Part shown: piece by piece, positions 1 to 59,664 of the stretch
Layout: every line of letters begins with the position of its first letter
How positions within the stretch are numbered: the first letter of the stretch is position 1
Assembly (NCBI GenBank): GCA_902774265.1
Contig: CACYHR010000012.1
Coordinates: forward strand, 1 to 59,664
Direction: 5' to 3'
DNA length: 59,664 nt
Source of the DNA: an uncultured Eubacteriales bacterium
Lineage (GTDB): Bacteria; Bacillota; Clostridia; Peptostreptococcales; Anaerovoracaceae
Translations under genes and position numbers: made by a program
Notes under the pieces: generated by a model
The model's input: the letters and a program-made list of their open reading frames with translations, nothing else
Told to the model about the DNA's origin: nothing
The model's database searches: none

Positions 1-99
1 TGTGATTGCTGCTGTAAGAGTTGTCTTGCCGTGGTCAACGTGTCCGATTGTTCCGATGTTGATATGCGGCTTGGTTCTCTCGTATTTCTGCTTAGCCAT
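1..99 (-). CDS. tuf: Elongation factor Tu, N-terminal part (cut by window edge)
   Basis: The first 33 codons of EF-Tu are present; the rest lies beyond the window's left edge. The protein starts [20 protein letters not shown] and runs into the P-loop [10 protein letters not shown] that binds GTP. EF-Tu delivers aminoacyl-tRNA to the ribosome. The ATG is preceded on the minus strand by AGGAGG. A tRNA-Thr gene lies about 84 bp upstream in the same direction, matching the widespread tRNA-tuf association. Confidence 0.97.
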
Positions 100-182
100 A
101 ATTGCATCTCCTCCTAAAAAAATAACGTTATTCTTCTAAAAAATTTAGGGACAAGCGTCCCTGTCCCTGTGCGATTTAACGC

Positions 183-258
<76 letters not shown>

Positions 259-540
259 GCACGACGGTTATTATATTAGCTTATTTGCTGTCATTTTGCA
301 AGCAATATCACTTTATTTTTCATTAAGCTGATTACTTGTAATAATTCAGCGATGTCTGTATTGATATAAGCTAAAGAATCTGCATATCATCATATGACGT
401 GTTCAGCGGGGCCGCTTCAACTCTATTCCAGGTTGCATCATGGTCTCATCACATCACAGTATATACTGTCAGTATGTGACGGCATGTACAGGAGAAAACT
501 CCAACAGGCTCGCCGAAATGGAGCTGGCAGCGCCGTTTGA
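259..540. other. Gene-free stretch left of repeat copy A
   Basis: No complete gene is seen between the tRNA and the first repeat copy. On the plus strand a frame stays open from about 410 into repeat copy A and ends with the residues PEEAFTDTGSFSS and a stop at 580-582. The same tail is encoded in repeat copy F, so the segment may be the decayed end of a transposase-like gene. It has no start codon context and is not called as a gene. Confidence 0.4.
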
Positions 541-655
541 TCCGGAGGAAGCATTTACAGACACCGGGAGCTTCAGCTCCTGAGAGCATCAGTGGGGGAT
601 TGTTACCCACCACTGATGGTCGAAAATGGAACCCGCACATCCGGTGTCTGTTATA
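541..655 (+). repeat. Dispersed structured repeat, copy A
   Basis: This is a copy of the seven-member family. Arms ACAGACACCGG (557-567) and CCGGTGTCTGT (641-651) close a long stem. Inside lie the hairpins GAGCTTCAGCTC and CATCAGTGG...CCACTGATG. The GC-rich terminal hairpin (CCCGCCGCC...GGCGGG in other copies) is deleted here, leaving ACCCGCACATCC. The repeat's right end abuts the stop codon of the acyl carrier protein gene. Confidence 0.85.
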
Positions 656-657
656 AT

Positions 658-879
658 CTACTCTGCATGGTTCTCAATATATTCCACAAGGTCTCCGACA
701 GTGATCATTTTCAGAACATCATCATCGGTTATCTCTATATCAAACTCATCCTCTATCTCTCCGATTATCGAAATGACATCAAGCGAAGTTAGCAGCAGAT
801 CATCTGCGAACGTTGATTCGTTTGTGATTTCCTCTTTTTCTGTATATTTGCTGAGTATCTCCGTTACTTTATTAAACAT
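658..879 (-). CDS. Acyl carrier protein
   Basis: A 73-residue acyl/peptidyl carrier protein. The phosphopantetheine attachment serine is in DDLLLTSLDV, followed by the helix II pattern [17 protein letters not shown] and helix [18 protein letters not shown]. Length and acidity fit the family. Start: AAGGAG lies about 8 nt before the ATG. It is the last gene of the minus-strand biosynthetic cluster and the only intact ACP of three; the other two (near 8.2 and 8.7 kb) are broken copies with a very similar core. It probably carries the acyl or peptidyl intermediate used by the cluster's ligases and condensation protein rather than serving housekeeping fatty-acid synthesis, but that is inferred from context. 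Confidence 0.9.
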   Translation of the reverse strand: MFNKVTEILSKYTEKEEITNESTFADDLLLTSLDVISIIGEIEDEFDIEITDDDVLKMITVGDLVEYIENHAE

Positions 880-890
880 CTTTTTTCTCC

Positions 891-1085
891 TTAATTAATT
901 TTTTTCAACGAAACGCACCCGCGCAGCTGATTATGGATGCGAACCAGCTCGTTAGCTGCAGCCTGCAGCTCGGCAACCGGTATCTGACGCGGTATTATAA
1001 CACTCCCTGTAAGGAGCGCACACTGACCGGCACCTGTTTTATCCGTGAAATAAAAGAACCCCTGCTCGCCATACAAATTATGCAT
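891..1085 (-). pseudogene. N-terminal fragment of a condensation-domain protein
   Basis: A 64-codon frame with a good ribosome binding site (AGAAGGAG, 8 nt before ATG). Its residues GAGQCALLTGSV and ELQAAANELVRIHNQLR align with the N-terminus of the intact condensation-domain protein at 3307-4608 (GLGQACLLCGSA, EMQRAANEIVRINDSLR). It stops right after this block and so lacks the HHxxxD active-site motif. It sits between the exporter and the ACP gene. Most likely it is the remnant of a second condensation gene truncated by deletion; a functional small protein is less likely. Confidence 0.75.
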
Positions 1086-1218
1086 TTATTAATCTCCTTC
1101 TATATACTTATCCTTTCTGCCCTGAACTGACCTAAATCAGGAGTCGCAGATAAGGCTCCGGCTTTTGCCGTTTTAAACCCTAAGCTCATTCCAAAGGGCA
1201 TCGTCAGAATTGTATTTT

Positions 1219-3303
1219 TTATCTGTCAGTCATGCTGTTCTCCGAATCGTACTGCCTGCGTCTGAAGCTGAATGAGTGTACAATGAATCTGTCGAATGTC
1301 ATCAGAAATCCAGGAAGTATGAACAGGACAGCAAAGAGTGAGCAGAGAGTTCCGCGCCCGAGCAGCATACCGATCTGCGCTATTATTCTCTGACTCGAGA
1401 ATATACCGAGCAAAAATCCCATAACTGATACGGCCGTCGCCGAAGTCAGTATGGACACGGCCGTGTCGGATATTGTCTGCACGACACAGTCTTTAGGATA
1501 CAGTCCCAGCGTAAGGCGGTTCTCTCTGTACCTCTGTGTGAACAATATGGCATAATCGACCGTTGCGCCGAGCTGTACCGAACTGACGATCAGATAAGCC
1601 ATGTAGAAAAGCGGTGTGCCCGTTATCACCGAAATCGACATATTGAACCAGATAGCCGTTTCTATCGTCAGCACGAGAATAAACGGCAGCAGCAGATTTC
1701 TCATAGTAAGCAGCAAAACTATGAAGACGGACAGTATAGCGACAAGGTTTACCGTGATATTGTCGGATGTGATCACATTCTTCAAATCATAGACATTGAC
1801 TCCCTGCCCCACCATATAATATTCTCCGGGATAATACTTCTCCGCAGTATCATAGACATTCTGCACAAACGCAAATGTCTCTTCACTTTCAACGGGCAGC
1901 GCGACCGACAGGACGAGTCTGTCATATTCATCCGACTGCAGCTGGCTCGTCAGTGCATCCGGCAGAGCTTCAAACGGCAGCGCTTCTCCGATCACATCAA
2001 CAGGCGCTATTACTGATTTGATTTCAGGGAATTTTTTAAGTTCTCTTACAAATGCATGCTCATTTCCATTGTCGCCCCGCGGCACCATGATCACATAAGA
2101 ATCATTGTATCCGAATATTTCAAGTATCTTTTCGGAATCGCTTCCGCAGCGTGTATCCGTTCCGTAGATCTTCGACGAACCGTAGAGATAGTTATTGTTG
2201 ATGCTTCCCAGAAACGAAGGGACGATAGCAATAACGAACACTATCATCAGAGGCAGTGTAACCCTGCACACCAGTTTTCCCAGCTTTTCGAAAGACGGAA
2301 CAAATTTTCTATGCCGCGTTTTTTCCATCCATTTGTATGTATACAGAATCAGACCCGGCATGAATACCAGCGAGGTAAACAGGCTTATGGCAACTCCCTT
2401 TGAAAGTGCGAGGCCCAGATCTGCACCGATCAGGAACCGCATGGTCGCAAGAGCGATAAATCCGATTACCGTCGTAAGTCCGCTGGATAATATGGAAGAT
2501 GTGGACAGCTTGAGAGCCTCTTTCATTGCTTCTTCGGCCTCTGCATGCTGCCTGCATTCGTTGAATCTGTGTATCAGAAAAACCGAATAGTCGAGAGCTA
2601 CCGCCATCTGCAGTATCATTCCCGAGGAATTGGTAACAAATGATATCTTGCCGAATATCAGATTCGTACCTGCATTCAGCACTACCGCAATACCGAGTCC
2701 GATCATTACAACAACAGGCTCTACCCATGATGTCGTTGTGATTATCAGTATGAAAAAGAGGAAAACAACGGAAATAAGAGTTATTATCAGGACCTCTTTG
2801 ACAGTATTGATGGTGGCAACAACTGTCATTACCGCATTGCCGGACATCATATTGTCCTCCCCTATGAGATCATATATCTCAGGTATGGTCTGTATCTGCT
2901 TTTCTGCGTCCACAGTAAGCAAAAATGCCGCATTTCCATCCTTATAGTACGTTTCCCGCAGGCTGTCGGGATACATATCAAGCGGCATATTCAGAGGGAT
3001 CATGGAATCGAGCCAGGTGACGGCAACAACGCCGTCGACAGCCTCTAACTTCCTTTTGTACTCAAGTGCAGTCTTTCTGTCTGCATCTCTTATGACTACA
3101 CGGCAGTTAGGGATGTTCTCTCCGAATTCTTCGGTCATTACTTTGAGCGATGTAGTTGACGGTGAATCAGGAGGCAGATAGTTCATTATGTCATAATCAA
3201 CATAAACCTTTGTTGCGAGTACGGCGCAGACAGCAGCCGCTGCAACAAAAGCTGTCATAATCACTATTCTGTATCTGATCACCCAGCCGTAAAATCTGTC
3301 CAT
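1219..3303 (-). CDS. MMPL/RND-family exporter (HAE3-like)
   Basis: A 694-residue membrane protein with the duplicated RND architecture: one N-terminal membrane helix (about 13-32), an extracytoplasmic domain (to about 170), five helices, then a second helix plus extracytoplasmic loop (about 370-525) and five more helices. Family signatures are ALDYSVFLIHRF (236-247) and GATVDYAILFTQRY in the second half, as in MMPL lipid transporters. The stop codon of the condensation gene is 3 bp upstream of the ATG, so the two are translationally linked. In this cluster it probably exports the acyl or lipopeptide product. RND proteins of this type in Firmicutes act without an outer-membrane partner. The substrate is unknown. 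Confidence 0.9.
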   Translation of the reverse strand: MDRFYGWVIRYRIVIMTAFVAAAAVCAVLATKVYVDYDIMNYLPPDSPSTTSLKVMTEEFGENIPNCRVVIRDADRKTALEYKRKLEAVDGVVAVTWLDSMIPLNMPLDMYPDSLRETYYKDGNAAFLLTVDAEKQIQTIPEIYDLIGEDNMMSGNAVMTVVATINTVKEVLIITLISVVFLFFILIITTTSWVEPVVVMIGLGIAVVLNAGTNLIFGKISFVTNSSGMILQMAVALDYSVFLIHRFNECRQHAEAEEAMKEALKLSTSSILSSGLTTVIGFIALATMRFLIGADLGLALSKGVAISLFTSLVFMPGLILYTYKWMEKTRHRKFVPSFEKLGKLVCRVTLPLMIVFVIAIVPSFLGSINNNYLYGSSKIYGTDTRCGSDSEKILEIFGYNDSYVIMVPRGDNGNEHAFVRELKKFPEIKSVIAPVDVIGEALPFEALPDALTSQLQSDEYDRLVLSVALPVESEETFAFVQNVYDTAEKYYPGEYYMVGQGVNVYDLKNVITSDNITVNLVAILSVFIVLLLTMRNLLLPFILVLTIETAIWFNMSISVITGTPLFYMAYLIVSSVQLGATVDYAILFTQRYRENRLTLGLYPKDCVVQTISDTAVSILTSATAVSVMGFLLGIFSSQRIIAQIGMLLGRGTLCSLFAVLFILPGFLMTFDRFIVHSFSFRRRQYDSENSMTDR

Positions 3304-3306
3304 TTT

Positions 3307-4608
3307 TTATTTCTTCTTAAGTATATTTCTGAACGACAGCTTTGATTTGTTTGAGCTCTCGTTTTCCCCGTCTATCCTGTTCAGTATCTCTCCTGCTGAA
3401 ATGCTGTCATCTCTGATACCCTCAAGCAGTATGCGCGGCACCTCCGTCAGCATCCTGTTCGCTGATTTATCCGGATATTTGACATTATATCCATAGCGTA
3501 TACGCAGATTACCGGTTCCTCTGTCAACAAGCGTAAATATCATTACAACACCGTGCGCACCGCAGTAATACATCTGACATCTCGCGTCAGGAGCCGCATC
3601 AAGCCTTGCAGCCTCGTAGCTTATCCATACATCGTAAGGCATTTCCCTGAGTCCGAATTCAGTCGCTCCGGATTTTTCATGTCTGAGGCTTGCAAGCATG
3701 GATCTGCTTACAGAAGCGGTATTATCGGCAAACGATGCATCCATATCGCACTCTAGCAGTATAGGTGTACTGTTTACATACATTCCTGTGCTGTTTTTTT
3801 CGCGTATCCCGGTTCGGTTCAGCACTACGGAGCCTACATAAAACAGATCTCTGCGGAGTTCACGGCTCATCCATATCGCGGTTGCCGCCGAAAAAATATC
3901 GTAGCCGGTCACATTGTGATTTTTTATGTAGTCTCTTATCTCAGCGGTCTCTTCTTCGCTGAATTCATATTCGATGCTCTTGCCTTTTTTCGAAATGAGA
4001 GGTTTTTTGGAGAGAAGAGTCTTTTCATTCAGCCTTGCCTTTTCTTCTCTGAAAAATGCTTTTCCCTTTTCGAAACGCTTAGTGCTCTTAAAAGCGGCTT
4101 CACTTTCAACATGTTCACCAAAGCTGTATGCCTCAACTGTTTCGCCCTTCAGTATCCTGAAGAACTGGTTGCCGATCAGCATAACAGTCCACGCATCTGA
4201 GATAATATGATGTATCTTGAGTATCGCACCGTAAGCTCCCGGCATTTTGACAAGCTTCAATTCGAAGAGATCGTGCTCATCATCGATTTCAAGAACCTCC
4301 TGTCCGTATTTTTCTCCGTATCGGTCAAGCTCTTCAAAGCTGTTGAAATGCAGGACCTCGAATTCTCTTTCCCTGAAAGGTATGAACCTCTGCACCGGTT
4401 TGCCGTTCTCTTCCGTAATACGTGTGCGCAGACTGTCGTTTATGCGGACGATCTCGTTTGCAGCGCGCTGCATCTCCGAAATATCACATTCTCCTTCAAC
4501 TATCGCACTTCCGCACAGCAGACATGCCTGCCCGAGGCCGAGCCTGTGTCCGCCGTACATATACATCTGCATTTCCGTCAAATTATACGTCCTGATTTCT
4601 TCTGTCAT
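3307..4608 (-). CDS. Condensation-domain protein (NRPS C-domain/acyltransferase-like)
   Basis: A stand-alone condensation-type enzyme of about 433 residues. The signature HHxxxD appears as HHIISDAW at about 133-140. Such domains form amide or ester bonds between a carrier-bound acyl or aminoacyl donor and an acceptor. The second half has the FGLREMPYDVW and GTGNLRIRYGYN segments typical of the C-terminal subdomain. I chose the ATG at 4608; a GTG at 4620 overlaps the GGGAAGG ribosome binding site and is less likely. It lies between the GH3-family gene and the exporter. It probably works with the cluster ACP, but donor and acceptor cannot be read from the sequence. Confidence 0.85.
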   Translation of the reverse strand: MTEEIRTYNLTEMQMYMYGGHRLGLGQACLLCGSAIVEGECDISEMQRAANEIVRINDSLRTRITEENGKPVQRFIPFREREFEVLHFNSFEELDRYGEKYGQEVLEIDDEHDLFELKLVKMPGAYGAILKIHHIISDAWTVMLIGNQFFRILKGETVEAYSFGEHVESEAAFKSTKRFEKGKAFFREEKARLNEKTLLSKKPLISKKGKSIEYEFSEEETAEIRDYIKNHNVTGYDIFSAATAIWMSRELRRDLFYVGSVVLNRTGIREKNSTGMYVNSTPILLECDMDASFADNTASVSRSMLASLRHEKSGATEFGLREMPYDVWISYEAARLDAAPDARCQMYYCGAHGVVMIFTLVDRGTGNLRIRYGYNVKYPDKSANRMLTEVPRILLEGIRDDSISAGEILNRIDGENESSNKSKLSFRNILKKK

Positions 4609-4702
4609 CTTTCTGTTCACCTTCCCATTATCTTTATTAACTGCCGTTCACGGTTTTTTGCATCGCTGCTTTTGCCGGCCCGGCGGTTTTATCTGGATCG
4701 AT

Positions 4703-6316
4703 TCAATTATCCGCTTCTGTGTTTTTGTCAGCTTCGATGCATTTTACCGCATCAGCACTCCGGTCAGATCCCACCCTGCGCGATCTGAAGTATTCGTATT
4801 GTTCTCCGTTTGCAATGATGCGAAGAGCCTTGAGCTGGTTGCGGGATACATTGCCCTCTCTGAGCTGCTTATCCCTGTACTCCATATAGGTTCCCGGTCT
4901 GACCTCAGTAAGTCTGACAAGTCCTATCTTGTTGTTTGCCCGGTAGAATTCATAATCCCAGCAAATTTCCCGCAGCTTTTCGTCAATGAATTTTCTCAGT
5001 TCCTCTTCGTCCTCACAGCCCGTCGGATGTAATGTCTCATAAAAGATCTCAGGTATAGGCGGTTTCTCTGTCAGGTCGGAGTAAATGCTGTAGTCTTCAA
5101 TATGCGCTCCGATACGCTCCTCAAGGCATTCTATGACCGCCTTCAGGTGATCGCCGGTCAGATGCGTATTGCAGATATTGCATACATGGTTGGCCCTGTA
5201 GGCGAATTCAAGATACGGAAGTTCATTTTCATATCCGGTTACTCTGACCACATCCCTGATCATGTAGCGGTAAAGTCCCGTCTTGTTGGTTAAGACCATC
5301 TCATAAAGATGTCCCTGCTCCAGCTCGTTCAGCAGCAGAGGACGCTGCTTCAGTTCAGCATTCCCGTCACTATCGACCTCGTCACTGCCGTATCCGTCCT
5401 CCCCTACCGGTATGAATTCGTAAAAACCGCCGTCCGGGAAGAGCAGCACGCTCATGTCGTCAAGTCTCATAACTGCGCCGAACATGTTTTCAGAGGACGC
5501 ATACTGCATAAATTCAAAAGAGACCTTATCATCGACGAGTGACCTCATCGTTTCTGTGAACTGGAGGAAATCCCCTGTTCCGATCGCGGCAATCATGCAC
5601 AGATCCTTCCATATGCGGCTTACAAGCGGTCCATCGTCAGGATGATCCAGTATCTCTCTCAGCTCCGCCGCCCTTACAGGATCCGGTTTAAGATCTTTTT
5701 CGAGCTTGCGGCGCAGCCTCTCCGATATATCGACCGAAGGATTGATCTTTCCGGTTTCTATATCATGGATCAGGAGGTCCTTATTGCGGAGTATGTAATT
5801 TACATAGTCCACCATCGCAGTCATGAAAAAGCCGCCGATGAATATGAGATCGGGATCCTGCAGAGCATATCTCGACTTGATATACCTCATATCTCCTATC
5901 TCTTCATTAATAATAGTGTCCGCAGGCTGAGCCAGAAGACATGGAATAAGACTTTTGATCTTTCCTATCGAGTATGTCGTAACAACGCCTATTTTGATCT
6001 TTTTGCCGCTTTTATCCCTTTCATTCGTCACCGGGAATTCCGAAGAAATAAAGCCTTTGCCGTAACGGCGCTTTAACCCGCGTTTTTTCATAGCCGCGTA
6101 CAGATCGTCCGCCAGCATTACAATAGACTTGAAATGCATGAGAAACACGGCTGTCGGGATAAGCTTTCTTCCGCTTACGGTACCGCTCGTCAGAGAAAAA
6201 TACCTGATATTTTTGTTCGTTATCAGATTTCTCTCTCCGTTGGTGACCATTCTGTCGATGTATGGTCTGAAATCTTCATAATTCGTCAGCGGAACCATGT
6301 CCTGATAGTCACGCAC
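4703..6316 (-). CDS. GH3-family acyl-adenylating enzyme, 5' end interrupted
   Basis: A GH3-type (auxin-responsive GH3-like) adenylate-forming enzyme. From the GTG at 6316 it reads 537 residues, with the nucleotide-binding motif SLTSGTVSGRKLIP at 41-54 and the C-terminal GH3 fold ending near 510. Coding similarity does not begin at this GTG: in frame upstream lie KGVNAALLWSGHILGKAF and NKDTEYGRIHRFDEIKSV, which look like the family's usual N-terminus. That extension reaches an ATG at 6523 with a plausible AAAGG site, but a TAA at 6497-6499 interrupts it at codon 9. GH3 enzymes adenylate a carboxylic acid and couple it to an amino acid or other nucleophile. Functional status is uncertain because of the stop. 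Confidence 0.8.
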   Translation of the reverse strand: MRDYQDMVPLTNYEDFRPYIDRMVTNGERNLITNKNIRYFSLTSGTVSGRKLIPTAVFLMHFKSIVMLADDLYAAMKKRGLKRRYGKGFISSEFPVTNERDKSGKKIKIGVVTTYSIGKIKSLIPCLLAQPADTIINEEIGDMRYIKSRYALQDPDLIFIGGFFMTAMVDYVNYILRNKDLLIHDIETGKINPSVDISERLRRKLEKDLKPDPVRAAELREILDHPDDGPLVSRIWKDLCMIAAIGTGDFLQFTETMRSLVDDKVSFEFMQYASSENMFGAVMRLDDMSVLLFPDGGFYEFIPVGEDGYGSDEVDSDGNAELKQRPLLLNELEQGHLYEMVLTNKTGLYRYMIRDVVRVTGYENELPYLEFAYRANHVCNICNTHLTGDHLKAVIECLEERIGAHIEDYSIYSDLTEKPPIPEIFYETLHPTGCEDEEELRKFIDEKLREICWDYEFYRANNKIGLVRLTEVRPGTYMEYRDKQLREGNVSRNQLKALRIIANGEQYEYFRSRRVGSDRSADAVKCIEADKNTEADN

Positions 6317-6548
6317 TGATTTAATTTCATCAAAGCGGTGTATCCTGCCGTATTCCGTATCTTTATTTTTCCTGATTATTTTTTTAAGAGTCCTGTCGCT
6401 GTAGTCCGACGCATTTTTGCTGATATGAAGATACTGTTTGCGGAAGGCTTTTCCAAGAATATGGCCCGACCAAAGGAGAGCAGCATTAACCCCTTTTTAC
6501 AATAATGTATAATTATCTTTCATAATTATGCCTTTTACCTTCCAAATA

Positions 6549-8197
6549 CTATTTTGCTTTTGATTTGTCCTGCTTGAGAAGATATCGCTTTATCTTCATA
6601 GTCGATGTCTTTTCGAACGGTATGTCACGTATCTTAGTATTGCCTATATTCTTATGCTTAGGCATGCTGCGGTTGAATTTCTTTATATCCTCTTCCAGGC
6701 GTATGCGGGCGTCAGAGAAATTCTCCTCGTCAAGATAGAATTCCGCTGTTATCTTTCCGTTTTCCTCATAACAGACGACATCCTTTACATACTCAAGTTC
6801 CTTCAGTTTCTGTTCAAGCTCCTCCGGCATAACGTTCTCACCGTTTGCCAGGATTATAAGGTTTTTCTTGCGTCCGGTTATGTACAGGAATCCGTCAGCA
6901 TCGAGTCTGCCGTAGTCTCCTGTCCTGAACCATTCACCGTCGAACGCCTCAGCTGTCGCTTCAGGATCCTTGTAGTACCCCTTCATCACATTGCTTCCGG
7001 CAACGCAGATCTCACCTATGCCGCGCCGGTCGGGATCTGCGATCTTAACTCTGTTGCACGGGAGCGGTTTGCCTACACTGCCGAATCGAAATTCATTGTT
7101 GCGGTTTACCGAAACGACAGGCGAACACTCTGTTATGCCATAGCCGCAGATTACATTTATACCCAGGGAATAAAGGCCCCTCTGCACGGCGGCATCAAGA
7201 GCTGCCCCGCCGCATATCATGAGCTCGAGCCTCCCTCCGAAATTTTCATGGATATTCCTGAATATCTGCCGTCTCCGGTCAACGCCAAGTTTCATGAGAA
7301 CATCACTCATGAACATTGTCCGCTTGAGCTTGCCGGTCATGCCTGCTCTTCGGGCATTGCTCCAGATACTGTTATACAGCATTTCAGCCATCATCGGTAC
7401 AGTCGAGACATTCTGAGGTCTGTTGTGCTGCAGGTCTTTGACTATGTGCCGCAGATTGCCGCTGATGTGCAGATCTGTAATATATATAAAAATCATAAGC
7501 ACCGCCGAAGCCCATGCGAAAGTATGATGCAGCGGCAGCAGGAGCTGCGTACTCTCACCGCCGGCGCACCTTCCGGTTGCAACCACATCACTTGTCAGGT
7601 TGCCGTGCGTGAGCATAACGCCTTTCATTTTTCCCGATGTGCCGGAGGTATAGACTATACTCGCAAGGTCATCTTCTGTGATGTCGATTTCGTCATAGAC
7701 ATTGTGTCCGGACTCCAGCAGTGTCTTTCCGCGCTCTGCATATACGTAAATATCATCTATCATGTAATATCTGACGCCGCTCAGATCACTGCATTTCTTC
7801 AATTCATCTGTAACGCCGCTGCATTTGTCGGAATAAAATACAGCTCTGCATTCACAGTGCACCGCCAGATCCGTGATCTCATCGACCTTTAATCCCCGGT
7901 CCAAGGTACAGCGACATTACCGCTGTTCATAACCGCAAGAAAGCTCAGGATCCACTCCGTAGAGTTTTCTCCTATCAGAGCTATATTGGCACCACTGAAG
8001 CCCTGATCGAGCAGGAATTCGCCTGCACCGCGCACAAGATCACTGACTTCTTCGAATGTCAGCGGAATGTCGTTCTTGCGGCCTCTGTAAAGGGCCGTAA
8101 CATCCGCTCCGCGATCCTTACCGTTCTGCACCAGCTCGCGCAGCGTCCGCAGATCCGGTATATCATAATATGGATATCCTTTATCTTTGTGCGTCAT
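6549..8197 (-). pseudogene. AMP-dependent acyl/aryl ligase, split by a frameshift
   Basis: An ANL-superfamily ligase of about 549 residues in two overlapping frames. The first frame (8197 down to 7889) is the N-terminus and ends NSGNVAVPWTGD-stop. The second (from about 7904 to 6549) continues LDRGLKVDEI and contains the P-loop YTSGTSGKMKGV, the YGITECSP motif, the hinge WFRTGDYGRLD and the C-terminal catalytic lysine region STMKIKRY. Family alignment expects VAVPLDRG, so one base, probably a T in CCTTGG near 7900, is missing. Everything else looks intact. It probably activates a carboxylic acid and loads it on the ACP. A recent frameshift mutation or a sequencing error are both possible. The decayed ACP copy at 8205-8396 stops 7 nt upstream. 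Confidence 0.85.
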
Positions 8198-8204
8198 TTA
8201 TGAT

Positions 8205-8396
8205 CTACCCCGCGTGGTTTTCCAGATACTTCACAAGGTCCCCGACAGTAATCATACCCAAAACATCCTCATCAGATATTTCTATGTCGAACTCATCTTC
8301 TATGTCGCCGATTATCGAAATGACATCAAGAGAAGTGAGCATGAGGTCATCTGCAAACGTTGTGCGGCTGCCTAAGATTCTGCTCGTAGTAAAGAT
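8205..8396 (-). pseudogene. Decayed acyl carrier protein copy 2
   Basis: The minus strand encodes the ACP core with serine site [10 protein letters not shown], then [18 protein letters not shown] and a C-terminus ending at a TAG (8205-8207). The first 20 or so residues expected from the intact copy at 658-879 are replaced by unrelated codons, an in-frame TGA sits at 8397-8399, and there is no usable start codon. It is 5'-truncated and immediately precedes the ligase gene, where an ACP would make sense as the ligase's partner. Confidence 0.8.
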
Positions 8397-8681
8397 TCAA
8401 CTTTTAACTTATCTTCTCAGTTAATATGATGATCTCATCTGACATAACGCGAACTTCAGACAGTATGCACAGGTGTATGCGTATAATTGTTATAGCACAA
8501 CACAGCTCTTTACACAGAGCTGCCATATGATCCCGGTATCCTGATAATGTGATATTGATATCATTTATTTATCAGCTGACTTATCGGCCGCAAAAGTTGA
8601 TTTTACGCAGTAATTTTAGCATAACAATATCTATTTTTGAACAAAAATAGATAAAGCTTACCTCTGTGCGTATTCTATGAT
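8397..8681. other. Gap between two ACP pseudogenes
   Basis: No gene is seen. A perfect AT-rich hairpin at 8629-8652 (ATCTATTTTTG, AA, CAAAAATAGAT) follows the 3' end of ACP copy 3 in its reading direction and may end its transcript. The remainder resembles no neighbouring gene that I can recognise. Confidence 0.5.
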
Positions 8682-8901
8682 TTATCTTGCATGATTTTCC
8701 GGATAATTCACAGGATTTCCGACAGTAATCATACCCAGAACATCCTCATCGGATATTTCTATATCTTCTATATCGAACTCATCTTCTATGTCCCCGATTA
8801 TCGAAATGACATCGAGAGAAGTGAGCATGAGGTCATCTGCAAAAGCTGATTCGGCTGTAATGCTTTCTTACGTATATTTGCTGAGTATTTCAATTATACA
8901 T
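8682..8901 (-). pseudogene. Decayed acyl carrier protein copy 3
   Basis: A third ACP. A ribosome binding site (GGAGAA) and an ATG at 8901 are kept, but the frame breaks after three codons (ATG TAT AAT TGA). In the shifted frame IEILSKYT is followed by a TAA, then [20 protein letters not shown] and [17 protein letters not shown]. It also carries a small internal duplication (FDIEDIEIS instead of FDIEIS) and ends in NPVNYPENHAR rather than [11 protein letters not shown]. Several independent lesions indicate real decay, not a single sequencing error. Confidence 0.8.
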
Positions 8902-9136
8902 TTAAATTCTCCTTCCATATGCTGATCCCATCTACCCTAAGATGTGATGCAGCGGCATTGCCGCATTACCTGAATTTGAAACAGTAAAAAAGACAGTGCT
9001 CATTCTGCCGAACCCCACGATGATTGCTGTTTTGTATCGCGCATTCCTGAGTAAACAGATATGTGCCTGTCTGTTTAATTGTACTGTTTCTTTCTTTTTT
9101 CGACAAGGCCCGTAAATGTCCGCGCTTTGCCCGATT

Positions 9137-9171
9137 CGGCTTCCCGCTTCAAGTCTTATAGCGGGAAGCCG
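9137..9171 (-). terminator. Strong hairpin after the secreted hydrolase gene
   Basis: A perfect 11-bp stem (CGGCTTCCCGC at 9137-9147, GCGGGAAGCCG at 9161-9171) with a 13-nt loop, about 21 bp past the stop codon of the 9193-11757 gene. No U-run follows on the minus strand, so it may protect the 3' end or terminate inefficiently. The rest of the gap 8902-9192 shows no gene. Confidence 0.55.
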
Positions 9172-9192
9172 TTCATAAGCATTGATTTGGGC

Positions 9193-11757
9193 TCACTTTA
9201 CCCTGACTTTCTTTACAGACGACCATTTAGAAACGTATTTGATTCCGTCTTTATATCTGATATTACGGACCTTGATGTAGTATGTCTTTCCTTTTTTGAG
9301 CTTACTGAGCTTCAGCGCAGTCCTTGTATTCGCAAGTTCATTGATCACGGTCTTTGATGCTTTGAATGACCTGACCGTACTGCAGCGTAGTTCAATATTG
9401 CTGACCTTGCTGCGCTGCGAGGCAGTGAGTTTCTTCCATTTAGCCGTAAGGGATTTCTTTCCGGATTTTACGGAGAGTGATTTTACCTCAGGCACAGATG
9501 AGCAGGTCTTTTCTTTTATGCTCATGCTGTATCTGACAGCCGAAGGCAGGCTGTACTCTTCTCCCGAAGGCTCTACGGCAGGCAGTGTCAAAATACCGCC
9601 GCCCTTCTGTCCGCTGAATTTTACCTCTCTCATTTCTCTGAGATCAGTTGCCGAATATTCCGCAACCCTTACGCTGACAGATGCACTGCCCGGATCTATG
9701 CGCACTTTATATGTTTCGTCCAGAGGCAGTCTGAGCCATCCGCCTTTGTCACTCGTGGTATATCCGATCCAGTCGTCAGATCTTGAGACGATCCTGCCGT
9801 CAGCGAATTTCGCCAGAGTATTTCCTGCTGCGTCCTCTACAGTGCCGCGCACCTTAACGCCGGCACGGGCATTTATATACACTCTCCTGATACCTGCACT
9901 CTGCGCTGCTGTCAGCGGTGCATAATCATCGTATTTAGGATCTCCGGATCTGAGCCAGGATATCATCTTGTCGAAAAAATGCGGTCCAAGGAATCTGTCG
10001 ATATTATTTATAAATGTTGCCATCTGTTTGAGCTGTTCATTGGCCGAATTCAACGGAGCTATTCTATCACTCTGCTCGCTGTTTCCGAGAAGCAGTACAG
10101 CTATAATTATCGACATAGCACGGCTGTCTTCTTCTGTAGTGAGCTTGTCTATCCACTCCTGCTCGGCACCCGCTTTCGTCATGGCTTCTCTCAGCGACTC
10201 CGAATACAGCTTTGCCGTAAGAAGCTTCATGTTATTAAGTATGCGGCTCCGGCTGGCAGCGTCCGTCGGTTTCTTCAGTTCATATCTAACGCTCTCGGAG
10301 TCACTGACTCTCTCAAAGAAGGCATCCCTGAACGCTTTGTAAAGAAGTTTTCTCGCGCGTGTGCCTTTAGGATTTCCGTTATCATCTTCAACAAGCGCAG
10401 ACAGTTTAGTAAACGAATCTTCTATCAGAAAATCTATATTCTCGCTGCCGCTGTTAATATTCTTATCAAGCACATATGTCGTATACATCGACAGAAGAAG
10501 CGGAACAGATGTCTTTGTTCCTGTGAGCGCATCCATTATTACATCAAGATGGACATTGTTCGCTCCGTTGTGGACAAGATAGTAAACCATGCGTTTTACA
10601 GGTCCCTGATATTCTCTGTAATAGCCCTCACGGCTGCTTCCCTCTCCCCATCTGGCCAGGAACTGCTCCATATTGGTTATGCAGGAATACAGGTATGCCT
10701 TCTGCTCCTTCGGAAGATACGAATTGCTGTCAGGAACCATTGCAAGATTGCCCTTCAGAAGTTCCTTAATATCTATTTTGTACGGTGTAAAGTAATCAGG
10801 ATCATTCTCAAGATAATCATTGTATTTTTCAGAGTTATATATCTTCAGAAGTTCAAGCATCCGGGCTTTATTCCCGTGTTCCGGCAAATAGTAATTAACA
10901 CCGTATGAATCAAACGAATAGACAGGGAAATTTGCCAGCAGATCTGCCGGATCAAATACGTTGTGTATGTATTCGTATCTTTTGTCCTTGTAGTCGCCCG
11001 TAACCGTTGCGACTCTCATAGGTGAAAATTCATAGCAATAAAAATTTGAAGGATCAAGTCTGACATTGTTTCCCAGCACCGCAGCAGTATCTCTGAGAAG
11101 AGCAGCCGCAAACAGATTATCCGTGCCGGCACCGCCGCTGTACCCCGTTGTCCAGACCTTGATATCACCGCTGATACCGTATTTTTTTACATACTCTCCG
11201 GCGAAATCGATAACTTTTTGGCTGCTGTCTCTGTAGCCGGCGAAATCGCCTGTATCATTTTTGAAATTTCCCTGCGTCATGTTCCTTAGATATTCGACAC
11301 CGCTCGTCCCGCTCCTCGGGATCACGGCAAGCAGAGTATATTTCCTGCCATTATCGATTATTGTCTTGTGAGCGCAGGCGACAGCAGAAGACTCTTCATC
11401 TGTAGGCCTTTTGTAGTCCTCATTTGCATCAAAATCCGTAAAGCCCTTATCCTCGAGATATGACTGCAGCCCCTTCGAATACTCTTCAGGTGAACCGGCA
11501 TTTTTCAGATTGTAAGTTCTGTTGCAGATAATATACGACTGGGTCGCAAGTTCAGCATTATAGTCATGCGAATCGCCTTTGAACAATTCATCGCTGTAAT
11601 AAGAGACCTCGAAAGACCTGCCGAACAGGTACTCTGCAGATTTAATCGTGCTCGTATCGTCCGATGAAACCGCAGCCTGAACATCGACCGGCGCAGCCAT
11701 TACTGCCGGCATTATCAGCATGAAGCACAATGTCAGTGAAATTAATCTCTTCAGCAT
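9193..11757 (-). CDS. Secreted lipase-like alpha/beta hydrolase with C-terminal Fn3-like domain
   Basis: An 854-residue exported protein. A signal peptide (LISLTLCFMLIMPAVMA, cleavage about residue 28) is followed by an alpha/beta-hydrolase domain with the nucleophile elbow GYSGG at 205-209. The flanking residues (VWTTGYSGGAGTDNLFAAAL) resemble class-3 lipases, where a helix follows the elbow. The middle part is helical and unrecognised. The last 100 residues are an Fn3-like domain (KSLTAKWKKL...GKTYYIKVRNIRY...VKKVRVK) seen on other exported proteins here. Start: GAGGAGGG 6 nt before the ATG. It stands alone between the ACP pseudogenes and apbE. Substrate unknown; the lipase reading rests mainly on the elbow. 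Confidence 0.75.
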   Translation of the reverse strand: MLKRLISLTLCFMLIMPAVMAAPVDVQAAVSSDDTSTIKSAEYLFGRSFEVSYYSDELFKGDSHDYNAELATQSYIICNRTYNLKNAGSPEEYSKGLQSYLEDKGFTDFDANEDYKRPTDEESSAVACAHKTIIDNGRKYTLLAVIPRSGTSGVEYLRNMTQGNFKNDTGDFAGYRDSSQKVIDFAGEYVKKYGISGDIKVWTTGYSGGAGTDNLFAAALLRDTAAVLGNNVRLDPSNFYCYEFSPMRVATVTGDYKDKRYEYIHNVFDPADLLANFPVYSFDSYGVNYYLPEHGNKARMLELLKIYNSEKYNDYLENDPDYFTPYKIDIKELLKGNLAMVPDSNSYLPKEQKAYLYSCITNMEQFLARWGEGSSREGYYREYQGPVKRMVYYLVHNGANNVHLDVIMDALTGTKTSVPLLLSMYTTYVLDKNINSGSENIDFLIEDSFTKLSALVEDDNGNPKGTRARKLLYKAFRDAFFERVSDSESVRYELKKPTDAASRSRILNNMKLLTAKLYSESLREAMTKAGAEQEWIDKLTTEEDSRAMSIIIAVLLLGNSEQSDRIAPLNSANEQLKQMATFINNIDRFLGPHFFDKMISWLRSGDPKYDDYAPLTAAQSAGIRRVYINARAGVKVRGTVEDAAGNTLAKFADGRIVSRSDDWIGYTTSDKGGWLRLPLDETYKVRIDPGSASVSVRVAEYSATDLREMREVKFSGQKGGGILTLPAVEPSGEEYSLPSAVRYSMSIKEKTCSSVPEVKSLSVKSGKKSLTAKWKKLTASQRSKVSNIELRCSTVRSFKASKTVINELANTRTALKLSKLKKGKTYYIKVRNIRYKDGIKYVSKWSSVKKVRVK

Positions 11758-11878
11758 ATATACCCTCCTCAGTTAACCGCAGTTAGATTATTAATATATG
11801 TATTCCTGATAAAATAATCCGATATATCTCTGAATAAGTCAACACAAATTATATATTAACAGAACGATGATTGCCGCC

Positions 11879-13060
11879 TCACTCTGCCTCAAAGCTTGCT
11901 CCGTCCGTTTTATCTATACTGCCGTCATGCTTTATGAAGACTGCTTCGACCCCATCTGTCTCTTCGATGAATTCCTTTGCCTCATTATACCCTTTTATCA
12001 GGCAGATAGTACTCATTGCATCTATATCCATCGATCTGCCTTTGTCTGCTATCAGAGTGACAGCATCCAGATCAGTTTTTACCGAGTATCCGGTTTCAGG
12101 ATCAAGTATGTGATGATAAAGTTTGCCGCCTACCTCGATCTTGCGTTCATATACTCCCGATGTCACCAGCGTCTTGTTGCGGCATTTCACTTTCCCCACG
12201 ATCTCCGTCCTGTCGCTGAAGGGCGCTTCTACTCCGACTGTGAAATCATCGTCTGCTGTTTTGCCGCCAATGCAAATCACATTTCCGCCGAGATTAACGA
12301 TGCCGGATGTAACGCCCCTGTCCTCGAGGACCTCCGTCATGCGGTCTCCGATATATCCTTTTGCGATCGCACCGAGATCTATTTTGGTCTTTGGATCGTC
12401 CAATCGTAACATATTGCTATCAATCTCAATATTATTATAATCAACATGTTTCAATGCTTCAGCCAGTTTATGTTTATCCGGCAGCTTCGCATTCTCAGGA
12501 TCAGCGTGAAAATCCCACAGATCGGTGACCCCGCCTATTGTGATGTCGAAACGACCGTCTGCAAGCTTCGAATATTCAATGCCGGATCCGACAAGCTCCG
12601 CCGTATCGTCGCTGACCTCAGTCCATTCGCCGTCCGAATTATTTACTTTGCTTATTTCGGAAGATTCATTTGTGCGGCTGAGCTTTTTGTCCATCTCCGC
12701 GCACAGTTCAAACGCCGCGCTTATCGCCGTGTCCGCTTCTTCTTTCATCTCTGATGCGGGAACGGATATACCCTCTGCATCCGCCATTTCAAAAATAGAA
12801 ACAGTACATATCGTATCGAGATAATAGTTTTCACCCGTTACCGGTTCCGCAGAAGCTGAAGCTCCGGGGAAACCAGCTCCGCAGCCGCTGAGCACGGCAG
12901 CCATCATAAGAACGCACAAAAAAACGAACGCCGGATATGCAGTCTGCTTCTGTTTGCGCAGATCATATCCCGAACTGCGACCCGGTAAATAGTGCTTCTT
13001 TTGATTGGAGTGCTGATTGGTCTGCATGTAAGTTTTCTTATAAATTTTATCGGTTATCAT
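11879..13060 (-). CDS. apbE: FAD:protein FMN transferase, ApbE-type lipoprotein
   Basis: About 393 residues. ApbE attaches FMN to threonine in exported flavoproteins such as RnfG/RnfD and FMN-binding proteins. Motifs: DLGAIAKGYIGDRM (Mg/FAD site), SGIVNLGGNVICIGG, and SMDIDAMSTICLIKG, which matches the ADALSTA box. The N-terminus is a lipoprotein signal ending LSGC, with cysteine about residue 60 from the chosen ATG at 13060. The frame stays open to 13402, but that extension is repeat copy B and is not protein-like. Starts at 13027 or 13108 are possible; none has a strong ribosome binding site. It is divergent from the NusG-II and Gx-transporter genes, which commonly accompany apbE. Confidence 0.88.
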   Translation of the reverse strand: MITDKIYKKTYMQTNQHSNQKKHYLPGRSSGYDLRKQKQTAYPAFVFLCVLMMAAVLSGCGAGFPGASASAEPVTGENYYLDTICTVSIFEMADAEGISVPASEMKEEADTAISAAFELCAEMDKKLSRTNESSEISKVNNSDGEWTEVSDDTAELVGSGIEYSKLADGRFDITIGGVTDLWDFHADPENAKLPDKHKLAEALKHVDYNNIEIDSNMLRLDDPKTKIDLGAIAKGYIGDRMTEVLEDRGVTSGIVNLGGNVICIGGKTADDDFTVGVEAPFSDRTEIVGKVKCRNKTLVTSGVYERKIEVGGKLYHHILDPETGYSVKTDLDAVTLIADKGRSMDIDAMSTICLIKGYNEAKEFIEETDGVEAVFIKHDGSIDKTDGASFEAE

Positions 13061-13205
13061 ACTGTGTATCTTTCTTAATTCGGTATTTTCTATCGCGTTC
13101 TGATTCATCCTGCGATCCGGGTCGATAGCTGAATTACGATCCCGACAACTTATTCTATCCGCGGTGAGCAGCATACGCAAGCGAAAGAGAGAATATGTGC
13201 TATAA

Positions 13206-13364
13206 TAACAGACACCGGATGTCCCCCGCCTCTTAGGCGGCGGGTTCCGTTTTCGACCATCAGTGGTGGGTAACAATCCCCCACTGATGCTCTCAGGAGC
13301 TGAAGCTCCCGGTGTCTGTTGACGGCGTCGCTCGCTCCAATCAAGCGACTTTGCTCCTGGTTGA
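13206..13364 (-). repeat. Dispersed structured repeat, copy B
   Basis: An inverted copy of the family lying in the region between divergent apbE and the NusG-II gene. It keeps both outer ends (TAACAGACACCGG at the left; TTTGCTCCTGGTTGA at the right), the GC hairpin GCCGCC/GGCGG, and the CATCAGTGG hairpin. Compared with copy G it lacks the ACTTATCGGAGG...TTCCGACC block and part of the left-end hairpin. It creates a false N-terminal extension of apbE. Confidence 0.85.
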
Positions 13365-13429
13365 GTACGGCACCGATGGAGTGTGATCGATATTAACGAC
13401 ACAGCTACGATGGAATGTTCTGAGATGAT

Positions 13430-13984
13430 ATGAAAAAATACATTCGCAAAGCAGATATAATATTGTTTTTTGTGCTGGTCGCGGTGGGGCTAGCCGCTTC
13501 GGCCGCGCTTGCTTTGCGTGGAGACAGTGCCGGCGATAAGGTTATTATCGAGTCGGGCGGAGATCTTTACGCGACATACTCTCTTGCGGAGGATCGCACA
13601 ATTATAGTGCCGGCGCCTAAGCAGGGACGGATAGATGCGCCGGACGCCGGAAGTGAAAAGACTTTGGGCAGAAACGATGAAGCCGGTGCAGGAAATGCCG
13701 CACATGCATCTTCAAAATATGATTACTATAATATCGTAGAGATAAAGGATGGGAAGGTTTCGGTCATTGAGGCTTCATGCAAAAATCAGGTTTGTGTGAA
13801 GCACAGTCCTGTCTCACGTTCGGGCGAAAGCATAGTCTGCCTCCCTAACAGGCTTGTTGTAAGGATAGACTCAGGCAGCGAAGGCAGCGATAAGAATGAC
13901 GGCTCAGATAAAGATACGGATTATAAAGAAGACAGATCCGATGATTCCGGGGAAGGAGAAGGATATGACACAGTCACATCGTGA
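13430..13984 (+). CDS. NusG domain II-containing membrane protein
   Basis: A 184-residue protein: one N-terminal membrane helix (about 9-29), a variable linker, then the NusG-II core (YNIVEIKDGKVSVIEASC, KNQVCVKHSPVS, IVCLPNRLVVRI) and an acidic Asp/Ser-rich tail. Proteins with this arrangement, including EetA-like proteins, lie next to Gx-transporter and apbE genes in flavin-based electron-transfer loci; their exact role is not settled. The next gene's start (13965) lies within its last codons. Confidence 0.85.
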   Translation: MKKYIRKADIILFFVLVAVGLAASAALALRGDSAGDKVIIESGGDLYATYSLAEDRTIIVPAPKQGRIDAPDAGSEKTLGRNDEAGAGNAAHASSKYDYYNIVEIKDGKVSVIEASCKNQVCVKHSPVSRSGESIVCLPNRLVVRIDSGSEGSDKNDGSDKDTDYKEDRSDDSGEGEGYDTVTS

Positions 13985-14585
13985 TCCTGAAAACAGGAAT
14001 CAGAATCCCGGAAATCCAATTAATAAAGGAAGCAAATCATCTCATCCGTCATTGAATACCAGGCAGAATGATCAGATGCGCAATAATACCGGACGCGCCA
14101 GTTCTGCCAGCTTCGTTGCAAGGGTCGCGTTGCTGGCATCGCTTGCCCTGATTTTTTCGTATGTCGAAGCTGTTATTCCTTATAATCCGGGTATCCCGGG
14201 GGTAAAGCTCGGTATAGCCAATATCGTTACCGTAATTGCCCTTTACCGATTCGGGGCTAAAGAGGCCGCAGCGGTAAATGTCATCCGCATAATCATTGCC
14301 GGTCTGCTCTTCAGCGGTCTATTCGGAATGCTGTATTCTCTTGCGGGTGCCGCGCTGAGTCTGGCCGGAATGATAGTATTAAAAAAGACCGGTCTGTTTT
14401 CGGTCATAGGCGTAAGCATGGCTGCAGGTGTTTTGCATAATCTGGGGCAGCTGCTTGTTGCAGCCGCCCTGATTGAAGATCTGCGCATATTCTTTTATTT
14501 CCCTGTCCTATTGTTCAGCGGCATTGCTGCCGGCATACTTGTCGGTTTTGCCTCCGCAATTATTCTCTCCAGAAAGTTTATCTGA
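13965..14585 (+). CDS. Gx transporter family membrane protein (heptaprenyl diphosphate synthase component I-like)
   Basis: 206 residues. A polar N-terminal stretch (about 1-40) is followed by five to six membrane helices: VALLASLALIFSYVEAVI, GVKLGIANIVTVIALYRFG, VIRIIIAGLLF, LAGAALSLAGMIVL, AGVLHNLGQLLVAAAL, PVLLFSGIAAGILVGF. The PGVKLGIAN and HNLGQ blocks are the family signature, related to ECF-type substrate-binding subunits. Start: GGAAGGAGAAGG directly before the ATG at 13965; the longer frame from 13896 lies in the upstream gene. Co-directional and overlapping with the NusG-II gene. The likely role is flavin or quinone-precursor handling for exported flavoproteins. The last 78 bp overlap the 3' end of the opposing gene. 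Confidence 0.88.
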   Translation: MTQSHRDPENRNQNPGNPINKGSKSSHPSLNTRQNDQMRNNTGRASSASFVARVALLASLALIFSYVEAVIPYNPGIPGVKLGIANIVTVIALYRFGAKEAAAVNVIRIIIAGLLFSGLFGMLYSLAGAALSLAGMIVLKKTGLFSVIGVSMAAGVLHNLGQLLVAAALIEDLRIFFYFPVLLFSGIAAGILVGFASAIILSRKFI

Positions 14586-15137
14586 AACAGGGTTAATTAG
14601 TGTTTTCGATCCGGATTTAATCAGTTCTTCTGGTCCGGGTTTAATCATTGCTTTTGATTCGGAGTTAATCAGTGATTCCGATCCGGGTTTAATTACGGTT
14701 TTTTTCTTTTGGGTGTGTGCGGAAGCGGCGGCTGCGGCGAGCAGCGCAGCTGCTGTGATCGGGTAGACGATCACAAGGCCGTTAGGCCTGCCGCAGATCG
14801 CCAGTATGCCCTGCATTATGCTTCCGGCTGTCAGTGTCGCTATCGCTGCATGATATGTCCAGCACTGATTTACACTGATTACGGTACGGAGATTTTCCGA
14901 ACAGTATTCATTGCCGATCGGAGATTTAATTGCACTTCTTTTTTCCGGACTGAATGATCTGACAGCGCTGATCAGATACGGAAGTGTTCCGCCGAGCAGT
15001 GGTACTGCAAAAGCGTATATCATAAAGTTTGAATAAACTCCGAAGCTGAAATGTTCGTATACCGCTCCCGCGATTCCGATGATAACAGCAATTATCAGAT
15101 AAATAAGCGAACATTTCAGATAATACGCTGTATCCAT
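14508..15137 (-). CDS. Hypothetical membrane protein with repetitive C-terminal tail
   Basis: About 209 residues from the ATG at 15137 (AAGGAA about 9 nt upstream). A GTG at 15227, inside the preceding gene and after GGAGC, would add 30 residues. Four membrane helices: LKCSLIYLIIAVIIGIAGAV, MIYAFAVPLLGGTLPYLI, HAAIATLTAGSIMQGILAI, LVIVYPITAAALLAAAAA. The tail consists of degenerate repeats of about ten residues (IKPGSESLINSES, IKPGPEELIKSGS). I do not recognise the family. It is the last gene of the surface-polymer run, and its 3' end overlaps the convergent Gx transporter gene by 78 bp. Confidence 0.7.
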   Translation of the reverse strand: MDTAYYLKCSLIYLIIAVIIGIAGAVYEHFSFGVYSNFMIYAFAVPLLGGTLPYLISAVRSFSPEKRSAIKSPIGNEYCSENLRTVISVNQCWTYHAAIATLTAGSIMQGILAICGRPNGLVIVYPITAAALLAAAAASAHTQKKKTVIKPGSESLINSESKAMIKPGPEELIKSGSKTLINPVSDKLSGENNCGGKTDKYAGSNAAEQ

Positions 15138-15201
15138 TACTGTATTTTCCTTGAGCGAAGCTGTCCGCGAATCAGCTGCATATGTCGTATATATTTCTTT
15201 T

Positions 15202-16413
15202 TTACCTGCCGATGTAAACAATGTCACTCACGCTCCTTTCTTTTGTAGTGCTGCCTCCTGTTGTCGGATTGTTCACAACTTTACCGTTGAAATACATTGT
15301 CGACGATCCGCCTCCGTCCAGGTTGTAAGCCGTTTTAACGCCCAGGCCATCCATGAACTCCGCCAGCTCATAAAGCGACAGTCCTGTACTTTCATCTGTC
15401 CTTCCGTCCGAAACGACGAAAACATAATGATTTTCACCGATTATACCGATCGCCGTACGAGGGTTGCTGGCCTTCGCCTGACCTACCTCTTCGTTTTTGC
15501 TTACAGAAATCTTTCCGTTCTGCACCAGCGCAGGTCCGAAGGAGAGCGTCTGTACGGCGCCTTTACTTATAAGCGTTTCCGCAGTCACATTGCTCTCATT
15601 TATTATTCCGAATGATCCGTCCTTATATATGACCAGATCCTCCTGATTTTTGAGCGCTGTATTTCTGTAAAGCTTTCCGTTTCTGATGACATAGCCGGAA
15701 CTCTGCGCCCCGTAGTAATCACCGTTAACCGCAAGCACTGCGTTCACGCTTTTCGCTATTTCGGAAGTCTTAGCCGTTATATTTTTACCGTATGCGCCCT
15801 GAGCAAGTGCTGTTTTCAGATAAGATGAATTTTTGAGCTGCACATCGGCAACATATATAGTCGCATCGTTTTCCCTGTACTCTTTGAGTGTAATTGTCAT
15901 ATTGTCATCTTTGTAGGTATCACTCGAAGAGACAGCAGAGGATGAAGCTGAATCATCATCTGAAGAAGCGATCGAGGCCGATGATCCGGAGCTTACCGAA
16001 CCGGACGATTCCGGGACGGAACCGCTGCCGCTTTCGGATGAAGATGATCCGGAGCTCCCGCCTGAAGAATGAGAACCGGGTTTTCCGGATTTCCCTCCTT
16101 TACCCTTGCCGTGACCTCTTCCGCCCTTCATACCGCTTCCTTTTCTACCGGTCGAATTGCCGCTGTGCTGATTTCCGGCTTCGCTGTCGCCGCCCGTGTC
16201 ATCAGATTCTTCATCGGCGCTGTCATTTCCCGATGAGTTTTCACCGTCTGAGCCGTCCGCATCCTGAGTGATATCGGCATCCTGATTCACAGATGCTGAT
16301 GTTTCCGCGTCACTGTATACTCTGCTGATGAAGAATGTGTCCATCATCACATATGATGAGAACGCCATTAGCACAGCCATGAACGCCGCAAGATATTTAT
16401 GCTGTTTTTTCAT
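15202..16413 (-). CDS. Secreted phosphodiester glycosidase family (NAGPA) protein
   Basis: 403 residues. An N-terminal signal or anchor helix (about 8-30), a long low-complexity Ser/Gly/Asp linker (about 35-165), then a NAGPA-type domain. Key features are VNAVLAVNGDYYG, FGPALVQNGKI, RTAIGIIGENHYVFVVSDGR and the hallmark YNLDGGGSSTMYF near the C-terminus. The family is named for the enzyme uncovering mannose-6-phosphate and in bacteria acts on cell-surface or exopolysaccharide glycans. The ATG follows the stop codon of the GT2-GtrA gene directly (TAA-ATG), so the two are coupled. Probably trims or modifies the polymer made by the upstream genes. Confidence 0.87.
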   Translation of the reverse strand: MKKQHKYLAAFMAVLMAFSSYVMMDTFFISRVYSDAETSASVNQDADITQDADGSDGENSSGNDSADEESDDTGGDSEAGNQHSGNSTGRKGSGMKGGRGHGKGKGGKSGKPGSHSSGGSSGSSSSESGSGSVPESSGSVSSGSSASIASSDDDSASSSAVSSSDTYKDDNMTITLKEYRENDATIYVADVQLKNSSYLKTALAQGAYGKNITAKTSEIAKSVNAVLAVNGDYYGAQSSGYVIRNGKLYRNTALKNQEDLVIYKDGSFGIINESNVTAETLISKGAVQTLSFGPALVQNGKISVSKNEEVGQAKASNPRTAIGIIGENHYVFVVSDGRTDESTGLSLYELAEFMDGLGVKTAYNLDGGGSSTMYFNGKVVNNPTTGGSTTKERSVSDIVYIGR

Positions 16414-17934
16414 TTAATCCAGCCTCCCTTCCGGTCCTCCCGGCACATCTGCCGAAATTACGGACCGCAGCTTCGGAGTGCGCACTGCTCTTCGTTTAAC
16501 TATGAATCTTACATTGCCGGCGCTATCTGTATCTCCTGCTGCCGCTTCGGGATTCTCTCTGTGCATTTCTGAATTATCGTGCACATCATCATTATAGAAA
16601 ATGATGTATCGCTGCACCGTCCAGCTGATTATGAAGAACACCAGCTCTGTGATGATTTTGGCCGCATAACAGTTGATGCTGAAGCTGCCGGTAAGTGTAC
16701 TCAGCATCATCGTGTTGCCTGCCAGTATCAGCGCCGCAAGTGTGAAGTACTGCAGAGCGGATGTAGAAACTTTTTTTCTGCTGCCGAACACATATTTTCT
16801 GTTTATCGTGTAGTTCGTTACCGAGCTTACCAGTCTTGCGCCGATATTCGCCGCCGCGACGCTCGGCGTCAGCAGAGTCAGTAACGCGAATACTATGTAA
16901 TCCGTCATAAATCCGATAAGCGACGACGCCGAGAATTTCAATATTTCCTTATACACTCTGAATGAGTCCTTTACCGCATTAAAATGCGATGAACTGTTGT
17001 TGTCTATGTACACGGTATCTATCCTTTCTTCTCTGATCGGGATTTTTCCGGCCGCAAAATCCAAAAGCATGTTGATTTCATATTCATATCTTTTTCCTCT
17101 GATCTCGAGAAGTTCAGGGATAAGATCCGCACTGAATGCCCGGAGACCTGTCTGAGTATCGCTTACAGGAACGCCGGTCGAAAGCCTAAAGACATGCCCT
17201 GTCACAGTGTTTCCGAATCTGCTCCTCAGAGGAATCTTTACAGCGCTCTTCACATTGCCGTTCTGCCCTCTGTCGTTCACAGAACCTGCAGAATCATTGA
17301 CTGCAGAGCTGAAATCGCGGCTTCCCAGTACCAATGTGCCTTTATGTTTTGCTGCAGATCTCGCGACACGAATAACATCCTTTGTTCTGTGCTGGCCGTC
17401 TGCGTCAACCGTTACAATTATTGTTTCTGCATCCATGCCCCTGCAAGACTGCACGCTCACGCCTTTTTCAACCGGGCACCTGCTGCCGATGTCCGAGCCG
17501 GCATCGCTCTCTGACAGATTGCTTTTGCCGACGCCCGGACCGGCGTCGCTCTCTGACAGATTGCTTTTGCCGACGCCCGGACTGATGACGCTTTCAGGCC
17601 GAATGCCTTTGTCGGTTCCGGGATTGATGTCAACATCGCGGCCGCATCTGTAATCATATATGTATGCAAGTCCGGTTTTGAGTGCCGCGCCTTTTCCCAT
17701 GTTCCTGTCATAAGATATCACTGCGGCGCGGCGTTCTGCCTTGAGGAAGATATCTCTGTATTCCGGCCCGCTTCCGTCATCGACAACTACTGTTTCAAAT
17801 CCTGCCCGTGTCAGTTCATCTATCACCGACAGAAGTTTTCCATCCGGTTCATATGCCGGAATAAGAGCGATATAGTTCAGTCCTGAAATATCTGCCCGGC
17901 AATCTGTTTTCCTACTGTTTGCTGTCATTGTCAT
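16414..17934 (-). CDS. Family 2 glycosyltransferase fused to GtrA domain
   Basis: 506 residues. The GT2 domain begins LIPAYEPDGKL...VVVDDGSG and has the catalytic acidic motif DADGQH near 177. After about residue 320 comes a GtrA-like membrane domain with four helices (SSLIGFMTDYIVFALLTLL, NYTINRKYVF). It resembles polyprenyl-phosphate sugar transferases that load and flip a lipid-linked sugar. The catalytic domain is interrupted at about 100-160 by a repetitive insert (SPGVGKSNLSESDAG twice), encoded by a 42-bp DNA duplication. Start: AAAGGAGG 8 nt before the ATG. Part of the polymer module with VTC and DUF4956. Confidence 0.9.
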   Translation of the reverse strand: MTMTANSRKTDCRADISGLNYIALIPAYEPDGKLLSVIDELTRAGFETVVVDDGSGPEYRDIFLKAERRAAVISYDRNMGKGAALKTGLAYIYDYRCGRDVDINPGTDKGIRPESVISPGVGKSNLSESDAGPGVGKSNLSESDAGSDIGSRCPVEKGVSVQSCRGMDAETIIVTVDADGQHRTKDVIRVARSAAKHKGTLVLGSRDFSSAVNDSAGSVNDRGQNGNVKSAVKIPLRSRFGNTVTGHVFRLSTGVPVSDTQTGLRAFSADLIPELLEIRGKRYEYEINMLLDFAAGKIPIREERIDTVYIDNNSSSHFNAVKDSFRVYKEILKFSASSLIGFMTDYIVFALLTLLTPSVAAANIGARLVSSVTNYTINRKYVFGSRKKVSTSALQYFTLAALILAGNTMMLSTLTGSFSINCYAAKIITELVFFIISWTVQRYIIFYNDDVHDNSEMHRENPEAAAGDTDSAGNVRFIVKRRAVRTPKLRSVISADVPGGPEGRLD

Positions 17935-17994
17935 TCTGAAGCCTCCTTTCCGGGTTGTTCTCAGTCAGAATTTTTGTAAGCTGAAGGTCCTTAT

Positions 17995-18030
17995 TTCTTC
18001 TCTTACTTCTTCTCTTACTTCTTCTCTTAC
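17995..18030. repeat. 12-bp microsatellite, three units
   Basis: TTCTTCTCTTAC is repeated three times about 60-95 bp upstream of the GT2-GtrA start, in its leader or promoter region. Copy-number change by slippage could alter promoter spacing. No expression evidence is visible. Confidence 0.8.
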
Positions 18031-18075
18031 TTTTTTCCGTCAATTTCACTTATGTCATAGTTTATGTCATCTTTT

Positions 18076-19962
18076 TTATGCGGAAACCTCACCGGATGAA
18101 TCCGAACTGCTTCCTGTATCCGAATTGCTGCCGGAAGCTGCATCAGTTCTCCCGCGGCTATCTCCGCCGCGCATGCCTTTACCGCCGTTTCCGCTCATTC
18201 CGCCTTTGTTCATTCCGTCCGGCCGGGGACCGCCTGTGCCGGATCCATCCTGACCATTTCCGTTCATTCCGCCCTTATTCATTCCGCCTTGTCCCGGATG
18301 TCCCATTCCGCCGCGGCCGCCCATGCCGCCGCTGATATTTCCATATACAAGCTCGGTGAGTTCTATAGTTTCGCTGTATGATCCTGCGGTAAGTGTATAC
18401 TTTTCGCCCTGCTCCATTTCCGGAGTGCTGATATATACGACCGCAAAATCGAGTGAAGGTGTAACCTCAGCAATTGTGTTTCCGTCAGAGTCTTTTAGCG
18501 TTACCGTTGTTCCGGCAGACTGATCGCCTACGCTGACAGCTATGACTCCCTGATTTTCGGCGCTGCTGAAATTCGAGGCCATTCCCGCTCCACCTGTTCC
18601 GATGAAAGTACCTCCTGATATAGTTCCTTCAGCGTTATAGTCAAGTACTGAAGTATCTCCCTGTGAAGGTCCTTCCACAACTGTATATCCTCCGCTGATC
18701 TCGAGCGATCCGTTTGAATCGATCGCATCACCGTTTGCCTGAATGTGGATCTTGCCTCCGCTTATCACTATGGCGCCGTCTGTTCCGCCGTCGCTGAAAC
18801 CTCCGCCTTTCGGACCGCCCCAGTCATCGTCGCCGAACGCATTGCTGCTGTTAGATGTTCCGCCTGCTGCATTGATGCCGTCATCTGTTGCAGTCACATC
18901 GATATCGCCGCCCGCGATCGTGACCGTAAGAGCCTCCAGGCCTTCATATGATTTGCCCGCCTCTATCGTTCCTCCTTCGACCAGGATATACGACTCGGCA
19001 TGGACTGCGTCATCTCCTGCGCCAATCGTGAGCGTTCCGTCAGCCATGTAGAAGAAGCTTTCCGAAGTACCGCCGTTTTCTGCTGCTCCGTCATTGACAT
19101 GGATACCGTCTTTACCGCTGTCATCGCCGACAGTTATAGTGATATCCGCCTCCGCGATCCTTACACTGTCATTTGCCTGTACTCCGTGATTTGCGGCTTC
19201 TACAGTAAGCGTGCCTCCTGCGATCTTGACATCATCTTTGCCGACGATTCCGTGACCTGCAGGTGAATTAACGGTAAGTGAGCCGCTTCCGTTGAATGTG
19301 ATATCATCTTTGGCAAATACCGCTCCGTCAATATTGCCGCTGTCTTCACTGTCATTGCTGCTATCGGATGATTCAAAGGATCCGCCGTTTGCCAGAGTAT
19401 TGTTTGTTCCCTCAGCAGTCGTTACAAAAACCTTGTCCGCCGATTTTACATATAACGCTGCCGATTTACTGCTTGTAACCGATGCGTCTTTCATCACAAG
19501 CTGGACTTTTGCCTTATCGTCTGCATCAACAACAATCCGGCCGTCGCTGAGTTTTCCCGTAAAGATGTATGTGCCTTCCTGTGTGATAGTAACGACATTT
19601 CCATCGATTTTTACGCCGTCTGCACTTCCGGAGACCGTAGCTTTCGATCCGTTAAGTGTTACGCTTACCGCTTCTGATTCGTCATAATCACCCGAAAGAT
19701 CTCTCTCGGTAAACATCTCTGATTTGGACGCTGCTTCTGACTGCTCTGTCGAAACAGTCGTCACGCTGCTGTCAGTACTCCCATTGGATGCCGAACCTGC
19801 ACACGATGTGAATATCAGCATCAGCGAGAGCATCATTGCGGCAATTACCATGAAACATTTGTGTATGTATTTGCTTCTGCATCCGGATCCGCCTTTGGAT
19901 CTGTTTCCGCGGAATCTGCATCCGAGGTCGTTTTTCTCAATAAATTGACTTTTGCGATTCAT
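18076..19962 (-). CDS. Carbohydrate-binding-domain (DUF4353-type) lipoprotein
   Basis: 628 residues. A lipoprotein signal ends FTSC, with cysteine at 54. A region of about 350 residues then has beta-solenoid-like repeats rich in 'GG.I' and 'D.V..NG' turns (DDITFNGSGSLTVN, DDVKIAGGTLTV, DSVRIAEADITI, DDGINAAGG), as in carbohydrate-binding DUF4353 proteins. The C-terminus is a Gly/Met/Asn-rich tract (GGMGGRGGMG, MNKGGMNGN). Start: AGGAAAGGA before the ATG. Such lipoproteins co-occur with VTC and DUF4956 genes, as here. Probably a surface protein bound to the module's glycan or polymer. Confidence 0.87.
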   Translation of the reverse strand: MNRKSQFIEKNDLGCRFRGNRSKGGSGCRSKYIHKCFMVIAAMMLSLMLIFTSCAGSASNGSTDSSVTTVSTEQSEAASKSEMFTERDLSGDYDESEAVSVTLNGSKATVSGSADGVKIDGNVVTITQEGTYIFTGKLSDGRIVVDADDKAKVQLVMKDASVTSSKSAALYVKSADKVFVTTAEGTNNTLANGGSFESSDSSNDSEDSGNIDGAVFAKDDITFNGSGSLTVNSPAGHGIVGKDDVKIAGGTLTVEAANHGVQANDSVRIAEADITITVGDDSGKDGIHVNDGAAENGGTSESFFYMADGTLTIGAGDDAVHAESYILVEGGTIEAGKSYEGLEALTVTIAGGDIDVTATDDGINAAGGTSNSSNAFGDDDWGGPKGGGFSDGGTDGAIVISGGKIHIQANGDAIDSNGSLEISGGYTVVEGPSQGDTSVLDYNAEGTISGGTFIGTGGAGMASNFSSAENQGVIAVSVGDQSAGTTVTLKDSDGNTIAEVTPSLDFAVVYISTPEMEQGEKYTLTAGSYSETIELTELVYGNISGGMGGRGGMGHPGQGGMNKGGMNGNGQDGSGTGGPRPDGMNKGGMSGNGGKGMRGGDSRGRTDAASGSNSDTGSSSDSSGEVSA

Positions 19963-20112
19963 TGTCGTTTCCTTTCCTGAAATATTTACAGTTTTACCTT
20001 TTGTTTGTTTTTTCTATCACTAATATTGTTTATGCTGCGCCTTTGCCTGTTACTTTCTGCTGCGCCTGCATTTTATTCTTTCCAATGTGCGCCTGCTCTT
20101 TGCAGTCACCTA

Positions 20113-20196
20113 TATAACAGACACCGGATGTCCCCCGCCTCTTAGGCGTCGCTCGCTCCAATCAAGCGAGCTTGTTGGAGCTTTGCTCCTGGTTGA
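20113..20196 (-). repeat. Dispersed structured repeat, copy C (internal deletion)
   Basis: An 84-bp derivative. Both outer ends are kept (TATAACAGACACCGG on one side, GGAGCTTTGCTCCTGGTTGA on the other), but the whole middle is lost, joining CCCCCGCCTCTTA directly to GGCGTCGCTCGCTCC. It lies between the DUF4956 gene and the carbohydrate-binding lipoprotein gene. Confidence 0.85.
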
Positions 20197-20225
20197 ATCA
20201 GGTGACTGACCTTAGTTATTCCGGC

Positions 20226-20921
20226 CTACAGTTCTGTCGCCACCGTTGCCTGCCGCGAAACATTGATTTCCAGATTTCCGTTTCTGCAGCGAAGTCTGTC
20301 GATCATTTCCTTTTCCTTTGCCGGATCCTTCAGAACCACATCGTATGTGAGTCTGAACATACTGCCCATGTTGGTTGTCCTGACCTGTACCAGTTCGTTT
20401 GAAGAAGTGTATTCGTCAAGGATCTCATCGAAGACTCCGCTGTAGTCGAGGTCTTCCGGGATCATGACTCTGATCGATTTATATCTGTCCGCGTTAAGTT
20501 TTGCGCCGAAATCGAGTTTGTTATATATGAGAAATACCAGACACATTATCGCTGTGAATATCGCTGCGATGCCGAGATATCCGGTGCCGGCTATCAGTCC
20601 CGTCGCCATCGCCATGAAGAGAGTGCAGATTTCTCTGGCCGTCCCCGGCACCGATCTGAACCTCACCAGGCTGAATGCTCCGGCAACCGCGATTCCTGTT
20701 CCAATGCTGCCATTGACCATAATTATGATCACACATATAATCGCCGGCAGCATCGCAAGTGTTATCACAAAACTCTTTGTATAACGGGTGTTGTACATAT
20801 ATGCCAGCGCTATCACCAGACCCATCAGCAGCGATGCCGCGAATGCCGTTCCAAACTGCAGCATAGAGATCGACATCGCCGATGTTTGATTTCCATATAT
20901 ACTCGAAAGTAAATTTTCCAT
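20226..20921 (-). CDS. DUF4956 membrane protein
   Basis: 231 residues from an ATG with AAGGAGG upstream; the longer open frame to 21152 has no protein-like content. Four membrane helices come first (AFAASLLMGLVIALAYMY, VITLAMLPAIICVIIIMV, TLFMAMATGLIAGTGYLGI, FTAIMCLVFLIYN), and the conserved loop SLVRFRSVPGTAREI is typical of the family. The soluble C-terminal part is about 90 residues. DUF4956 genes sit next to VTC-type polyphosphate polymerase genes in many Firmicutes and may be their membrane partner. Function is not established. Confidence 0.9.
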   Translation of the reverse strand: MENLLSSIYGNQTSAMSISMLQFGTAFAASLLMGLVIALAYMYNTRYTKSFVITLAMLPAIICVIIIMVNGSIGTGIAVAGAFSLVRFRSVPGTAREICTLFMAMATGLIAGTGYLGIAAIFTAIMCLVFLIYNKLDFGAKLNADRYKSIRVMIPEDLDYSGVFDEILDEYTSSNELVQVRTTNMGSMFRLTYDVVLKDPAKEKEMIDRLRCRNGNLEINVSRQATVATEL

Positions 20922-21076
20922 TGTCCTTTTTCCTCCTTCTGACAGAACACTTCCCGAAGTCCTTTGTTTTTTCTGTTTGATTACATGCAAATAATAGAGT
21001 GCCAAACTTAAACGAAAATTAAGTGCGAAACAGGATATTGGTTTTTTGTGTCCCGGGAATTTGAGCTGTGAAAAAA

Positions 21077-21182
21077 ACTTCCGTCCAAATCGCGATAAAT
21101 CACAAAAAGGACGGAAGTCTGAGAGTGTGCCGGGCATGATACTTCCGTCCAAATCGCGATAAATCGCAAAAAGGACGGAAGT
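21077..21182. repeat. Twin 42-nt hairpins between VTC and DUF4956 genes
   Basis: Two nearly identical inverted repeats, 21077-21118 and 21141-21182. Each has arms ACTTCCGTCC and GGACGGAAGT and a loop of about 22 nt holding an inner stem (GCGAT, AA, ATCGC in the second copy). They are transcribed between the two genes on the minus strand. The remainder of 20922-21352 has no gene; three GATACC-like direct repeats lie at about 21278-21300. Confidence 0.85.
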
Positions 21183-21352
21183 CCACCATATTCAGTAGAT
21201 ATGGAGAGTCGATTTTGGAAATGACAGACGTAGACATCGGCCGGGCGGGCATCTCCCGAACGATTTTGAGCACAAAAAAAGATACCTATACCGATACCTT
21301 TCCTTGCTCATAATCTTTAGTTATTGATTTAAGATTGATTCAGGAACAATTG

Positions 21353-22534
21353 TTAATTGATATGTAATGATCCGGACTCAAACGGCCAGTGGAGAAACGG
21401 GATAGGCAGATGCCTGTATGTTTTGTTTTTATTTGCGTGTTTCTCCGAGTGTTTCTCTGAGTGTTTTTCTGCATTCTGTTTCGACGTTCCGGCTGTCTTT
21501 GCAGAAATTGATTCTGGCGCTGCGTTTGTTTTAGGAACTGTATATGGATCCCTCTCTGCAGATTCCTTCATGGAAACAGCGGCCTGATGCTCCTGCTGTA
21601 AAACCGGCAGTATCATCTGAGTGTATGCTGTCCCGTATTTTGAGAACGAGGTTTTATAGATATGTTCCTGCGAAAGGACTTTTGTCATCCAGAGCGGGAT
21701 CCCGCCTGAGCATTTGAGTTCCATCAGCGCCTTTCCTTCTTCGAGTACAGGGGTTCCGTAAACATCTGATTCAAGCGACAGATCGCAGTCCCTCGCCAGG
21801 ATGTTGCGGTCAAAGGTTACGCGAAAATCGCTTCCGTCCTTCATTTTAAACGCCTCTCTGTCATAACTGAGAAATACGGCCGGTTTGAGGTTTCCGTAAT
21901 AATCGAGGAAATAATCTATCTCGCTGCCAAGCTGCGCGTTTACCAGATTACTGCCGCTATTACCAACGATTGTGCCACCGATATTGCTGCTTTTATTGCT
22001 ACCGGTATCGATACCGATATTACTGTTGGCATTTGGGGCGATATTGTTGTCGATATCGCCACCTATTTTATCCGGCTTTTGATTAACAACGCTGTCCGGT
22101 TTTAATTCGTCCGGCAGAGATCGCATATTCGCTCCGGTATTTGTATTTGCTTCCGTATCCTGACCTGAATGCAGATCAGTTGCATTTATCCTGATTCGGC
22201 GGCATGTCCAGTCCATTGCCTGTTTTTCGCTCAGACCGACACGCCTTTTGTAGACGACTTTATCGAATTTGCGTTTGAGTTCAACGAACACCTCGCTGTC
22301 CTTACCCGCCTTTGAGTAGCTTCGCATTCTGAGTTTTTCCTTGAAATCAGGCTTAACTATTGAATGGCGGGCCAGTATATAGTCATCTGTATCAAAATAT
22401 ATGTTGCGGATCGTCGCGTGTCCGAATTGGTCCTGCATCATGTATGGGGTCATTGCTGCCATAATCCTCTGCATCTGCTCCGTTGTGATCATATATTTGA
22501 TTTCGTATCTTTTGAAAACTTTCTGATAAGCCAT
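21353..22534 (-). CDS. VTC-domain (polyphosphate polymerase-like) protein
   Basis: 393 residues from the ATG at 22534 (AAAAAGGAGAT upstream); the frame continues to 22597 without protein-like content. VTC tunnel-fold signatures: KVFKRYEIKYMI at the start, RNIYFDTDDYILAR, EKLRMRSYS, EVFVELKRKFDKVVYKRRV, then AVFLSYDREAF, VTFDRNI and ALMELKCSGGIPLWM. The fold binds nucleotides or polyphosphate in a basic tunnel. An insert rich in Asn/Gly/Ser/Ile (about 115-200) splits it, and the C-terminus has a run of EKHSEKHSEKHANKNK. Adjacent to DUF4956, as commonly seen. Catalysis in bacterial members is rarely tested. Confidence 0.9.
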   Translation of the reverse strand: MAYQKVFKRYEIKYMITTEQMQRIMAAMTPYMMQDQFGHATIRNIYFDTDDYILARHSIVKPDFKEKLRMRSYSKAGKDSEVFVELKRKFDKVVYKRRVGLSEKQAMDWTCRRIRINATDLHSGQDTEANTNTGANMRSLPDELKPDSVVNQKPDKIGGDIDNNIAPNANSNIGIDTGSNKSSNIGGTIVGNSGSNLVNAQLGSEIDYFLDYYGNLKPAVFLSYDREAFKMKDGSDFRVTFDRNILARDCDLSLESDVYGTPVLEEGKALMELKCSGGIPLWMTKVLSQEHIYKTSFSKYGTAYTQMILPVLQQEHQAAVSMKESAERDPYTVPKTNAAPESISAKTAGTSKQNAEKHSEKHSEKHANKNKTYRHLPIPFLHWPFESGSLHIN

Positions 22535-22913
22535 TTCATATCTCCTTTTTAAAATGCAAAGTCTTATAAAAGCCCCGGCTCCCATGCGGTGACTCAATGC
22601 GGTGACTCAATGCGGTGTTTCAATGCAATTGCTTAATGCGGTGGATAGCATTGCTTTTCAGATGCGATACTCTGCTGCATTTGACTCACACTTCGGTATC
22701 GCAATATTGCACTGCCTTGCAGCAATATATTATGATCCGAAACTTAAATGGAATTTAAGCAGAGGACTTTTTCCGGATGGAATCATCCGGCGCATATGAG
22801 AGAATAGCAAATGAGAGATGCGATGCTGACACATACGAGAGAAATTAAAGAGTCCCTTCACGATTGAACAGTGACTTTCTTTTTCACTGTCTCTCATAAA
22901 GGGAGAATCAGCA
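22535..22913. other. Leader of the VTC gene with 13-bp tandem repeats
   Basis: No gene seen. Imperfect 13-bp units (CAATGCGGTGACT and variants) occupy about 22584-22640. A short hairpin (ACAGTGA/TCACTGT) is at 22868-22890. Confidence 0.5.
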
Positions 22914-22947
22914 TATAACAGACACCGGGAGCTTTGCTCCTGGTTGA
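22914..22947 (-). repeat. Dispersed structured repeat, copy D (minimal form)
   Basis: A 34-bp derivative consisting only of the two family ends joined: TATAACAGACACCGG plus GAGCTTTGCTCCTGGTTGA. It shows that the outer ends of the family are defined and can persist without the interior. The remaining gap to 23159 has no gene. Confidence 0.8.
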
Positions 22948-23159
22948 AGTATGTTTCGGAGGCAAATCATTCTGTCAGAATTGGTGACAGATGAACACGA
23001 CTCATTCAATTGCCGGTTTTTATTCATACCGTAATGAACAGAATTCCTTCAATATGTATGTTTGTATGTTTTTTGCCGAGAACCGTGTTTCGCTATCCCG
23101 TCTGATTGGATCCGTTTCGGAAAATCTGCCTGATTGAAGGCTGCGGGTCTTCTTTGGGA

Positions 23160-24479
23160 TCAGCGGGCGGGCATGGCGGCGGTTACGATGAATTCGCTGC
23201 CGTCACCGCCGGCGGCCGCGATCTTTCCGTTGTGGGCAGCCACGATCGCGGCCGCCATCGACAGGCCGATGCCATGCCCGCCCGCAGCGGAATTCCTGGA
23301 TTTATCCGTTCTGTAGAATCTTTCAAACACATGTGAAAGATCCTCTTCACTTATCGGTTCAAGTGTTTTGTTTCTTACTTCAAGGACAGCATTTCTGCCG
23401 TCTTTTCTGAGACTCACACCTACAGTATCGCCCTCCGGGGAATATTTCAGCGCATTCTCCGTCAGTATCGACACCAGTTTTTCGAGTTCCTTTGTACTTC
23501 CAATGATTGTCAGCATAGGTTCGACACTGATTTCCAGTTCCTTTTTTCTCTCTATCGCAAGCGCCCTGAATGATTCAGCTGTATCACTTACGATATCCGA
23601 TAGCGGCACCTCTGTCATGGTAAGAGCACTTCCGCCTTCCTCCATCCGTGAAAGATATACAAGGTCATTCGTCAGTGTCGTTAGCCTGTCCACCTGACCG
23701 TCAATATCCGAAAGACTTTCATCCAGACTGTCAGCAGCGCTTCCTATTCCTTCGCCGGCATCGTCACTTTGTGCCGCATCCTTCAGATCATCCATATCCA
23801 TCCTCATTACATCAATATTGGCTTTGATGATCGCAAGCGGTGTTTTGATCTCGTGCCCGGCATCTGTTATAAATCGTTTTTGTTTCTCATAGCTCTCCGC
23901 CACCGGTCTGACGATGCGCCCCGCCGCATAGCAGAAAATCACAAAAACGATTGCGAGTCCTGCCACCGACATAGCTATACTGGCAAACAGGAATTTCCTG
24001 AATGACCACAACAATCTGGTGCAGTCCATGAAGATGACCCGGGTATTATAATTTTCCTGAGTTACCACATATCTGTATTCATTGATGAAACCTCTCTGTT
24101 TCTCTTTATTCAGAGCTCCCGTCGCGTATTTGTACGCAGAATCCGCATCAACTGCAGAAATATGTGACACATCGGCAAAGACAACTTTATTCTGACTGTC
24201 TACAAGCACTGAGAAAAATCTGGTTCCTTCGGCCAGATCGCGCGACATTCCGTGAGGTCTGCGGTATTTTTCCATCATATCCTCGAAATTATCTTCGATC
24301 TCATCAAAAGCCGTCGGAAAACGGCCCTTGTTATTCGAAAGCATTTCAAGTGTCTCATCCGCATTACGGACTACAGTATTGTAGTTTATTATATTCATGC
24401 CTGCTACGATAAACGTCAGCAGTGCTGCTAGCGAAACCATAGCCAGCACAATAAATTTCTTCTTTAATTTCCCTATCAT
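23160..24479 (-). CDS. Sensor histidine kinase
   Basis: 439 residues. Membrane helices at about 9-31 and 163-186 flank an extracytoplasmic sensor of about 130 residues. The HisKA motif FITDAGHEIKTPLAIIKAN has the phospho-accepting His at 209. The HATPase domain has the N box ENALKYSP, the F box VFERFYRTDKSR and the G box GGHGIGLSMA. It is downstream of the response regulator gene, separated by 221 bp with two hairpins. With that regulator it may control the adjoining surface-polymer genes. The signal is unknown. Confidence 0.93.
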   Translation of the reverse strand: MIGKLKKKFIVLAMVSLAALLTFIVAGMNIINYNTVVRNADETLEMLSNNKGRFPTAFDEIEDNFEDMMEKYRRPHGMSRDLAEGTRFFSVLVDSQNKVVFADVSHISAVDADSAYKYATGALNKEKQRGFINEYRYVVTQENYNTRVIFMDCTRLLWSFRKFLFASIAMSVAGLAIVFVIFCYAAGRIVRPVAESYEKQKRFITDAGHEIKTPLAIIKANIDVMRMDMDDLKDAAQSDDAGEGIGSAADSLDESLSDIDGQVDRLTTLTNDLVYLSRMEEGGSALTMTEVPLSDIVSDTAESFRALAIERKKELEISVEPMLTIIGSTKELEKLVSILTENALKYSPEGDTVGVSLRKDGRNAVLEVRNKTLEPISEEDLSHVFERFYRTDKSRNSAAGGHGIGLSMAAAIVAAHNGKIAAAGGDGSEFIVTAAMPAR

Positions 24480-24572
24480 TTTTCTGAATTCTCTCTGATT
24501 TCTGAATTCTGTCAGTTCACCGGATAATCATTCACACTCACAACAGCACAGCATTTATCTTCCTGCCTGATA

Positions 24573-24646
24573 CTGCCTGTTTTGAAAGCGTAAGGATCAG
24601 GCAGGGATATTCCACAGCCGCCTGTCACTCTGTCTACTGTCAGGCG
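24573..24646 (-). other. Two hairpins between response regulator and kinase genes
   Basis: Stem 1 is CTGCCTG (24573-24579) with CAGGCAG (24598-24604); stem 2 is CGCCTG (24619-24624) with CAGGCG (24641-24646). They fall in the 221-bp space between the two reading frames of one probable operon. No long U-run follows, so partial attenuation or an RNA-processing site is more likely than full termination. Confidence 0.5.
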
Positions 24647-24700
24647 ATTCCCTGTCACTCGATCTCTTCTCGCATGCAGATGAATCCGTAATTCAGTAAA

Positions 24701-25369
24701 TCACTCTTCAATAAGTGAGTAACCGGCATTTCTCGATGCCTTGATCTTTACATTCGCACCAAGTGCCGCCAGTTTTTTTCTGAGATAAGAAATATAAACC
24801 CACACAACATTGCTTTCGGTATCCGTATCATATCCCCAGATGTGATCCATAAACTGATCCACAGAAACGACAGCCTTCGGGCTTGACATCAGCATTTCCA
24901 TCATCTGAAATTCCTTGTTTGCAAGTCTCACGCTGCCTGTAGGTGATTCAAGCTCGAATGTAGTCCTGTCAAGGGTAATATTGCCTATGCTGAGCTTTGT
25001 ATCCACCTCGGTATTGCTTCGCGTTATTGCCCGTACAGCTGCAAGCAGCTCTTTGCTGTCAAAAGGCTTGGTCAGGTAATAGTTCGCCCCGCTGTCAAGC
25101 CCCAGCACTTTATCATCGATCTCGGATTTTGCCGTGAGCATCAGCACAGGCATCGTGCTGCCGCCCGCTCTCAGTCTGCGGAGCACCGTGATCCCGTCCA
25201 CTTTCGGCATCATGATATCCAGTATGGCCGCATCATAATTTCCTGCCTCAAGATAGTCGAGAGCATCCTCCCCGTTATGCACAGCATCTATCGAATAATT
25301 ATTTTTTTCAAATATCTTTACGATTGCTCTTGCCAGAGCTACTTCATCTTCAGCCAGCAATATCCTCAC
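24701..25369 (-). CDS. OmpR/PhoB-family response regulator
   Basis: 222 residues. The receiver domain has the acidic pair ED at 7-8, the phospho-acceptor Asp at 51 (AAILDIMMPKVDG) and the switch lysine in LTKPFDSKE. A winged-helix DNA-binding domain follows (LANKEFQMMEMLMSSPKAVV, WVYISYLRKKLAALG). Upstream of its start lie three CAAACCTTAC direct repeats, a plausible autoregulatory site. Pairs with the kinase at 23160-24479. Confidence 0.94.
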   Translation of the reverse strand: MRILLAEDEVALARAIVKIFEKNNYSIDAVHNGEDALDYLEAGNYDAAILDIMMPKVDGITVLRRLRAGGSTMPVLMLTAKSEIDDKVLGLDSGANYYLTKPFDSKELLAAVRAITRSNTEVDTKLSIGNITLDRTTFELESPTGSVRLANKEFQMMEMLMSSPKAVVSVDQFMDHIWGYDTDTESNVVWVYISYLRKKLAALGANVKIKASRNAGYSLIEE

Positions 25370-25417
25370 GCCTTACCTCCATTTTTTCTGATATAAAATT
25401 ACAAAATTCCCTTCCTG

Positions 25418-25467
25418 CAAACCTTACGAACAAACCTTACAAATAAAGACATATGCGCAAACCTTAC
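25418..25467 (-). promoter_or_regulatory. Direct repeats upstream of the response regulator gene
   Basis: CAAACCTTAC occurs at 25418-25427, 25431-25440 and 25458-25467, with a near match (CAAACCTTAA) at 25651-25660. OmpR-family regulators bind directly repeated half-sites, and these sit 49-98 bp before the regulator's own start codon. Confidence 0.55.
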
Positions 25468-25790
25468 GAATTCACAACTGTGCATCCTAAGGATTTTTCG
25501 AAATGCGGTTCAATATGGTTTTCATAATAATCAGTATGATTGTTTCAGTGAATAAAATATATCATATTTCCTTTGATTTCTTAATTTATCTGTTGATAAA
25601 TCTCTTCTCGCAACTTATTCGCCCCATTACTTTGTTCCGATTATCACATTCAAACCTTAACTATAACTTAATCCTTTACAATCCGCGTAGAAATTTACGT
25701 CTGTAATACATCAGCTATCAGGTTATCAGCAATGTCCGCCATTCCTCGTGAGAGGGGATTTTTGCGTTATCCACATGCATTTCAGCCCAC
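25468..25790. other. AT-rich gene-free stretch
   Basis: Strongly AT-rich. The small open frames here (for example 25503-25706) lack ribosome binding sites and protein-like composition. It may hold the promoter of the two-component operon. Confidence 0.4.
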
Positions 25791-25931
25791 TTGATTGGAG
25801 TGAGCGACGCCGTCAACAGACACCGGGAGCTTCAGCTCCTGAGATCGTCGGTCGGGGATTGATACCTGCCACCGACGGTCGAATATGGAACCCGCCGCCT
25901 AAGAGGCGGGGGACATCCGGTGTCTGTTATA
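25791..25931 (+). repeat. Dispersed structured repeat, copy E
   Basis: Starts TTGATTGGAGTGAGCGACGCC, then the closing arms CAACAGACACCGG and CCGGTGTCTGTT around hairpins GAGCTTCAGCTC, CGTCGGTCGGGG...CCACCGACGG and CCCGCCGCC...GGCGGG. The second hairpin differs in sequence from copies A, B and G while keeping pairing (CGTCGGT/ACCGACG instead of CATCAGT/ACTGATG). Those paired changes support a selected RNA or ssDNA structure. Confidence 0.85.
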
Positions 25932-26021
25932 TGGATGCTTAATGATCGTCCGATTCTTTCCCTCTTTATTAGCATTTTCCTGTCAATAATTGATTTTTTC
26001 TTTGTTTTTCTTTGTATTTCT

Positions 26022-26065
26022 GACAAAAGTGGATAAATTGCAGGATTTCATGCACCGATTGTTTG
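26022..26065 (+). repeat. Short repeat shared with PD-(D/E)XK gene leaders, copy 1
   Basis: GACAAAAGTGGATAAATTGC and the following ATTTCATGCACCGATTGTTTG closely match segments at 52688 and 54008 that precede the intact and broken PD-(D/E)XK genes. No such gene follows here, so it is an orphan leader. Confidence 0.7.
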
Positions 26066-26272
26066 CCAAATTTTCGATTCAGTCCTAAACTCTTCACATG
26101 ATAAGGAAATACATAATTATTACAAGCAAAATACCGGCAGCACAATTTCAAATGTTTGCATTTTTTCGCTAATCGGACCAATTCAGGCCGCTAATTCACA
26201 GAAGCGAAGGATAAGATTCGCTTCATTCCAAAGCTTATCAATTACTATTAATCTAAAGAAAGGAGTCACGTT

Positions 26273-27412
26273 ATGAGAAGAGTACACAGGTATTACAACA
26301 GATATCCTCATGGTTCACTTGAGGGATTTGCGACGAATTATGCCTATCGTTATGTAAAAAGGCGGATCATATCCGTTATTGTCGGTATAGTTATTTTGAT
26401 TATTTTCGGAATTATATTAGCTAGCGTGCTTTGTTTTGCTTATTTCCGGCCTGACCTTGATTCATACGGCACAAATACAGCCGGCGCTGCATATACCGCT
26501 CTCGGTACCCATGATAATTCCGGCACTGATTCAGCTATCGATGATACTGTCCGCACCGGTTCTGCCGGTGTTGCTGCAGGTTCTGCCGGAATTGTCGATT
26601 CTTCCGGTATTTTCGATACTGCCGGCGCTGCTGATTCCTCCGGCATATGTCCAGCCGGGGACAATGATGCGGACACTGCTTCCGGTAAAAGCAATTTCGA
26701 TGTCAAAACTATGTTTGTCAAAAAAGATATGGGCGATGAGATCGGTACGATCAATGCAAGTTCACGCTGGCAAAAATTTCATGTGTTTGTCGGAGGAGAT
26801 TACTCGAATTTAGCCAATTTCAGAATCAGTGTTCCCGGAACCGGATATCTCATTTTTGAGGTCAACAGCAAAGGAAAAACCGAAACGGACAATTTCGTAT
26901 TGATCAAAGCTGATGGTTTTGAAGGTCCTGAATATCTGACACCGAAGAGAAATAGAACATATATCGGAGTGAGCAAGGGTATTTATACTATTTCTGCAAG
27001 GTCCGTTAAATCGGAATATGATGTGCGGCTAAAGTTCAAAAAGATAAAAGAAGGAAAATTCGGAATCACAAAGACAGCAGCGCCTGTTATAAAGAAATAC
27101 AGGAGCAGAAAAGGAATACTTGCTACCGATAAGCATCCGACCCACTGGTATAAGATCAAGCACTCCAACACCAGACCAATCAGGATCAAAGCCAAAACTC
27201 TTAATTCCACCGGCGGACACGGAGGTATTCAGGTTTCTCTGTATCAGGGCGGCAGCCTGCGCGGAAACGATTTTACACTCCGCAATGAGGATTCGATAAA
27301 TTTTAAAGTACCACCGTACAAAAACGCCAGATATCTGGACAAAGGCATTTATTACATCAAAGTCGAAAGCTATCTCGGCGGCAACGGCTACTATTCAATT
27401 AAATGGAAATAG
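26273..27412 (+). CDS. Membrane-anchored protein with two PPC-like beta domains, unknown function
   Basis: 379 residues. A short basic N-terminus, one membrane helix at about 33-56 (IISVIVGIVILIIFGIILAS), then an Ala/Gly/Ser/Asp linker of degenerate repeats. Two similar domains of about 100 residues follow, each pairing a hydrophobic beta pattern with a final 'GIYYIKVES' or 'GIYTISARS' strand. This pattern resembles bacterial pre-peptidase C-terminal domains, so the exposed part may bind protein or glycan. The Gly-Asp-rich linker suggests it reaches through the wall. Start: AAAGGAG 7 nt before the ATG. Monocistronic; its 3' end is convergent with the phosphoesterase gene. Confidence 0.75.
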   Translation: MRRVHRYYNRYPHGSLEGFATNYAYRYVKRRIISVIVGIVILIIFGIILASVLCFAYFRPDLDSYGTNTAGAAYTALGTHDNSGTDSAIDDTVRTGSAGVAAGSAGIVDSSGIFDTAGAADSSGICPAGDNDADTASGKSNFDVKTMFVKKDMGDEIGTINASSRWQKFHVFVGGDYSNLANFRISVPGTGYLIFEVNSKGKTETDNFVLIKADGFEGPEYLTPKRNRTYIGVSKGIYTISARSVKSEYDVRLKFKKIKEGKFGITKTAAPVIKKYRSRKGILATDKHPTHWYKIKHSNTRPIRIKAKTLNSTGGHGGIQVSLYQGGSLRGNDFTLRNEDSINFKVPPYKNARYLDKGIYYIKVESYLGGNGYYSIKWK

Positions 27413-27464
27413 CTGCAAAGTTCCACCGGCAAAGTCTCTTTGCACGCAGTTTCACCGCATTGTT

Positions 27465-28397
27465 TCAGATCTCCATGAAACAGCATTCACAGGCATTGAT
27501 CAGCGTTGTGCCCGACGGATGGATGAGTTCACGCTCGAACCGGCCGTATTCCTTGTGTACATGTCCGTAAAAATGGTATTTCGGCTGCCATCTGTCGAGC
27601 ATAGCGTTGAAGCATTCAAAGCCTCTGTGCGGAAGGTCTTCCATGTCACCGTATCTGCGGCAAGGTGCGTGAGTAAGCAGTATGTCCATAGGTCTGCGCT
27701 TGCTGAACGGGATCGCTTCGGCCTCTGCATCCACAGCAGCGATATTATTGCCCGCGGAAATATCTGCCACACCGCGCAGGTTCCGCGGCGCCGCATCAAG
27801 AAGCCGGCCGTGCGCAGAAATATATTTCAGCCTGCGCTCGATCTGTTTCACGCGCTTTGCCATTTCTGCCTCGGTATACATATCACGGCCTTTCCGGTAT
27901 CTCATCGAACCTCCCAGACCGACGATCCTAATGATGCCGATTTTTCCGCTAAAACGCTCACGCAATGGGATACTTCCCCATACAACTCCGCCTTTCCCCG
28001 ATAAAGAACTGCCTCCGTAGAGTTGCCCCGGTATTTCTCCCTGCCAGGCCGGCATCAGCTGCATCAGCACATCCTTTTCGATATCCGCCGCCCTGCGGCT
28101 GCGGCTGACTCTCACCGCGCGCATGCTGCCGGTTTCCTTGTCGTAATAAATCTCAGCGATCTTATCATCTACAGGAATACACCCCTGAGGGGGATACGTG
28201 TCATAAATCGAATCATGATTTCCGCGTATATACAGAAGCGGCACATTGGTCATCGTTACCAGAAATTCAAGATATGCCGGAGCCAGATCGCCCGCGGAAA
28301 GAATGAGATCCACCCCTTCCAGACGCTCATCCTGCCTGCCCGGACTGCTGTCCCACCATTCATTGATTTCATTATCAGCTATTATCAGTATCTTCAT
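27465..28397 (-). CDS. Calcineurin-like metallophosphoesterase (cytoplasmic)
   Basis: 310 residues without a signal peptide. Metal-site motifs: LSAGDLAP (GD box), LYIRGNHDSIYD (GNHD box), LLTHAP and FYGHVHKEYG (GHxH box). The first motif, normally DxH, reads IADNEINEWW, so the usual histidine is not evident. It lies downstream of the ParB/BMP gene (110 bp) and could be the operon's last gene. Substrate unknown. Confidence 0.85.
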   Translation of the reverse strand: MKILIIADNEINEWWDSSPGRQDERLEGVDLILSAGDLAPAYLEFLVTMTNVPLLYIRGNHDSIYDTYPPQGCIPVDDKIAEIYYDKETGSMRAVRVSRSRRAADIEKDVLMQLMPAWQGEIPGQLYGGSSLSGKGGVVWGSIPLRERFSGKIGIIRIVGLGGSMRYRKGRDMYTEAEMAKRVKQIERRLKYISAHGRLLDAAPRNLRGVADISAGNNIAAVDAEAEAIPFSKRRPMDILLTHAPCRRYGDMEDLPHRGFECFNAMLDRWQPKYHFYGHVHKEYGRFERELIHPSGTTLINACECCFMEI

Positions 28398-28507
28398 ATA
28401 CGCATAAACCGGGACCGCATCCCGGGATCAGTTAAACTTTTTTTCTATCTGTATCGCCGTATTATCTGTCACCGGAAACGGTAATAACATAAGCGGCAGC
28501 GGACACT

Positions 28508-30577
28508 TTACTTTATTCCGCTTACTTTAACGGTCTGTCTGCCCTCATCGGTAAGCATCCAGTCGTCAGGGATCTCCCCTATGACATTCTCATTCAGCCA
28601 GTTCATTGTAATTATGTCCTTGCTTGTCAGCGTTGCATCATCCTCATGTCTGATCAGCCCTTCCTGACTGTGCAGTTCGCCATCAAAAGGATTCATACTT
28701 CCGCTGATTATATCCGATCTGAGAATATTCACGAGCTGCCTGGTGTACGGCGAGAGATCATCCGCGAGTTCTATATCGACGACTCCCGAAATCATTCCCC
28801 ACCAGTAATTAGTCGCCTGATCTTTTTTGTCAAGCAGCTTCAGCTGATAGGTTCCGTCCAATATAGACTTGATGATGATCTCGTACAGCTTGCCCCACTT
28901 CCATATCGGAGCAGCCAGATTCCTGATCATGCACCGGCCGGACAGATCGTTGCCCTTACCCGGCTCGCATTCTGTCACATAACAAACCCCGTATGCCTGG
29001 CTTCCATCTATATTATGCAGTGAATCAACCGCAGAAATAACATGTATCCCACGGCCGACCATCGACCACCACCAGTTGCTGTCCTGTTTTGCCGACCAGT
29101 ACAGATGTATCTTTACCTGAGGATCAGCCATAGCAGCGCCGATCGCAAAAGCATTGATGCAGGCAATCGTCCCGTATATCGGATAATCCGAGCAGTATCC
29201 TATCGTGTGCGTCCCGTCTGCCGCAGCCGCAGCACCCGCCACTATGCCGGCAAGAAATTTCGCCTCGTAAAGCTTGGCATAGTAAGTCCGAACTGCCTGA
29301 TGCGCCAGGTTGATGGAGCAGTTGAGAAATATAACGTCCTCATATTTGATCGCGGCGCGGAGGGTGTCGTCCATCTGCGTCACGGCAGTTGTAAAAACCA
29401 CATTAGCGCCCCATCTGACAGACGCTTCCACAGCCGCTTCAAAAGTATCATACTCTTCATCCTTCCCGGTGATGAATTTCGCAGTTTCGACCAATCCTCC
29501 GTATCTGCGCTCCATGAGTTTCCTTCCGACTTCGTGGTTGTACATCCAGTTCGATTCATCAGGATCCCGGCCGTATATAAAGGCGGCACGAAGCGGCTGC
29601 TTTTCGGTATAGTGAAGTGTCAGTATCTTACCGACAGTGCCTCCGGTCTTGCTGATCGCGGCGCCGGTACGCTCTATAATCTCGCCGGCCTTGCCCAGAA
29701 GCCCCGAAGGCTTCGGGATCTCATCGTCGGCCGGCTCTATGATAGCTACTTTTTCATCATTTACTGCAGTCAGATATTCCTTTCGGATCTTGCGTATGCG
29801 CTTGTCCATCTCTTTTTCATTCGTAACTTCAAGCGCATCCTTTACATATATTCTCAGGTAAATGAGAAATGCATCGCCAGTTGTCATCTGAGGCATGTCT
29901 TCACTGCGGTCGTTAAATATCTCCGAAAAACTCCAATATACGGCGCGCAGGGATTTTACGACATCCTCAGGCCACTGTTCGTTCGGCGGCAGCCTCCTGC
30001 CGGTTCTGCCTGTCCCGACAGGCATGTCCTGCCCCAGCAGCTCGGCGATTTCATGGTACGACCCGGGCTCTGAGCATTCAATGTCGTAGAGCGGACATAC
30101 GCTGTAAAAATCGAGAAATTCATCATATGCCGGGTCGTTATCAAGTTTTTCATCATCCGGCAGTATGCGCGTGACATCTGCCATGATGGTCGGCATCTCG
30201 AGGTACCGGCTGACCGACACACGTTTGTTGCCCTCCTGAACATAGAATCTGTGTCTGTACTCATATACCCTGATCGGATCACTGAATCCTTCCCGCATCT
30301 GATCGCGGTAGAGGTTTTCCCATTTCATGCCGAATTCCGAATCCTGCTCGAGCAGAGGCATGAAATTCGGCGCAAATGAATTCTGCCTCCCCATTGTCTT
30401 TGTCCCCACGATAAAAGCGACCGGGATTTCAAGCAACCCCAGTACCTGATTTCTCAGCATCCTGTTATCCGGAACCAGATCATCGAGCGCCGGCAGGAAA
30501 GGATATTCTCCCTTCGACAGCATGGCCTTATATTCTTTCTCTCCCGCCTTGCGGGCCTTTAAATATTCATCAAGCAT
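28508..30577 (-). CDS. ParB-like domain fused to BMP/PnrA-type ligand-binding domain
   Basis: 689 residues, no signal peptide, so probably cytoplasmic despite its substrate-binding-protein-like half. At about 100-140 is a ParB/Srx-like block (DPIRVYEYRHRFYVQEGNKRVSVSRYLEM). From about 325 to 600 is a BMP family (basic membrane protein, purine-nucleoside receptor) fold: RAAFIYGRDPDESNWMYNHE, ANVVFTTAVTQMDDTLRAAI, FLAGIVAGAAA, GTIACINAFAIGAAM. Only 32 bp separate it from jetD upstream. A ligand-sensing regulator is possible. Whether it takes part in defence is unknown. Confidence 0.8.
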   Translation of the reverse strand: MLDEYLKARKAGEKEYKAMLSKGEYPFLPALDDLVPDNRMLRNQVLGLLEIPVAFIVGTKTMGRQNSFAPNFMPLLEQDSEFGMKWENLYRDQMREGFSDPIRVYEYRHRFYVQEGNKRVSVSRYLEMPTIMADVTRILPDDEKLDNDPAYDEFLDFYSVCPLYDIECSEPGSYHEIAELLGQDMPVGTGRTGRRLPPNEQWPEDVVKSLRAVYWSFSEIFNDRSEDMPQMTTGDAFLIYLRIYVKDALEVTNEKEMDKRIRKIRKEYLTAVNDEKVAIIEPADDEIPKPSGLLGKAGEIIERTGAAISKTGGTVGKILTLHYTEKQPLRAAFIYGRDPDESNWMYNHEVGRKLMERRYGGLVETAKFITGKDEEYDTFEAAVEASVRWGANVVFTTAVTQMDDTLRAAIKYEDVIFLNCSINLAHQAVRTYYAKLYEAKFLAGIVAGAAAAADGTHTIGYCSDYPIYGTIACINAFAIGAAMADPQVKIHLYWSAKQDSNWWWSMVGRGIHVISAVDSLHNIDGSQAYGVCYVTECEPGKGNDLSGRCMIRNLAAPIWKWGKLYEIIIKSILDGTYQLKLLDKKDQATNYWWGMISGVVDIELADDLSPYTRQLVNILRSDIISGSMNPFDGELHSQEGLIRHEDDATLTSKDIITMNWLNENVIGEIPDDWMLTDEGRQTVKVSGIK

Positions 30578-30609
30578 TATATGTTTTAACTCCTGTCAGA
30601 TTTATTTTA

Positions 30610-32019
30610 TCACTCAGCGAAACTTTCCTGCTCCAGCTTCAGTCCCGCATCCAGCATCATTTCAAACAGCTCCCGCTGATCCGCATAAAACGGATCTGAT
30701 CTCATTGCTTCAAGAGTTCTGATATCATGAGCAGTCATCGGACGGCCGCTGCTGCGGTATCTCATGAATGTTTTGCAGTCCATTCTGTATGTTTTGAACC
30801 GTATACCGCATCCTTCACACAAGGATTTCCATATTCTGAATCCGCCGCAGTCTATATCACCTGAATGCATGAATTCTGCCGACGGATACGAAATGCTGAG
30901 ATCTTTAATAAAGTTTCTCTTCTTCCTTCCGGCAAATCCCCCAATATATATGACCATAGCTTTCTTTCCTTCTACTATAGTTTCCTGCTGATAATATGAA
31001 GTAAGATTCTCAACGGTCAATACGCAGTCCGGGGCTGATTCCGGATCCGCTCTGACAAAATCCAGGTCGCGAAGAGTCAGGCCGATTCCATTATCCGGCA
31101 CGGACAGATCTACGCTGCTATCTCCTATGATGATTCCCGCATGGCCTTTCATATAGATCCATAGAGGATTTCTGTATATGCCGTAGTTCTCCAATATCTC
31201 ATCAGTGCTGAGGTTTTCAGCCTGACTATCTGCATCTTTCCCAAAGGTTCCGCCTCCGAAATTCCTTATTACGGATGCAGCTTTATCAAGTATCTTCTCT
31301 GCAATCTTCGAGTCGTTGAATACGGCTGTTGAAAACTGTCTGAGATATATGTCACGTTCATTATTTATTATCGCAGCTACCAGGCTGCAAAGCCTGTCAA
31401 ATCCGGCCGGATCGTCAACATCTGCAAATTGTCTGATGCTTTCTCCGGCGTCGATCCTCCCGATCACCCGGTTCAGGAAGTTGACCAGTACGCCTGTATC
31501 TGCAGCCGATGTACTACTGACATCTGTGAACGCGGTGCAGATTCCGTATTTGTTCAGATAATCTTCGCATATATCCTTTATCCGCTCCTCTTTTTTCCAT
31601 AAAGGGAGACGGCTCAGATATCTGTATGCTTCCGGGATGTTTTCGGTGTTCAAAGCTGCTTTTTCAAGGATGTGTCCTTCAATGCCGTCTCGCCAATACA
31701 GCCTTATCAGGCCCTTTTGTTCCAGAACGTAAAACTGCTGGTGGAGCACATCATATGCGCCGGATGCTTCATCAAAATAATCCGGGAAATTCTTTTTGTC
31801 AATACGGCAGAAAATTCCGCGCCTGCGCGCGGGAGCTGTTTTTACGCTGTCTATTGCCGGCTCTGCGCATCCGGCTTCCGCCACACTTTTCGGCATTTCC
31901 GAAACACCGGAATCTCTGACAGCGCTCTCTCCGCTGCCATACCGCTCTGCCCTGTATGCAGAGCTGTTCTCATAGCTGTCAAGCAGTTTATTCAGAACGA
32001 TGCTGTCGTATCTTTTCAT
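30610..32019 (-). CDS. jetD: Wadjet subunit JetD (DUF2220 Toprim nuclease)
   Basis: 469 residues. The C-terminal Toprim-like DUF2220 domain shows VENLTSYYQQETIV (glutamate of the E motif), VIYIGGFAGRKKRNFI and the acidic metal site HSGDIDCGGFRI. In Wadjet systems JetD cleaves circular plasmid DNA after JetABC extrude a loop. The N-terminal half is the arm and winged-helix region. It follows jetC by 90 bp in the same direction. The start at 32019 lacks a strong ribosome binding site. Confidence 0.9.
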   Translation of the reverse strand: MKRYDSIVLNKLLDSYENSSAYRAERYGSGESAVRDSGVSEMPKSVAEAGCAEPAIDSVKTAPARRRGIFCRIDKKNFPDYFDEASGAYDVLHQQFYVLEQKGLIRLYWRDGIEGHILEKAALNTENIPEAYRYLSRLPLWKKEERIKDICEDYLNKYGICTAFTDVSSTSAADTGVLVNFLNRVIGRIDAGESIRQFADVDDPAGFDRLCSLVAAIINNERDIYLRQFSTAVFNDSKIAEKILDKAASVIRNFGGGTFGKDADSQAENLSTDEILENYGIYRNPLWIYMKGHAGIIIGDSSVDLSVPDNGIGLTLRDLDFVRADPESAPDCVLTVENLTSYYQQETIVEGKKAMVIYIGGFAGRKKRNFIKDLSISYPSAEFMHSGDIDCGGFRIWKSLCEGCGIRFKTYRMDCKTFMRYRSSGRPMTAHDIRTLEAMRSDPFYADQRELFEMMLDAGLKLEQESFAE

Positions 32020-32109
32020 ATCATTCTTATCTGTTTTTAATCATTCCACATCCATTTATTCCCGATCATTGCCACGGTTTCGATTCAGACTTCGGTACGG
32101 AATCAGGAT

Positions 32110-35100
32110 CTATGCTCTCAGTTTATCAAATTCCTCGACATAGCTGAGTTCCCCGTCCGCAAGTACGAGCAGCACACTGTCAACAGACGGCGCAATGTAC
32201 TGTATTTTTTCAGGCGGCGCAGCTATTATCGGCTGCAGATCAGAACCGGTCATAAACGACAGTACTCCGGACATACGGCTGTCATCCATATTGTTGAACG
32301 CTTCGTCAAGCATGACCAGACCGATCGAATCTCCGCCTATATTGCTGCGATACAGCTGCATGAATGAAGCAGCGATCGTAATGTAGAAAGGCGTCTGTGT
32401 TTCTCCGCCGCTTTTCTCCCGGCTCACCTTGGAATACAGCATATAGTTGCCATCGTCCAATGATATCCGTATATCATAGTCCATGTAAGTACGATAGTCG
32501 GTATATTCTTCCAGAGTCCTGCTGCTGTTCTCATCATCGAGCGCAAGCTTTTCAAAGAGCTCATCTATCGCCTCTCTGTGCGCCTCATTGAACGAACTGC
32601 TGAATAGACTCTCGCCTCCCATGATATTGAAGTCATCCATTATCATGTCATAGAACTTCCTGAGATTCTTACGCGGTTCATATCTGAATTCGTAGCTTTC
32701 ATTGCTGAAATGGATCCCTGAAAGGGCTCTGTTGAGATTTTTGAATTCACTCTGTGCCTGCTTGATATTCTCCTGCAGCCGCGCCAGGAACTGCTCGTGA
32801 AATTCCAGCTCGGCTTTTTCACGTGCGCTCCTTACCTTGTCTTCATACTCGAGCAGTCTGGAATTCTTCAGTTTGTCATACTCAGCATTGTATTCAGGAT
32901 ATGCCTCCAGAGAATCTGCCGCTCCGAAGTCGTGTGCAGATCTGTATCTGCTCATAGCCTCTTTCATCAGAGCCTCGGCCTTCTCTCTCCTGGTGCGGTT
33001 GCCTTTTCTTGCTGACTCATAACCCTGCTTGTATTTCTCGAACTCCCGGCCAGAACTTCTTTTGAGATATTCCTTTTCACAGTCGGCAGCATCATCACCG
33101 AGCTTATCATACACCTCCGAAACGATTTCCTCCTGTCGCATCTGCTGATATGACAGCCTGTCCAGCTGCTCATCCGCGCTGCGGATCGTACTGTCGCAAT
33201 CACCGATCTTCCTGCTGATCGTCCTGAGTCTGGCACCCATCTCAGTCTTTTCGCTCTCCAGAGCATCCAGCCGCATTTGTTTCTGCAGCATTGTCTTGCT
33301 TGTCTGTATCTCTGCGATCTCTCTGCTGCAATTCTCTATCTCCGCCTCATGACTGCGCATCGCCTCAAGAGAACTCAGGCTGTATCTCACATCCATCTCA
33401 TATGTCTGATCCAGACTGTCTATCATCAGGCTCAGATGATCATAATGTCTGCGCTCTTTCTGAATATTGATCTCGAGAAGTCTCTTTTCGTTTTTTGCCT
33501 GCTCAAGCTGTATTGCAATAGCTCCGGAGCCGATATACGGTTTTTCATATATCTTCGGAGAAATTGCTGACGCTACATGATTCTGATATCTCATGCACTG
33601 CCTGGTTATTGCGACAGGATATTTTTTCAACTCCTGATAGCTTCCGGCACAATGCACCTTGCCCAGAATCATATTGACATATCTTCTCGCCCAGATATTC
33701 TTTGAAGTTACACACTCTGCCAGCGTACCCTCCGGCGCATCATCGTACTCAGCCAGCTTAGCAGTGTTGATGAGTCCGACTCCGTATATCTTCTTTTGCT
33801 GACGCAGCTTGTCGTAAACGCTGAGAGCTATATCAAAGTCCTCCGGCTCGGTTATCAGGTAGAATCTCTGCGTGTTGAGATAACCCTCAACAGCATTCGT
33901 CCATGCCGGTTTAGTGATTTCCAGGAGTTCGCATAATATCCTTACCTCTCCGGCTCTGCCGACTCTTCTCAGCTCCTCTCTTATACCCGACTGAAGCATT
34001 TCAACCTCAGGGCGATAGACAAGTTTACGGTCTTCGAGCATGCGTATCCTACCGTTCAGCTCTTTGAGTTCATTCTCAAGCGAATCGATCCCGAGACCGC
34101 ATTCGGCGAACTGACGGTTATACTTATCATAGTTTTCCTTTTTATAATCCTGTACTGTCCGGAGTCCGATATGCACGATAGTCAGATCGGCAAGAGAAGA
34201 CAAAGCTTTAAGCGCTTTGACATAATCGTGCAGTACACTGAGTATTTCCCCGTGCTCAGAGTCAGCCAGATCCGGTTTGCTGCCATCATGCTCCGACTGC
34301 CACGCCAGTTGTGCGCCCAGGCATTTTATCAGCATTTCTGCATTCTCTGCCGCATCTTTCGCAGCATCATACAGTTCAGCTACCTTCGGTTTATCCTCTT
34401 TTAACAGCTCCTCGAGATTTTTCATGCGCTTCTCGAGTTCCTGCTTTGCCTGGAACTTTTCATCATTTTCGAGTTCAAGCCGCAGCTGAATTATACTCTC
34501 ATCCTTGGCTCTTATCAGTTTATCCAGTTTTGATTCTTCGCTCTGCAGATGCTTTATACTTGCCGATGCTTTGCGCTGTCTATCCTTCAGACCGCTTATC
34601 TGCTCATCAAGAATATCCTTTTCGACTCTCGCAAGATAATACTCATGTCGGCTGTCGATACGAATATACTTATCTACCTCTGCCTTTCGCTCCCTTATTT
34701 CATCGAGTTCCGCTATCCTCTGCCGGACATCCTGCAGCATCCTCTCGAGATCCTGGAAGCTTCTGACATTTTCACGCAGTGCATCTATATTGACTTTCTT
34801 CTCGTCCAGAACATAAGAATATACAAAATCCTTAATATCGTGTATCGGTCTGAACGCCAGAGCCTTCGGAATAAGATTCAGGAACTTATCTTCAAGCCTC
34901 CCGAAACGGTTCAGCATAAGCTTTTGCGCACCTTTTCTCGTATTATCGTGTCTGATTCCTTTGTTTGTGGAAAGGAACTGTGAAACGCTCTTGACCTTGC
35001 TGCCCGTAAAGAACATATCGTCATCGAGTTCACGGTTATCCGCGATATACCAGCGCATAGCCGGTTCCTTTTCCTCGGAGGCGGAATCCATAACAGCACC

Positions 35101-35433
35101 TGCTATGAAGAACTGTTTTTTCTCTTCATCATAAAACTCAAGCGCTATATGCGCCGATATATTACCGGTCCTTTCGTATGGTCTGTCTTCCTTGCCGGTC
35201 TTGCATCTGACATAGCTTCCAAGAGTCCTTCGCCCCTGATTGCGCTCGCCGTCGCTGTGTGCAGCTTTGTTGAAATTGGAGGTCTTACATGTCAGAACGA
35301 ACTGTATGGCATCCAGAATCGTTGACTTACCTGCTCCGTTCTCGCCGGACAGCAATACCGAGCCGGAGAATTCTATTGTCTCGTTCTCGAATCTGTGCCA
35401 GTTGATCAGCCTGATCCTGGTCAAAGTCTTCAT
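32110..35433 (-). CDS. jetC: Wadjet subunit JetC (SMC/MukB-like ATPase)
   Basis: 1107 residues. ATPase head: Walker A GENGAGKSTILDAI at 30-43, signature REKSGGETQTPFY near 990 and Walker B LVMLDEAFNNMD near 1040. Two long charged coiled-coil arms flank a central hinge-like segment (about 520-640). It is the loop-extruding motor of the complex that senses circular DNA. It overlaps the jetB stop codon by one base (TAATG). The full length for the family and all ATP motifs are present. Confidence 0.93.
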   Translation of the reverse strand: MKTLTRIRLINWHRFENETIEFSGSVLLSGENGAGKSTILDAIQFVLTCKTSNFNKAAHSDGERNQGRRTLGSYVRCKTGKEDRPYERTGNISAHIALEFYDEEKKQFFIAGAVMDSASEEKEPAMRWYIADNRELDDDMFFTGSKVKSVSQFLSTNKGIRHDNTRKGAQKLMLNRFGRLEDKFLNLIPKALAFRPIHDIKDFVYSYVLDEKKVNIDALRENVRSFQDLERMLQDVRQRIAELDEIRERKAEVDKYIRIDSRHEYYLARVEKDILDEQISGLKDRQRKASASIKHLQSEESKLDKLIRAKDESIIQLRLELENDEKFQAKQELEKRMKNLEELLKEDKPKVAELYDAAKDAAENAEMLIKCLGAQLAWQSEHDGSKPDLADSEHGEILSVLHDYVKALKALSSLADLTIVHIGLRTVQDYKKENYDKYNRQFAECGLGIDSLENELKELNGRIRMLEDRKLVYRPEVEMLQSGIREELRRVGRAGEVRILCELLEITKPAWTNAVEGYLNTQRFYLITEPEDFDIALSVYDKLRQQKKIYGVGLINTAKLAEYDDAPEGTLAECVTSKNIWARRYVNMILGKVHCAGSYQELKKYPVAITRQCMRYQNHVASAISPKIYEKPYIGSGAIAIQLEQAKNEKRLLEINIQKERRHYDHLSLMIDSLDQTYEMDVRYSLSSLEAMRSHEAEIENCSREIAEIQTSKTMLQKQMRLDALESEKTEMGARLRTISRKIGDCDSTIRSADEQLDRLSYQQMRQEEIVSEVYDKLGDDAADCEKEYLKRSSGREFEKYKQGYESARKGNRTRREKAEALMKEAMSRYRSAHDFGAADSLEAYPEYNAEYDKLKNSRLLEYEDKVRSAREKAELEFHEQFLARLQENIKQAQSEFKNLNRALSGIHFSNESYEFRYEPRKNLRKFYDMIMDDFNIMGGESLFSSSFNEAHREAIDELFEKLALDDENSSRTLEEYTDYRTYMDYDIRISLDDGNYMLYSKVSREKSGGETQTPFYITIAASFMQLYRSNIGGDSIGLVMLDEAFNNMDDSRMSGVLSFMTGSDLQPIIAAPPEKIQYIAPSVDSVLLVLADGELSYVEEFDKLRA

Positions 35434-36155
35434 TACGATTCTTCCTCCTCGCTTTCGTCATCCGGATCTGCCACAAAAGTATCCGCACCGGTGCCGGATC
35501 CAACATGGTCCGTCGCTTCATCGCTGACACCGGTTTCCGCAATATCCGCTGCTGCATTGGAACCAATTTCTGCAGTGTCTGCCGCACCCCTGCGATACCG
35601 CTCAAGCAGCTCACTGACACGCCGTATCTCATCCACTCTGATCGCCATGAGTATGGAATCATATATCAGTATCCTGGATTCCTCACTCACCATTTTGCCA
35701 TCGAGCAGTTCTATCAGATTATAACGCCTGAACTTCCTGAGGGCGTTCCACATAATAGTTTTCCCGATCTGCTCACTCCGGATCTGCATGGACATATATT
35801 TTTCCTGTATATCCCCCATGTTTATAACGACATCAGTCAGAGACAGCTCGCGCTTCTTTTCGTCGAACAGTATCCGCAGTATGAGCAGTATTATCGATTC
35901 ATACATCGACAGCTGCAAATGATTGTTCTTTTCGAGATTGATCAGCTGAACAACTCCATATTCCTCATTGATCTCAAGCTGAAAACTGAGTATTCCCAGG
36001 TAGTTATCGAACACCTTGCGATGCCTCAGTACGAAATAATAATCGCTTTTCGTCTGCTCTTTTTTGCGCAGGATGAAGCCCATGCTCATCAGCCGGTTCA
36101 TTACCCTCCTGAATTCGTCCCGATCCTTCTGTATCATTCCTTCGAACAATTCCAT
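35433..36155 (-). CDS. jetB: Wadjet subunit JetB (DUF4194, MukE-like)
   Basis: 240 residues. The DUF4194/MukE-like core covers about 1-195 (FRRVMNRLMSMGFILRKKEQ, ESIILLILRILFDEKKRE, ALRKFRRYNLIELLDGKM); the tail is acidic and of low complexity. It bridges JetA and JetC. Start: ACAGGAGG 8 nt before the ATG, right after the jetA stop codon. Confidence 0.9.
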   Translation of the reverse strand: MELFEGMIQKDRDEFRRVMNRLMSMGFILRKKEQTKSDYYFVLRHRKVFDNYLGILSFQLEINEEYGVVQLINLEKNNHLQLSMYESIILLILRILFDEKKRELSLTDVVINMGDIQEKYMSMQIRSEQIGKTIMWNALRKFRRYNLIELLDGKMVSEESRILIYDSILMAIRVDEIRRVSELLERYRRGAADTAEIGSNAAADIAETGVSDEATDHVGSGTGADTFVADPDDESEEEES

Positions 36156-36157
36156 CG

Positions 36158-37780
36158 CTACTTCCTCCTGTGTATCACGAAGTCACGGAATCTGAATCCG
36201 TCTTTCTCGGTAATCTTACCGGGTTCAACCGTATATCTCATATTCTTTCTGCTCCCGTAGAGCCTGATATATATCAGTCGAATGAAAGTATCTCCTTCAT
36301 CCAGCGGCAGTTCTGACGCTGCCAGTGCATCCCGTTCACCCAGAAGCTCCATTACGTATTTATCGATCTTCTCAGCACTGAGAACATTTCTGAGTTTTGC
36401 CTCGAATTCGGCCTTGCGGCGCTGACGCTCCACCGCACTTACCGTGTGAGGCGTCATCTCCTGCGGAACAAATTCGCTCTTTCCCTGCCTCGGCATGTAC
36501 AGCGAATCCATGTCCAGATAATCCCAGGAAAACAAACGTATCAGGCTGTCCGTCTCGGCAAGCTCATAGATCATGTTATAATCCGTGTATCCATCCTCGT
36601 TGAAAGCATCATTGAGTGTGCAGATTATATTCTTGAGCTGTCCGCGAACATCATCAGATGATGACAGCAAAAATCTTGCTCTGCCTACCGCCGCCTTCTG
36701 ATACCTCGTATTCTTCGTATTTATCTGATCGATTATGTCATCCATCTGGCGGAAAGCACTTATCACATCATGTACGATCGTTCGTGCCGTATCCTTTGCT
36801 TCCTCCTCGGAAATATCCATCATTTCTGCAAGCTCTTTTGCAGCGGCATTCATATACCTGCTGCTCTGCGAATTCGCCTCAAGATTGCTGATTATTTCCG
36901 GCCGGAACTTAGACACATTATCCGAAGTCATCAGCCTGTGATACGCCTTGTCAACTACATTGGTATAATAATCATTCAGAAGCGCATCCAGAATCTCCGA
37001 TACCGTGCTGTGCTTTGTAAGATCATCGATATATTTCTTAATATTTGCATTGAGACTCTTAAGCCCGGTTATCAGTAGATCCGTATTCTCCGCTATCTGT
37101 GTTATCGCAAGTCCGGGACTGCTTTTGGCCCGTGAAAGGTTGTAGATCGTATATATGTAGCCCTGATACTCTGTCGCCCTCGCCGTCTCGACCTGCTTGA
37201 GAGTGCGTATGATCTGCACAGCATAATCCCTGAAATTTACCCGCTGCACATAACTGTAGTCCACATCCGTATATATCCAGCCCCAGTTCTCAAGCCTTCT
37301 GAGCATCTGGCTCGCCTTGTCCCTGCTGCTCAATCCCGCCGGCACATCAGCCGGTAAAACTTCAGTCTGAGGTCTTCCCTGGGTATCGTGTTGCGTATTG
37401 TATTGCGCACTGTATTGCACACTGTGCCGGATCTCGTTCAAAGTCGTGCTTTGAACTCCATGCTGATAAATCCCGACTTGATCCTTCATCTGATCCCCGG
37501 CCCGGAACACAGTCTGAGATTTGTTGCTATCAATGTCCCGGATCCCAACCTGAGATTTGCCGTGTTCGGCGCCCTGCAGTCCGCGCTCATCAGGCATATC
37601 GGCAGCCATTTCGTACTCAAAATAGAATTCGAGATCATCAACCAGAATATCTCTTTCCACACCAAAAGAAAGCTGCCTGCTTGTGATTGCAAACAGCCTT
37701 TTAATACATTCCCAGTACACCGTTTTACCCGGTGACGCAAGCGGGCTGAAAAAATTATCAGGTACGATATCGAAAATCAT
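36158..37780 (-). CDS. jetA: Wadjet subunit JetA (DUF5716-type, kleisin-like)
   Basis: 540 residues. It begins MIFDIVPDNFFSPLASPGK and has an N-terminal winged helix region, a long helical middle (EYQGYIYTIYNLSRAKSS, LIRLFSWDYLDMDSLYMP) and a C-terminal winged helix (EGDTFIRLIYIRLYGSRK). This matches the JetA of type II Wadjet systems. A Gln/His-rich insert of low complexity lies at about 85-140. It is the first gene of the jetABCD operon; the promoter should lie in 37781-37886. Confidence 0.87.
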   Translation of the reverse strand: MIFDIVPDNFFSPLASPGKTVYWECIKRLFAITSRQLSFGVERDILVDDLEFYFEYEMAADMPDERGLQGAEHGKSQVGIRDIDSNKSQTVFRAGDQMKDQVGIYQHGVQSTTLNEIRHSVQYSAQYNTQHDTQGRPQTEVLPADVPAGLSSRDKASQMLRRLENWGWIYTDVDYSYVQRVNFRDYAVQIIRTLKQVETARATEYQGYIYTIYNLSRAKSSPGLAITQIAENTDLLITGLKSLNANIKKYIDDLTKHSTVSEILDALLNDYYTNVVDKAYHRLMTSDNVSKFRPEIISNLEANSQSSRYMNAAAKELAEMMDISEEEAKDTARTIVHDVISAFRQMDDIIDQINTKNTRYQKAAVGRARFLLSSSDDVRGQLKNIICTLNDAFNEDGYTDYNMIYELAETDSLIRLFSWDYLDMDSLYMPRQGKSEFVPQEMTPHTVSAVERQRRKAEFEAKLRNVLSAEKIDKYVMELLGERDALAASELPLDEGDTFIRLIYIRLYGSRKNMRYTVEPGKITEKDGFRFRDFVIHRRK

Positions 37781-37886
37781 GTGATGATTCTATCATTAAT
37801 ACTACTTCCGCAAAACTGTTTTATTTGATTTTGCTGTGGTTTTATGTAATTTCGATGCCGACCGCTTACGCACACGCCGAGTCTGA

Positions 37887-40319
37887 TTATTTTTTGGTTT
37901 TTACTTTTTGAGTTTTGGTCCATTTGCCATATACTGTTTTGGTTTTGCCTGTGGCTTTGTTGGTGACCTTAGTTATGGCGCGGACTCGGATATAATATGT
38001 TTTTCCGGATTTGAGTTTGCTCAGCGTAGCTTTGCTGCCGGATTTGCCGGTACTTTTCTTGCCGGAATTCTTTGTAAATTTTGTGTTTGTCGCGTACTGC
38101 AGCTGATATCCGTCGGCTGACTGATCCTTTTTCCAGCTGACAGCTACCTTTCTGCCTTTTTTGGCTGAAGCCTTGGCGGACTTTGTCTGCTTAGCAGCTG
38201 CACTGTTTACATTGTCAACGTATTCTGTCCACTCACCAACAGTCTGTTCTGCTTTTTCAAGAGCCGCTACAGAATCAGGACTGAGCATTTTCTTCTGGTC
38301 TTCTGTAAGTGAATCGTACTCTTCGCGAGCCTTCTTGACCGCCTCTGCGGAAGACGCAAGACTTGATGTGAGACTTGATTCCGATATCTCCATCGGAATA
38401 ATGTCAATGTCTGCTGTTACCTGCATAGCTGCAGCTGCATCAGTCAAGCGCTTGACCGCTCCGGCCGGAAGCAGCGCCTTCTGTTCATCATACAAAGTAT
38501 TGAATGCCTTGAGAGCTGCATCAACATCATCCTTATCCTGTAATGTTATGACGGAAGGCAATGAAGCTATAGCATTCCCTGCTTCAGTTACTGCAGCCTG
38601 CTCAGTTTCAGTACTACCGCCGGCATTACCTGATCTTCCGGAGCCGCCGCCGGAACTTCCTCCGCCGGATGTTCCGCCTACTGTCTTTGTCTGTTTACTG
38701 AATGCGTTGTTTGTGAACTCAGCAGTATATGTGGTTGCGCCTGTTTCAGAAGCTGTGACGCTTGTTGTTTCCACAGTCTCAGTCTCAGTATGCCCGGGAT
38801 TGTTTTTGCAGGTTCTTTTTGCTGTAACTTCGCTGTTGTCAGCAGTCCAGGTATATACAGGTGTTCCCCAGTTATGATTAAGCGGATTGGTAACAATCTG
38901 CGCTTCCGTGATCTTATTTTTCCCTTTGTTGTCCGAGAAATATCCGCTGCACTTGGAACATGTCCAGTACTCGATGTTTCCAGCGCTTTCACATTCTGCT
39001 GCTTTTGCCGAGTGTTGTGTCAGGTTATGATCAGGGCCCCATTTTGCATACAATGTTAAATCAGATCGAACATATCTATCGAAATCGTATGCATTGGTCA
39101 GCTGCTTATCGCTGTACCATCCATCGAATTTAATACAATCAACGTTACCGAGATCTGTTGGCTTTGTTTCAGGACTACCCGGATCTGTTGCCTTACCGCC
39201 AATTCTGACAGTTTGTCCCTGCACCTGACTGCCACCTTTTGAATCGAAAGATACAGAATAAATCTTATCAGCTTCAACGAATGGACCACCCTCGGTAACA
39301 TCGCTCCCATTTGCATCATAATAGTTAAATGTAAGATCGTCATTGTTGTTGTTTTCAATCGTTAAAACAAGACCTTTTCCTTTTACAAAATTGCTCCCGG
39401 CACTGTATTCGGAATCGCTCATACAACCGGCCGCTGCATAGTAAAATCCTGCAGTCTTATATTTCCCCGTTGAATATTCAAGACTGTCTCCCGGGCCATA
39501 TACCTGATCATAATGTTCATCCTTTTCTGTATGGTTATGTCCCCACAGAAAAACTATCTTCTTCCCACTTACTGCAGCGGAATTCAGTGTTTCTATAACT
39601 GAAGCTGCATTTGTTGTTGATCGCGGGCCATAGGTACCTTGCGTGCAGCGATGTAATGGAAAGTGAGATATGATAATGATAGGTTTGTCTGTATCGGCCT
39701 CGTCCAGAAAAGCGGCAAGCTTCGTTATTTGTTCAGCAGTATAGATGTTGTTAATATTGCTAGCTGTTCCGAGACAATAAATTATGTAATTGTCACCAGT
39801 CGCTCCTGTGTCATCTACTGTAAAATACTGTTTTACGGTATTATTCGTAGAAGCAAAATGCCCATTTTCAAATTCATGATTTCCGGTAGTATAAACTGCT
39901 TGTCTTATCTCATTATTATTTATTCTTTCCTGGACTACATCTATCGCCGTCTTAGTATACTGCCAGTATTTAGATTCATTGCTTGTACCGACATTACTCG
40001 TTGCCATATCACCGCAGAATCCCATAGCATCTATCATGCCATAATCAGAATATATTTTGTCTATCCAGGAGCCAAGTCTTTCCGCGCCTCTGACATTTTG
40101 GGAATCATTATTATGCACATCCGATGTAAACGCAAGCACAGTAATCGATGAATTGGAGAGACCGTCCAATCCATAAACTGCTTCATGCGTAAACAGTCCT
40201 GCCTGGCCAACTATCAGCAGAAAACTTAAAACAATTACTAATATGCGCATGTGTCTGTTTAGCAATTGTTGTATGCTACTTTTATAAATTGAATCTCTAT
40301 TATTCATATTACAGTCCAT
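37887..40319 (-). CDS. Secreted calcineurin-like phosphoesterase with InlB-type and Fn3-like domains
   Basis: 810 residues. Signal peptide (ILVIVLSFLLIVGQAGLF) after a 24-residue positive start. The metallophosphoesterase domain (about 60-335) has all metal boxes: TSDVHNND, GFCGDMA, TTGNHEFENG, IIISHFPLH and LWGHNHTEKD. Next come an InlB B-repeat (about 345-425, SVSFDSKGGSQVQGQTV...LTLYAKWG), a cysteine-rich segment (YWTCSKCSGYF), a Gly/Ser linker, a helical domain and an Fn3-like tail. The whole tail from the cysteine-rich part is shared with the transglutaminase protein at 49668. Probably cell-surface associated; substrate unknown. Confidence 0.88.
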   Translation of the reverse strand: MDCNMNNRDSIYKSSIQQLLNRHMRILVIVLSFLLIVGQAGLFTHEAVYGLDGLSNSSITVLAFTSDVHNNDSQNVRGAERLGSWIDKIYSDYGMIDAMGFCGDMATSNVGTSNESKYWQYTKTAIDVVQERINNNEIRQAVYTTGNHEFENGHFASTNNTVKQYFTVDDTGATGDNYIIYCLGTASNINNIYTAEQITKLAAFLDEADTDKPIIIISHFPLHRCTQGTYGPRSTTNAASVIETLNSAAVSGKKIVFLWGHNHTEKDEHYDQVYGPGDSLEYSTGKYKTAGFYYAAAGCMSDSEYSAGSNFVKGKGLVLTIENNNNDDLTFNYYDANGSDVTEGGPFVEADKIYSVSFDSKGGSQVQGQTVRIGGKATDPGSPETKPTDLGNVDCIKFDGWYSDKQLTNAYDFDRYVRSDLTLYAKWGPDHNLTQHSAKAAECESAGNIEYWTCSKCSGYFSDNKGKNKITEAQIVTNPLNHNWGTPVYTWTADNSEVTAKRTCKNNPGHTETETVETTSVTASETGATTYTAEFTNNAFSKQTKTVGGTSGGGSSGGGSGRSGNAGGSTETEQAAVTEAGNAIASLPSVITLQDKDDVDAALKAFNTLYDEQKALLPAGAVKRLTDAAAAMQVTADIDIIPMEISESSLTSSLASSAEAVKKAREEYDSLTEDQKKMLSPDSVAALEKAEQTVGEWTEYVDNVNSAAAKQTKSAKASAKKGRKVAVSWKKDQSADGYQLQYATNTKFTKNSGKKSTGKSGSKATLSKLKSGKTYYIRVRAITKVTNKATGKTKTVYGKWTKTQKVKTKK

Positions 40320-40450
40320 GCCCTTCCCGTTATTACCATGCGTTGCAGTATATATATTTTATACCATTTTATTGTTCGAATACGACATATTAGGCGTAAT
40401 TTACTCTATGTATATGCAGCGTATATTCCGCTATTTTTTATAGCAATATT

Positions 40451-40472
40451 GGCTTCCCCTTGCGGAGAAGCC
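40451..40472 (-). terminator. Hairpin in the 3' region of the first Ig-like gene
   Basis: GGCTTCCCC, TTGC, GGAGAAGCC forms a stem-loop about 80 bp after the gene at 40553-42160. The flanking sequence is duplicated downstream of the paralogue at 54735. Confidence 0.55.
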
Positions 40473-40552
40473 TTATTGCATCAATTTATCTTGTTCCCGA
40501 ATAAACTATCAATAAATCGATATGACGGTTAATTGTTTTTAATAATTTAAAA

Positions 40553-42160
40553 CTATTTCTTGATCTGAATTGTATAAACCTGTGATTCTTTAGCGGCCTT
40601 GTAACCATATCCAGCTTTTGTCTTTGCTTTTACAGTTACATTATACTTGCCCTTCTTCAGTCCCTTCTTTACAGTGATTTTACCATCTGCGCTGACAACA
40701 ATCTTTCCACCAGCAGTCTTTGTTGCAACAAATGTGATATCCTTGCCGCTGTCTGCAGTAGCACTAACTGCGATAGTCTGAGCTTTCTTCAGGACACCCT
40801 TCTTAGATGTCTTCTTACCACTGTAAACATACTTAGTCTGACCTTCAAAAGAGATATCATCATCTAAAGTACCAACATTAGTAGCTATGCTAGCTGTAGT
40901 AAGTTCTTCTCTTAATGTGTTCGCTTCATTAAAGTTGTCAAACAGTTCCTTATGAGCTTTATAGAAGTCAGCAGCAACATAGTCTTTCTTCAGAGTAAGC
41001 TTCAATGCAATTACATTAGGATTATACTTATCAGGTGTCTCTATCAGATCATATGCATCTTTAACAGCTGCTTTAAGAGCATCCTTATTCGCACTTACTG
41101 CATCTTTTGCTGTATCTGATGTGCTATAAGCAGAGACCTCAACGAAATCCCATGGATCGAATTCAGTTCCCGGGATAGAATATTCAGCCTTATCAAAGCC
41201 GAAGTTAACTCTGCCAGCAGGATTTACAATGAATGTTTTATATTCCGTTACAACTGCCTTAGTTTTAGTATTAGTAATAACAACAGCTGCATTTACTGTT
41301 CCAGCTTTTTCGAACGTTACTGCATCAACGTCCTCATATACTTTTGTTGTTGCATTCTGAAGTTTGTATGCTACAGTAAATCCAGGAACATCATTATTTA
41401 CCAATTTATGAGCCTTACCATCATAATTCTGGGTTCCTATAGTTCTACTTGAAGCGTTTGTAATTTTATCTACATCAACTTTAACCTGATCTAATTTACC
41501 AGTCTGTGCAGAAACGTTGATTGTCTTCTGTGGAATAGTCCCAATAAACGCAGCATGTGTCACGGAAGACTGACCTGTACCATATGGCACTACAGTTGCA
41601 GTTAATGTTACTGTCTGCGGCTCATAGCTATTCTTATCAAAACCAGCATAATATACTTCACTATCTAAGTTAGCTGTACCATGTGATGTACCAGTTTTAT
41701 CTACAAATGGAACCTTAGTATCCTTATCTCCATTACCAGTTACAGCTGAATCTTTAACATATGCAGGCTTTGTAAGGACGATAGGCGCATTCGCACTATG
41801 AAGAGTCTTATCCTCTTCACTCTTTATTGCACCAACGAATGTATCGAAGTCCCAGTTCCCTACGACATTGATAGCACCATAATTGAAATCATAGTAATCA
41901 ATGGATGCAACTGCACCATCAGAAGAAGTGTAATCAGACCAATCTATGAAAGCAGTAACTTTTCCATTGTCGCTATCCCATCTTTTTGAAATATTTGTGT
42001 AAGTCTTGCTAGTTCCAGTTGTGCTATTTGTGATTGTAACTGCAGTATAATCTCCATTCCACGATGTAGTTATATCATCAGCGAATGACATTACTGGCAT
42101 GAATGTGAAGATCATCATTACTGCCAGCAGGATGGCTACAACACTTTTGTGTTTTCTCAT
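40553..42160 (-). CDS. Secreted Ig-like (Big2-type) surface protein, paralogue 1
   Basis: 535 residues. Signal peptide MRKHKSVVAILLAVMMIFTF...SFA, identical through the first 22 residues to that of the paralogue at 54735. The body consists of beta-rich segments without an enzyme motif, ending in a bacterial-Ig-like domain (TAVSATADSGKDITFVATK, GKIVVSADGKITVKKGLKKG). I chose the ATG at 42160 (GAAGGGAG upstream); one at 42193 adds 11 unsupported residues. No LPXTG motif is visible. Adhesin or S-layer-like role is a guess. Confidence 0.78.
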   Translation of the reverse strand: MRKHKSVVAILLAVMMIFTFMPVMSFADDITTSWNGDYTAVTITNSTTGTSKTYTNISKRWDSDNGKVTAFIDWSDYTSSDGAVASIDYYDFNYGAINVVGNWDFDTFVGAIKSEEDKTLHSANAPIVLTKPAYVKDSAVTGNGDKDTKVPFVDKTGTSHGTANLDSEVYYAGFDKNSYEPQTVTLTATVVPYGTGQSSVTHAAFIGTIPQKTINVSAQTGKLDQVKVDVDKITNASSRTIGTQNYDGKAHKLVNNDVPGFTVAYKLQNATTKVYEDVDAVTFEKAGTVNAAVVITNTKTKAVVTEYKTFIVNPAGRVNFGFDKAEYSIPGTEFDPWDFVEVSAYSTSDTAKDAVSANKDALKAAVKDAYDLIETPDKYNPNVIALKLTLKKDYVAADFYKAHKELFDNFNEANTLREELTTASIATNVGTLDDDISFEGQTKYVYSGKKTSKKGVLKKAQTIAVSATADSGKDITFVATKTAGGKIVVSADGKITVKKGLKKGKYNVTVKAKTKAGYGYKAAKESQVYTIQIKK

Positions 42161-42498
42161 TTTTAAACTCCCTTCTTGTTTTGTTGTCTCCATTGTGCTG
42201 CCCGTGTGTTCGGTTGATGGCTGGTTATTCCAGCGTGTTTACCGACTAACGGGCGTATGCGGAGACTTGTCGATTTACCAATTTTCCTTTTTGTTGCCGG
42301 AAGTCTCGACCATATTCCGGCTGCGGCATGGGAGCCGCGTTTAGATTTTGATCAGAATTTTTGGCGGTAGTATTTGATTAATATACCTTCCTTTCTGTGT
42401 CAAAATATTTCAGAACACGGACCGTCAACCGTGTTGAAACCATAAATTGTAAGTAATAAGTTTTTCGGGTTCACTATTGTTCGCAGCAAAATAATTAA
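42161..42498. other. Upstream region of Ig-like paralogue 1, proximal part
   Basis: No gene seen. It contains the leader and probably the promoter of the 40553-42160 gene. The distal part carries the palindromes listed separately. Confidence 0.4.
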
Positions 42499-42546
42499 AC
42501 TGCGTAGTTACTACACGGTCATTATAGTGTGTAGCTACTACGCAGT
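42499..42546. promoter_or_regulatory. Long palindrome, candidate operator
   Basis: The arms ACTGCGTAGTTACTACAC (42499-42516) and GTGTAGCTACTACGCAGT (42529-42546) are complementary at 16 of 18 positions, with a 12-bp AT-rich spacer. A T-run follows (42551-42557), so termination on the plus strand is an alternative. Its GTAGTTACT core also occurs, reversed, in some hairpins of the 74-bp array upstream of pyridoxamine kinase. Confidence 0.6.
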
Positions 42547-42619
42547 CAAGATTTTTTTGCCCACTAAAAATAGTCCTCCTCGCCGGACACCTTCCTCAAA
42601 TTTCATATTCAATTAGCTT

Positions 42620-42646
42620 GCAAGCCCTGGAATTCCAAGGCTTGCG
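42620..42646. terminator. GC-rich hairpin
   Basis: GCAAGCC and GGCTTGC enclose about 12 nt, followed by GCTCTTTGTTT. No plus-strand gene ends just before it, so assignment as a terminator is uncertain. Confidence 0.35.
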
Positions 42647-42731
42647 CTCTTTGTTTAAACTCTGATCAAAATCTAAACGCTGAGAATGGACGAATAATAA
42701 TACAAAAAATATTTATTCGCACACGGTTATT

Positions 42732-42750
42732 ATAGCGGTTATTACGCTAT
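42732..42750. promoter_or_regulatory. Palindrome ATAGCG...CGCTAT, candidate operator (copy 1)
   Basis: ATAGCG, GTTATTA, CGCTAT, within an AT-rich region upstream of Ig-like paralogue 1. A second version with the same arms (GTTATAGCG, TTTATTG, CGCTATAAC) sits at 56704-56728 upstream of Ig-like paralogue 2 and next to an Xre-type regulator. The two sites probably bind one regulator. Confidence 0.6.
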
Positions 42751-43179
42751 ATGTCAACAGGTTATTGGGACTCTGTCTTCTATCCGAGGGAGTCCGAGGG
42801 GGCCGAGAGTGGGTTTCCCTAGGTTTGCCAGGAAGCGCCAAGAATGTGTTGGTATGCTTTATGATGCCGGAATCTCAAGATTGCCTAGCCTGGCATAAGA
42901 TGATTGTGATTTGGGATAGTTGTATTTTGAGATTATTATGGATCTTTAACAAAGATTGGAGTTGACCGCCCGTCTTTCCAATAAGTAGGGGTGTTCTGGC
43001 AAAGTGTCTTTTCCCGTTTTGCCAGCGACGGAGCTGTGAAGTTTTTTACATACTGGGTTTTTTTACTCTATAAAAAATACCGCTTCGACCATCCGGCTGA
43101 AGCGGCTTTCTATTGCTCCTTTTTCTATGTTACTGTAACTACGCCAATACTCACAGAAACTTTAGTGAGGAGATTTTGT

Positions 43180-43269
43180 ATGAAGAATAGTATCATAATG
43201 CTGTTTGTTCTTATTTTCCTGGTTTATTTGCTTGCTTTCTTTCCTATCATCACGCGTGGTTCTGTGTAG
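43180..43269 (+). CDS. Small hydrophobic peptide, possible type I toxin-like
   Basis: 29 codons with GAGGAG 8 nt before the ATG. One hydrophobic helix (IIMLFVLIFLVYLLAFFPII) has a lysine near the start and an arginine near the end. About 100 bp upstream is a hairpin (CCGCTTC/GAAGCGG at about 43080-43107). It overlaps the 3' end of the opposing O-antigen-ligase-like gene. Size and layout resemble small membrane toxins or stress peptides, but no family can be assigned and no antitoxin RNA is proved. Confidence 0.4.
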   Translation: MKNSIIMLFVLIFLVYLLAFFPIITRGSV

Positions 43270-44621
43270 AGGAGGCCGGACATTCCTATGAAGACATAGA
43301 AGAACGGAGCGGTGTTGAACATCGGGACACCAACCAGCGACGAGAGGAAATAACCGCATGCAGCGAGAAATGCAACTTTGCAGTATCCCGGCAGTTCAGC
43401 TCTGTGTCTGAAATACGATACGGCTGAAGCAATGCTGCCGCACAGGTACAGTATCATTCCCGGAATGCCGTAATATGCCGCAAATGTCATCGGCTCGCAG
43501 TGTGCGTCGCCAATTCCGCACTCCTCCTGAAGTCTCAGTGTGATTCCCTCACAGCCGTGACCGAACAGCGGTTTCTCCGAAATGTATTTTATCGTTGTCT
43601 GCCAAAGCACCCATCTGCCGGAACCTTCAGTACCATCAGATTTACCGGACAGAATTTTTGCCATGTCCGAGAAAAGCTTGGCTACATCAGCGCGTATCGA
43701 TGAACTTAACGCCAGAACGGCTATTACGCTCAGGATCATAATTCCGAACAGTATAAGAATTCTGCGAAGTCTGTCGCGTTCTTTAAGCAGGATAACAAGC
43801 AGCATTCCCACTATACAAATTCCGACTGCCAGCACGGCGCCGAGGGTCATATTCAGCGCAAGGATGCCGAGGTTGAGCAGACCGGAAACAGCTCCGATTA
43901 CCATCAATCTGCGATCATCTTCATATATATACATTCCGATGCCTATCATTATCGCCATCGCTAGGAAGTAACCGTAATGGTTACTGTTGACGAAAACAGC
44001 GCTAATTCCGGCTTTGTTCTGATAAGCTTCAATGATGCTGACATATTTATCATAGAGGACCGACAGCGCAATGGCATCGGCAACAAACACATAGCCCAGC
44101 AGAATCGTGTATCTGAACTGCACTCTTTCAATATAGCCTGAGGCCTGCATGTATACTATGAAAAATGCGATCATGTTAAATACGCCGACGAATCTGACCG
44201 GCAGTCCGAACGCCGCTTCGTGGCTGAGACCGTTTATACATGTCGAAATCACGATGCACACCATAAATCCGGCGAAGAACAAGTCGCGAAGTTCTATGTG
44301 AAGTTCATGTTTTACTATTTTGACCGCAAGCAGGATAACACCCAGAGCTATTGCTGTGTAATCGAAGATTCTGAATATATTGTGGAAATCGTAATACTGT
44401 GTTTCCGCCATCGTTGTCGTGAAGAGGTCGAGTATCAGAACGAGTACGATCATCCCCACCATCAGGAGTCCCGGTGCAAGTGCCAGGTAGTCGGTCAGCT
44501 TGATCTCATTGTTTATGCGCGAGGTTGAGGACAGCGACCGCACAGCCGGCTGTACCTGTCTCGATTTTTTTTTACTTTGCTTACTGCTTTTACTGTTCTG
44601 TCTTGTTTTAGATTTTGCCAT
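43224..44621 (-). CDS. O-antigen ligase/polymerase-like membrane protein
   Basis: 465 residues. A basic Lys/Ser-rich cytoplasmic start (about 1-40) is followed by roughly 11-12 membrane helices and one larger extracytoplasmic loop (about 310-365). That loop holds GSGRWVLWQTTIKYISEKPLFGHGCEG, the Wzy_C/O-antigen ligase signature (arginine and histidine in the catalytic loop). In Gram-positives such proteins polymerise or attach surface glycans. Start: AAGGGC about 11 nt before the ATG. The gene is isolated; its lipid-linked substrate could come from the GT2-GtrA module. Confidence 0.85.
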   Translation of the reverse strand: MAKSKTRQNSKSSKQSKKKSRQVQPAVRSLSSTSRINNEIKLTDYLALAPGLLMVGMIVLVLILDLFTTTMAETQYYDFHNIFRIFDYTAIALGVILLAVKIVKHELHIELRDLFFAGFMVCIVISTCINGLSHEAAFGLPVRFVGVFNMIAFFIVYMQASGYIERVQFRYTILLGYVFVADAIALSVLYDKYVSIIEAYQNKAGISAVFVNSNHYGYFLAMAIMIGIGMYIYEDDRRLMVIGAVSGLLNLGILALNMTLGAVLAVGICIVGMLLVILLKERDRLRRILILFGIMILSVIAVLALSSSIRADVAKLFSDMAKILSGKSDGTEGSGRWVLWQTTIKYISEKPLFGHGCEGITLRLQEECGIGDAHCEPMTFAAYYGIPGMILYLCGSIASAVSYFRHRAELPGYCKVAFLAACGYFLSSLVGVPMFNTAPFFYVFIGMSGLLYTEPRVMIGKKASK

Positions 44622-44684
44622 TTCTTATAATGCCCTTTTGAATTATCTGTAGTTTCATTATTTGTATTATTATACCCCTGCAAA

Positions 44685-44893
44685 ATTGGAGTGAGCGACG
44701 CCGTACTTATTGGATGAGCTCAGACTCCGGAGATAAACGTTTCCGACCTTACGGCAATGTCGTATAATCCGGAGGAAGCATTTACAGATGCCGGGAGCTT
44801 CAGTTCCTGAGAGCATCGGTCGGGATTGACACCCGTCACCGACAGTCGAATTTGGAAGCCGCCTTAGGCGGGGGACGTCCGGCGTCTGTTATA
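44685..44893 (+). repeat. Dispersed structured repeat, copy F (longest, most diverged)
   Basis: 209 bp, beginning ATTGGAGTGAGCGACGCCG and ending GGCGTCTGTTATA. It uniquely joins the block ACTTATTGGATGAGCTC...TTTCCGACC to TCCGGAGGAAGCATTTACAG, so it shows the order of the full element. One frame through it reads EINVSDLTAMSYNPEEAFTD followed by AGSFSS and a stop. Substitutions inside stems are mostly paired, for example CATCGGTCGG with CACCGACAG. Confidence 0.8.
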
Positions 44894-45083
44894 GATGAGT
44901 ATCAAATGCAATACAGCTCTAGGCCGATTCCATGTTGCATTGGTGCACGAAATACATCTGCGCAATCTGCATCCGGCGGATTGTGGAGATGTACATGTTC
45001 TATTATAATCTATCTTTTACTGTTTTATATACTTTTCAGGCAAATTATACATCTTTTTTCTGCAGAATAGCCGGTGCTTATTG

Positions 45084-46973
45084 TTACTCGTCTTCATCGC
45101 CGTACATTTCTTCCAATGTTTCCCAAAGAATCATGTCTTCCCATTCCTCATCTTCGTCGTCCGGATACTGAGGTATCGGCTCGCCTTTACTGCGAACGAT
45201 TGTCGGTGCACCGGCCGGTCCGTCTTCGATGCGAAGCAGTCGGCACTGGAATACCCATTCATCCCCATAATCAAAGAGGAATTTGAATTTGTGGCCGACC
45301 TCGCTGACAGCCTTATACAGCGGTGTCTTTTCGGTCGTTTTTTCGTAAGGATCCTGGGTATCCCCGCAGAAATATGCATCTGCATCGCTCCAGACACGGT
45401 CATCCATAAAGAAAGCGTGCAGGTGATCGTTGCAGAATTCGAACGCCTGCAGAATTATTTCTGCGAAATTGCTTAATGATTCGGTATCTGCCAGGCGTAT
45501 ATGCCTGTAAAGGCCTTTGCCAAGCGAGACGCTTACCACGTAAGTGCGCTCCTTGTGCCTTCCATTGCTCTTTTTGCGGGATTTTCCTTTTTTACCGGCT
45601 GCTTTGCCGATTGCTTTTTCAAGCTTTTTGCCGGAAGATGTTCGGCGGCCGCTGCCGGTGCTTCCGCTGGAAGACCCGATCTTACCCGAAGCGTTTCTGC
45701 CGCGACCATTCAGCGGTTTATTTTGTGTTTCTTCGATACGATCCATCAGCAGCTCTATTTTGTTGCGCAGATCCGGAGGTAATTCCGGGTGTTTGCCTAA
45801 ATCCCCAATGAGCATTGCGATCGATGCGCCGAATGCATCACCGAGCATTGCCAACTCTGCTGATGATGCATTTAACAATTCATCCAGCATATAAGACATT
45901 TCCGCCTGATCAGAGACAATGTCATCCTCGTCATCAATTTCTCTGCTGAAATGTCCGATATATGCAGATTTGAAATCCTCAAGTTCGGGCAGTCTTTTTT
46001 CGCGGCTAAGCCCGATACCCATATCGGAACACCACTTCCGCAAAAGAGCCTCTGTATAATCATCACTGACTTTTATATGCGATGGAACAAACCCTGCTTC
46101 GCTGAGGGATTCCATGAATTTGTTCAGCATGACATGCGTACGCTTTTCGTATAATGCGACCGGCTGCACATGAAGTGCCAGTCCGCTCTCATCATCAACT
46201 ATGCACAGACACGTCGGAAATATGACCGAACCATCCTTCTCCCATTCAACCGGCGTCGGCAAGATCACGAGTCCCGCCTGCATAACATCATGGCGCGGAA
46301 GCTTTTTCAGTCTTGCAGCTGCCAGTTCATCATATTTACCGCCCTCAGGGATTTTGTATTCTTCGACCTTCGGCAGATCTGTCATTGTCATACTGCAGCC
46401 TTCACCGTTGCAGCGGATCAGTGGTACATAACGGGAATTTTTGCTGATAATGTCGAAATCATGATAATCAAAGCCGTTTACGATCGGACCTTTTGAGAGC
46501 GCCAAAGCGGTTTGAATAGCAATGCAAAGATCTCCAATGTCTGTCGGGTCAGTTATGGTTGACGGATAATAGCCTGCTTCTAACTTCCAGAAATGCGGAT
46601 AGGCATTTTTCCCGGATATTCTGATCCCATTTCTGCCCGCATAGTCTTTTGCAGCCGCATATTCTGCCGGATTCAGGTATTCTTTATTATCAAAAACGGC
46701 CTGTAGGCAGCAATTATTAACAATAACCGGATTGTATTCTGTATACGGTATCGCGGCAAACTTGTCATCTATAAGCGTGAAATAACTCTGCAGCCCTTCT
46801 TCTCCGATATATAGAACTACTGCGATGTGTTCACCCAGGCGGCCGGTAATACTAACATAGCCGATACGTCCTCCGGACAGTTCGATAGCAAATAACTGAT
46901 CCTCAAATAAACTCTTCCACAATTTCGTCTTTTTGTAACTGAATGCCAGTTCAAATAATTTGTCAGTATCCAT
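45084..46973 (-). CDS. Protein with C-terminal pRiA4b ORF-3-like domain
   Basis: 629 residues. The N-terminal part (LFELAFSYKKTKLWKSLFED, GGRIGYVSITGRLGEHIAV) matches a DUF7309-like domain of stand-alone proteins in Firmicutes. The middle is helical with a basic low-complexity linker (about 430-475). The C-terminal 150 residues are pRiA4b ORF-3-like (YVVSVSLGKGLYRHIRL, FCNDHLHAFFMDDRVW, FKFLFDYGDEWVFQCRLL, RIEDGPAGAPTIVRSKGE). Start: AAAAAGGGG before the ATG. The molecular function of both domains is unknown, and this chromosomal fusion need not mark mobility. Confidence 0.8.
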   Translation of the reverse strand: MDTDKLFELAFSYKKTKLWKSLFEDQLFAIELSGGRIGYVSITGRLGEHIAVVLYIGEEGLQSYFTLIDDKFAAIPYTEYNPVIVNNCCLQAVFDNKEYLNPAEYAAAKDYAGRNGIRISGKNAYPHFWKLEAGYYPSTITDPTDIGDLCIAIQTALALSKGPIVNGFDYHDFDIISKNSRYVPLIRCNGEGCSMTMTDLPKVEEYKIPEGGKYDELAAARLKKLPRHDVMQAGLVILPTPVEWEKDGSVIFPTCLCIVDDESGLALHVQPVALYEKRTHVMLNKFMESLSEAGFVPSHIKVSDDYTEALLRKWCSDMGIGLSREKRLPELEDFKSAYIGHFSREIDDEDDIVSDQAEMSYMLDELLNASSAELAMLGDAFGASIAMLIGDLGKHPELPPDLRNKIELLMDRIEETQNKPLNGRGRNASGKIGSSSGSTGSGRRTSSGKKLEKAIGKAAGKKGKSRKKSNGRHKERTYVVSVSLGKGLYRHIRLADTESLSNFAEIILQAFEFCNDHLHAFFMDDRVWSDADAYFCGDTQDPYEKTTEKTPLYKAVSEVGHKFKFLFDYGDEWVFQCRLLRIEDGPAGAPTIVRSKGEPIPQYPDDEDEEWEDMILWETLEEMYGDEDE

Positions 46974-47153
46974 TTCTACCCCTTTTTATAAGACTTTTCG
47001 TGTGTTATTTTTATGTTTATTGTAATTCGCTGTGTATACATGAAGCAATGTTTTACGGCAAATAACAGCAAATTACTCTGCTTTTCATCATAAACTGTGT
47101 GCTGAACTGCAGCATTGAATTTCAGCAGATTAATCTCAATTTGTTTCAGTTGC
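46974..47153. other. Gene-free AT-rich intergenic region
   Basis: No gene or clear structure seen between the divergent 45084-46973 gene and the HipBA-like pair, apart from the operator-like palindrome listed next. Confidence 0.4.
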
Positions 47154-47179
47154 TATTATACCGCTCCGGCGGTATAATA
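47154..47179. promoter_or_regulatory. Perfect palindrome upstream of the HipBA-like pair
   Basis: TATTATACCGC (47154-47164) and GCGGTATAATA (47169-47179) are perfectly complementary around TCCG. HipB-type antitoxins bind palindromes in their own promoter, and TATAAT within the arms could be a -10 element. It lies about 175 bp before the HTH gene. Confidence 0.6.
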
Positions 47180-47354
47180 ATAATGCAAGTCAAAAATGCT
47201 TTTTATAGGCAAGCAAATTTCGGCACGCCTTTGAATAACACAACGACTATTTGATCAAACCTAATATGTTTTATATTTTCTAATGCTTTTCGTGCTGAAT
47301 CTGATAAAACTATAATTCATTCTGCTCAGGTTTTCTGTATATGTAATTTTTGAT

Positions 47355-47759
47355 ATGCTCAGAGATCATCTGCGGGACAAGGGAATATCTATCTACGCCC
47401 TGGCACGAGACAGCGGCATTTCTTACAGTACGCTCAATGATCTTGTTAACGGCAAGGTCGAGATATCGAACTGCAAGGTTTCGCTGCTTCACAAGCTCGC
47501 AGACACACTGGGGATAACTATGGATGAAGTTTTTTCGCTGTGCTCGGAGAAAGATCGTCTGATTTCTAATTCGTACAATTTAGAAGTCAGGCTTATGGTC
47601 CGAAACAAATCATATTTTACAAAGTTTATTTACGGCGGTACGCCGATCGAGCTTGAATTATGCAAGGTCAACGGCGACACAGCTTACTATATAGAAGATA
47701 TCGCAAGATGGCGCACAGAGGCGTATATACGCAATCGCCGGATGCAGGAATTTATGTAA
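47355..47759 (+). CDS. HipB-like helix-turn-helix protein
   Basis: 134 residues. The N-terminal Xre-type HTH (residues 1-65) reads SIYALARDSGISYSTLNDLVNG and ends ITMDEVFSL. The C-terminal 65 residues (SYNLEVRLMVRNKSYFTKFI) are an extra domain of unknown type. The kinase gene starts 12 bp downstream, which fits an antitoxin-toxin pair. The ribosome binding site is weak, and a slightly different start is possible. Confidence 0.8.
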   Translation: MLRDHLRDKGISIYALARDSGISYSTLNDLVNGKVEISNCKVSLLHKLADTLGITMDEVFSLCSEKDRLISNSYNLEVRLMVRNKSYFTKFIYGGTPIELELCKVNGDTAYYIEDIARWRTEAYIRNRRMQEFM

Positions 47760-47770
47760 GGGTCAATGAT

Positions 47771-49072
47771 ATGGAATATTTCCTGATGAGAAAAGACGAG
47801 ATTATTACTATTTGCGAGATCGACGAGAAAGGCAACATGCTCGCTTTTTCGCCGAATTACAGAAACCCGGAGCTGGCTCCGCTTGGTTTCAGCGCTTACG
47901 ATGACCATATACAGCGATGGTGGAATGGCCGGCAGGTGCCGATCAGGCAGGGCAAAGTCGAGGAAATGCTGCGGCGCAAGGGTTTTGATGAGCCGGGCAA
48001 ATATCTGCTGCATAATCTCGGACTCAGTCTGACGGACTACTATTGGATCAGGCCGATTGACTCGTCGCTGAAGTGGCGCGATGTGAATCTTTATGAAAAT
48101 GATTTCAGGACGGATATTTTTGATCCGGATTTTGACGAGCCTGCTGATACATTCGGCGAGAGAGCAGCGACTCACACTCCTAACAGCTCACTCAAGGGTG
48201 ATCTTGAAAAATCCTGGGTCATCCGCAACGGAAGGCGGATTCTAATCAAGGGAAATCACAGCTTACAGTCAATCGAAAGCATCAACGAGGTCATTGCAGC
48301 TGAATTCCACAGATATCAGGGTTACGAAAATCACACTGACTATTCTCTCATCAAGATAAGGGACCGGGCTTATGATTACGGCTGCTGGTCGGCTGCATTT
48401 ACCAGCATTGATCTCGAACTGATATCCGCTTATGAACTGCTTACTTCGAAAGTGCGCAACAAGGATCTCAATGATTACGAGGCTCTGATCGACACCGCCG
48501 AAAAGCTGGGAATCGATGCAGAAGAATTTCGCCGCGGTCTCGAATACCAGATCCTGAGCGACTATGTGCTAAGCAATGTAGACCGCCACATGGATAATAT
48601 CGGTGTGCTCAGAGACGCCAATAGTCTAAATGTTCTCAAAATGGCACCTATATTCGATACGGGCAGAGCTTTTGGCGGCAGAGGAGTTACGCCTTATACC
48701 GATCAGGAGATCGATCATATCGAAGTCAACAGTTTTGAGCCGATGGAAAGAGGCCTGCTAAAACTGATACGCGGATATAACGATGAAGCGATCAAGTTCG
48801 GACGCGGCTATTCCGCTCACAGATCAGCACATAATTCTTTTTCAAATGTAGCCTCTCGCTCCGGTTGTGCAGGAGCCGCAGAAACAGGGACAGCAGCCTC
48901 TGCCTCATCCTCGCAGCACATCTCCGAACTGCTCGACCTCGATCATCTGATGCCGTCAAACCGCATCGCTGAACTTTATGCGAACGACAGCAAAATGAGC
49001 AAACAACAGATTGAATTCAAAGTCAGACTCTATGAGAAAAAAATCGAACGAGTAAAACGCATATGCGGGTAA
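47771..49072 (+). CDS. HipA-like serine/threonine kinase
   Basis: 433 residues from the ATG at 47771 (AAGGG about 9 nt upstream); a longer frame from 47660 overlaps the HTH gene and is not likely. Kinase features: RILIKGNHSLQSIESINEVIAA (ATP-binding region), catalytic loop DYVLSNVDRHMDNIGVL, and metal site APIFDTGRAFG. It thus has the D..RH.DN and DTG residues of HipA/CtkA-type kinases. In type II toxin-antitoxin systems such kinases phosphorylate targets like glutamyl-tRNA synthetase. The N-terminal domain differs from classic HipA. A short Ser/Ala-rich insert is near 350-375. Confidence 0.85.
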   Translation: MEYFLMRKDEIITICEIDEKGNMLAFSPNYRNPELAPLGFSAYDDHIQRWWNGRQVPIRQGKVEEMLRRKGFDEPGKYLLHNLGLSLTDYYWIRPIDSSLKWRDVNLYENDFRTDIFDPDFDEPADTFGERAATHTPNSSLKGDLEKSWVIRNGRRILIKGNHSLQSIESINEVIAAEFHRYQGYENHTDYSLIKIRDRAYDYGCWSAAFTSIDLELISAYELLTSKVRNKDLNDYEALIDTAEKLGIDAEEFRRGLEYQILSDYVLSNVDRHMDNIGVLRDANSLNVLKMAPIFDTGRAFGGRGVTPYTDQEIDHIEVNSFEPMERGLLKLIRGYNDEAIKFGRGYSAHRSAHNSFSNVASRSGCAGAAETGTAASASSSQHISELLDLDHLMPSNRIAELYANDSKMSKQQIEFKVRLYEKKIERVKRICG

Positions 49073-49142
49073 CGCCGGTATTTTGAACACCCGACATTTG
49101 TATTCCCGCACAGCGCACAGACGCTTTAACGCATATTTGCAA

Positions 49143-49172
49143 AACAGGCTTCTCTTCTGAGGAGAAGCCTGT
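49143..49172 (+). terminator. Hairpin terminator after the HipA-like gene
   Basis: AACAGGCTTCTC, TTCTGA, GGAGAAGCCTGTT followed by GTTAT, about 70 bp past the hipA-like stop codon. Nearly the same sequence (TGCAAAACAGGCTTCTC) recurs at 54618-54651. Confidence 0.7.
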
Positions 49173-49255
49173 TGTTATATATCATTATCTAATCTTCATA
49201 ATGTCCGCGACAAGTCTTTATTAGTATTTGCTCGCCCGCGCAGCGCAATGCCGTT

Positions 49256-49537
49256 TTATATTTCTCCATTTCGGCATACCATTTCACCTCTTATCTTCTC
49301 TATATCGTTAAGAAGAAGAGCTTTCATTATATATGTGAGATGTTCTTTTCTGTTCGGTGCTTTGCTATATAACTGGAATTCATCATAATATTCATTAGCA
49401 TACTCGATTACAGATGCAGCTAAAGCATCCAATGCCAGATTTTCTGATTCTGCATTTTCTGCAAGGTCCATATCATTCGATGCCGCTGTATAGGATCCAT
49501 CCTGTTCTTCATAGATACTGACATCATATTTAATCAT
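49256..49537 (-). CDS. Small acidic protein, possibly HicB-like antitoxin
   Basis: 93 residues. The beginning (MIKYDVSIYEEQDGSYTAAS) has the beta-strand pattern of HicB-type partial RNase H folds, followed by a helix (ENLALDALAASVIEYANEYY). The C-terminus is charged. The start codon overlaps the remnant frame at 49549-49635, suggesting it was the second gene of a small operon. No HicA-like partner is visible. Confidence in function is low, in coding moderate. Confidence 0.55.
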   Translation of the reverse strand: MIKYDVSIYEEQDGSYTAASNDMDLAENAESENLALDALAASVIEYANEYYDEFQLYSKAPNRKEHLTYIMKALLLNDIEKIRGEMVCRNGEI

Positions 49538-49539
49538 TA

Positions 49540-49672
49540 TTCAGTCATAGCCTCCAATTCTTCCATAGTTTTAGATACAGTCTTGCCTTCTTTGATCTGT
49601 TCATTTGCCAGATCTATACGAGCCAGCTATTCTGCATTCCTCCCATTACGGCATACCACTTCACCTCTCATT
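49540..49672 (-). pseudogene. Remnants of a small toxin-antitoxin-like operon
   Basis: The minus strand reads MRGEVVCRNGRNAE-stop, nearly the same as the C-terminus IRGEMVCRNGEI of the 49256-49537 protein. It is followed in another segment by LARIDLANEQIKEGKTVSKT and MEELEAMTE-stop with no start codon. Both appear to be tails of partly deleted genes, consistent with a tandem duplication that lost its middle. Confidence 0.55.
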
Positions 49673-52553
49673 TTGTTTTGACTTTTTTTGCGTTGGTCCA
49701 TTTGCCATAGACTGTGCTGGTTTTGCCTGTGGCTTTGTTTGTTACTTTCTTATATGTGCGGACCCTGACGTAATATGCTTTTCCGCCTTTGAGGTTTTTG
49801 AGCGTTGCTTTAGTCCCGGATTTGACGGTTTTATTCTTAGCAGAGGCTTTGGTGAATTTTTTGCCAGCCGCGTACTGGACCTGATATCCGCCTGCTCCGC
49901 TTGTCTTCTTCCACTTTACTGCTATTTTATGTTTCTTTGCAGCAGCTTTTAAAGAGTTTGTCTTTAAAGCCTTTGCGGAGTCAACATTCTCAGTAAAATC
50001 TGTCCAGGCAGCGATCGTCTGCTCTGCTTCCGCAAGTGCGGCCACTGATTCCAGGCTGAGCATTTTCTTCTGATCAGGTGTGAGCGCATCGTATTCTTTG
50101 CGCGCCGCTTCAGCTGCGGCAGAAGCTTCAGAAAGGTTCATCTCAGAAACCTCTGCAGGAATCGACTCTATTCCTTCTGCTGCATGTACCGCGGCTACAG
50201 CATCATTTAGGCGCTTTACAGTATCTGCCGGCAGAAGCTGCTGTTGTTCAGGCGTAAGTGTTTCGTATAAATCAAGGGCCGCTTTGATCGATGCTTTATC
50301 CTGCATCGTCACGGTCGCCGGCAGGGCTGCAATCGTGATTGCTGCGGCATCGGCCGCCTGCTTGTCCTGCGCAGCTTTATCGCCGGAAGCATCGCTACTG
50401 CCTCCGCCCGAAGCACCGCCACCGGACGGAACACCACCGCCGGATCCGCCTCCTGACGATCCGCCGCCGGACGGAGCACTACCTGAGCCACCGCCGGACG
50501 GAGCACTGCCGCTTGCCGGTATAGTCTCCATTTTTTGCGCGCGGCATACAGTGCAGTTATAAGTTCTGATCCCATCCTCCGTGGCTGTTGCCGCCTTTGT
50601 TACTGCCCCGGAATCCCATGAATGATTCCCGGTTTCGACATGCGAAGGATCATTTGCACATACTCTTTTATGCTGGTTTTCATCAAGATTCGTCCATGCA
50701 CCATAAGCATGCTGTTTTGGCTGTATATTAGCCACTGTCTTTACCTGTACGGTGAATGCGTTGTTTTTAAATGCCGCAGAGGTATATGTCGTTTCACCAA
50801 CAGTCTCGCAGCCGGCCTCTTTGGTTACAGCTGACGTTGTGTCGACAGTCTCCTCTTCGGTCGCATTCTCAATAGTGCAGTCTTCTTCGCTGCATGTTCG
50901 GGTTGCTGTCACACTCGAATAATCATCCGCCCATTTATACGATGGTTTGCTCCATAAATGATTGTGCACGTTTTCGGCAATAGCGAAAGTCTTTGACGTA
51001 GCGCCGCTGAATTTCCCGCATCCCGTGACGGTAACACACGCATTTTCATTTATTTCTACATTGTCTGAATATGTTAAGCTATAGTCCCTGCCTTTTATAA
51101 GTACCACCCCATCGAGTGTTACCGTAGGTTCAGGTTCTACAGCGCTGCCGGTGTATTTATACGCATCGAAAACATCGGAGAGAGCTGCACCGGACAGATC
51201 GATTTCGGAATCAGCGATCTTATACACATACACATAATACGATGTCCCGTTGTATTTTGTGGTATAGCTGCTAATAGATTCTTTCCCAAGCGCTTGACCG
51301 ATTTCCGATAGTTTACCTTTGTCCGGACTCATATACGAACTGCAGCTGCCAAGCCGCGCTGCTCTCAATTTGCCTGTGAGTGCAATATCCGCAGCAGAAC
51401 CTGTATCATCTGTTCCATCGTAATACAGATGTGCTTTTTTATAATATGTGCCTTCAAAGCTGTTATTCATGTTGCCGGATATTTCGTACAACCACTCAGA
51501 TCCGCTTCCGTTCGGAGTATCTTTAAAATGCGTTTGCTCAAAATCTGATGCAGGCATTCCAAAGTAGCTATAATAATATCCCTTCTCGTCGCAATCATCC
51601 CACGTAAGATCCATATACATATATGTGGCACCGTTATCATCTGAGACTGCATTCCACGCATGACCTCCACTTGATCCGCCCGAACTTGCAGTACCAACGA
51701 TATAGTAACTCGGGATACCCATATAATTCATAAGCATCGAAAATGCATCAGCATAACCTTCGCATACTACATGTTTATGCTCGTCAAATATGCCCTGTAC
51801 GCTGTGTGCCCATTTTGCTGTCTCCGGTTTTCCATTAGCATTATATGCATAGTCCACGTGATCCACGATCAGGTCATGTATCATAGCGATCTTATCGAGA
51901 TCGTCCGTCCCATTCTCCGCCAGAGATACATATTCCTCAACACCGGACTCAATAAGTGCATTGATCCTTGCTCTTTCGCTTACGGAAGCATATTCCTTTT
52001 CAGTGCCTAAGTATATTGAATAGTTACTGCTCCAAACGGTATTGCTGATCCAGTAATATGCCGGATGATCATAGTCATACGCATAAAAAGCTATGAGTGC
52101 CTGACTCCTTGACAGACCATAACTATTAAAATAAATCTGCGAGACGACATAGACATCGTATATGCCATCACTCGCATGCATCTTATATACTTCTGTATCT
52201 GCGGTCGCGTTCATGAACGCCATCGCCTCTTCGTCGATTTTGTTATATAGTCTTTTCTGATTATCAGATAAAGCATTATAGCCTATGTCGGATACACTTT
52301 TCGTAAAAACAGATTCGCTTTCACCATCGTTGTTAATTATGCTTTTTCTTCTTTGCGGCAGATCCGAAGCGTTATCAACATCGACCTCGTCCACAGCAAC
52401 ATGCAATTCAACCGGAGACCATCCGCCAACCGGCTGATTTTCATTCTCTGTCAGGATCGGCATTGTTGCAGCACTTGCGGTCGCCGGAAACATCATAATA
52501 GCTATCAGTGCCGGCATAGCAAGAGCAAAGCATCGTCCCAATAGTTTTTTCAT
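49668..52553 (-). CDS. Secreted transglutaminase-like protein with Fn3-like C-terminus
   Basis: 961 residues. Signal peptide (CFALAMPALIAIMMFPATASA). The transglutaminase-like core (about 215-335) has catalytic Cys in VVCEGYADAFSMLMNYMGI, His in SGGHAWNAVSDD, and Asp in YMDLTWDDCD. These define either a protease or a cross-linking enzyme. The protein then has beta segments, a cysteine-containing segment (TRTCSEEDCT), a Gly/Ser/Pro-rich linker, two helical repeats (EYDALTPDQKKMLSLESV) and a terminal Fn3-like domain. The C-terminal 330 residues are homologous to those of the phosphoesterase at 37887. Start: AGGAAG 3 nt before the ATG. Confidence 0.88.
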   Translation of the reverse strand: MKKLLGRCFALAMPALIAIMMFPATASAATMPILTENENQPVGGWSPVELHVAVDEVDVDNASDLPQRRKSIINNDGESESVFTKSVSDIGYNALSDNQKRLYNKIDEEAMAFMNATADTEVYKMHASDGIYDVYVVSQIYFNSYGLSRSQALIAFYAYDYDHPAYYWISNTVWSSNYSIYLGTEKEYASVSERARINALIESGVEEYVSLAENGTDDLDKIAMIHDLIVDHVDYAYNANGKPETAKWAHSVQGIFDEHKHVVCEGYADAFSMLMNYMGIPSYYIVGTASSGGSSGGHAWNAVSDDNGATYMYMDLTWDDCDEKGYYYSYFGMPASDFEQTHFKDTPNGSGSEWLYEISGNMNNSFEGTYYKKAHLYYDGTDDTGSAADIALTGKLRAARLGSCSSYMSPDKGKLSEIGQALGKESISSYTTKYNGTSYYVYVYKIADSEIDLSGAALSDVFDAYKYTGSAVEPEPTVTLDGVVLIKGRDYSLTYSDNVEINENACVTVTGCGKFSGATSKTFAIAENVHNHLWSKPSYKWADDYSSVTATRTCSEEDCTIENATEEETVDTTSAVTKEAGCETVGETTYTSAAFKNNAFTVQVKTVANIQPKQHAYGAWTNLDENQHKRVCANDPSHVETGNHSWDSGAVTKAATATEDGIRTYNCTVCRAQKMETIPASGSAPSGGGSGSAPSGGGSSGGGSGGGVPSGGGASGGGSSDASGDKAAQDKQAADAAAITIAALPATVTMQDKASIKAALDLYETLTPEQQQLLPADTVKRLNDAVAAVHAAEGIESIPAEVSEMNLSEASAAAEAARKEYDALTPDQKKMLSLESVAALAEAEQTIAAWTDFTENVDSAKALKTNSLKAAAKKHKIAVKWKKTSGAGGYQVQYAAGKKFTKASAKNKTVKSGTKATLKNLKGGKAYYVRVRTYKKVTNKATGKTSTVYGKWTNAKKVKTK

Positions 52554-52687
52554 ACTTCCTACACTGCCTTTCGTAATATTTCAAGCCTCAGTTTGCTGAA
52601 TTTTCAGTCCTTTCCTGAGATTAACTATCTTTGTCCGTTAGTAGAGTGTAATTATACACGCAAATACATGTACAACTGTGTATTTTT
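52554..52687. other. Promoter region of the transglutaminase gene
   Basis: No gene seen between the transglutaminase start and the short repeat before the PD-(D/E)XK gene. It should hold divergent promoters for both. Confidence 0.4.
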
Positions 52688-52766
52688 GACGAAAGTGGAT
52701 AAATTGCAGGATTTCATGCAGCGATTGTTCGACAGATCTCGAAAAACGCGCTATCATTTCTGCGAG
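52688..52766 (+). repeat. Leader repeat of PD-(D/E)XK gene, copy 2
   Basis: GACGAAAGTGGATAAATTGC followed by a stretch ending TATCATTTCTGCGA. Nearly the same 79 bp occur at 54008-54086, and the first part at 26022. It begins about 235 bp before the intact gene's start codon. Confidence 0.75.
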
Positions 52767-52923
52767 AGAATATATCAGGATCAAAACTGATCATTATCAG
52801 GCTTATTTAGTAGGCTTTGATGATGATCATTTTTATTTGCCGTATGTTAGCTCAGATAATCGTCATCTCAACCTTGTTTTCCGTAGTTTTTATTATTCGG
52901 ATTTATTGAAAGGAGAAGAGAAT

Positions 52924-53910
52924 ATGTGTAATACTAATAGCAGAAATAGCGCTGTAAATACGCCGTACGACAACGCATACAGGACGCTGCTCGACAGTTG
53001 TCCGAGACTTATTATCCCTCTTATAAATGAGATATTCGGCGAGAACTATACCGGACAGGAAAGGATCGTCCAGTCACCAAACGAGTTCTTTATCCTTGAT
53101 GAGGGCGACAAGAAGATCGTTACTGATTCTGTTTTCACGATCTACGGCGATCATGTAGGACATTATCATATAGAGTGCCAGAGCAATCCGGATGGCAGCA
53201 TGCTGATACGCATGTTCAAATACGACGCACAGATTGCTGTCAGGTACTCTTCGGTAATCGAAAACACACTTACAGTGAGATTTCCGAATTCCGCTGTTCT
53301 TTATCTCAGAAGCACAGTGAACACACCTGATACATCTGTTATCCAAATCGAAACTCCCGACGGCAGCATTTCATATGAGGTGCGCAATCTAAAGATCAAA
53401 GAATACAGCATCGAAGAGATCTTCAGGAAGAATCTGTTATTACTGATACCGTTTCATATTTTTGTATTCGAGAGCAGACTTGAAGACATTGAATCAGACG
53501 AAGATGCCCTTTTACAGCTCAAGTCATATTATTCTTGCATCAGGATCGAACTGGATGAATTGGCAGCTGAGGGCAGTATAAGCGAATTTGAAAAACAGAC
53601 GATAATTGAAATGTCCAATAGCGTAGTTGACTCACTTGCTCGTAAATATGAGCATGTCAGGAAAGGAGTTGGTAATGTAATGGGCGGAATTATACTTGAT
53701 ACCCAAGCTAAAAGAATTCTTAATCAAGGCAGAGAAGAAGGTAGAGCGGAAGGCCTGGAAGAAGGCATAGATATCGGTGAAGATCGGATGGGTGCGCTTT
53801 ACATCTATCTGGAAGATCTTTGTCGATCAGATGAATATAAAGCAGCAATACTTGACCCTGAACTACGCCGCAAGCTATATGAGGAAATGGATCAGTCTCA
53901 TAAATACTGA
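52924..53910 (+). CDS. Rpn/PD-(D/E)XK nuclease family 'transposase'
   Basis: 328 residues from the ATG at 52924 (GGAGAAG about 6 nt upstream); the frame to 52837 is not protein-like. N-terminal restriction-like nuclease core: NAYRTLLDSCPRLIIPLINEI, FILDEGDKKIVTDSVFTIYG and HYHIECQSNPDGSMLIRMFKY, where D, ExQ and the strand order fit the PD-(D/E)XK fold of Rpn/YhgA-like proteins. The C-terminus is helical with an EEGRAEGLEEG coil. Such genes are often multicopy in clostridia. Transposition by them is not proved; they cause DNA cleavage and recombination in E. coli. Confidence 0.85.
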   Translation: MCNTNSRNSAVNTPYDNAYRTLLDSCPRLIIPLINEIFGENYTGQERIVQSPNEFFILDEGDKKIVTDSVFTIYGDHVGHYHIECQSNPDGSMLIRMFKYDAQIAVRYSSVIENTLTVRFPNSAVLYLRSTVNTPDTSVIQIETPDGSISYEVRNLKIKEYSIEEIFRKNLLLLIPFHIFVFESRLEDIESDEDALLQLKSYYSCIRIELDELAAEGSISEFEKQTIIEMSNSVVDSLARKYEHVRKGVGNVMGGIILDTQAKRILNQGREEGRAEGLEEGIDIGEDRMGALYIYLEDLCRSDEYKAAILDPELRRKLYEEMDQSHKY

Positions 53911-54007
53911 TTCTCGTCTTATCAATTCGAAATTAGCTGTTTTTTAAACTACTTTTAGACTACATCGTCAACAGTTTTATGCGTTTTTGTATATTTTTGA
54001 ATTTTTG

Positions 54008-54086
54008 ACGTAAGTGGATAAATTGCAGGATTACATTCAGCGATTATTAATCAGATTTCGAAAAACGCGTTATCATTTCTGCGAAC
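54008..54086 (+). repeat. Leader repeat of PD-(D/E)XK gene, copy 3
   Basis: GACGTAAGTGGATAAATTGC through TTATCATTTCTGCGA, matching 52688-52766. It precedes the truncated gene at 54151-54489, as the other copy precedes the intact gene. Confidence 0.75.
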
Positions 54087-54150
54087 AAGTATTTCACTAG
54101 TGAAGATGATCAATATCAAGCTCAGAATCATACTTTGATAATGAAAGCGA

Positions 54151-54489
54151 GATGTCAGATGAGATGCGGGCTTTTCTCGATTATCTCTGCGACCATGCAC
54201 CTGCAAGCGATCTGACCCGTGATATCGAAGCGCACATCGCACAGGCCAAGCAAACAAAGTATGGGAGGACAGCTATATGACTTTACGCGAATATTATGCT
54301 GAAGAATTCGAAGAAGCCGAAGAACGGATAACAGAGCGTGTGACAGCAGAAACGACTCTGAAAGAACGTACAGAGACTGCTCGTGACATGTTGGCCGATG
54401 GCAAACCAATTGAAGAGATCATTAAGTACTCAAGACTGTCACTTGAAGAGGTTCAGGCTATCACGGATAGTTTGATTAATACGAAATAA
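54151..54489 (+). pseudogene. 3' fragment of a PD-(D/E)XK family gene with frameshift
   Basis: The first frame reads SDEMRAFLDYLCDHAPASDL and continues to KQTKYGRTAI-stop; the second (54277 onward) reads MTLREYYAEEFEEAEERITE and ends ARDMLADGKPIEEIIKYSRL...SLINTK. In intact members of the family these blocks are one continuous C-terminus. The nuclease core is absent, so a deletion removed it and a frameshift separates the rest. The 70-residue second frame has a GGGAGGA site and could still be translated. Confidence 0.75.
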
Positions 54490-54621
54490 ACCATTATATT
54501 TCCTCTATAAAAACTGGAGAAGTAGGATTTATGTGATCCATACTCCTCAGTTCATTTTTTATTCTTTATTACCCGAATCTTCAACTATTAAAATAGCGCC
54601 ATACTTGGCACATCATGCAAA

Positions 54622-54651
54622 ACAGGCTTCTCCATTATGGAGAAGCCTGTA
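54622..54651 (-). terminator. Hairpin in the 3' region of the second Ig-like gene
   Basis: AACAGGCTTCTCC, ATTAT, GGAGAAGCCTGT. The 60 bp that follow toward the gene (GCATCAATTTATCTTGTTTC and on) are nearly the same as those at 40475-40545. Confidence 0.6.
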
Positions 54652-54734
54652 TGCATCAATTTATCTTGTTTCTGAATTAAACTATCAATAAATCGATATG
54701 ACGGTTAATTGTTTAACTTGTTTAAAAGATTATG

Positions 54735-56378
54735 CTATTTAATCTTGATTGTGTAAGTCTTTTCTGCTGAAGCAGCCTTGTATCCATTGCCTGCAGCAGT
54801 CTTAGCCTTAACAACGAGCTTAACCTTAGCACCCTTCTTCAGACCCTTCTTAACAGTAACTACACCTGTTTCATCGATGCTAACCTTACCATTTGAAGAA
54901 GTTGCTGAGAAAGTGATTGCATTACCGGAATCAGCAACAGCTGCTACCTGGAAAGTCTTAGCTTTAGCAAGTTTCTTAGTCTTCTTCTTAGCCTTGAAGG
55001 ACTTAGTTGTAACACCACTGAATGTGATGTCATCAAGCTTAGTGTTTTCAACATCTTTTTCAACTACCTGTACAGAAACTTCATTCGCACCCCAACGAAG
55101 TCCGAAATCACTTCTATAGGAATCATCTGCATCATTCCCGTAATTCTCGAACAGGCTCTTATATGTTTTGGCAGCAGTTGTTTCACTGTAGTTCTTATTA
55201 GACTTTATAGTCCATGTGTATACAGAGCTTTCTGAAGCACTCTTTGTAACTTCAATAGTATATTTTTCCTTGAAATATGCCATTGCCGCCTCAGCATCAG
55301 CGTCACAAATTCCATTTACAGCAATGTAGTCATATGGATCAGCTCCAGCAGCTACCGGTGTCAGGTTATTTGACTCGTGTGCCATGTTCTTGAAGCCAAA
55401 AGTGAATTTATTGGCGCTATAAACTCTGACTGTCATATACGTATTATGAGGACCTTTTGTAGAATCCTTATATGTCGCTGTAACCTTTACATTATATGTG
55501 CCTGCATCCTTAACACTTACTGTACCTGGATTATATTTGCCTGTTGTAGCGTCCTGAAGCGCATAAGTATAAGTCCATCCATCAACAGAACTATTAACTA
55601 TTGTGTGTGCAGCTCCATCATATGTCATAGACATATTTTCGCCCCATGCAACAGCCTTGTCTTTTTTCACTTCATCAAAATCGAACTTTGCAGCATTGTA
55701 GTCTAATGTAGCAGCCTGAACTGTAATTTCTTTTGCAGGAACCTCACCTACAAGACATTTTGCGAGCATTTCTCTTGTATCTGCAGAGACTGTTTCTCCC
55801 TCTACTTCAGTTGCTGGATTAATTACGGCTGTTACAGTCACTTTCTGCTCACCGAGATTCTCAGCATCAAATCCGGTATACTTATATGTGACAGTGAAAT
55901 ATTTAGCCCAATTAGTATTAATAAAAGGAACCGCATCAAAAGCTGTTTTATTGATCTTATCATTCAGCGATACATACAGATTTGTTGTGAGTCCTGCACC
56001 TGTCAGAGTTCCATCTGTCGTAGGATTCATCTTCATAAAGTTCGCTCTTGACCAGATAGTTGCTCCTGCAACCTCAGCATTTGCGAGGTCATAATAGAAG
56101 CCTCTATCATAGGACTCAAGTCTTTCAGGTGCTGGATTGTACTTATCATAATCTACATCAGCTGTTACTACACCATCAGACCAGGACCTTGCTATCTGCG
56201 TGTAATTAGTATCCCCAATCTTTACAGATGTAAATGTATCGTTCCACTTTCCGTTCAGTTTCCAACCTTCTGGTGCTTTTTCTAATAAGCCATCATTTGC
56301 AAATGCCATTGTTGGCATGAATGTGAAAATCATCATTACTGCCAACAGGATGGCTACAACACTTTTGTGTTTTCTCAT
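54735..56378 (-). CDS. Secreted Ig-like (Big2-type) surface protein, paralogue 2
   Basis: 547 residues. Signal peptide nearly identical to paralogue 1 (MRKHKSVVAILLAVMMIFTF). The middle is diverged but shares a pattern of beta segments (YTAVITNS-like blocks versus FTSVKIGDTNYTQIARSW). The C-terminal Ig-like domain is again conserved (FQVAAVADSGNAITFSATSS, VSIDETGVVTVKKGLKKG). Start: AAAAAAGGAGAAAG before the ATG. No enzymatic motif or sortase signal. Diversifying duplicated surface proteins is a reasonable reading. Confidence 0.8.
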   Translation of the reverse strand: MRKHKSVVAILLAVMMIFTFMPTMAFANDGLLEKAPEGWKLNGKWNDTFTSVKIGDTNYTQIARSWSDGVVTADVDYDKYNPAPERLESYDRGFYYDLANAEVAGATIWSRANFMKMNPTTDGTLTGAGLTTNLYVSLNDKINKTAFDAVPFINTNWAKYFTVTYKYTGFDAENLGEQKVTVTAVINPATEVEGETVSADTREMLAKCLVGEVPAKEITVQAATLDYNAAKFDFDEVKKDKAVAWGENMSMTYDGAAHTIVNSSVDGWTYTYALQDATTGKYNPGTVSVKDAGTYNVKVTATYKDSTKGPHNTYMTVRVYSANKFTFGFKNMAHESNNLTPVAAGADPYDYIAVNGICDADAEAAMAYFKEKYTIEVTKSASESSVYTWTIKSNKNYSETTAAKTYKSLFENYGNDADDSYRSDFGLRWGANEVSVQVVEKDVENTKLDDITFSGVTTKSFKAKKKTKKLAKAKTFQVAAVADSGNAITFSATSSNGKVSIDETGVVTVKKGLKKGAKVKLVVKAKTAAGNGYKAASAEKTYTIKIK

Positions 56379-56703
56379 TTTCTTTCTCCTTTTTTGTTCT
56401 CCATAAAACGTGTTTGCGGTTCCCCGAAAACCGCTTTTTTTTGTCTGATTAAAATTTAAATATCGGCGGTCAAACTGTATTTAATTTTTAACCTCCTTCT
56501 TTAAATTCTTGCGGCGCATACCGTCAAATGTGCCGAATCAGAGCAGGCCATAGTTCGCCCTTCACAGTTGGTAGTTTAGCGCATTTCCCGCTATAAATCA
56601 AGCAAAAAATCCAAGTTTTGTTTAAATAAATGTGTTCTGTTTTTTGTACGGACTATATTAGCGATTTTTTGAAAAATCGTGCAATAAATCGCAATGCTCG
56701 TGT
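56379..56703. other. Upstream region of Ig-like paralogue 2
   Basis: No gene seen. It holds the leader and presumed promoter of the minus-strand gene; the palindrome at 56704-56728 marks its far end. Confidence 0.4.
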
Positions 56704-56728
56704 GTTATAGCGTTTATTGCGCTATAAC
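56704..56728. promoter_or_regulatory. Palindrome GTTATAGCG...CGCTATAAC, candidate operator (copy 2)
   Basis: Perfect 9-bp arms with a 7-bp spacer (TTTATTG), between Ig-like paralogue 2 and the Xre regulator gene at 56808, about 80 bp before the latter's start. The same arms occur at 42732-42750. Autoregulation by the Xre protein is plausible. Confidence 0.65.
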
Positions 56729-56807
56729 AACATTCTAAATCCCCAAATATGTTAATTCTCTATATTGGTTAATTTCTCTTTTTAGAAAACAAAGGCGGGG
56801 ATTAGAT

Positions 56808-57062
56808 ATGCCAAGACCAAGAAAGAAGAACTCAGAACGTGATATTTCTCCGTGGGCCAGGAAGATCCGCGATCTTCGTCTGGACAATGATCTGACGCAG
56901 CAGGCTGTTGCTGATTATCTGAATGTCAGTCAGAGAGTCTATGCGGATTATGAGCTGGGGAACGTGAGGATCCCGGTCGAGCATCTTCTCAGACTCTCAT
57001 ATTATTATCACGTAAGTATGGACTATCTTTGTGATCGGTCCAACGATACTGTTTCGTTCTGA
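56808..57062 (+). CDS. Xre-family helix-turn-helix regulator
   Basis: 84 residues. A basic start (MPRPRKKNSERDI) is followed by the HTH: KIRDLRLDNDLTQQAVADYL, with recognition helix SQRVYADYELGN and the terminal helix VEHLLRLSYYYHVSMDYLC. The ribosome binding site GGCGGGGA precedes the ATG. It lies between the shared palindrome and the convergent pyridoxamine kinase gene. The likely target is its own promoter and the Ig-like genes. Confidence 0.9.
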   Translation: MPRPRKKNSERDISPWARKIRDLRLDNDLTQQAVADYLNVSQRVYADYELGNVRIPVEHLLRLSYYYHVSMDYLCDRSNDTVSF

Positions 57063-57066
57063 GAAA

Positions 57067-57912
57067 TTATCTGCTCATTTCTATAAGCTGCGGTATTGTT
57101 GATTCGAAGTTGACGCCGTACCATTTTCTGGCAGGGTCTTTCATTGTTGCATCGATGGTATACGCGGTGTAGTCGGCAGCCAGTGTCATGGCTTCCTGCC
57201 ATGTCTTGCCGCGCATCAGTAAGCCGACGCAGGTGCTCGAGAAGAGGTCACCTGTTCCATGGAAAACTGCGTCTACTTTATCATTCTGGTACAGATAGTA
57301 CTCTCCGGTGAGACTATCTCTACCCATTATGCCGGTTTTTCCCGGAGTGAGCGAAACGCCTGTCAGGACATTTATACGTGCTCCCAGTTCTTCGAGTGCA
57401 GTCAGCATTTCCTTTATATATTGTTCATCATGCTCTTCGCGATATTCAAGGCCGGTCATCAGGGATGCTTCTGTGAGATTCGGCATTATGATGTCTGCAC
57501 AGGCACATAATTCGGTATTCTTTTTTACGTAATCCTTGTCGAATCCCGGATAGAGCTGCCCTCTGTCTCCCATTACCGGATCGACTATCCTTATCGTTCC
57601 TTCTTTGCCAAAGTCATTGAATATGCCCTTGACCAGATCTATCTGTTCGATTGTTCCGAGATATCCGGTATAGATCGCGTCGAATTCTATGCCCTGGCTT
57701 TTCCAGTGATTAGTGATCGGTGCTATCTGGTCAGTCAGATCTTTGAATGTGAAATCAGGGAATATCGTGTGTGTAGAAAGGAGCGCGGTCGGCAATATTA
57801 CTGTCTCCGAGCCGAGTGCCGAAATGATCGGCAGTGCTATAGTGATGGAACATCTGCCTACGCAGGAAATATCCTGTATTGTGAGGACTCTTTTTGTATT
57901 ATTCTCTATCAT
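57067..57912 (-). CDS. pdxY: Pyridoxamine/pyridoxal kinase
   Basis: 281 residues of the ribokinase-like PdxY/PdxK family, which phosphorylates pyridoxal or pyridoxamine in PLP salvage. Features: VLTIQDISCVGRCSITIALP (substrate loop), FDAIYTGYLGTIEQIDLVKG, IVDPVMGDRGQLYPGF, ADIIMPNLTEASLMTGLEY and the anion-hole/catalytic Asp region HGTGDLFSSTCVGLLMRG. A clear AGGAGG site is not seen. Its upstream region holds the array of five hairpins. The gene symbol could equally be pdxK. Confidence 0.9.
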   Translation of the reverse strand: MIENNTKRVLTIQDISCVGRCSITIALPIISALGSETVILPTALLSTHTIFPDFTFKDLTDQIAPITNHWKSQGIEFDAIYTGYLGTIEQIDLVKGIFNDFGKEGTIRIVDPVMGDRGQLYPGFDKDYVKKNTELCACADIIMPNLTEASLMTGLEYREEHDEQYIKEMLTALEELGARINVLTGVSLTPGKTGIMGRDSLTGEYYLYQNDKVDAVFHGTGDLFSSTCVGLLMRGKTWQEAMTLAADYTAYTIDATMKDPARKWYGVNFESTIPQLIEMSR

Positions 57913-57973
57913 AATTATTCATAATGCCGGACATCAAAATGTCTGTTGAAAATTTTTGAATTATATATTAGTT

Positions 57974-58309
57974 AGTAGTTCCTAAAAAAGAGATTACATG
58001 TTTAGTAACTACTGATATTCTTACTTGTTTTGCATATAGAAGGATTGAGTAGTTCCTACAACCTGAAAAGGCGGCTCAGTAACTACTTTTTATTCATCTA
58101 CACTGCCATCGGAAGTATTGCAGTAGTTCCTACAGTCTGAAAACGCGGTTCAGGAACTACTTTACATTCATCTGTATTACATTTTGAAGTAACAAAGTAG
58201 TTCCCGTAGTCTGGAATAGTCGTTCAGTAACTACTTTATATTCATCTTTATTGCTGTTGGAAGCGTTAAAGTAGTTCCTGCAGCTTGAAACAGCCTCTCA
58301 GGAACTACT
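57974..58309. repeat. Array of five 40-nt hairpins at 74-bp spacing
   Basis: Each unit starts AGTAGTTCC and ends AACTACT: 57974-58013, 58048-58087, 58122-58161, 58196-58235 and 58270-58309. Starts are exactly 74 bp apart and each hairpin is exactly 40 nt. Stems are 10 bp (AGTAGTTCCT/AGGAACTACT) or have one mismatch (AGTAACTACT). Loops differ but keep a CTGAAA-like core. The spacers are related (TTTATTCATCT...), so it is a degenerate 74-bp tandem repeat whose stems are conserved best. Confidence 0.92.
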
Positions 58310-58336
58310 TTTATCTTCTTATCTGTTATCAGATCT

Positions 58337-58517
58337 TCAACCAGGAGCAAAGCTCCAACAAGCTCGCTTGATTGGAGCGAGCGACGCCGTACTTATCGGA
58401 GGAGCTCAGCCTCCGGAGATCAATGCTTCCGACCCAGTGGGGGATTGTTACCCACCACTGATGGTCGAAAATGGAACCCGCCGCCTAAGAGGCGGGGGAC
58501 ATCCGGTGTCTGTTATA
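58337..58517 (+). repeat. Dispersed structured repeat, copy G (near complete)
   Basis: 181 bp from TCAACCAGGAGCAAAGCTCC to CCGGTGTCTGTTATA. It keeps the left hairpin (GGAGC, AAA, GCTCC), the block ACTTATCGGAGG...CTTCCGACC, the CACCACTGATG hairpin and the terminal CCGCCGCC/GGCGG hairpin. It lies between the 74-bp array and the ptb gene. The open frame through it shares the peptide IGGAQPPEINASD with copy F. Confidence 0.85.
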
Positions 58518-58596
58518 ATCAGTGCCTTCAAATATAAATGTGATATAATCCGCACTTTATATTTGCTCTACCGTTTGTCTCCGGGGTACAGCCGGT

Positions 58597-59505
58597 TTAG
58601 TTGGATGCTGCTGCGGCGAGTACGATGGAGTAGAATTTTTCTGCTGCGCTGGAGCCTCTTGATGTGAGGACGATAGGAGCCTTGGCGCCTACGATCATGC
58701 CTGCCATCATTCCTGTGCCGTCGCCGCTGATGACCCATGCCTTGCCGAGCATGTTGCCGGCAGCCATGCACGGCATGATGAGTGCGTCTGCCTCACCTGC
58801 AACAGGACTTTCGAATTTCTTGAAGTCAGCGATTTCCTTGCTGAGTGCGATGTCGTAGGAGATAGGGCCTTCGACTGTGCAGCCGGTGATCTCTCCGTTT
58901 ACGTTCATTTCCTTGAGTGCAGCCGCGTCTACGGATTCCGGAGCCTTCTTGTTGAGGACTTCCGCACCGCATACTACTGCGATCTTAGGATCGTCATATC
59001 CGAGTGAATGCAGTACATCTACTGCGTTGTTGATGATTTTGACCTTCTGTTCGAGGTCAGGATTGAGCAGCATTCCGCCGTCTGTCAGAACGACTACCTT
59101 GTGGTAATTCGGAACCTGGAAGAGTCCGACGTGTGACATGATCTTTCCAACCTGCAGGCCGGTCTCCTTGTTGACTACCTGTCTCAGCAGGTCAGCTGTC
59201 TGCATGCGGCCCTTCATAAGGAAATCGCCTTCGCCCTCTCTGATCAGGCGAACTGCAGTCTTTGCAGCCTCGACATCATCATCCTCGTTGTAGATCTTTA
59301 CGTCACCGAAATCAAAACCTTCGTCAGCGCAGATCTTCTTGATCTCCTCTTCCTTACCGACGAATACAGGCTCTACTATACCCTCTTTGAATGCTTCATA
59401 AACAGCATCCAGAGAATGCTCGTCGTGGGCACACGCGAGAACGAGTCTCTTCTTGACAGGGTTAGCCTTGACCAGTTCAGCCATCGCTTTGAAATCTTTT
59501 AACAT
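58597..59505 (-). CDS. ptb: Phosphate butyryltransferase
   Basis: 302 residues of the PTA/PTB family. It converts butyryl-CoA and phosphate to butyryl phosphate in clostridial butyrate formation. Typical features are LVLACAHDEHSLDAVYEAF at the start, LMKGRMQTADLLRQVVNKE, SHVGLFQVPNYHKVVVLTDG, EVLNKKAPESVDAA and the terminal GMIVGAKAPIVLTSRGSSAAEKFYSI. Phosphate acetyltransferase is the alternative, but length and motifs fit Ptb better. Start: AAGGAGGAG 6 nt before the ATG. No buk gene lies within the window; it may be beyond 59664 or elsewhere. Confidence 0.9.
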   Translation of the reverse strand: MLKDFKAMAELVKANPVKKRLVLACAHDEHSLDAVYEAFKEGIVEPVFVGKEEEIKKICADEGFDFGDVKIYNEDDDVEAAKTAVRLIREGEGDFLMKGRMQTADLLRQVVNKETGLQVGKIMSHVGLFQVPNYHKVVVLTDGGMLLNPDLEQKVKIINNAVDVLHSLGYDDPKIAVVCGAEVLNKKAPESVDAAALKEMNVNGEITGCTVEGPISYDIALSKEIADFKKFESPVAGEADALIMPCMAAGNMLGKAWVISGDGTGMMAGMIVGAKAPIVLTSRGSSAAEKFYSIVLAAAASN

Positions 59506-59664
59506 TGATAACTCCTCCTTAATATATAAAAGTAATAACTATTGTAACCGAATACGGTATCTGACAGCGAAATACTCTGCTTATCATCATGAGCTGCGTT
59601 CAGTGCACTGCTACTCCGCCGCTCTGTTCTCACGAGGAGTTTGCAGACTCCGCTTCGCTTCGGG

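Follow-up and report, generated by a model that had tools for sequence, protein, structure and literature searches.

Gene-free short DNA elements, almost all hairpin, copied to many sites in the genomes of ruminant-gut bacteria

The palindrome-associated transposable elements (PATEs) of Haloquadratum are transposase-free relatives of IS200/IS605 (PMC3119063). The element described here resembles them in its non-coding length, in having palindromes close to its termini but no terminal inverted repeats, and in the absence of target duplication, as well as in high copy number, core deletions and the insertion of copies into one another (PMC3119063). The ends of a PATE are matched by IS605-type transposons in its own host, whereas no transposon with the element's ends was found here, and a modular four-way junction with exchangeable arms, along with a separate module B, are features of the element that are not met in the parts of the PATE description drawn on here (PMC3119063).

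Like the element, IS200/IS605 members such as IS608 and ISDra2 have a short fixed target at one end and subterminal hairpins (PMC6006769). They favour the lagging-strand template, while the element shows an orientation bias in two genomes and none in the window's own, and unlike them it contains no gene, has no Y1 partner in several carriers and shows no recognisable guide tetranucleotides, as far as the parts of that source used here allow the comparison (PMC6006769). The BOX elements of Streptococcus pneumoniae, seen as parasitic repeats that lack their own transposase, are likewise dispersed modular mosaics with an extensive fold (boxA, boxB and boxC there; A, B and C here), but the portion of the account consulted gives them terminal inverted repeats and target duplications, neither of which is seen in the element, a TT duplication aside (PMC3049150). 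REP/REPIN sequences, too, are hairpin repeats between genes, and they are linked to enzymes that process single strands, the RAYTs; the element lacks the GTAG foot that the consulted section describes, and the repeats that flank several RAYT-like genes of the genus are different ones (PMC8266576).

A modular repeat in one window and across a genus

The window, by which we mean the whole 59,664-nt stretch of DNA analysed, holds seven copies of a dispersed structured repeat, far above chance, which bears out the family proposed in a preliminary description. That description had also given all copies shared ends, and here the 3' half of the claim stands while the 5' half does not: CCGGTGTCTGTTATA closes 7/7 copies (five exact and two with one mismatch, against a mean chance expectation of 0.00 over 100 shuffles), whereas TCAACCAGGAGCAAAGC opens just 4/7 (three exact and one with one mismatch; chance expectation 0.00), so that both ends are common to four window copies only. 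Copies 541, 25791, 44685 and 58337 are on the + strand and copies 13206, 20113 and 22914 on the - strand. The 5' parts of copies 541, 25791 and 44685 are decayed or truncated, and the actual start of copy 541 lies near 489.

The element consists of a 54-nt hairpin module with conserved sequence, a four-way-junction module and an optional module B, and the window copies combine these in various states of completeness. The first (489..655, +) has a decayed 5' module and a remnant of module B, followed by a four-way-junction module from which hairpin 3 has been deleted, and ends in TTATA. The four-way-junction module is complete in two short forms, one with a small deletion in its 5' module (13205..13365, -) and one truncated at the 5' side (25784..25930, +). 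In the third copy (20114..20197, -) an internal deletion leaves hairpin 3 and the 3' end immediately after the 5' module, and all that remains of the fourth (22915..22948, -) is its first 21 nt fused to the 3' end. The sixth (44685..44892, +) is an older long form made of a 5' remnant, module B and a diverged four-way-junction module; its module B (44704..44782, +) belongs to a separate 75-nt repeat family. The seventh (58336..58516, +) joins a 5' module, the first 45 nt of module B and the 3' two thirds of the four-way-junction module, after which comes the A of TTATA. Its 54-nt conserved 5' module (58336..58389, +) comprises the TTCAACC end and a GCTCCA...TGGAGC hairpin. At its right boundary stands TTATA (58513..58517, +), of which TTAT is judged to be pre-existing target and not element from two empty sites elsewhere in the genus, with TT assignable to either side. 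This copy is absent in the nearest relative, G058, where the intergenic region is too diverged for an exact empty-site reading.

A search of the window's own genome (G000, an assembly rated 90.8% complete) for more copies gave 84 matches to the 3' end. Matches occur in 17 of 47 same-genus genomes, at 0 to 84 per genome, and the named relatives with the element are goat- and sheep-gut Mogibacterium and Clostridiales MAGs. These are gene-free short DNA elements, almost all hairpin, that have been copied to many sites in ruminant-gut bacterial genomes. Several G000 contigs end inside copies, which makes the family a probable cause of breaks in assemblies of gut genomes like these. A distant BLAST search of a plasmid collection gave no element match, and we found no description of the repeat family in the literature searched, which is not proof of its absence from print.

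Insertion sites and neighbouring genes

The sequence directly after the shared 3' end had been described as a variable flank, and this did not survive a count of the following bases. In a 0.82-Mb sample of G000, with 3'-end matches taken without demanding TTAT, TTAT follows 29 of 34 matches, TTCA two, and other bases three, two of those three lying in no element. Two empty sites in relatives locate the insertion. A copy in G078 (L198) is absent at the same place in G053 and G067, where TTATAT is already present, and G067 lacks a copy that G078 and G086 have in common, while already having TTATTTTCC at that place. At both sites, insertion was directly before a pre-existing TTAT or, read on the other strand, directly after ATAA. 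A third relative, G050, has at the first site a stretch starting TTTTAAACC that may be an element remnant, so the empty state there could partly represent excision and not the ancestral condition; the boundaries are unchanged by this. A search from the G000 copy L005 gave relatives that match on one side only, and hence no empty site.

Target duplication longer than TT is absent at both empty sites, and a TT duplication is compatible with the data. Scanned over offsets, 63 copies gave only a weak excess of target duplications over shuffled flanks in 1000 settings (best 2-mer 12 vs 6.1, 3-mer 5 vs 0.9). Among the loci fetched at the time of counting, 5 of 113 left ends lie directly behind an older 3' end (at most two mismatches), where shuffled flanks predict 0.56. 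These nested re-insertions use one site again, so that newer copies sit between the older copy's end and TTAT. An analogy to integron attC sites, considered since the element starts with TT and ends with G, was given up, as the base preceding the cut shows no bias towards G.

Copy direction differs between genomes, as judged with local gene strand as a proxy for replication. In named genomes, 59 matches, one of them a Dojkabacteria hit taken as chance, gave 56 scorable cases, and in 50 of these the ATAA strand has the direction of most genes nearby. The same holds for 21/23 copies of RUG11913 and 12/13 of SIG258, where scorable copies are most numerous outside G000, and another orientation count gave 27/28. 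The window's own genome has no such bias (30 to 22, two of these 52 being window copies read a second time, on the opposite strand). The gene beside the TTAT end reads towards the element, into the ATAA strand, in 50/62 copies of a sample rich in best-scoring copies and read with a crude ORF caller; this bias is gone in a larger own-genome sample and stays in named genomes. With a similarly crude gene caller, TTA is the TAA stop of the neighbouring gene in 13/63 copies, two of the 13 being one copy common to two species.

Conserved pairing in the folded element

The element is too short to code and has no gene inside and no terminal inverted repeats, and both folds and pairing analysis place palindromes close to its termini. 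The stems named in the preliminary description do exist in fold predictions on single copies: the full-length own-genome copy L008 folds at a z of -8.97 as RNA and -8.33 as DNA on the other strand, and L032, from a relative, at -5.01. Covariation analysis shows that the pairing is conserved. In the A/C part, 8 of 52 pairs are changed on both sides against 2.9 in shuffles, none of 500 shuffles reaching 8; counting further standard pair types, the shuffles are not exceeded (198/500 reach the observed value). Stem changes that break Watson-Crick pairing are 14 GT vs 12 AC in 41 unique sequences, small numbers that leave aside a single fixed G-T pair accounting for 36 GT cells, so the stems show no RNA-strand wobble bias.

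In the outer stem of the four-way-junction module, a fixed AA from the element faces the target's TT. The module B family (75 nt, separate from A/C) has the same design, a fixed AA/TT outer pair (18/18 twice) beneath a covarying stem, and two covariation measures for module B do not exceed shuffles. Some copies have lost whole hairpins or arms, and three diverged copies keep the four-way junction (z about -10) with unrelated palindromes for two of its arms. Three genomes contain four minimal copies, each about 56 nt long, with nearly one common internal junction; these copies lack the AA strand, so the proposed target pairing may be dispensable.

How the element may move

The reading we favour, at a probability of roughly 0.55, is that of a non-autonomous modular element moved in the manner of PATEs, as folded single-stranded DNA, by an HUH-type enzyme acting in trans. 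To the observed insertion facts it would add an enzyme, most likely an HUH-type single-strand transposase, that reads the fold of the ATAA strand and cuts after ATAA. The target may be chosen partly by base pairing with the element, since the outer junction stem sets the fixed AA opposite the target TT. If this is how the element moves, insertions should fall preferentially on the lagging-strand template, and this would account for the near-uniform copy direction relative to the local gene majority in RUG11913 and SIG258. Landing at stop codons and in 3' regions would add a strong hairpin to the transcript, any effect on the host being secondary. A bolder version, which we consider unlikely, would make this a new class of single-stranded DNA element in which the folded element reads its target through the junction AA that faces TT in TTAT, the cut lies within the extended helix, the other arms are structural and exchangeable for unrelated palindromes, and two families (A/C and B) within one genus are served by an undescribed enzyme.

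No mobilising enzyme was found among the families searched, Y1 (PF01797), Y2/IS91 and IS110 (PF02371). G000 has five Y1 matches, on contigs C53, C8, C31 and C48, with no element end nearby, and Y1 is absent from the carriers G076, G052, G063, G078 and G086, where loss or supply from unassembled or foreign DNA is possible. The Y1 loci of relatives gave no convincing match to module A or C (best C E 0.44), and module B matches lie near three of them. Of 10 carriers tested for Y2/IS91, 7 lack it, and the three that have it show no match to any element module in its vicinity. By eye, no IS608-like guide tetranucleotide is evident beside the hairpins, and the outer stem's AA/TT pairing may take its place.

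The serious rival, doubtful as we think it, is a MITE-like double-stranded element moved at TT by a recombinase or transposase, for instance a serine recombinase whose core spans 2 bp or a DDE enzyme that duplicates the 2-bp TT. Because element and target both start with TT, a change from N/TT/AT to N/TT(CAACC..CTG)TT/AT fits both empty sites equally well, and neither the balanced orientation in the window's own genome nor the carriers without Y1 would trouble such an enzyme. It would not, however, lead us to expect the strong orientation bias of RUG11913 and SIG258, or conserved interior folds with a fixed AA opposite TT; the element also has no inverted ends, and IS110, present in 5 of 12 tested carriers, is absent from the other seven (G076, G063, G078, G085, G055, G074 and G018). 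A structured functional RNA, or a 3'-UTR element, that spread through duplication and was retained for stabilising or ending transcripts would account for the covarying stems and for neighbouring genes reading into the ATAA strand (the 50/62 of the best-scoring-rich sample), but that neighbour bias is missing in the larger own-genome sample, and exact empty sites, copies without whole arms, a range of 0 to 84 matches within one genus, stems without wobble asymmetry and the lack of any Rfam family above threshold make it improbable. We hold it very improbable that these are REP/REPIN-type repeats served by the RAYT-like gene that G000 does possess: REPs are intergenic hairpin repeats too, in the part of the source used (PMC8266576), but no element copy lies within 1.5 kb of that gene, the consensus has by eye no conserved GTAG foot, and several RAYT-like genes of the genus are followed, again by eye, by other inverted repeats (GACGGTTC../..GAACCGTC). 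The element-rich G076 has no Y1 match at all, and the sole one of G051 adjoins a tnpB.

The preliminary description had suggested a relic of an IS200/IS605-TnpB element with an omegaRNA-like guide at its 3' end. Much of the IS200/IS605 likeness holds (the repeats are dispersed, structured and mobile, with conserved pairing, a short fixed target, no inverted ends and no clear target duplication), whereas the omegaRNA/TnpB part is contradicted on the features tested, and we find a guide-RNA relic the hardest of these readings to credit. TnpB is common in the genus (23 of 47 genomes), and the series GGAACCC-hairpin-GGGGAC bears a superficial likeness to a TnpB guide scaffold, but TnpB tails of relatives end in another sequence: 21 readable 3' tails have, by eye, other hairpins, mostly ending in TTCAA or TCAC, and the ends of the IS200 and TnpB elements fetched from the genus differ from the element's. 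As that description had noted, neither tnpA nor tnpB is in the window, the window's contig having no Y1 or TnpB match. Of the two outcomes it named as refuting its reading, one holds as far as searched, no transposase being joined to the repeat, and the other, a lack of conserved pairing, does not. A tnpB ending in the repeat was not found: PF07282 has 0 matches in G000 (at 90.8% completeness), and 30 TnpB loci, of 50 places listed in relatives, gave no continuous match in BLAST against seven element forms, only short weak ones, the best (E 0.002) in opposite orientation to the TnpB gene. The flank is the fixed target TTAT and not a free guide, and stem changes show no RNA-strand wobble preference. 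Rfam gave no element match at gathering score, and permissive scans gave sub-threshold matches only, the best over an element at E 0.91; a tmRNA in L008 is a neighbouring gene.

The GGAACCC-hairpin-GGGGAC likeness alone is no evidence for a TnpB guide RNA. The logic of insertion can now be read from the empty sites, and the concrete predicted cut site, ATAA^C, offers a handle for finding the enzyme. If the folded strand does pick its target by pairing, the element would be a further example of structure-guided insertion, and it is one that also alters the 3' ends of genes.

Copies and modules of the family

All seven copies reported in the preliminary description are present in the window at their positions (starting at 541, 13206, 20113, 22914, 25791, 44685 and 58337; three lie on the minus strand). 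The two ends it considered common to all of them fared unequally: the 3' end is found in 7/7 (a single mismatch in two of them, none in the other five) and the 5' end in 4/7, with a chance expectation in shuffled sequence of 0.00 for either. The copies vary mainly by loss or gain of entire hairpin parts. In the window's own genome (G000; 3.26 Mb, 110 contigs, rated 90.8% complete, the window being its entire contig C12), the 22-base 3' end has 84 matches with at most 2 mismatches, and its reversed control has none. Such matches occur in 20 of 349 family genomes, 17 of them among the 47 of the same genus; of the three outside it, G018 holds full copies, and the matches in G276 and G313 are unconfirmed. 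An exact 20-mer scan of named genomes returned 54 stretches, all but one from Clostridiales/Mogibacterium MAGs, several with record titles naming goat or sheep gut; the single Dojkabacteria record is taken as a chance match. RUG in genome names presumably denotes rumen genomes, and identical flanks equate G076 with RUG11913 and G051 with SIG258.

Read in the direction used by the preliminary description, the usual short form measures about 170-182 nt and joins module A, a 54-nt 5' hairpin module of conserved sequence (TTCAACC...GACGCCG), to module C, a four-way junction in which three hairpins are enclosed by an outer stem, AACAGACGCCGG/CCGGCGTCTGTT. Many G000 copies carry module B, whole or partial, between the two, and this is a separate 75-nt family that stands without A or C at 13 fetched loci in 11 other genomes, in tandem at two of these loci. 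A 0.82-Mb sample of G000 was made up of the window and 0.76 Mb in stretches taken from eight contigs, each picked for a known copy. Module matches form 58 clusters in it: both ends are present in 18, the 3' end alone in 15, the 5' end alone in 15 and neither end in 10. These totals include two window copies read again on the other strand and some clusters cut by contig or stretch ends. Module B alone makes up six of the 58. At three loci, L195 (G084), L209 (G087) and L185 (G058), other material lies within hairpin 2 or replaces module C, as if the element's arms can capture outside DNA.

Other repeats share the window. A tandem array directly upstream of copy 7 (57974-58311) has four units of about 74 nt, each of which forms a hairpin, GTAGTTCC...GGAACTAC, and similar hairpins occupy the orthologous place in G058. 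A stretch built around GAC..AAGTGGATAAATTGCAGGATT.CAT recurs upstream of ORFs at 25982-26073, 52648-52739 and 53967-54058, and a similar sequence flanks an IS91-like element on its right in L277, a fetched stretch of G000. On the minus strand, three related stretches that by eye resemble acyl carrier protein genes (620-828, 8167-8375 and 8644-8861) adjoin AMP-binding and NRPS-like genes, with copy 1 directly behind the first of them.

Conservation of the fold

Across 18 full or near-full copies, the paired positions of modules A and C hold a standard pair in 93.0% of 917 cells, with two-sided changes at 8 of 52 pairs against 2.9 in shuffles, a value reached by 0 of 500. This structure beats all slid versions of itself. 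Of five measures, only further pair types falls within the shuffled range, its value being reached in 198 of 500; on the other four, every shuffle stays below the observed value. Module B is paired in 95.5% of 359 cells, and its covariation score of 0.237 versus 0.098 shuffled is reached by 0 of 500 shuffles, one stem position showing GC, CG, UA, AU and one UG; two of its five measures (two-sided-change pairs and further pair types) are not above shuffles. The two outermost pairs are nearly fixed as AA/TT, in 17/17 and 16/17 copies for A/C and in 18/18 twice for B.

Three diverged copies, L193 and L194 (G084) and L209 (G087), retain module A, hairpin 1 and a four-way junction with unrelated sequences as hairpins 2 and 3, and as DNA folds their C modules score z = -10.06, -10.87 and -10.16, respectively. 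The best-supported hairpin of module A, GCTCCA...TGGAGC, is kept by eye with two-sided changes in L193 and L209, in which the alternative GGAGC/GCTCC pairing is disrupted or less stable. These three copies were omitted from the A/C covariation and wobble counts because they could not be aligned there. In a selected RNA, wobble on its own strand is expected. Module C in 41 unique copies, out of 47 chosen by length and stem criteria, has 50 G-T cells, 12 A-C cells and 88 pairing in neither way; one fixed pair supplies 36 of the G-T cells, leaving 14 G-T against 12 A-C. Since own-strand wobble is not in excess, it seems, on these small numbers, that the fold matters at the DNA level or is maintained by palindrome-copying errors.

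Insertion site and orientation

Two exact empty sites were read. At the first, a copy in G078 (L198) is missing from G053 and G067, where 13 and 14 bases, respectively, run from a shared hairpin to TTATAT; the filled site reads 13 bases, then the element, then TTATAT. A third relative, G050, has here a stretch starting TTTTAAACC that may be an element remnant, and therefore excision is also possible at this site. At the second, a copy common to G078 and G086 is missing from G067, which reads ..AAT|TTATTTTCC. Because of these two sites, TTAT is assigned to the target and lies outside the element; the element's leading TT may or may not be a duplicate of the target TT. In the 0.82-Mb sample, with TTAT not required, it follows 29 of 34 3'-end matches, and TTCA follows two; two of the remaining three lie outside any element. 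At L306, the TTCA opens a further copy that went into this very site and runs off the end of the contig; at L284, it begins a short remnant, TTCAA..CGTCTG, with TTAT after it. Left ends lie directly behind an older copy's end in 5 of 113 cases (at most 2 mismatches; 0.56 expected). A search for inverted ends found none, and a duplication scan of the flanks gave weak excesses only. For 13 of 63 copies, the adjacent TTA serves as the stop codon of the neighboring gene; one copy present in two species accounts for two of the 13.

On the opposite strand, the insertion reads ATAA^CAGACGCCGG..., in which the AA ahead of the presumed cut could pair with TT inside the element. If this pairing lengthens the junction's outer stem, then the fold of the element would itself select the target through base pairing. 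Against such a choice stand four minimal copies, each about 56 nt, from three genomes (L196 and L325 in G078, L321 in G082 and L326 in G052), which have nearly one internal junction in common, lack the TT for outer-stem pairing and may be mobile.

For orientation, a home-made codon-usage script supplied the gene calls, and the strand carrying most genes locally served as a proxy for the leading strand. The ATAA strand runs along the local gene majority in 50 of 56 scorable cases among 59 matches in named genomes, and in 27 of 28 with both ends found. In G000, the count is 30 to 22. The bias is as expected if the element enters the lagging-strand template as a single strand, but it would also arise if older copies in one orientation had been selected against. 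The result cuts both ways, with a bias in the named genomes and none in G000.

Candidate partner enzymes and comparable elements

Searches for TnpB, Y1, Y2/IS91 and IS110 identified no partner enzyme. The preliminary description had read the repeat as an ωRNA-like relic of an IS200/IS605-TnpB element; TnpB was not found in G000 and is present in 23 of the 47 genus genomes, with tails that differ from the element where read, and a TnpB guide RNA is rejected as its identity on the features tested. Y1 occurs in 24 of the 47 and was not found in several carriers, including G076, which has 27 pattern matches to the element. G000 has one full-length RAYT-like gene plus fragments, and other inverted repeats stand beside several RAYT-like genes of the genus. 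By eye, those after RAYT-like genes in L238, L250 and L061 have GGGGACGG / CCGTCCCC cores and are perhaps TIRYT-type flanks as outlined in PMC6006769. The ends of the genus IS200 elements are unlike those of the element; in L224, L226, L231, L232, L233 and L234, IS200 is apparently inserted right after terminator-like hairpins with T runs (by eye). Y2/IS91 was detected in three of 10 carriers, without a module match nearby, and IS110 in five of 12. Each of L275, L276 and L277 (in G051, G064 and G000) has one IS91-like match, with an integrase-like second ORF (by eye) directly upstream of the Y2 transposase gene.

Palindrome-associated transposable elements (PATEs) of Haloquadratum, as described in PMC3119063, have no inverted ends, palindromes near their termini and no target duplication, are too short to code, and have ends related to IS605-type transposons. 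The element shares the first four traits but, as far as searched, not the last. The account of IS200/IS605 in PMC6006769, with a tetranucleotide flanking the left end, hairpins and lagging-strand preference, fits its insertion anatomy. BOX elements are the closest modular analogue, although they have inverted ends and duplications (PMC3049150), neither of which is seen in the element. The element appears to work like an IS200/IS605-derived PATE and may be one. The family is real and sizeable; its members are mobile and non-autonomous, have a structured, modular build and insert at a defined target.
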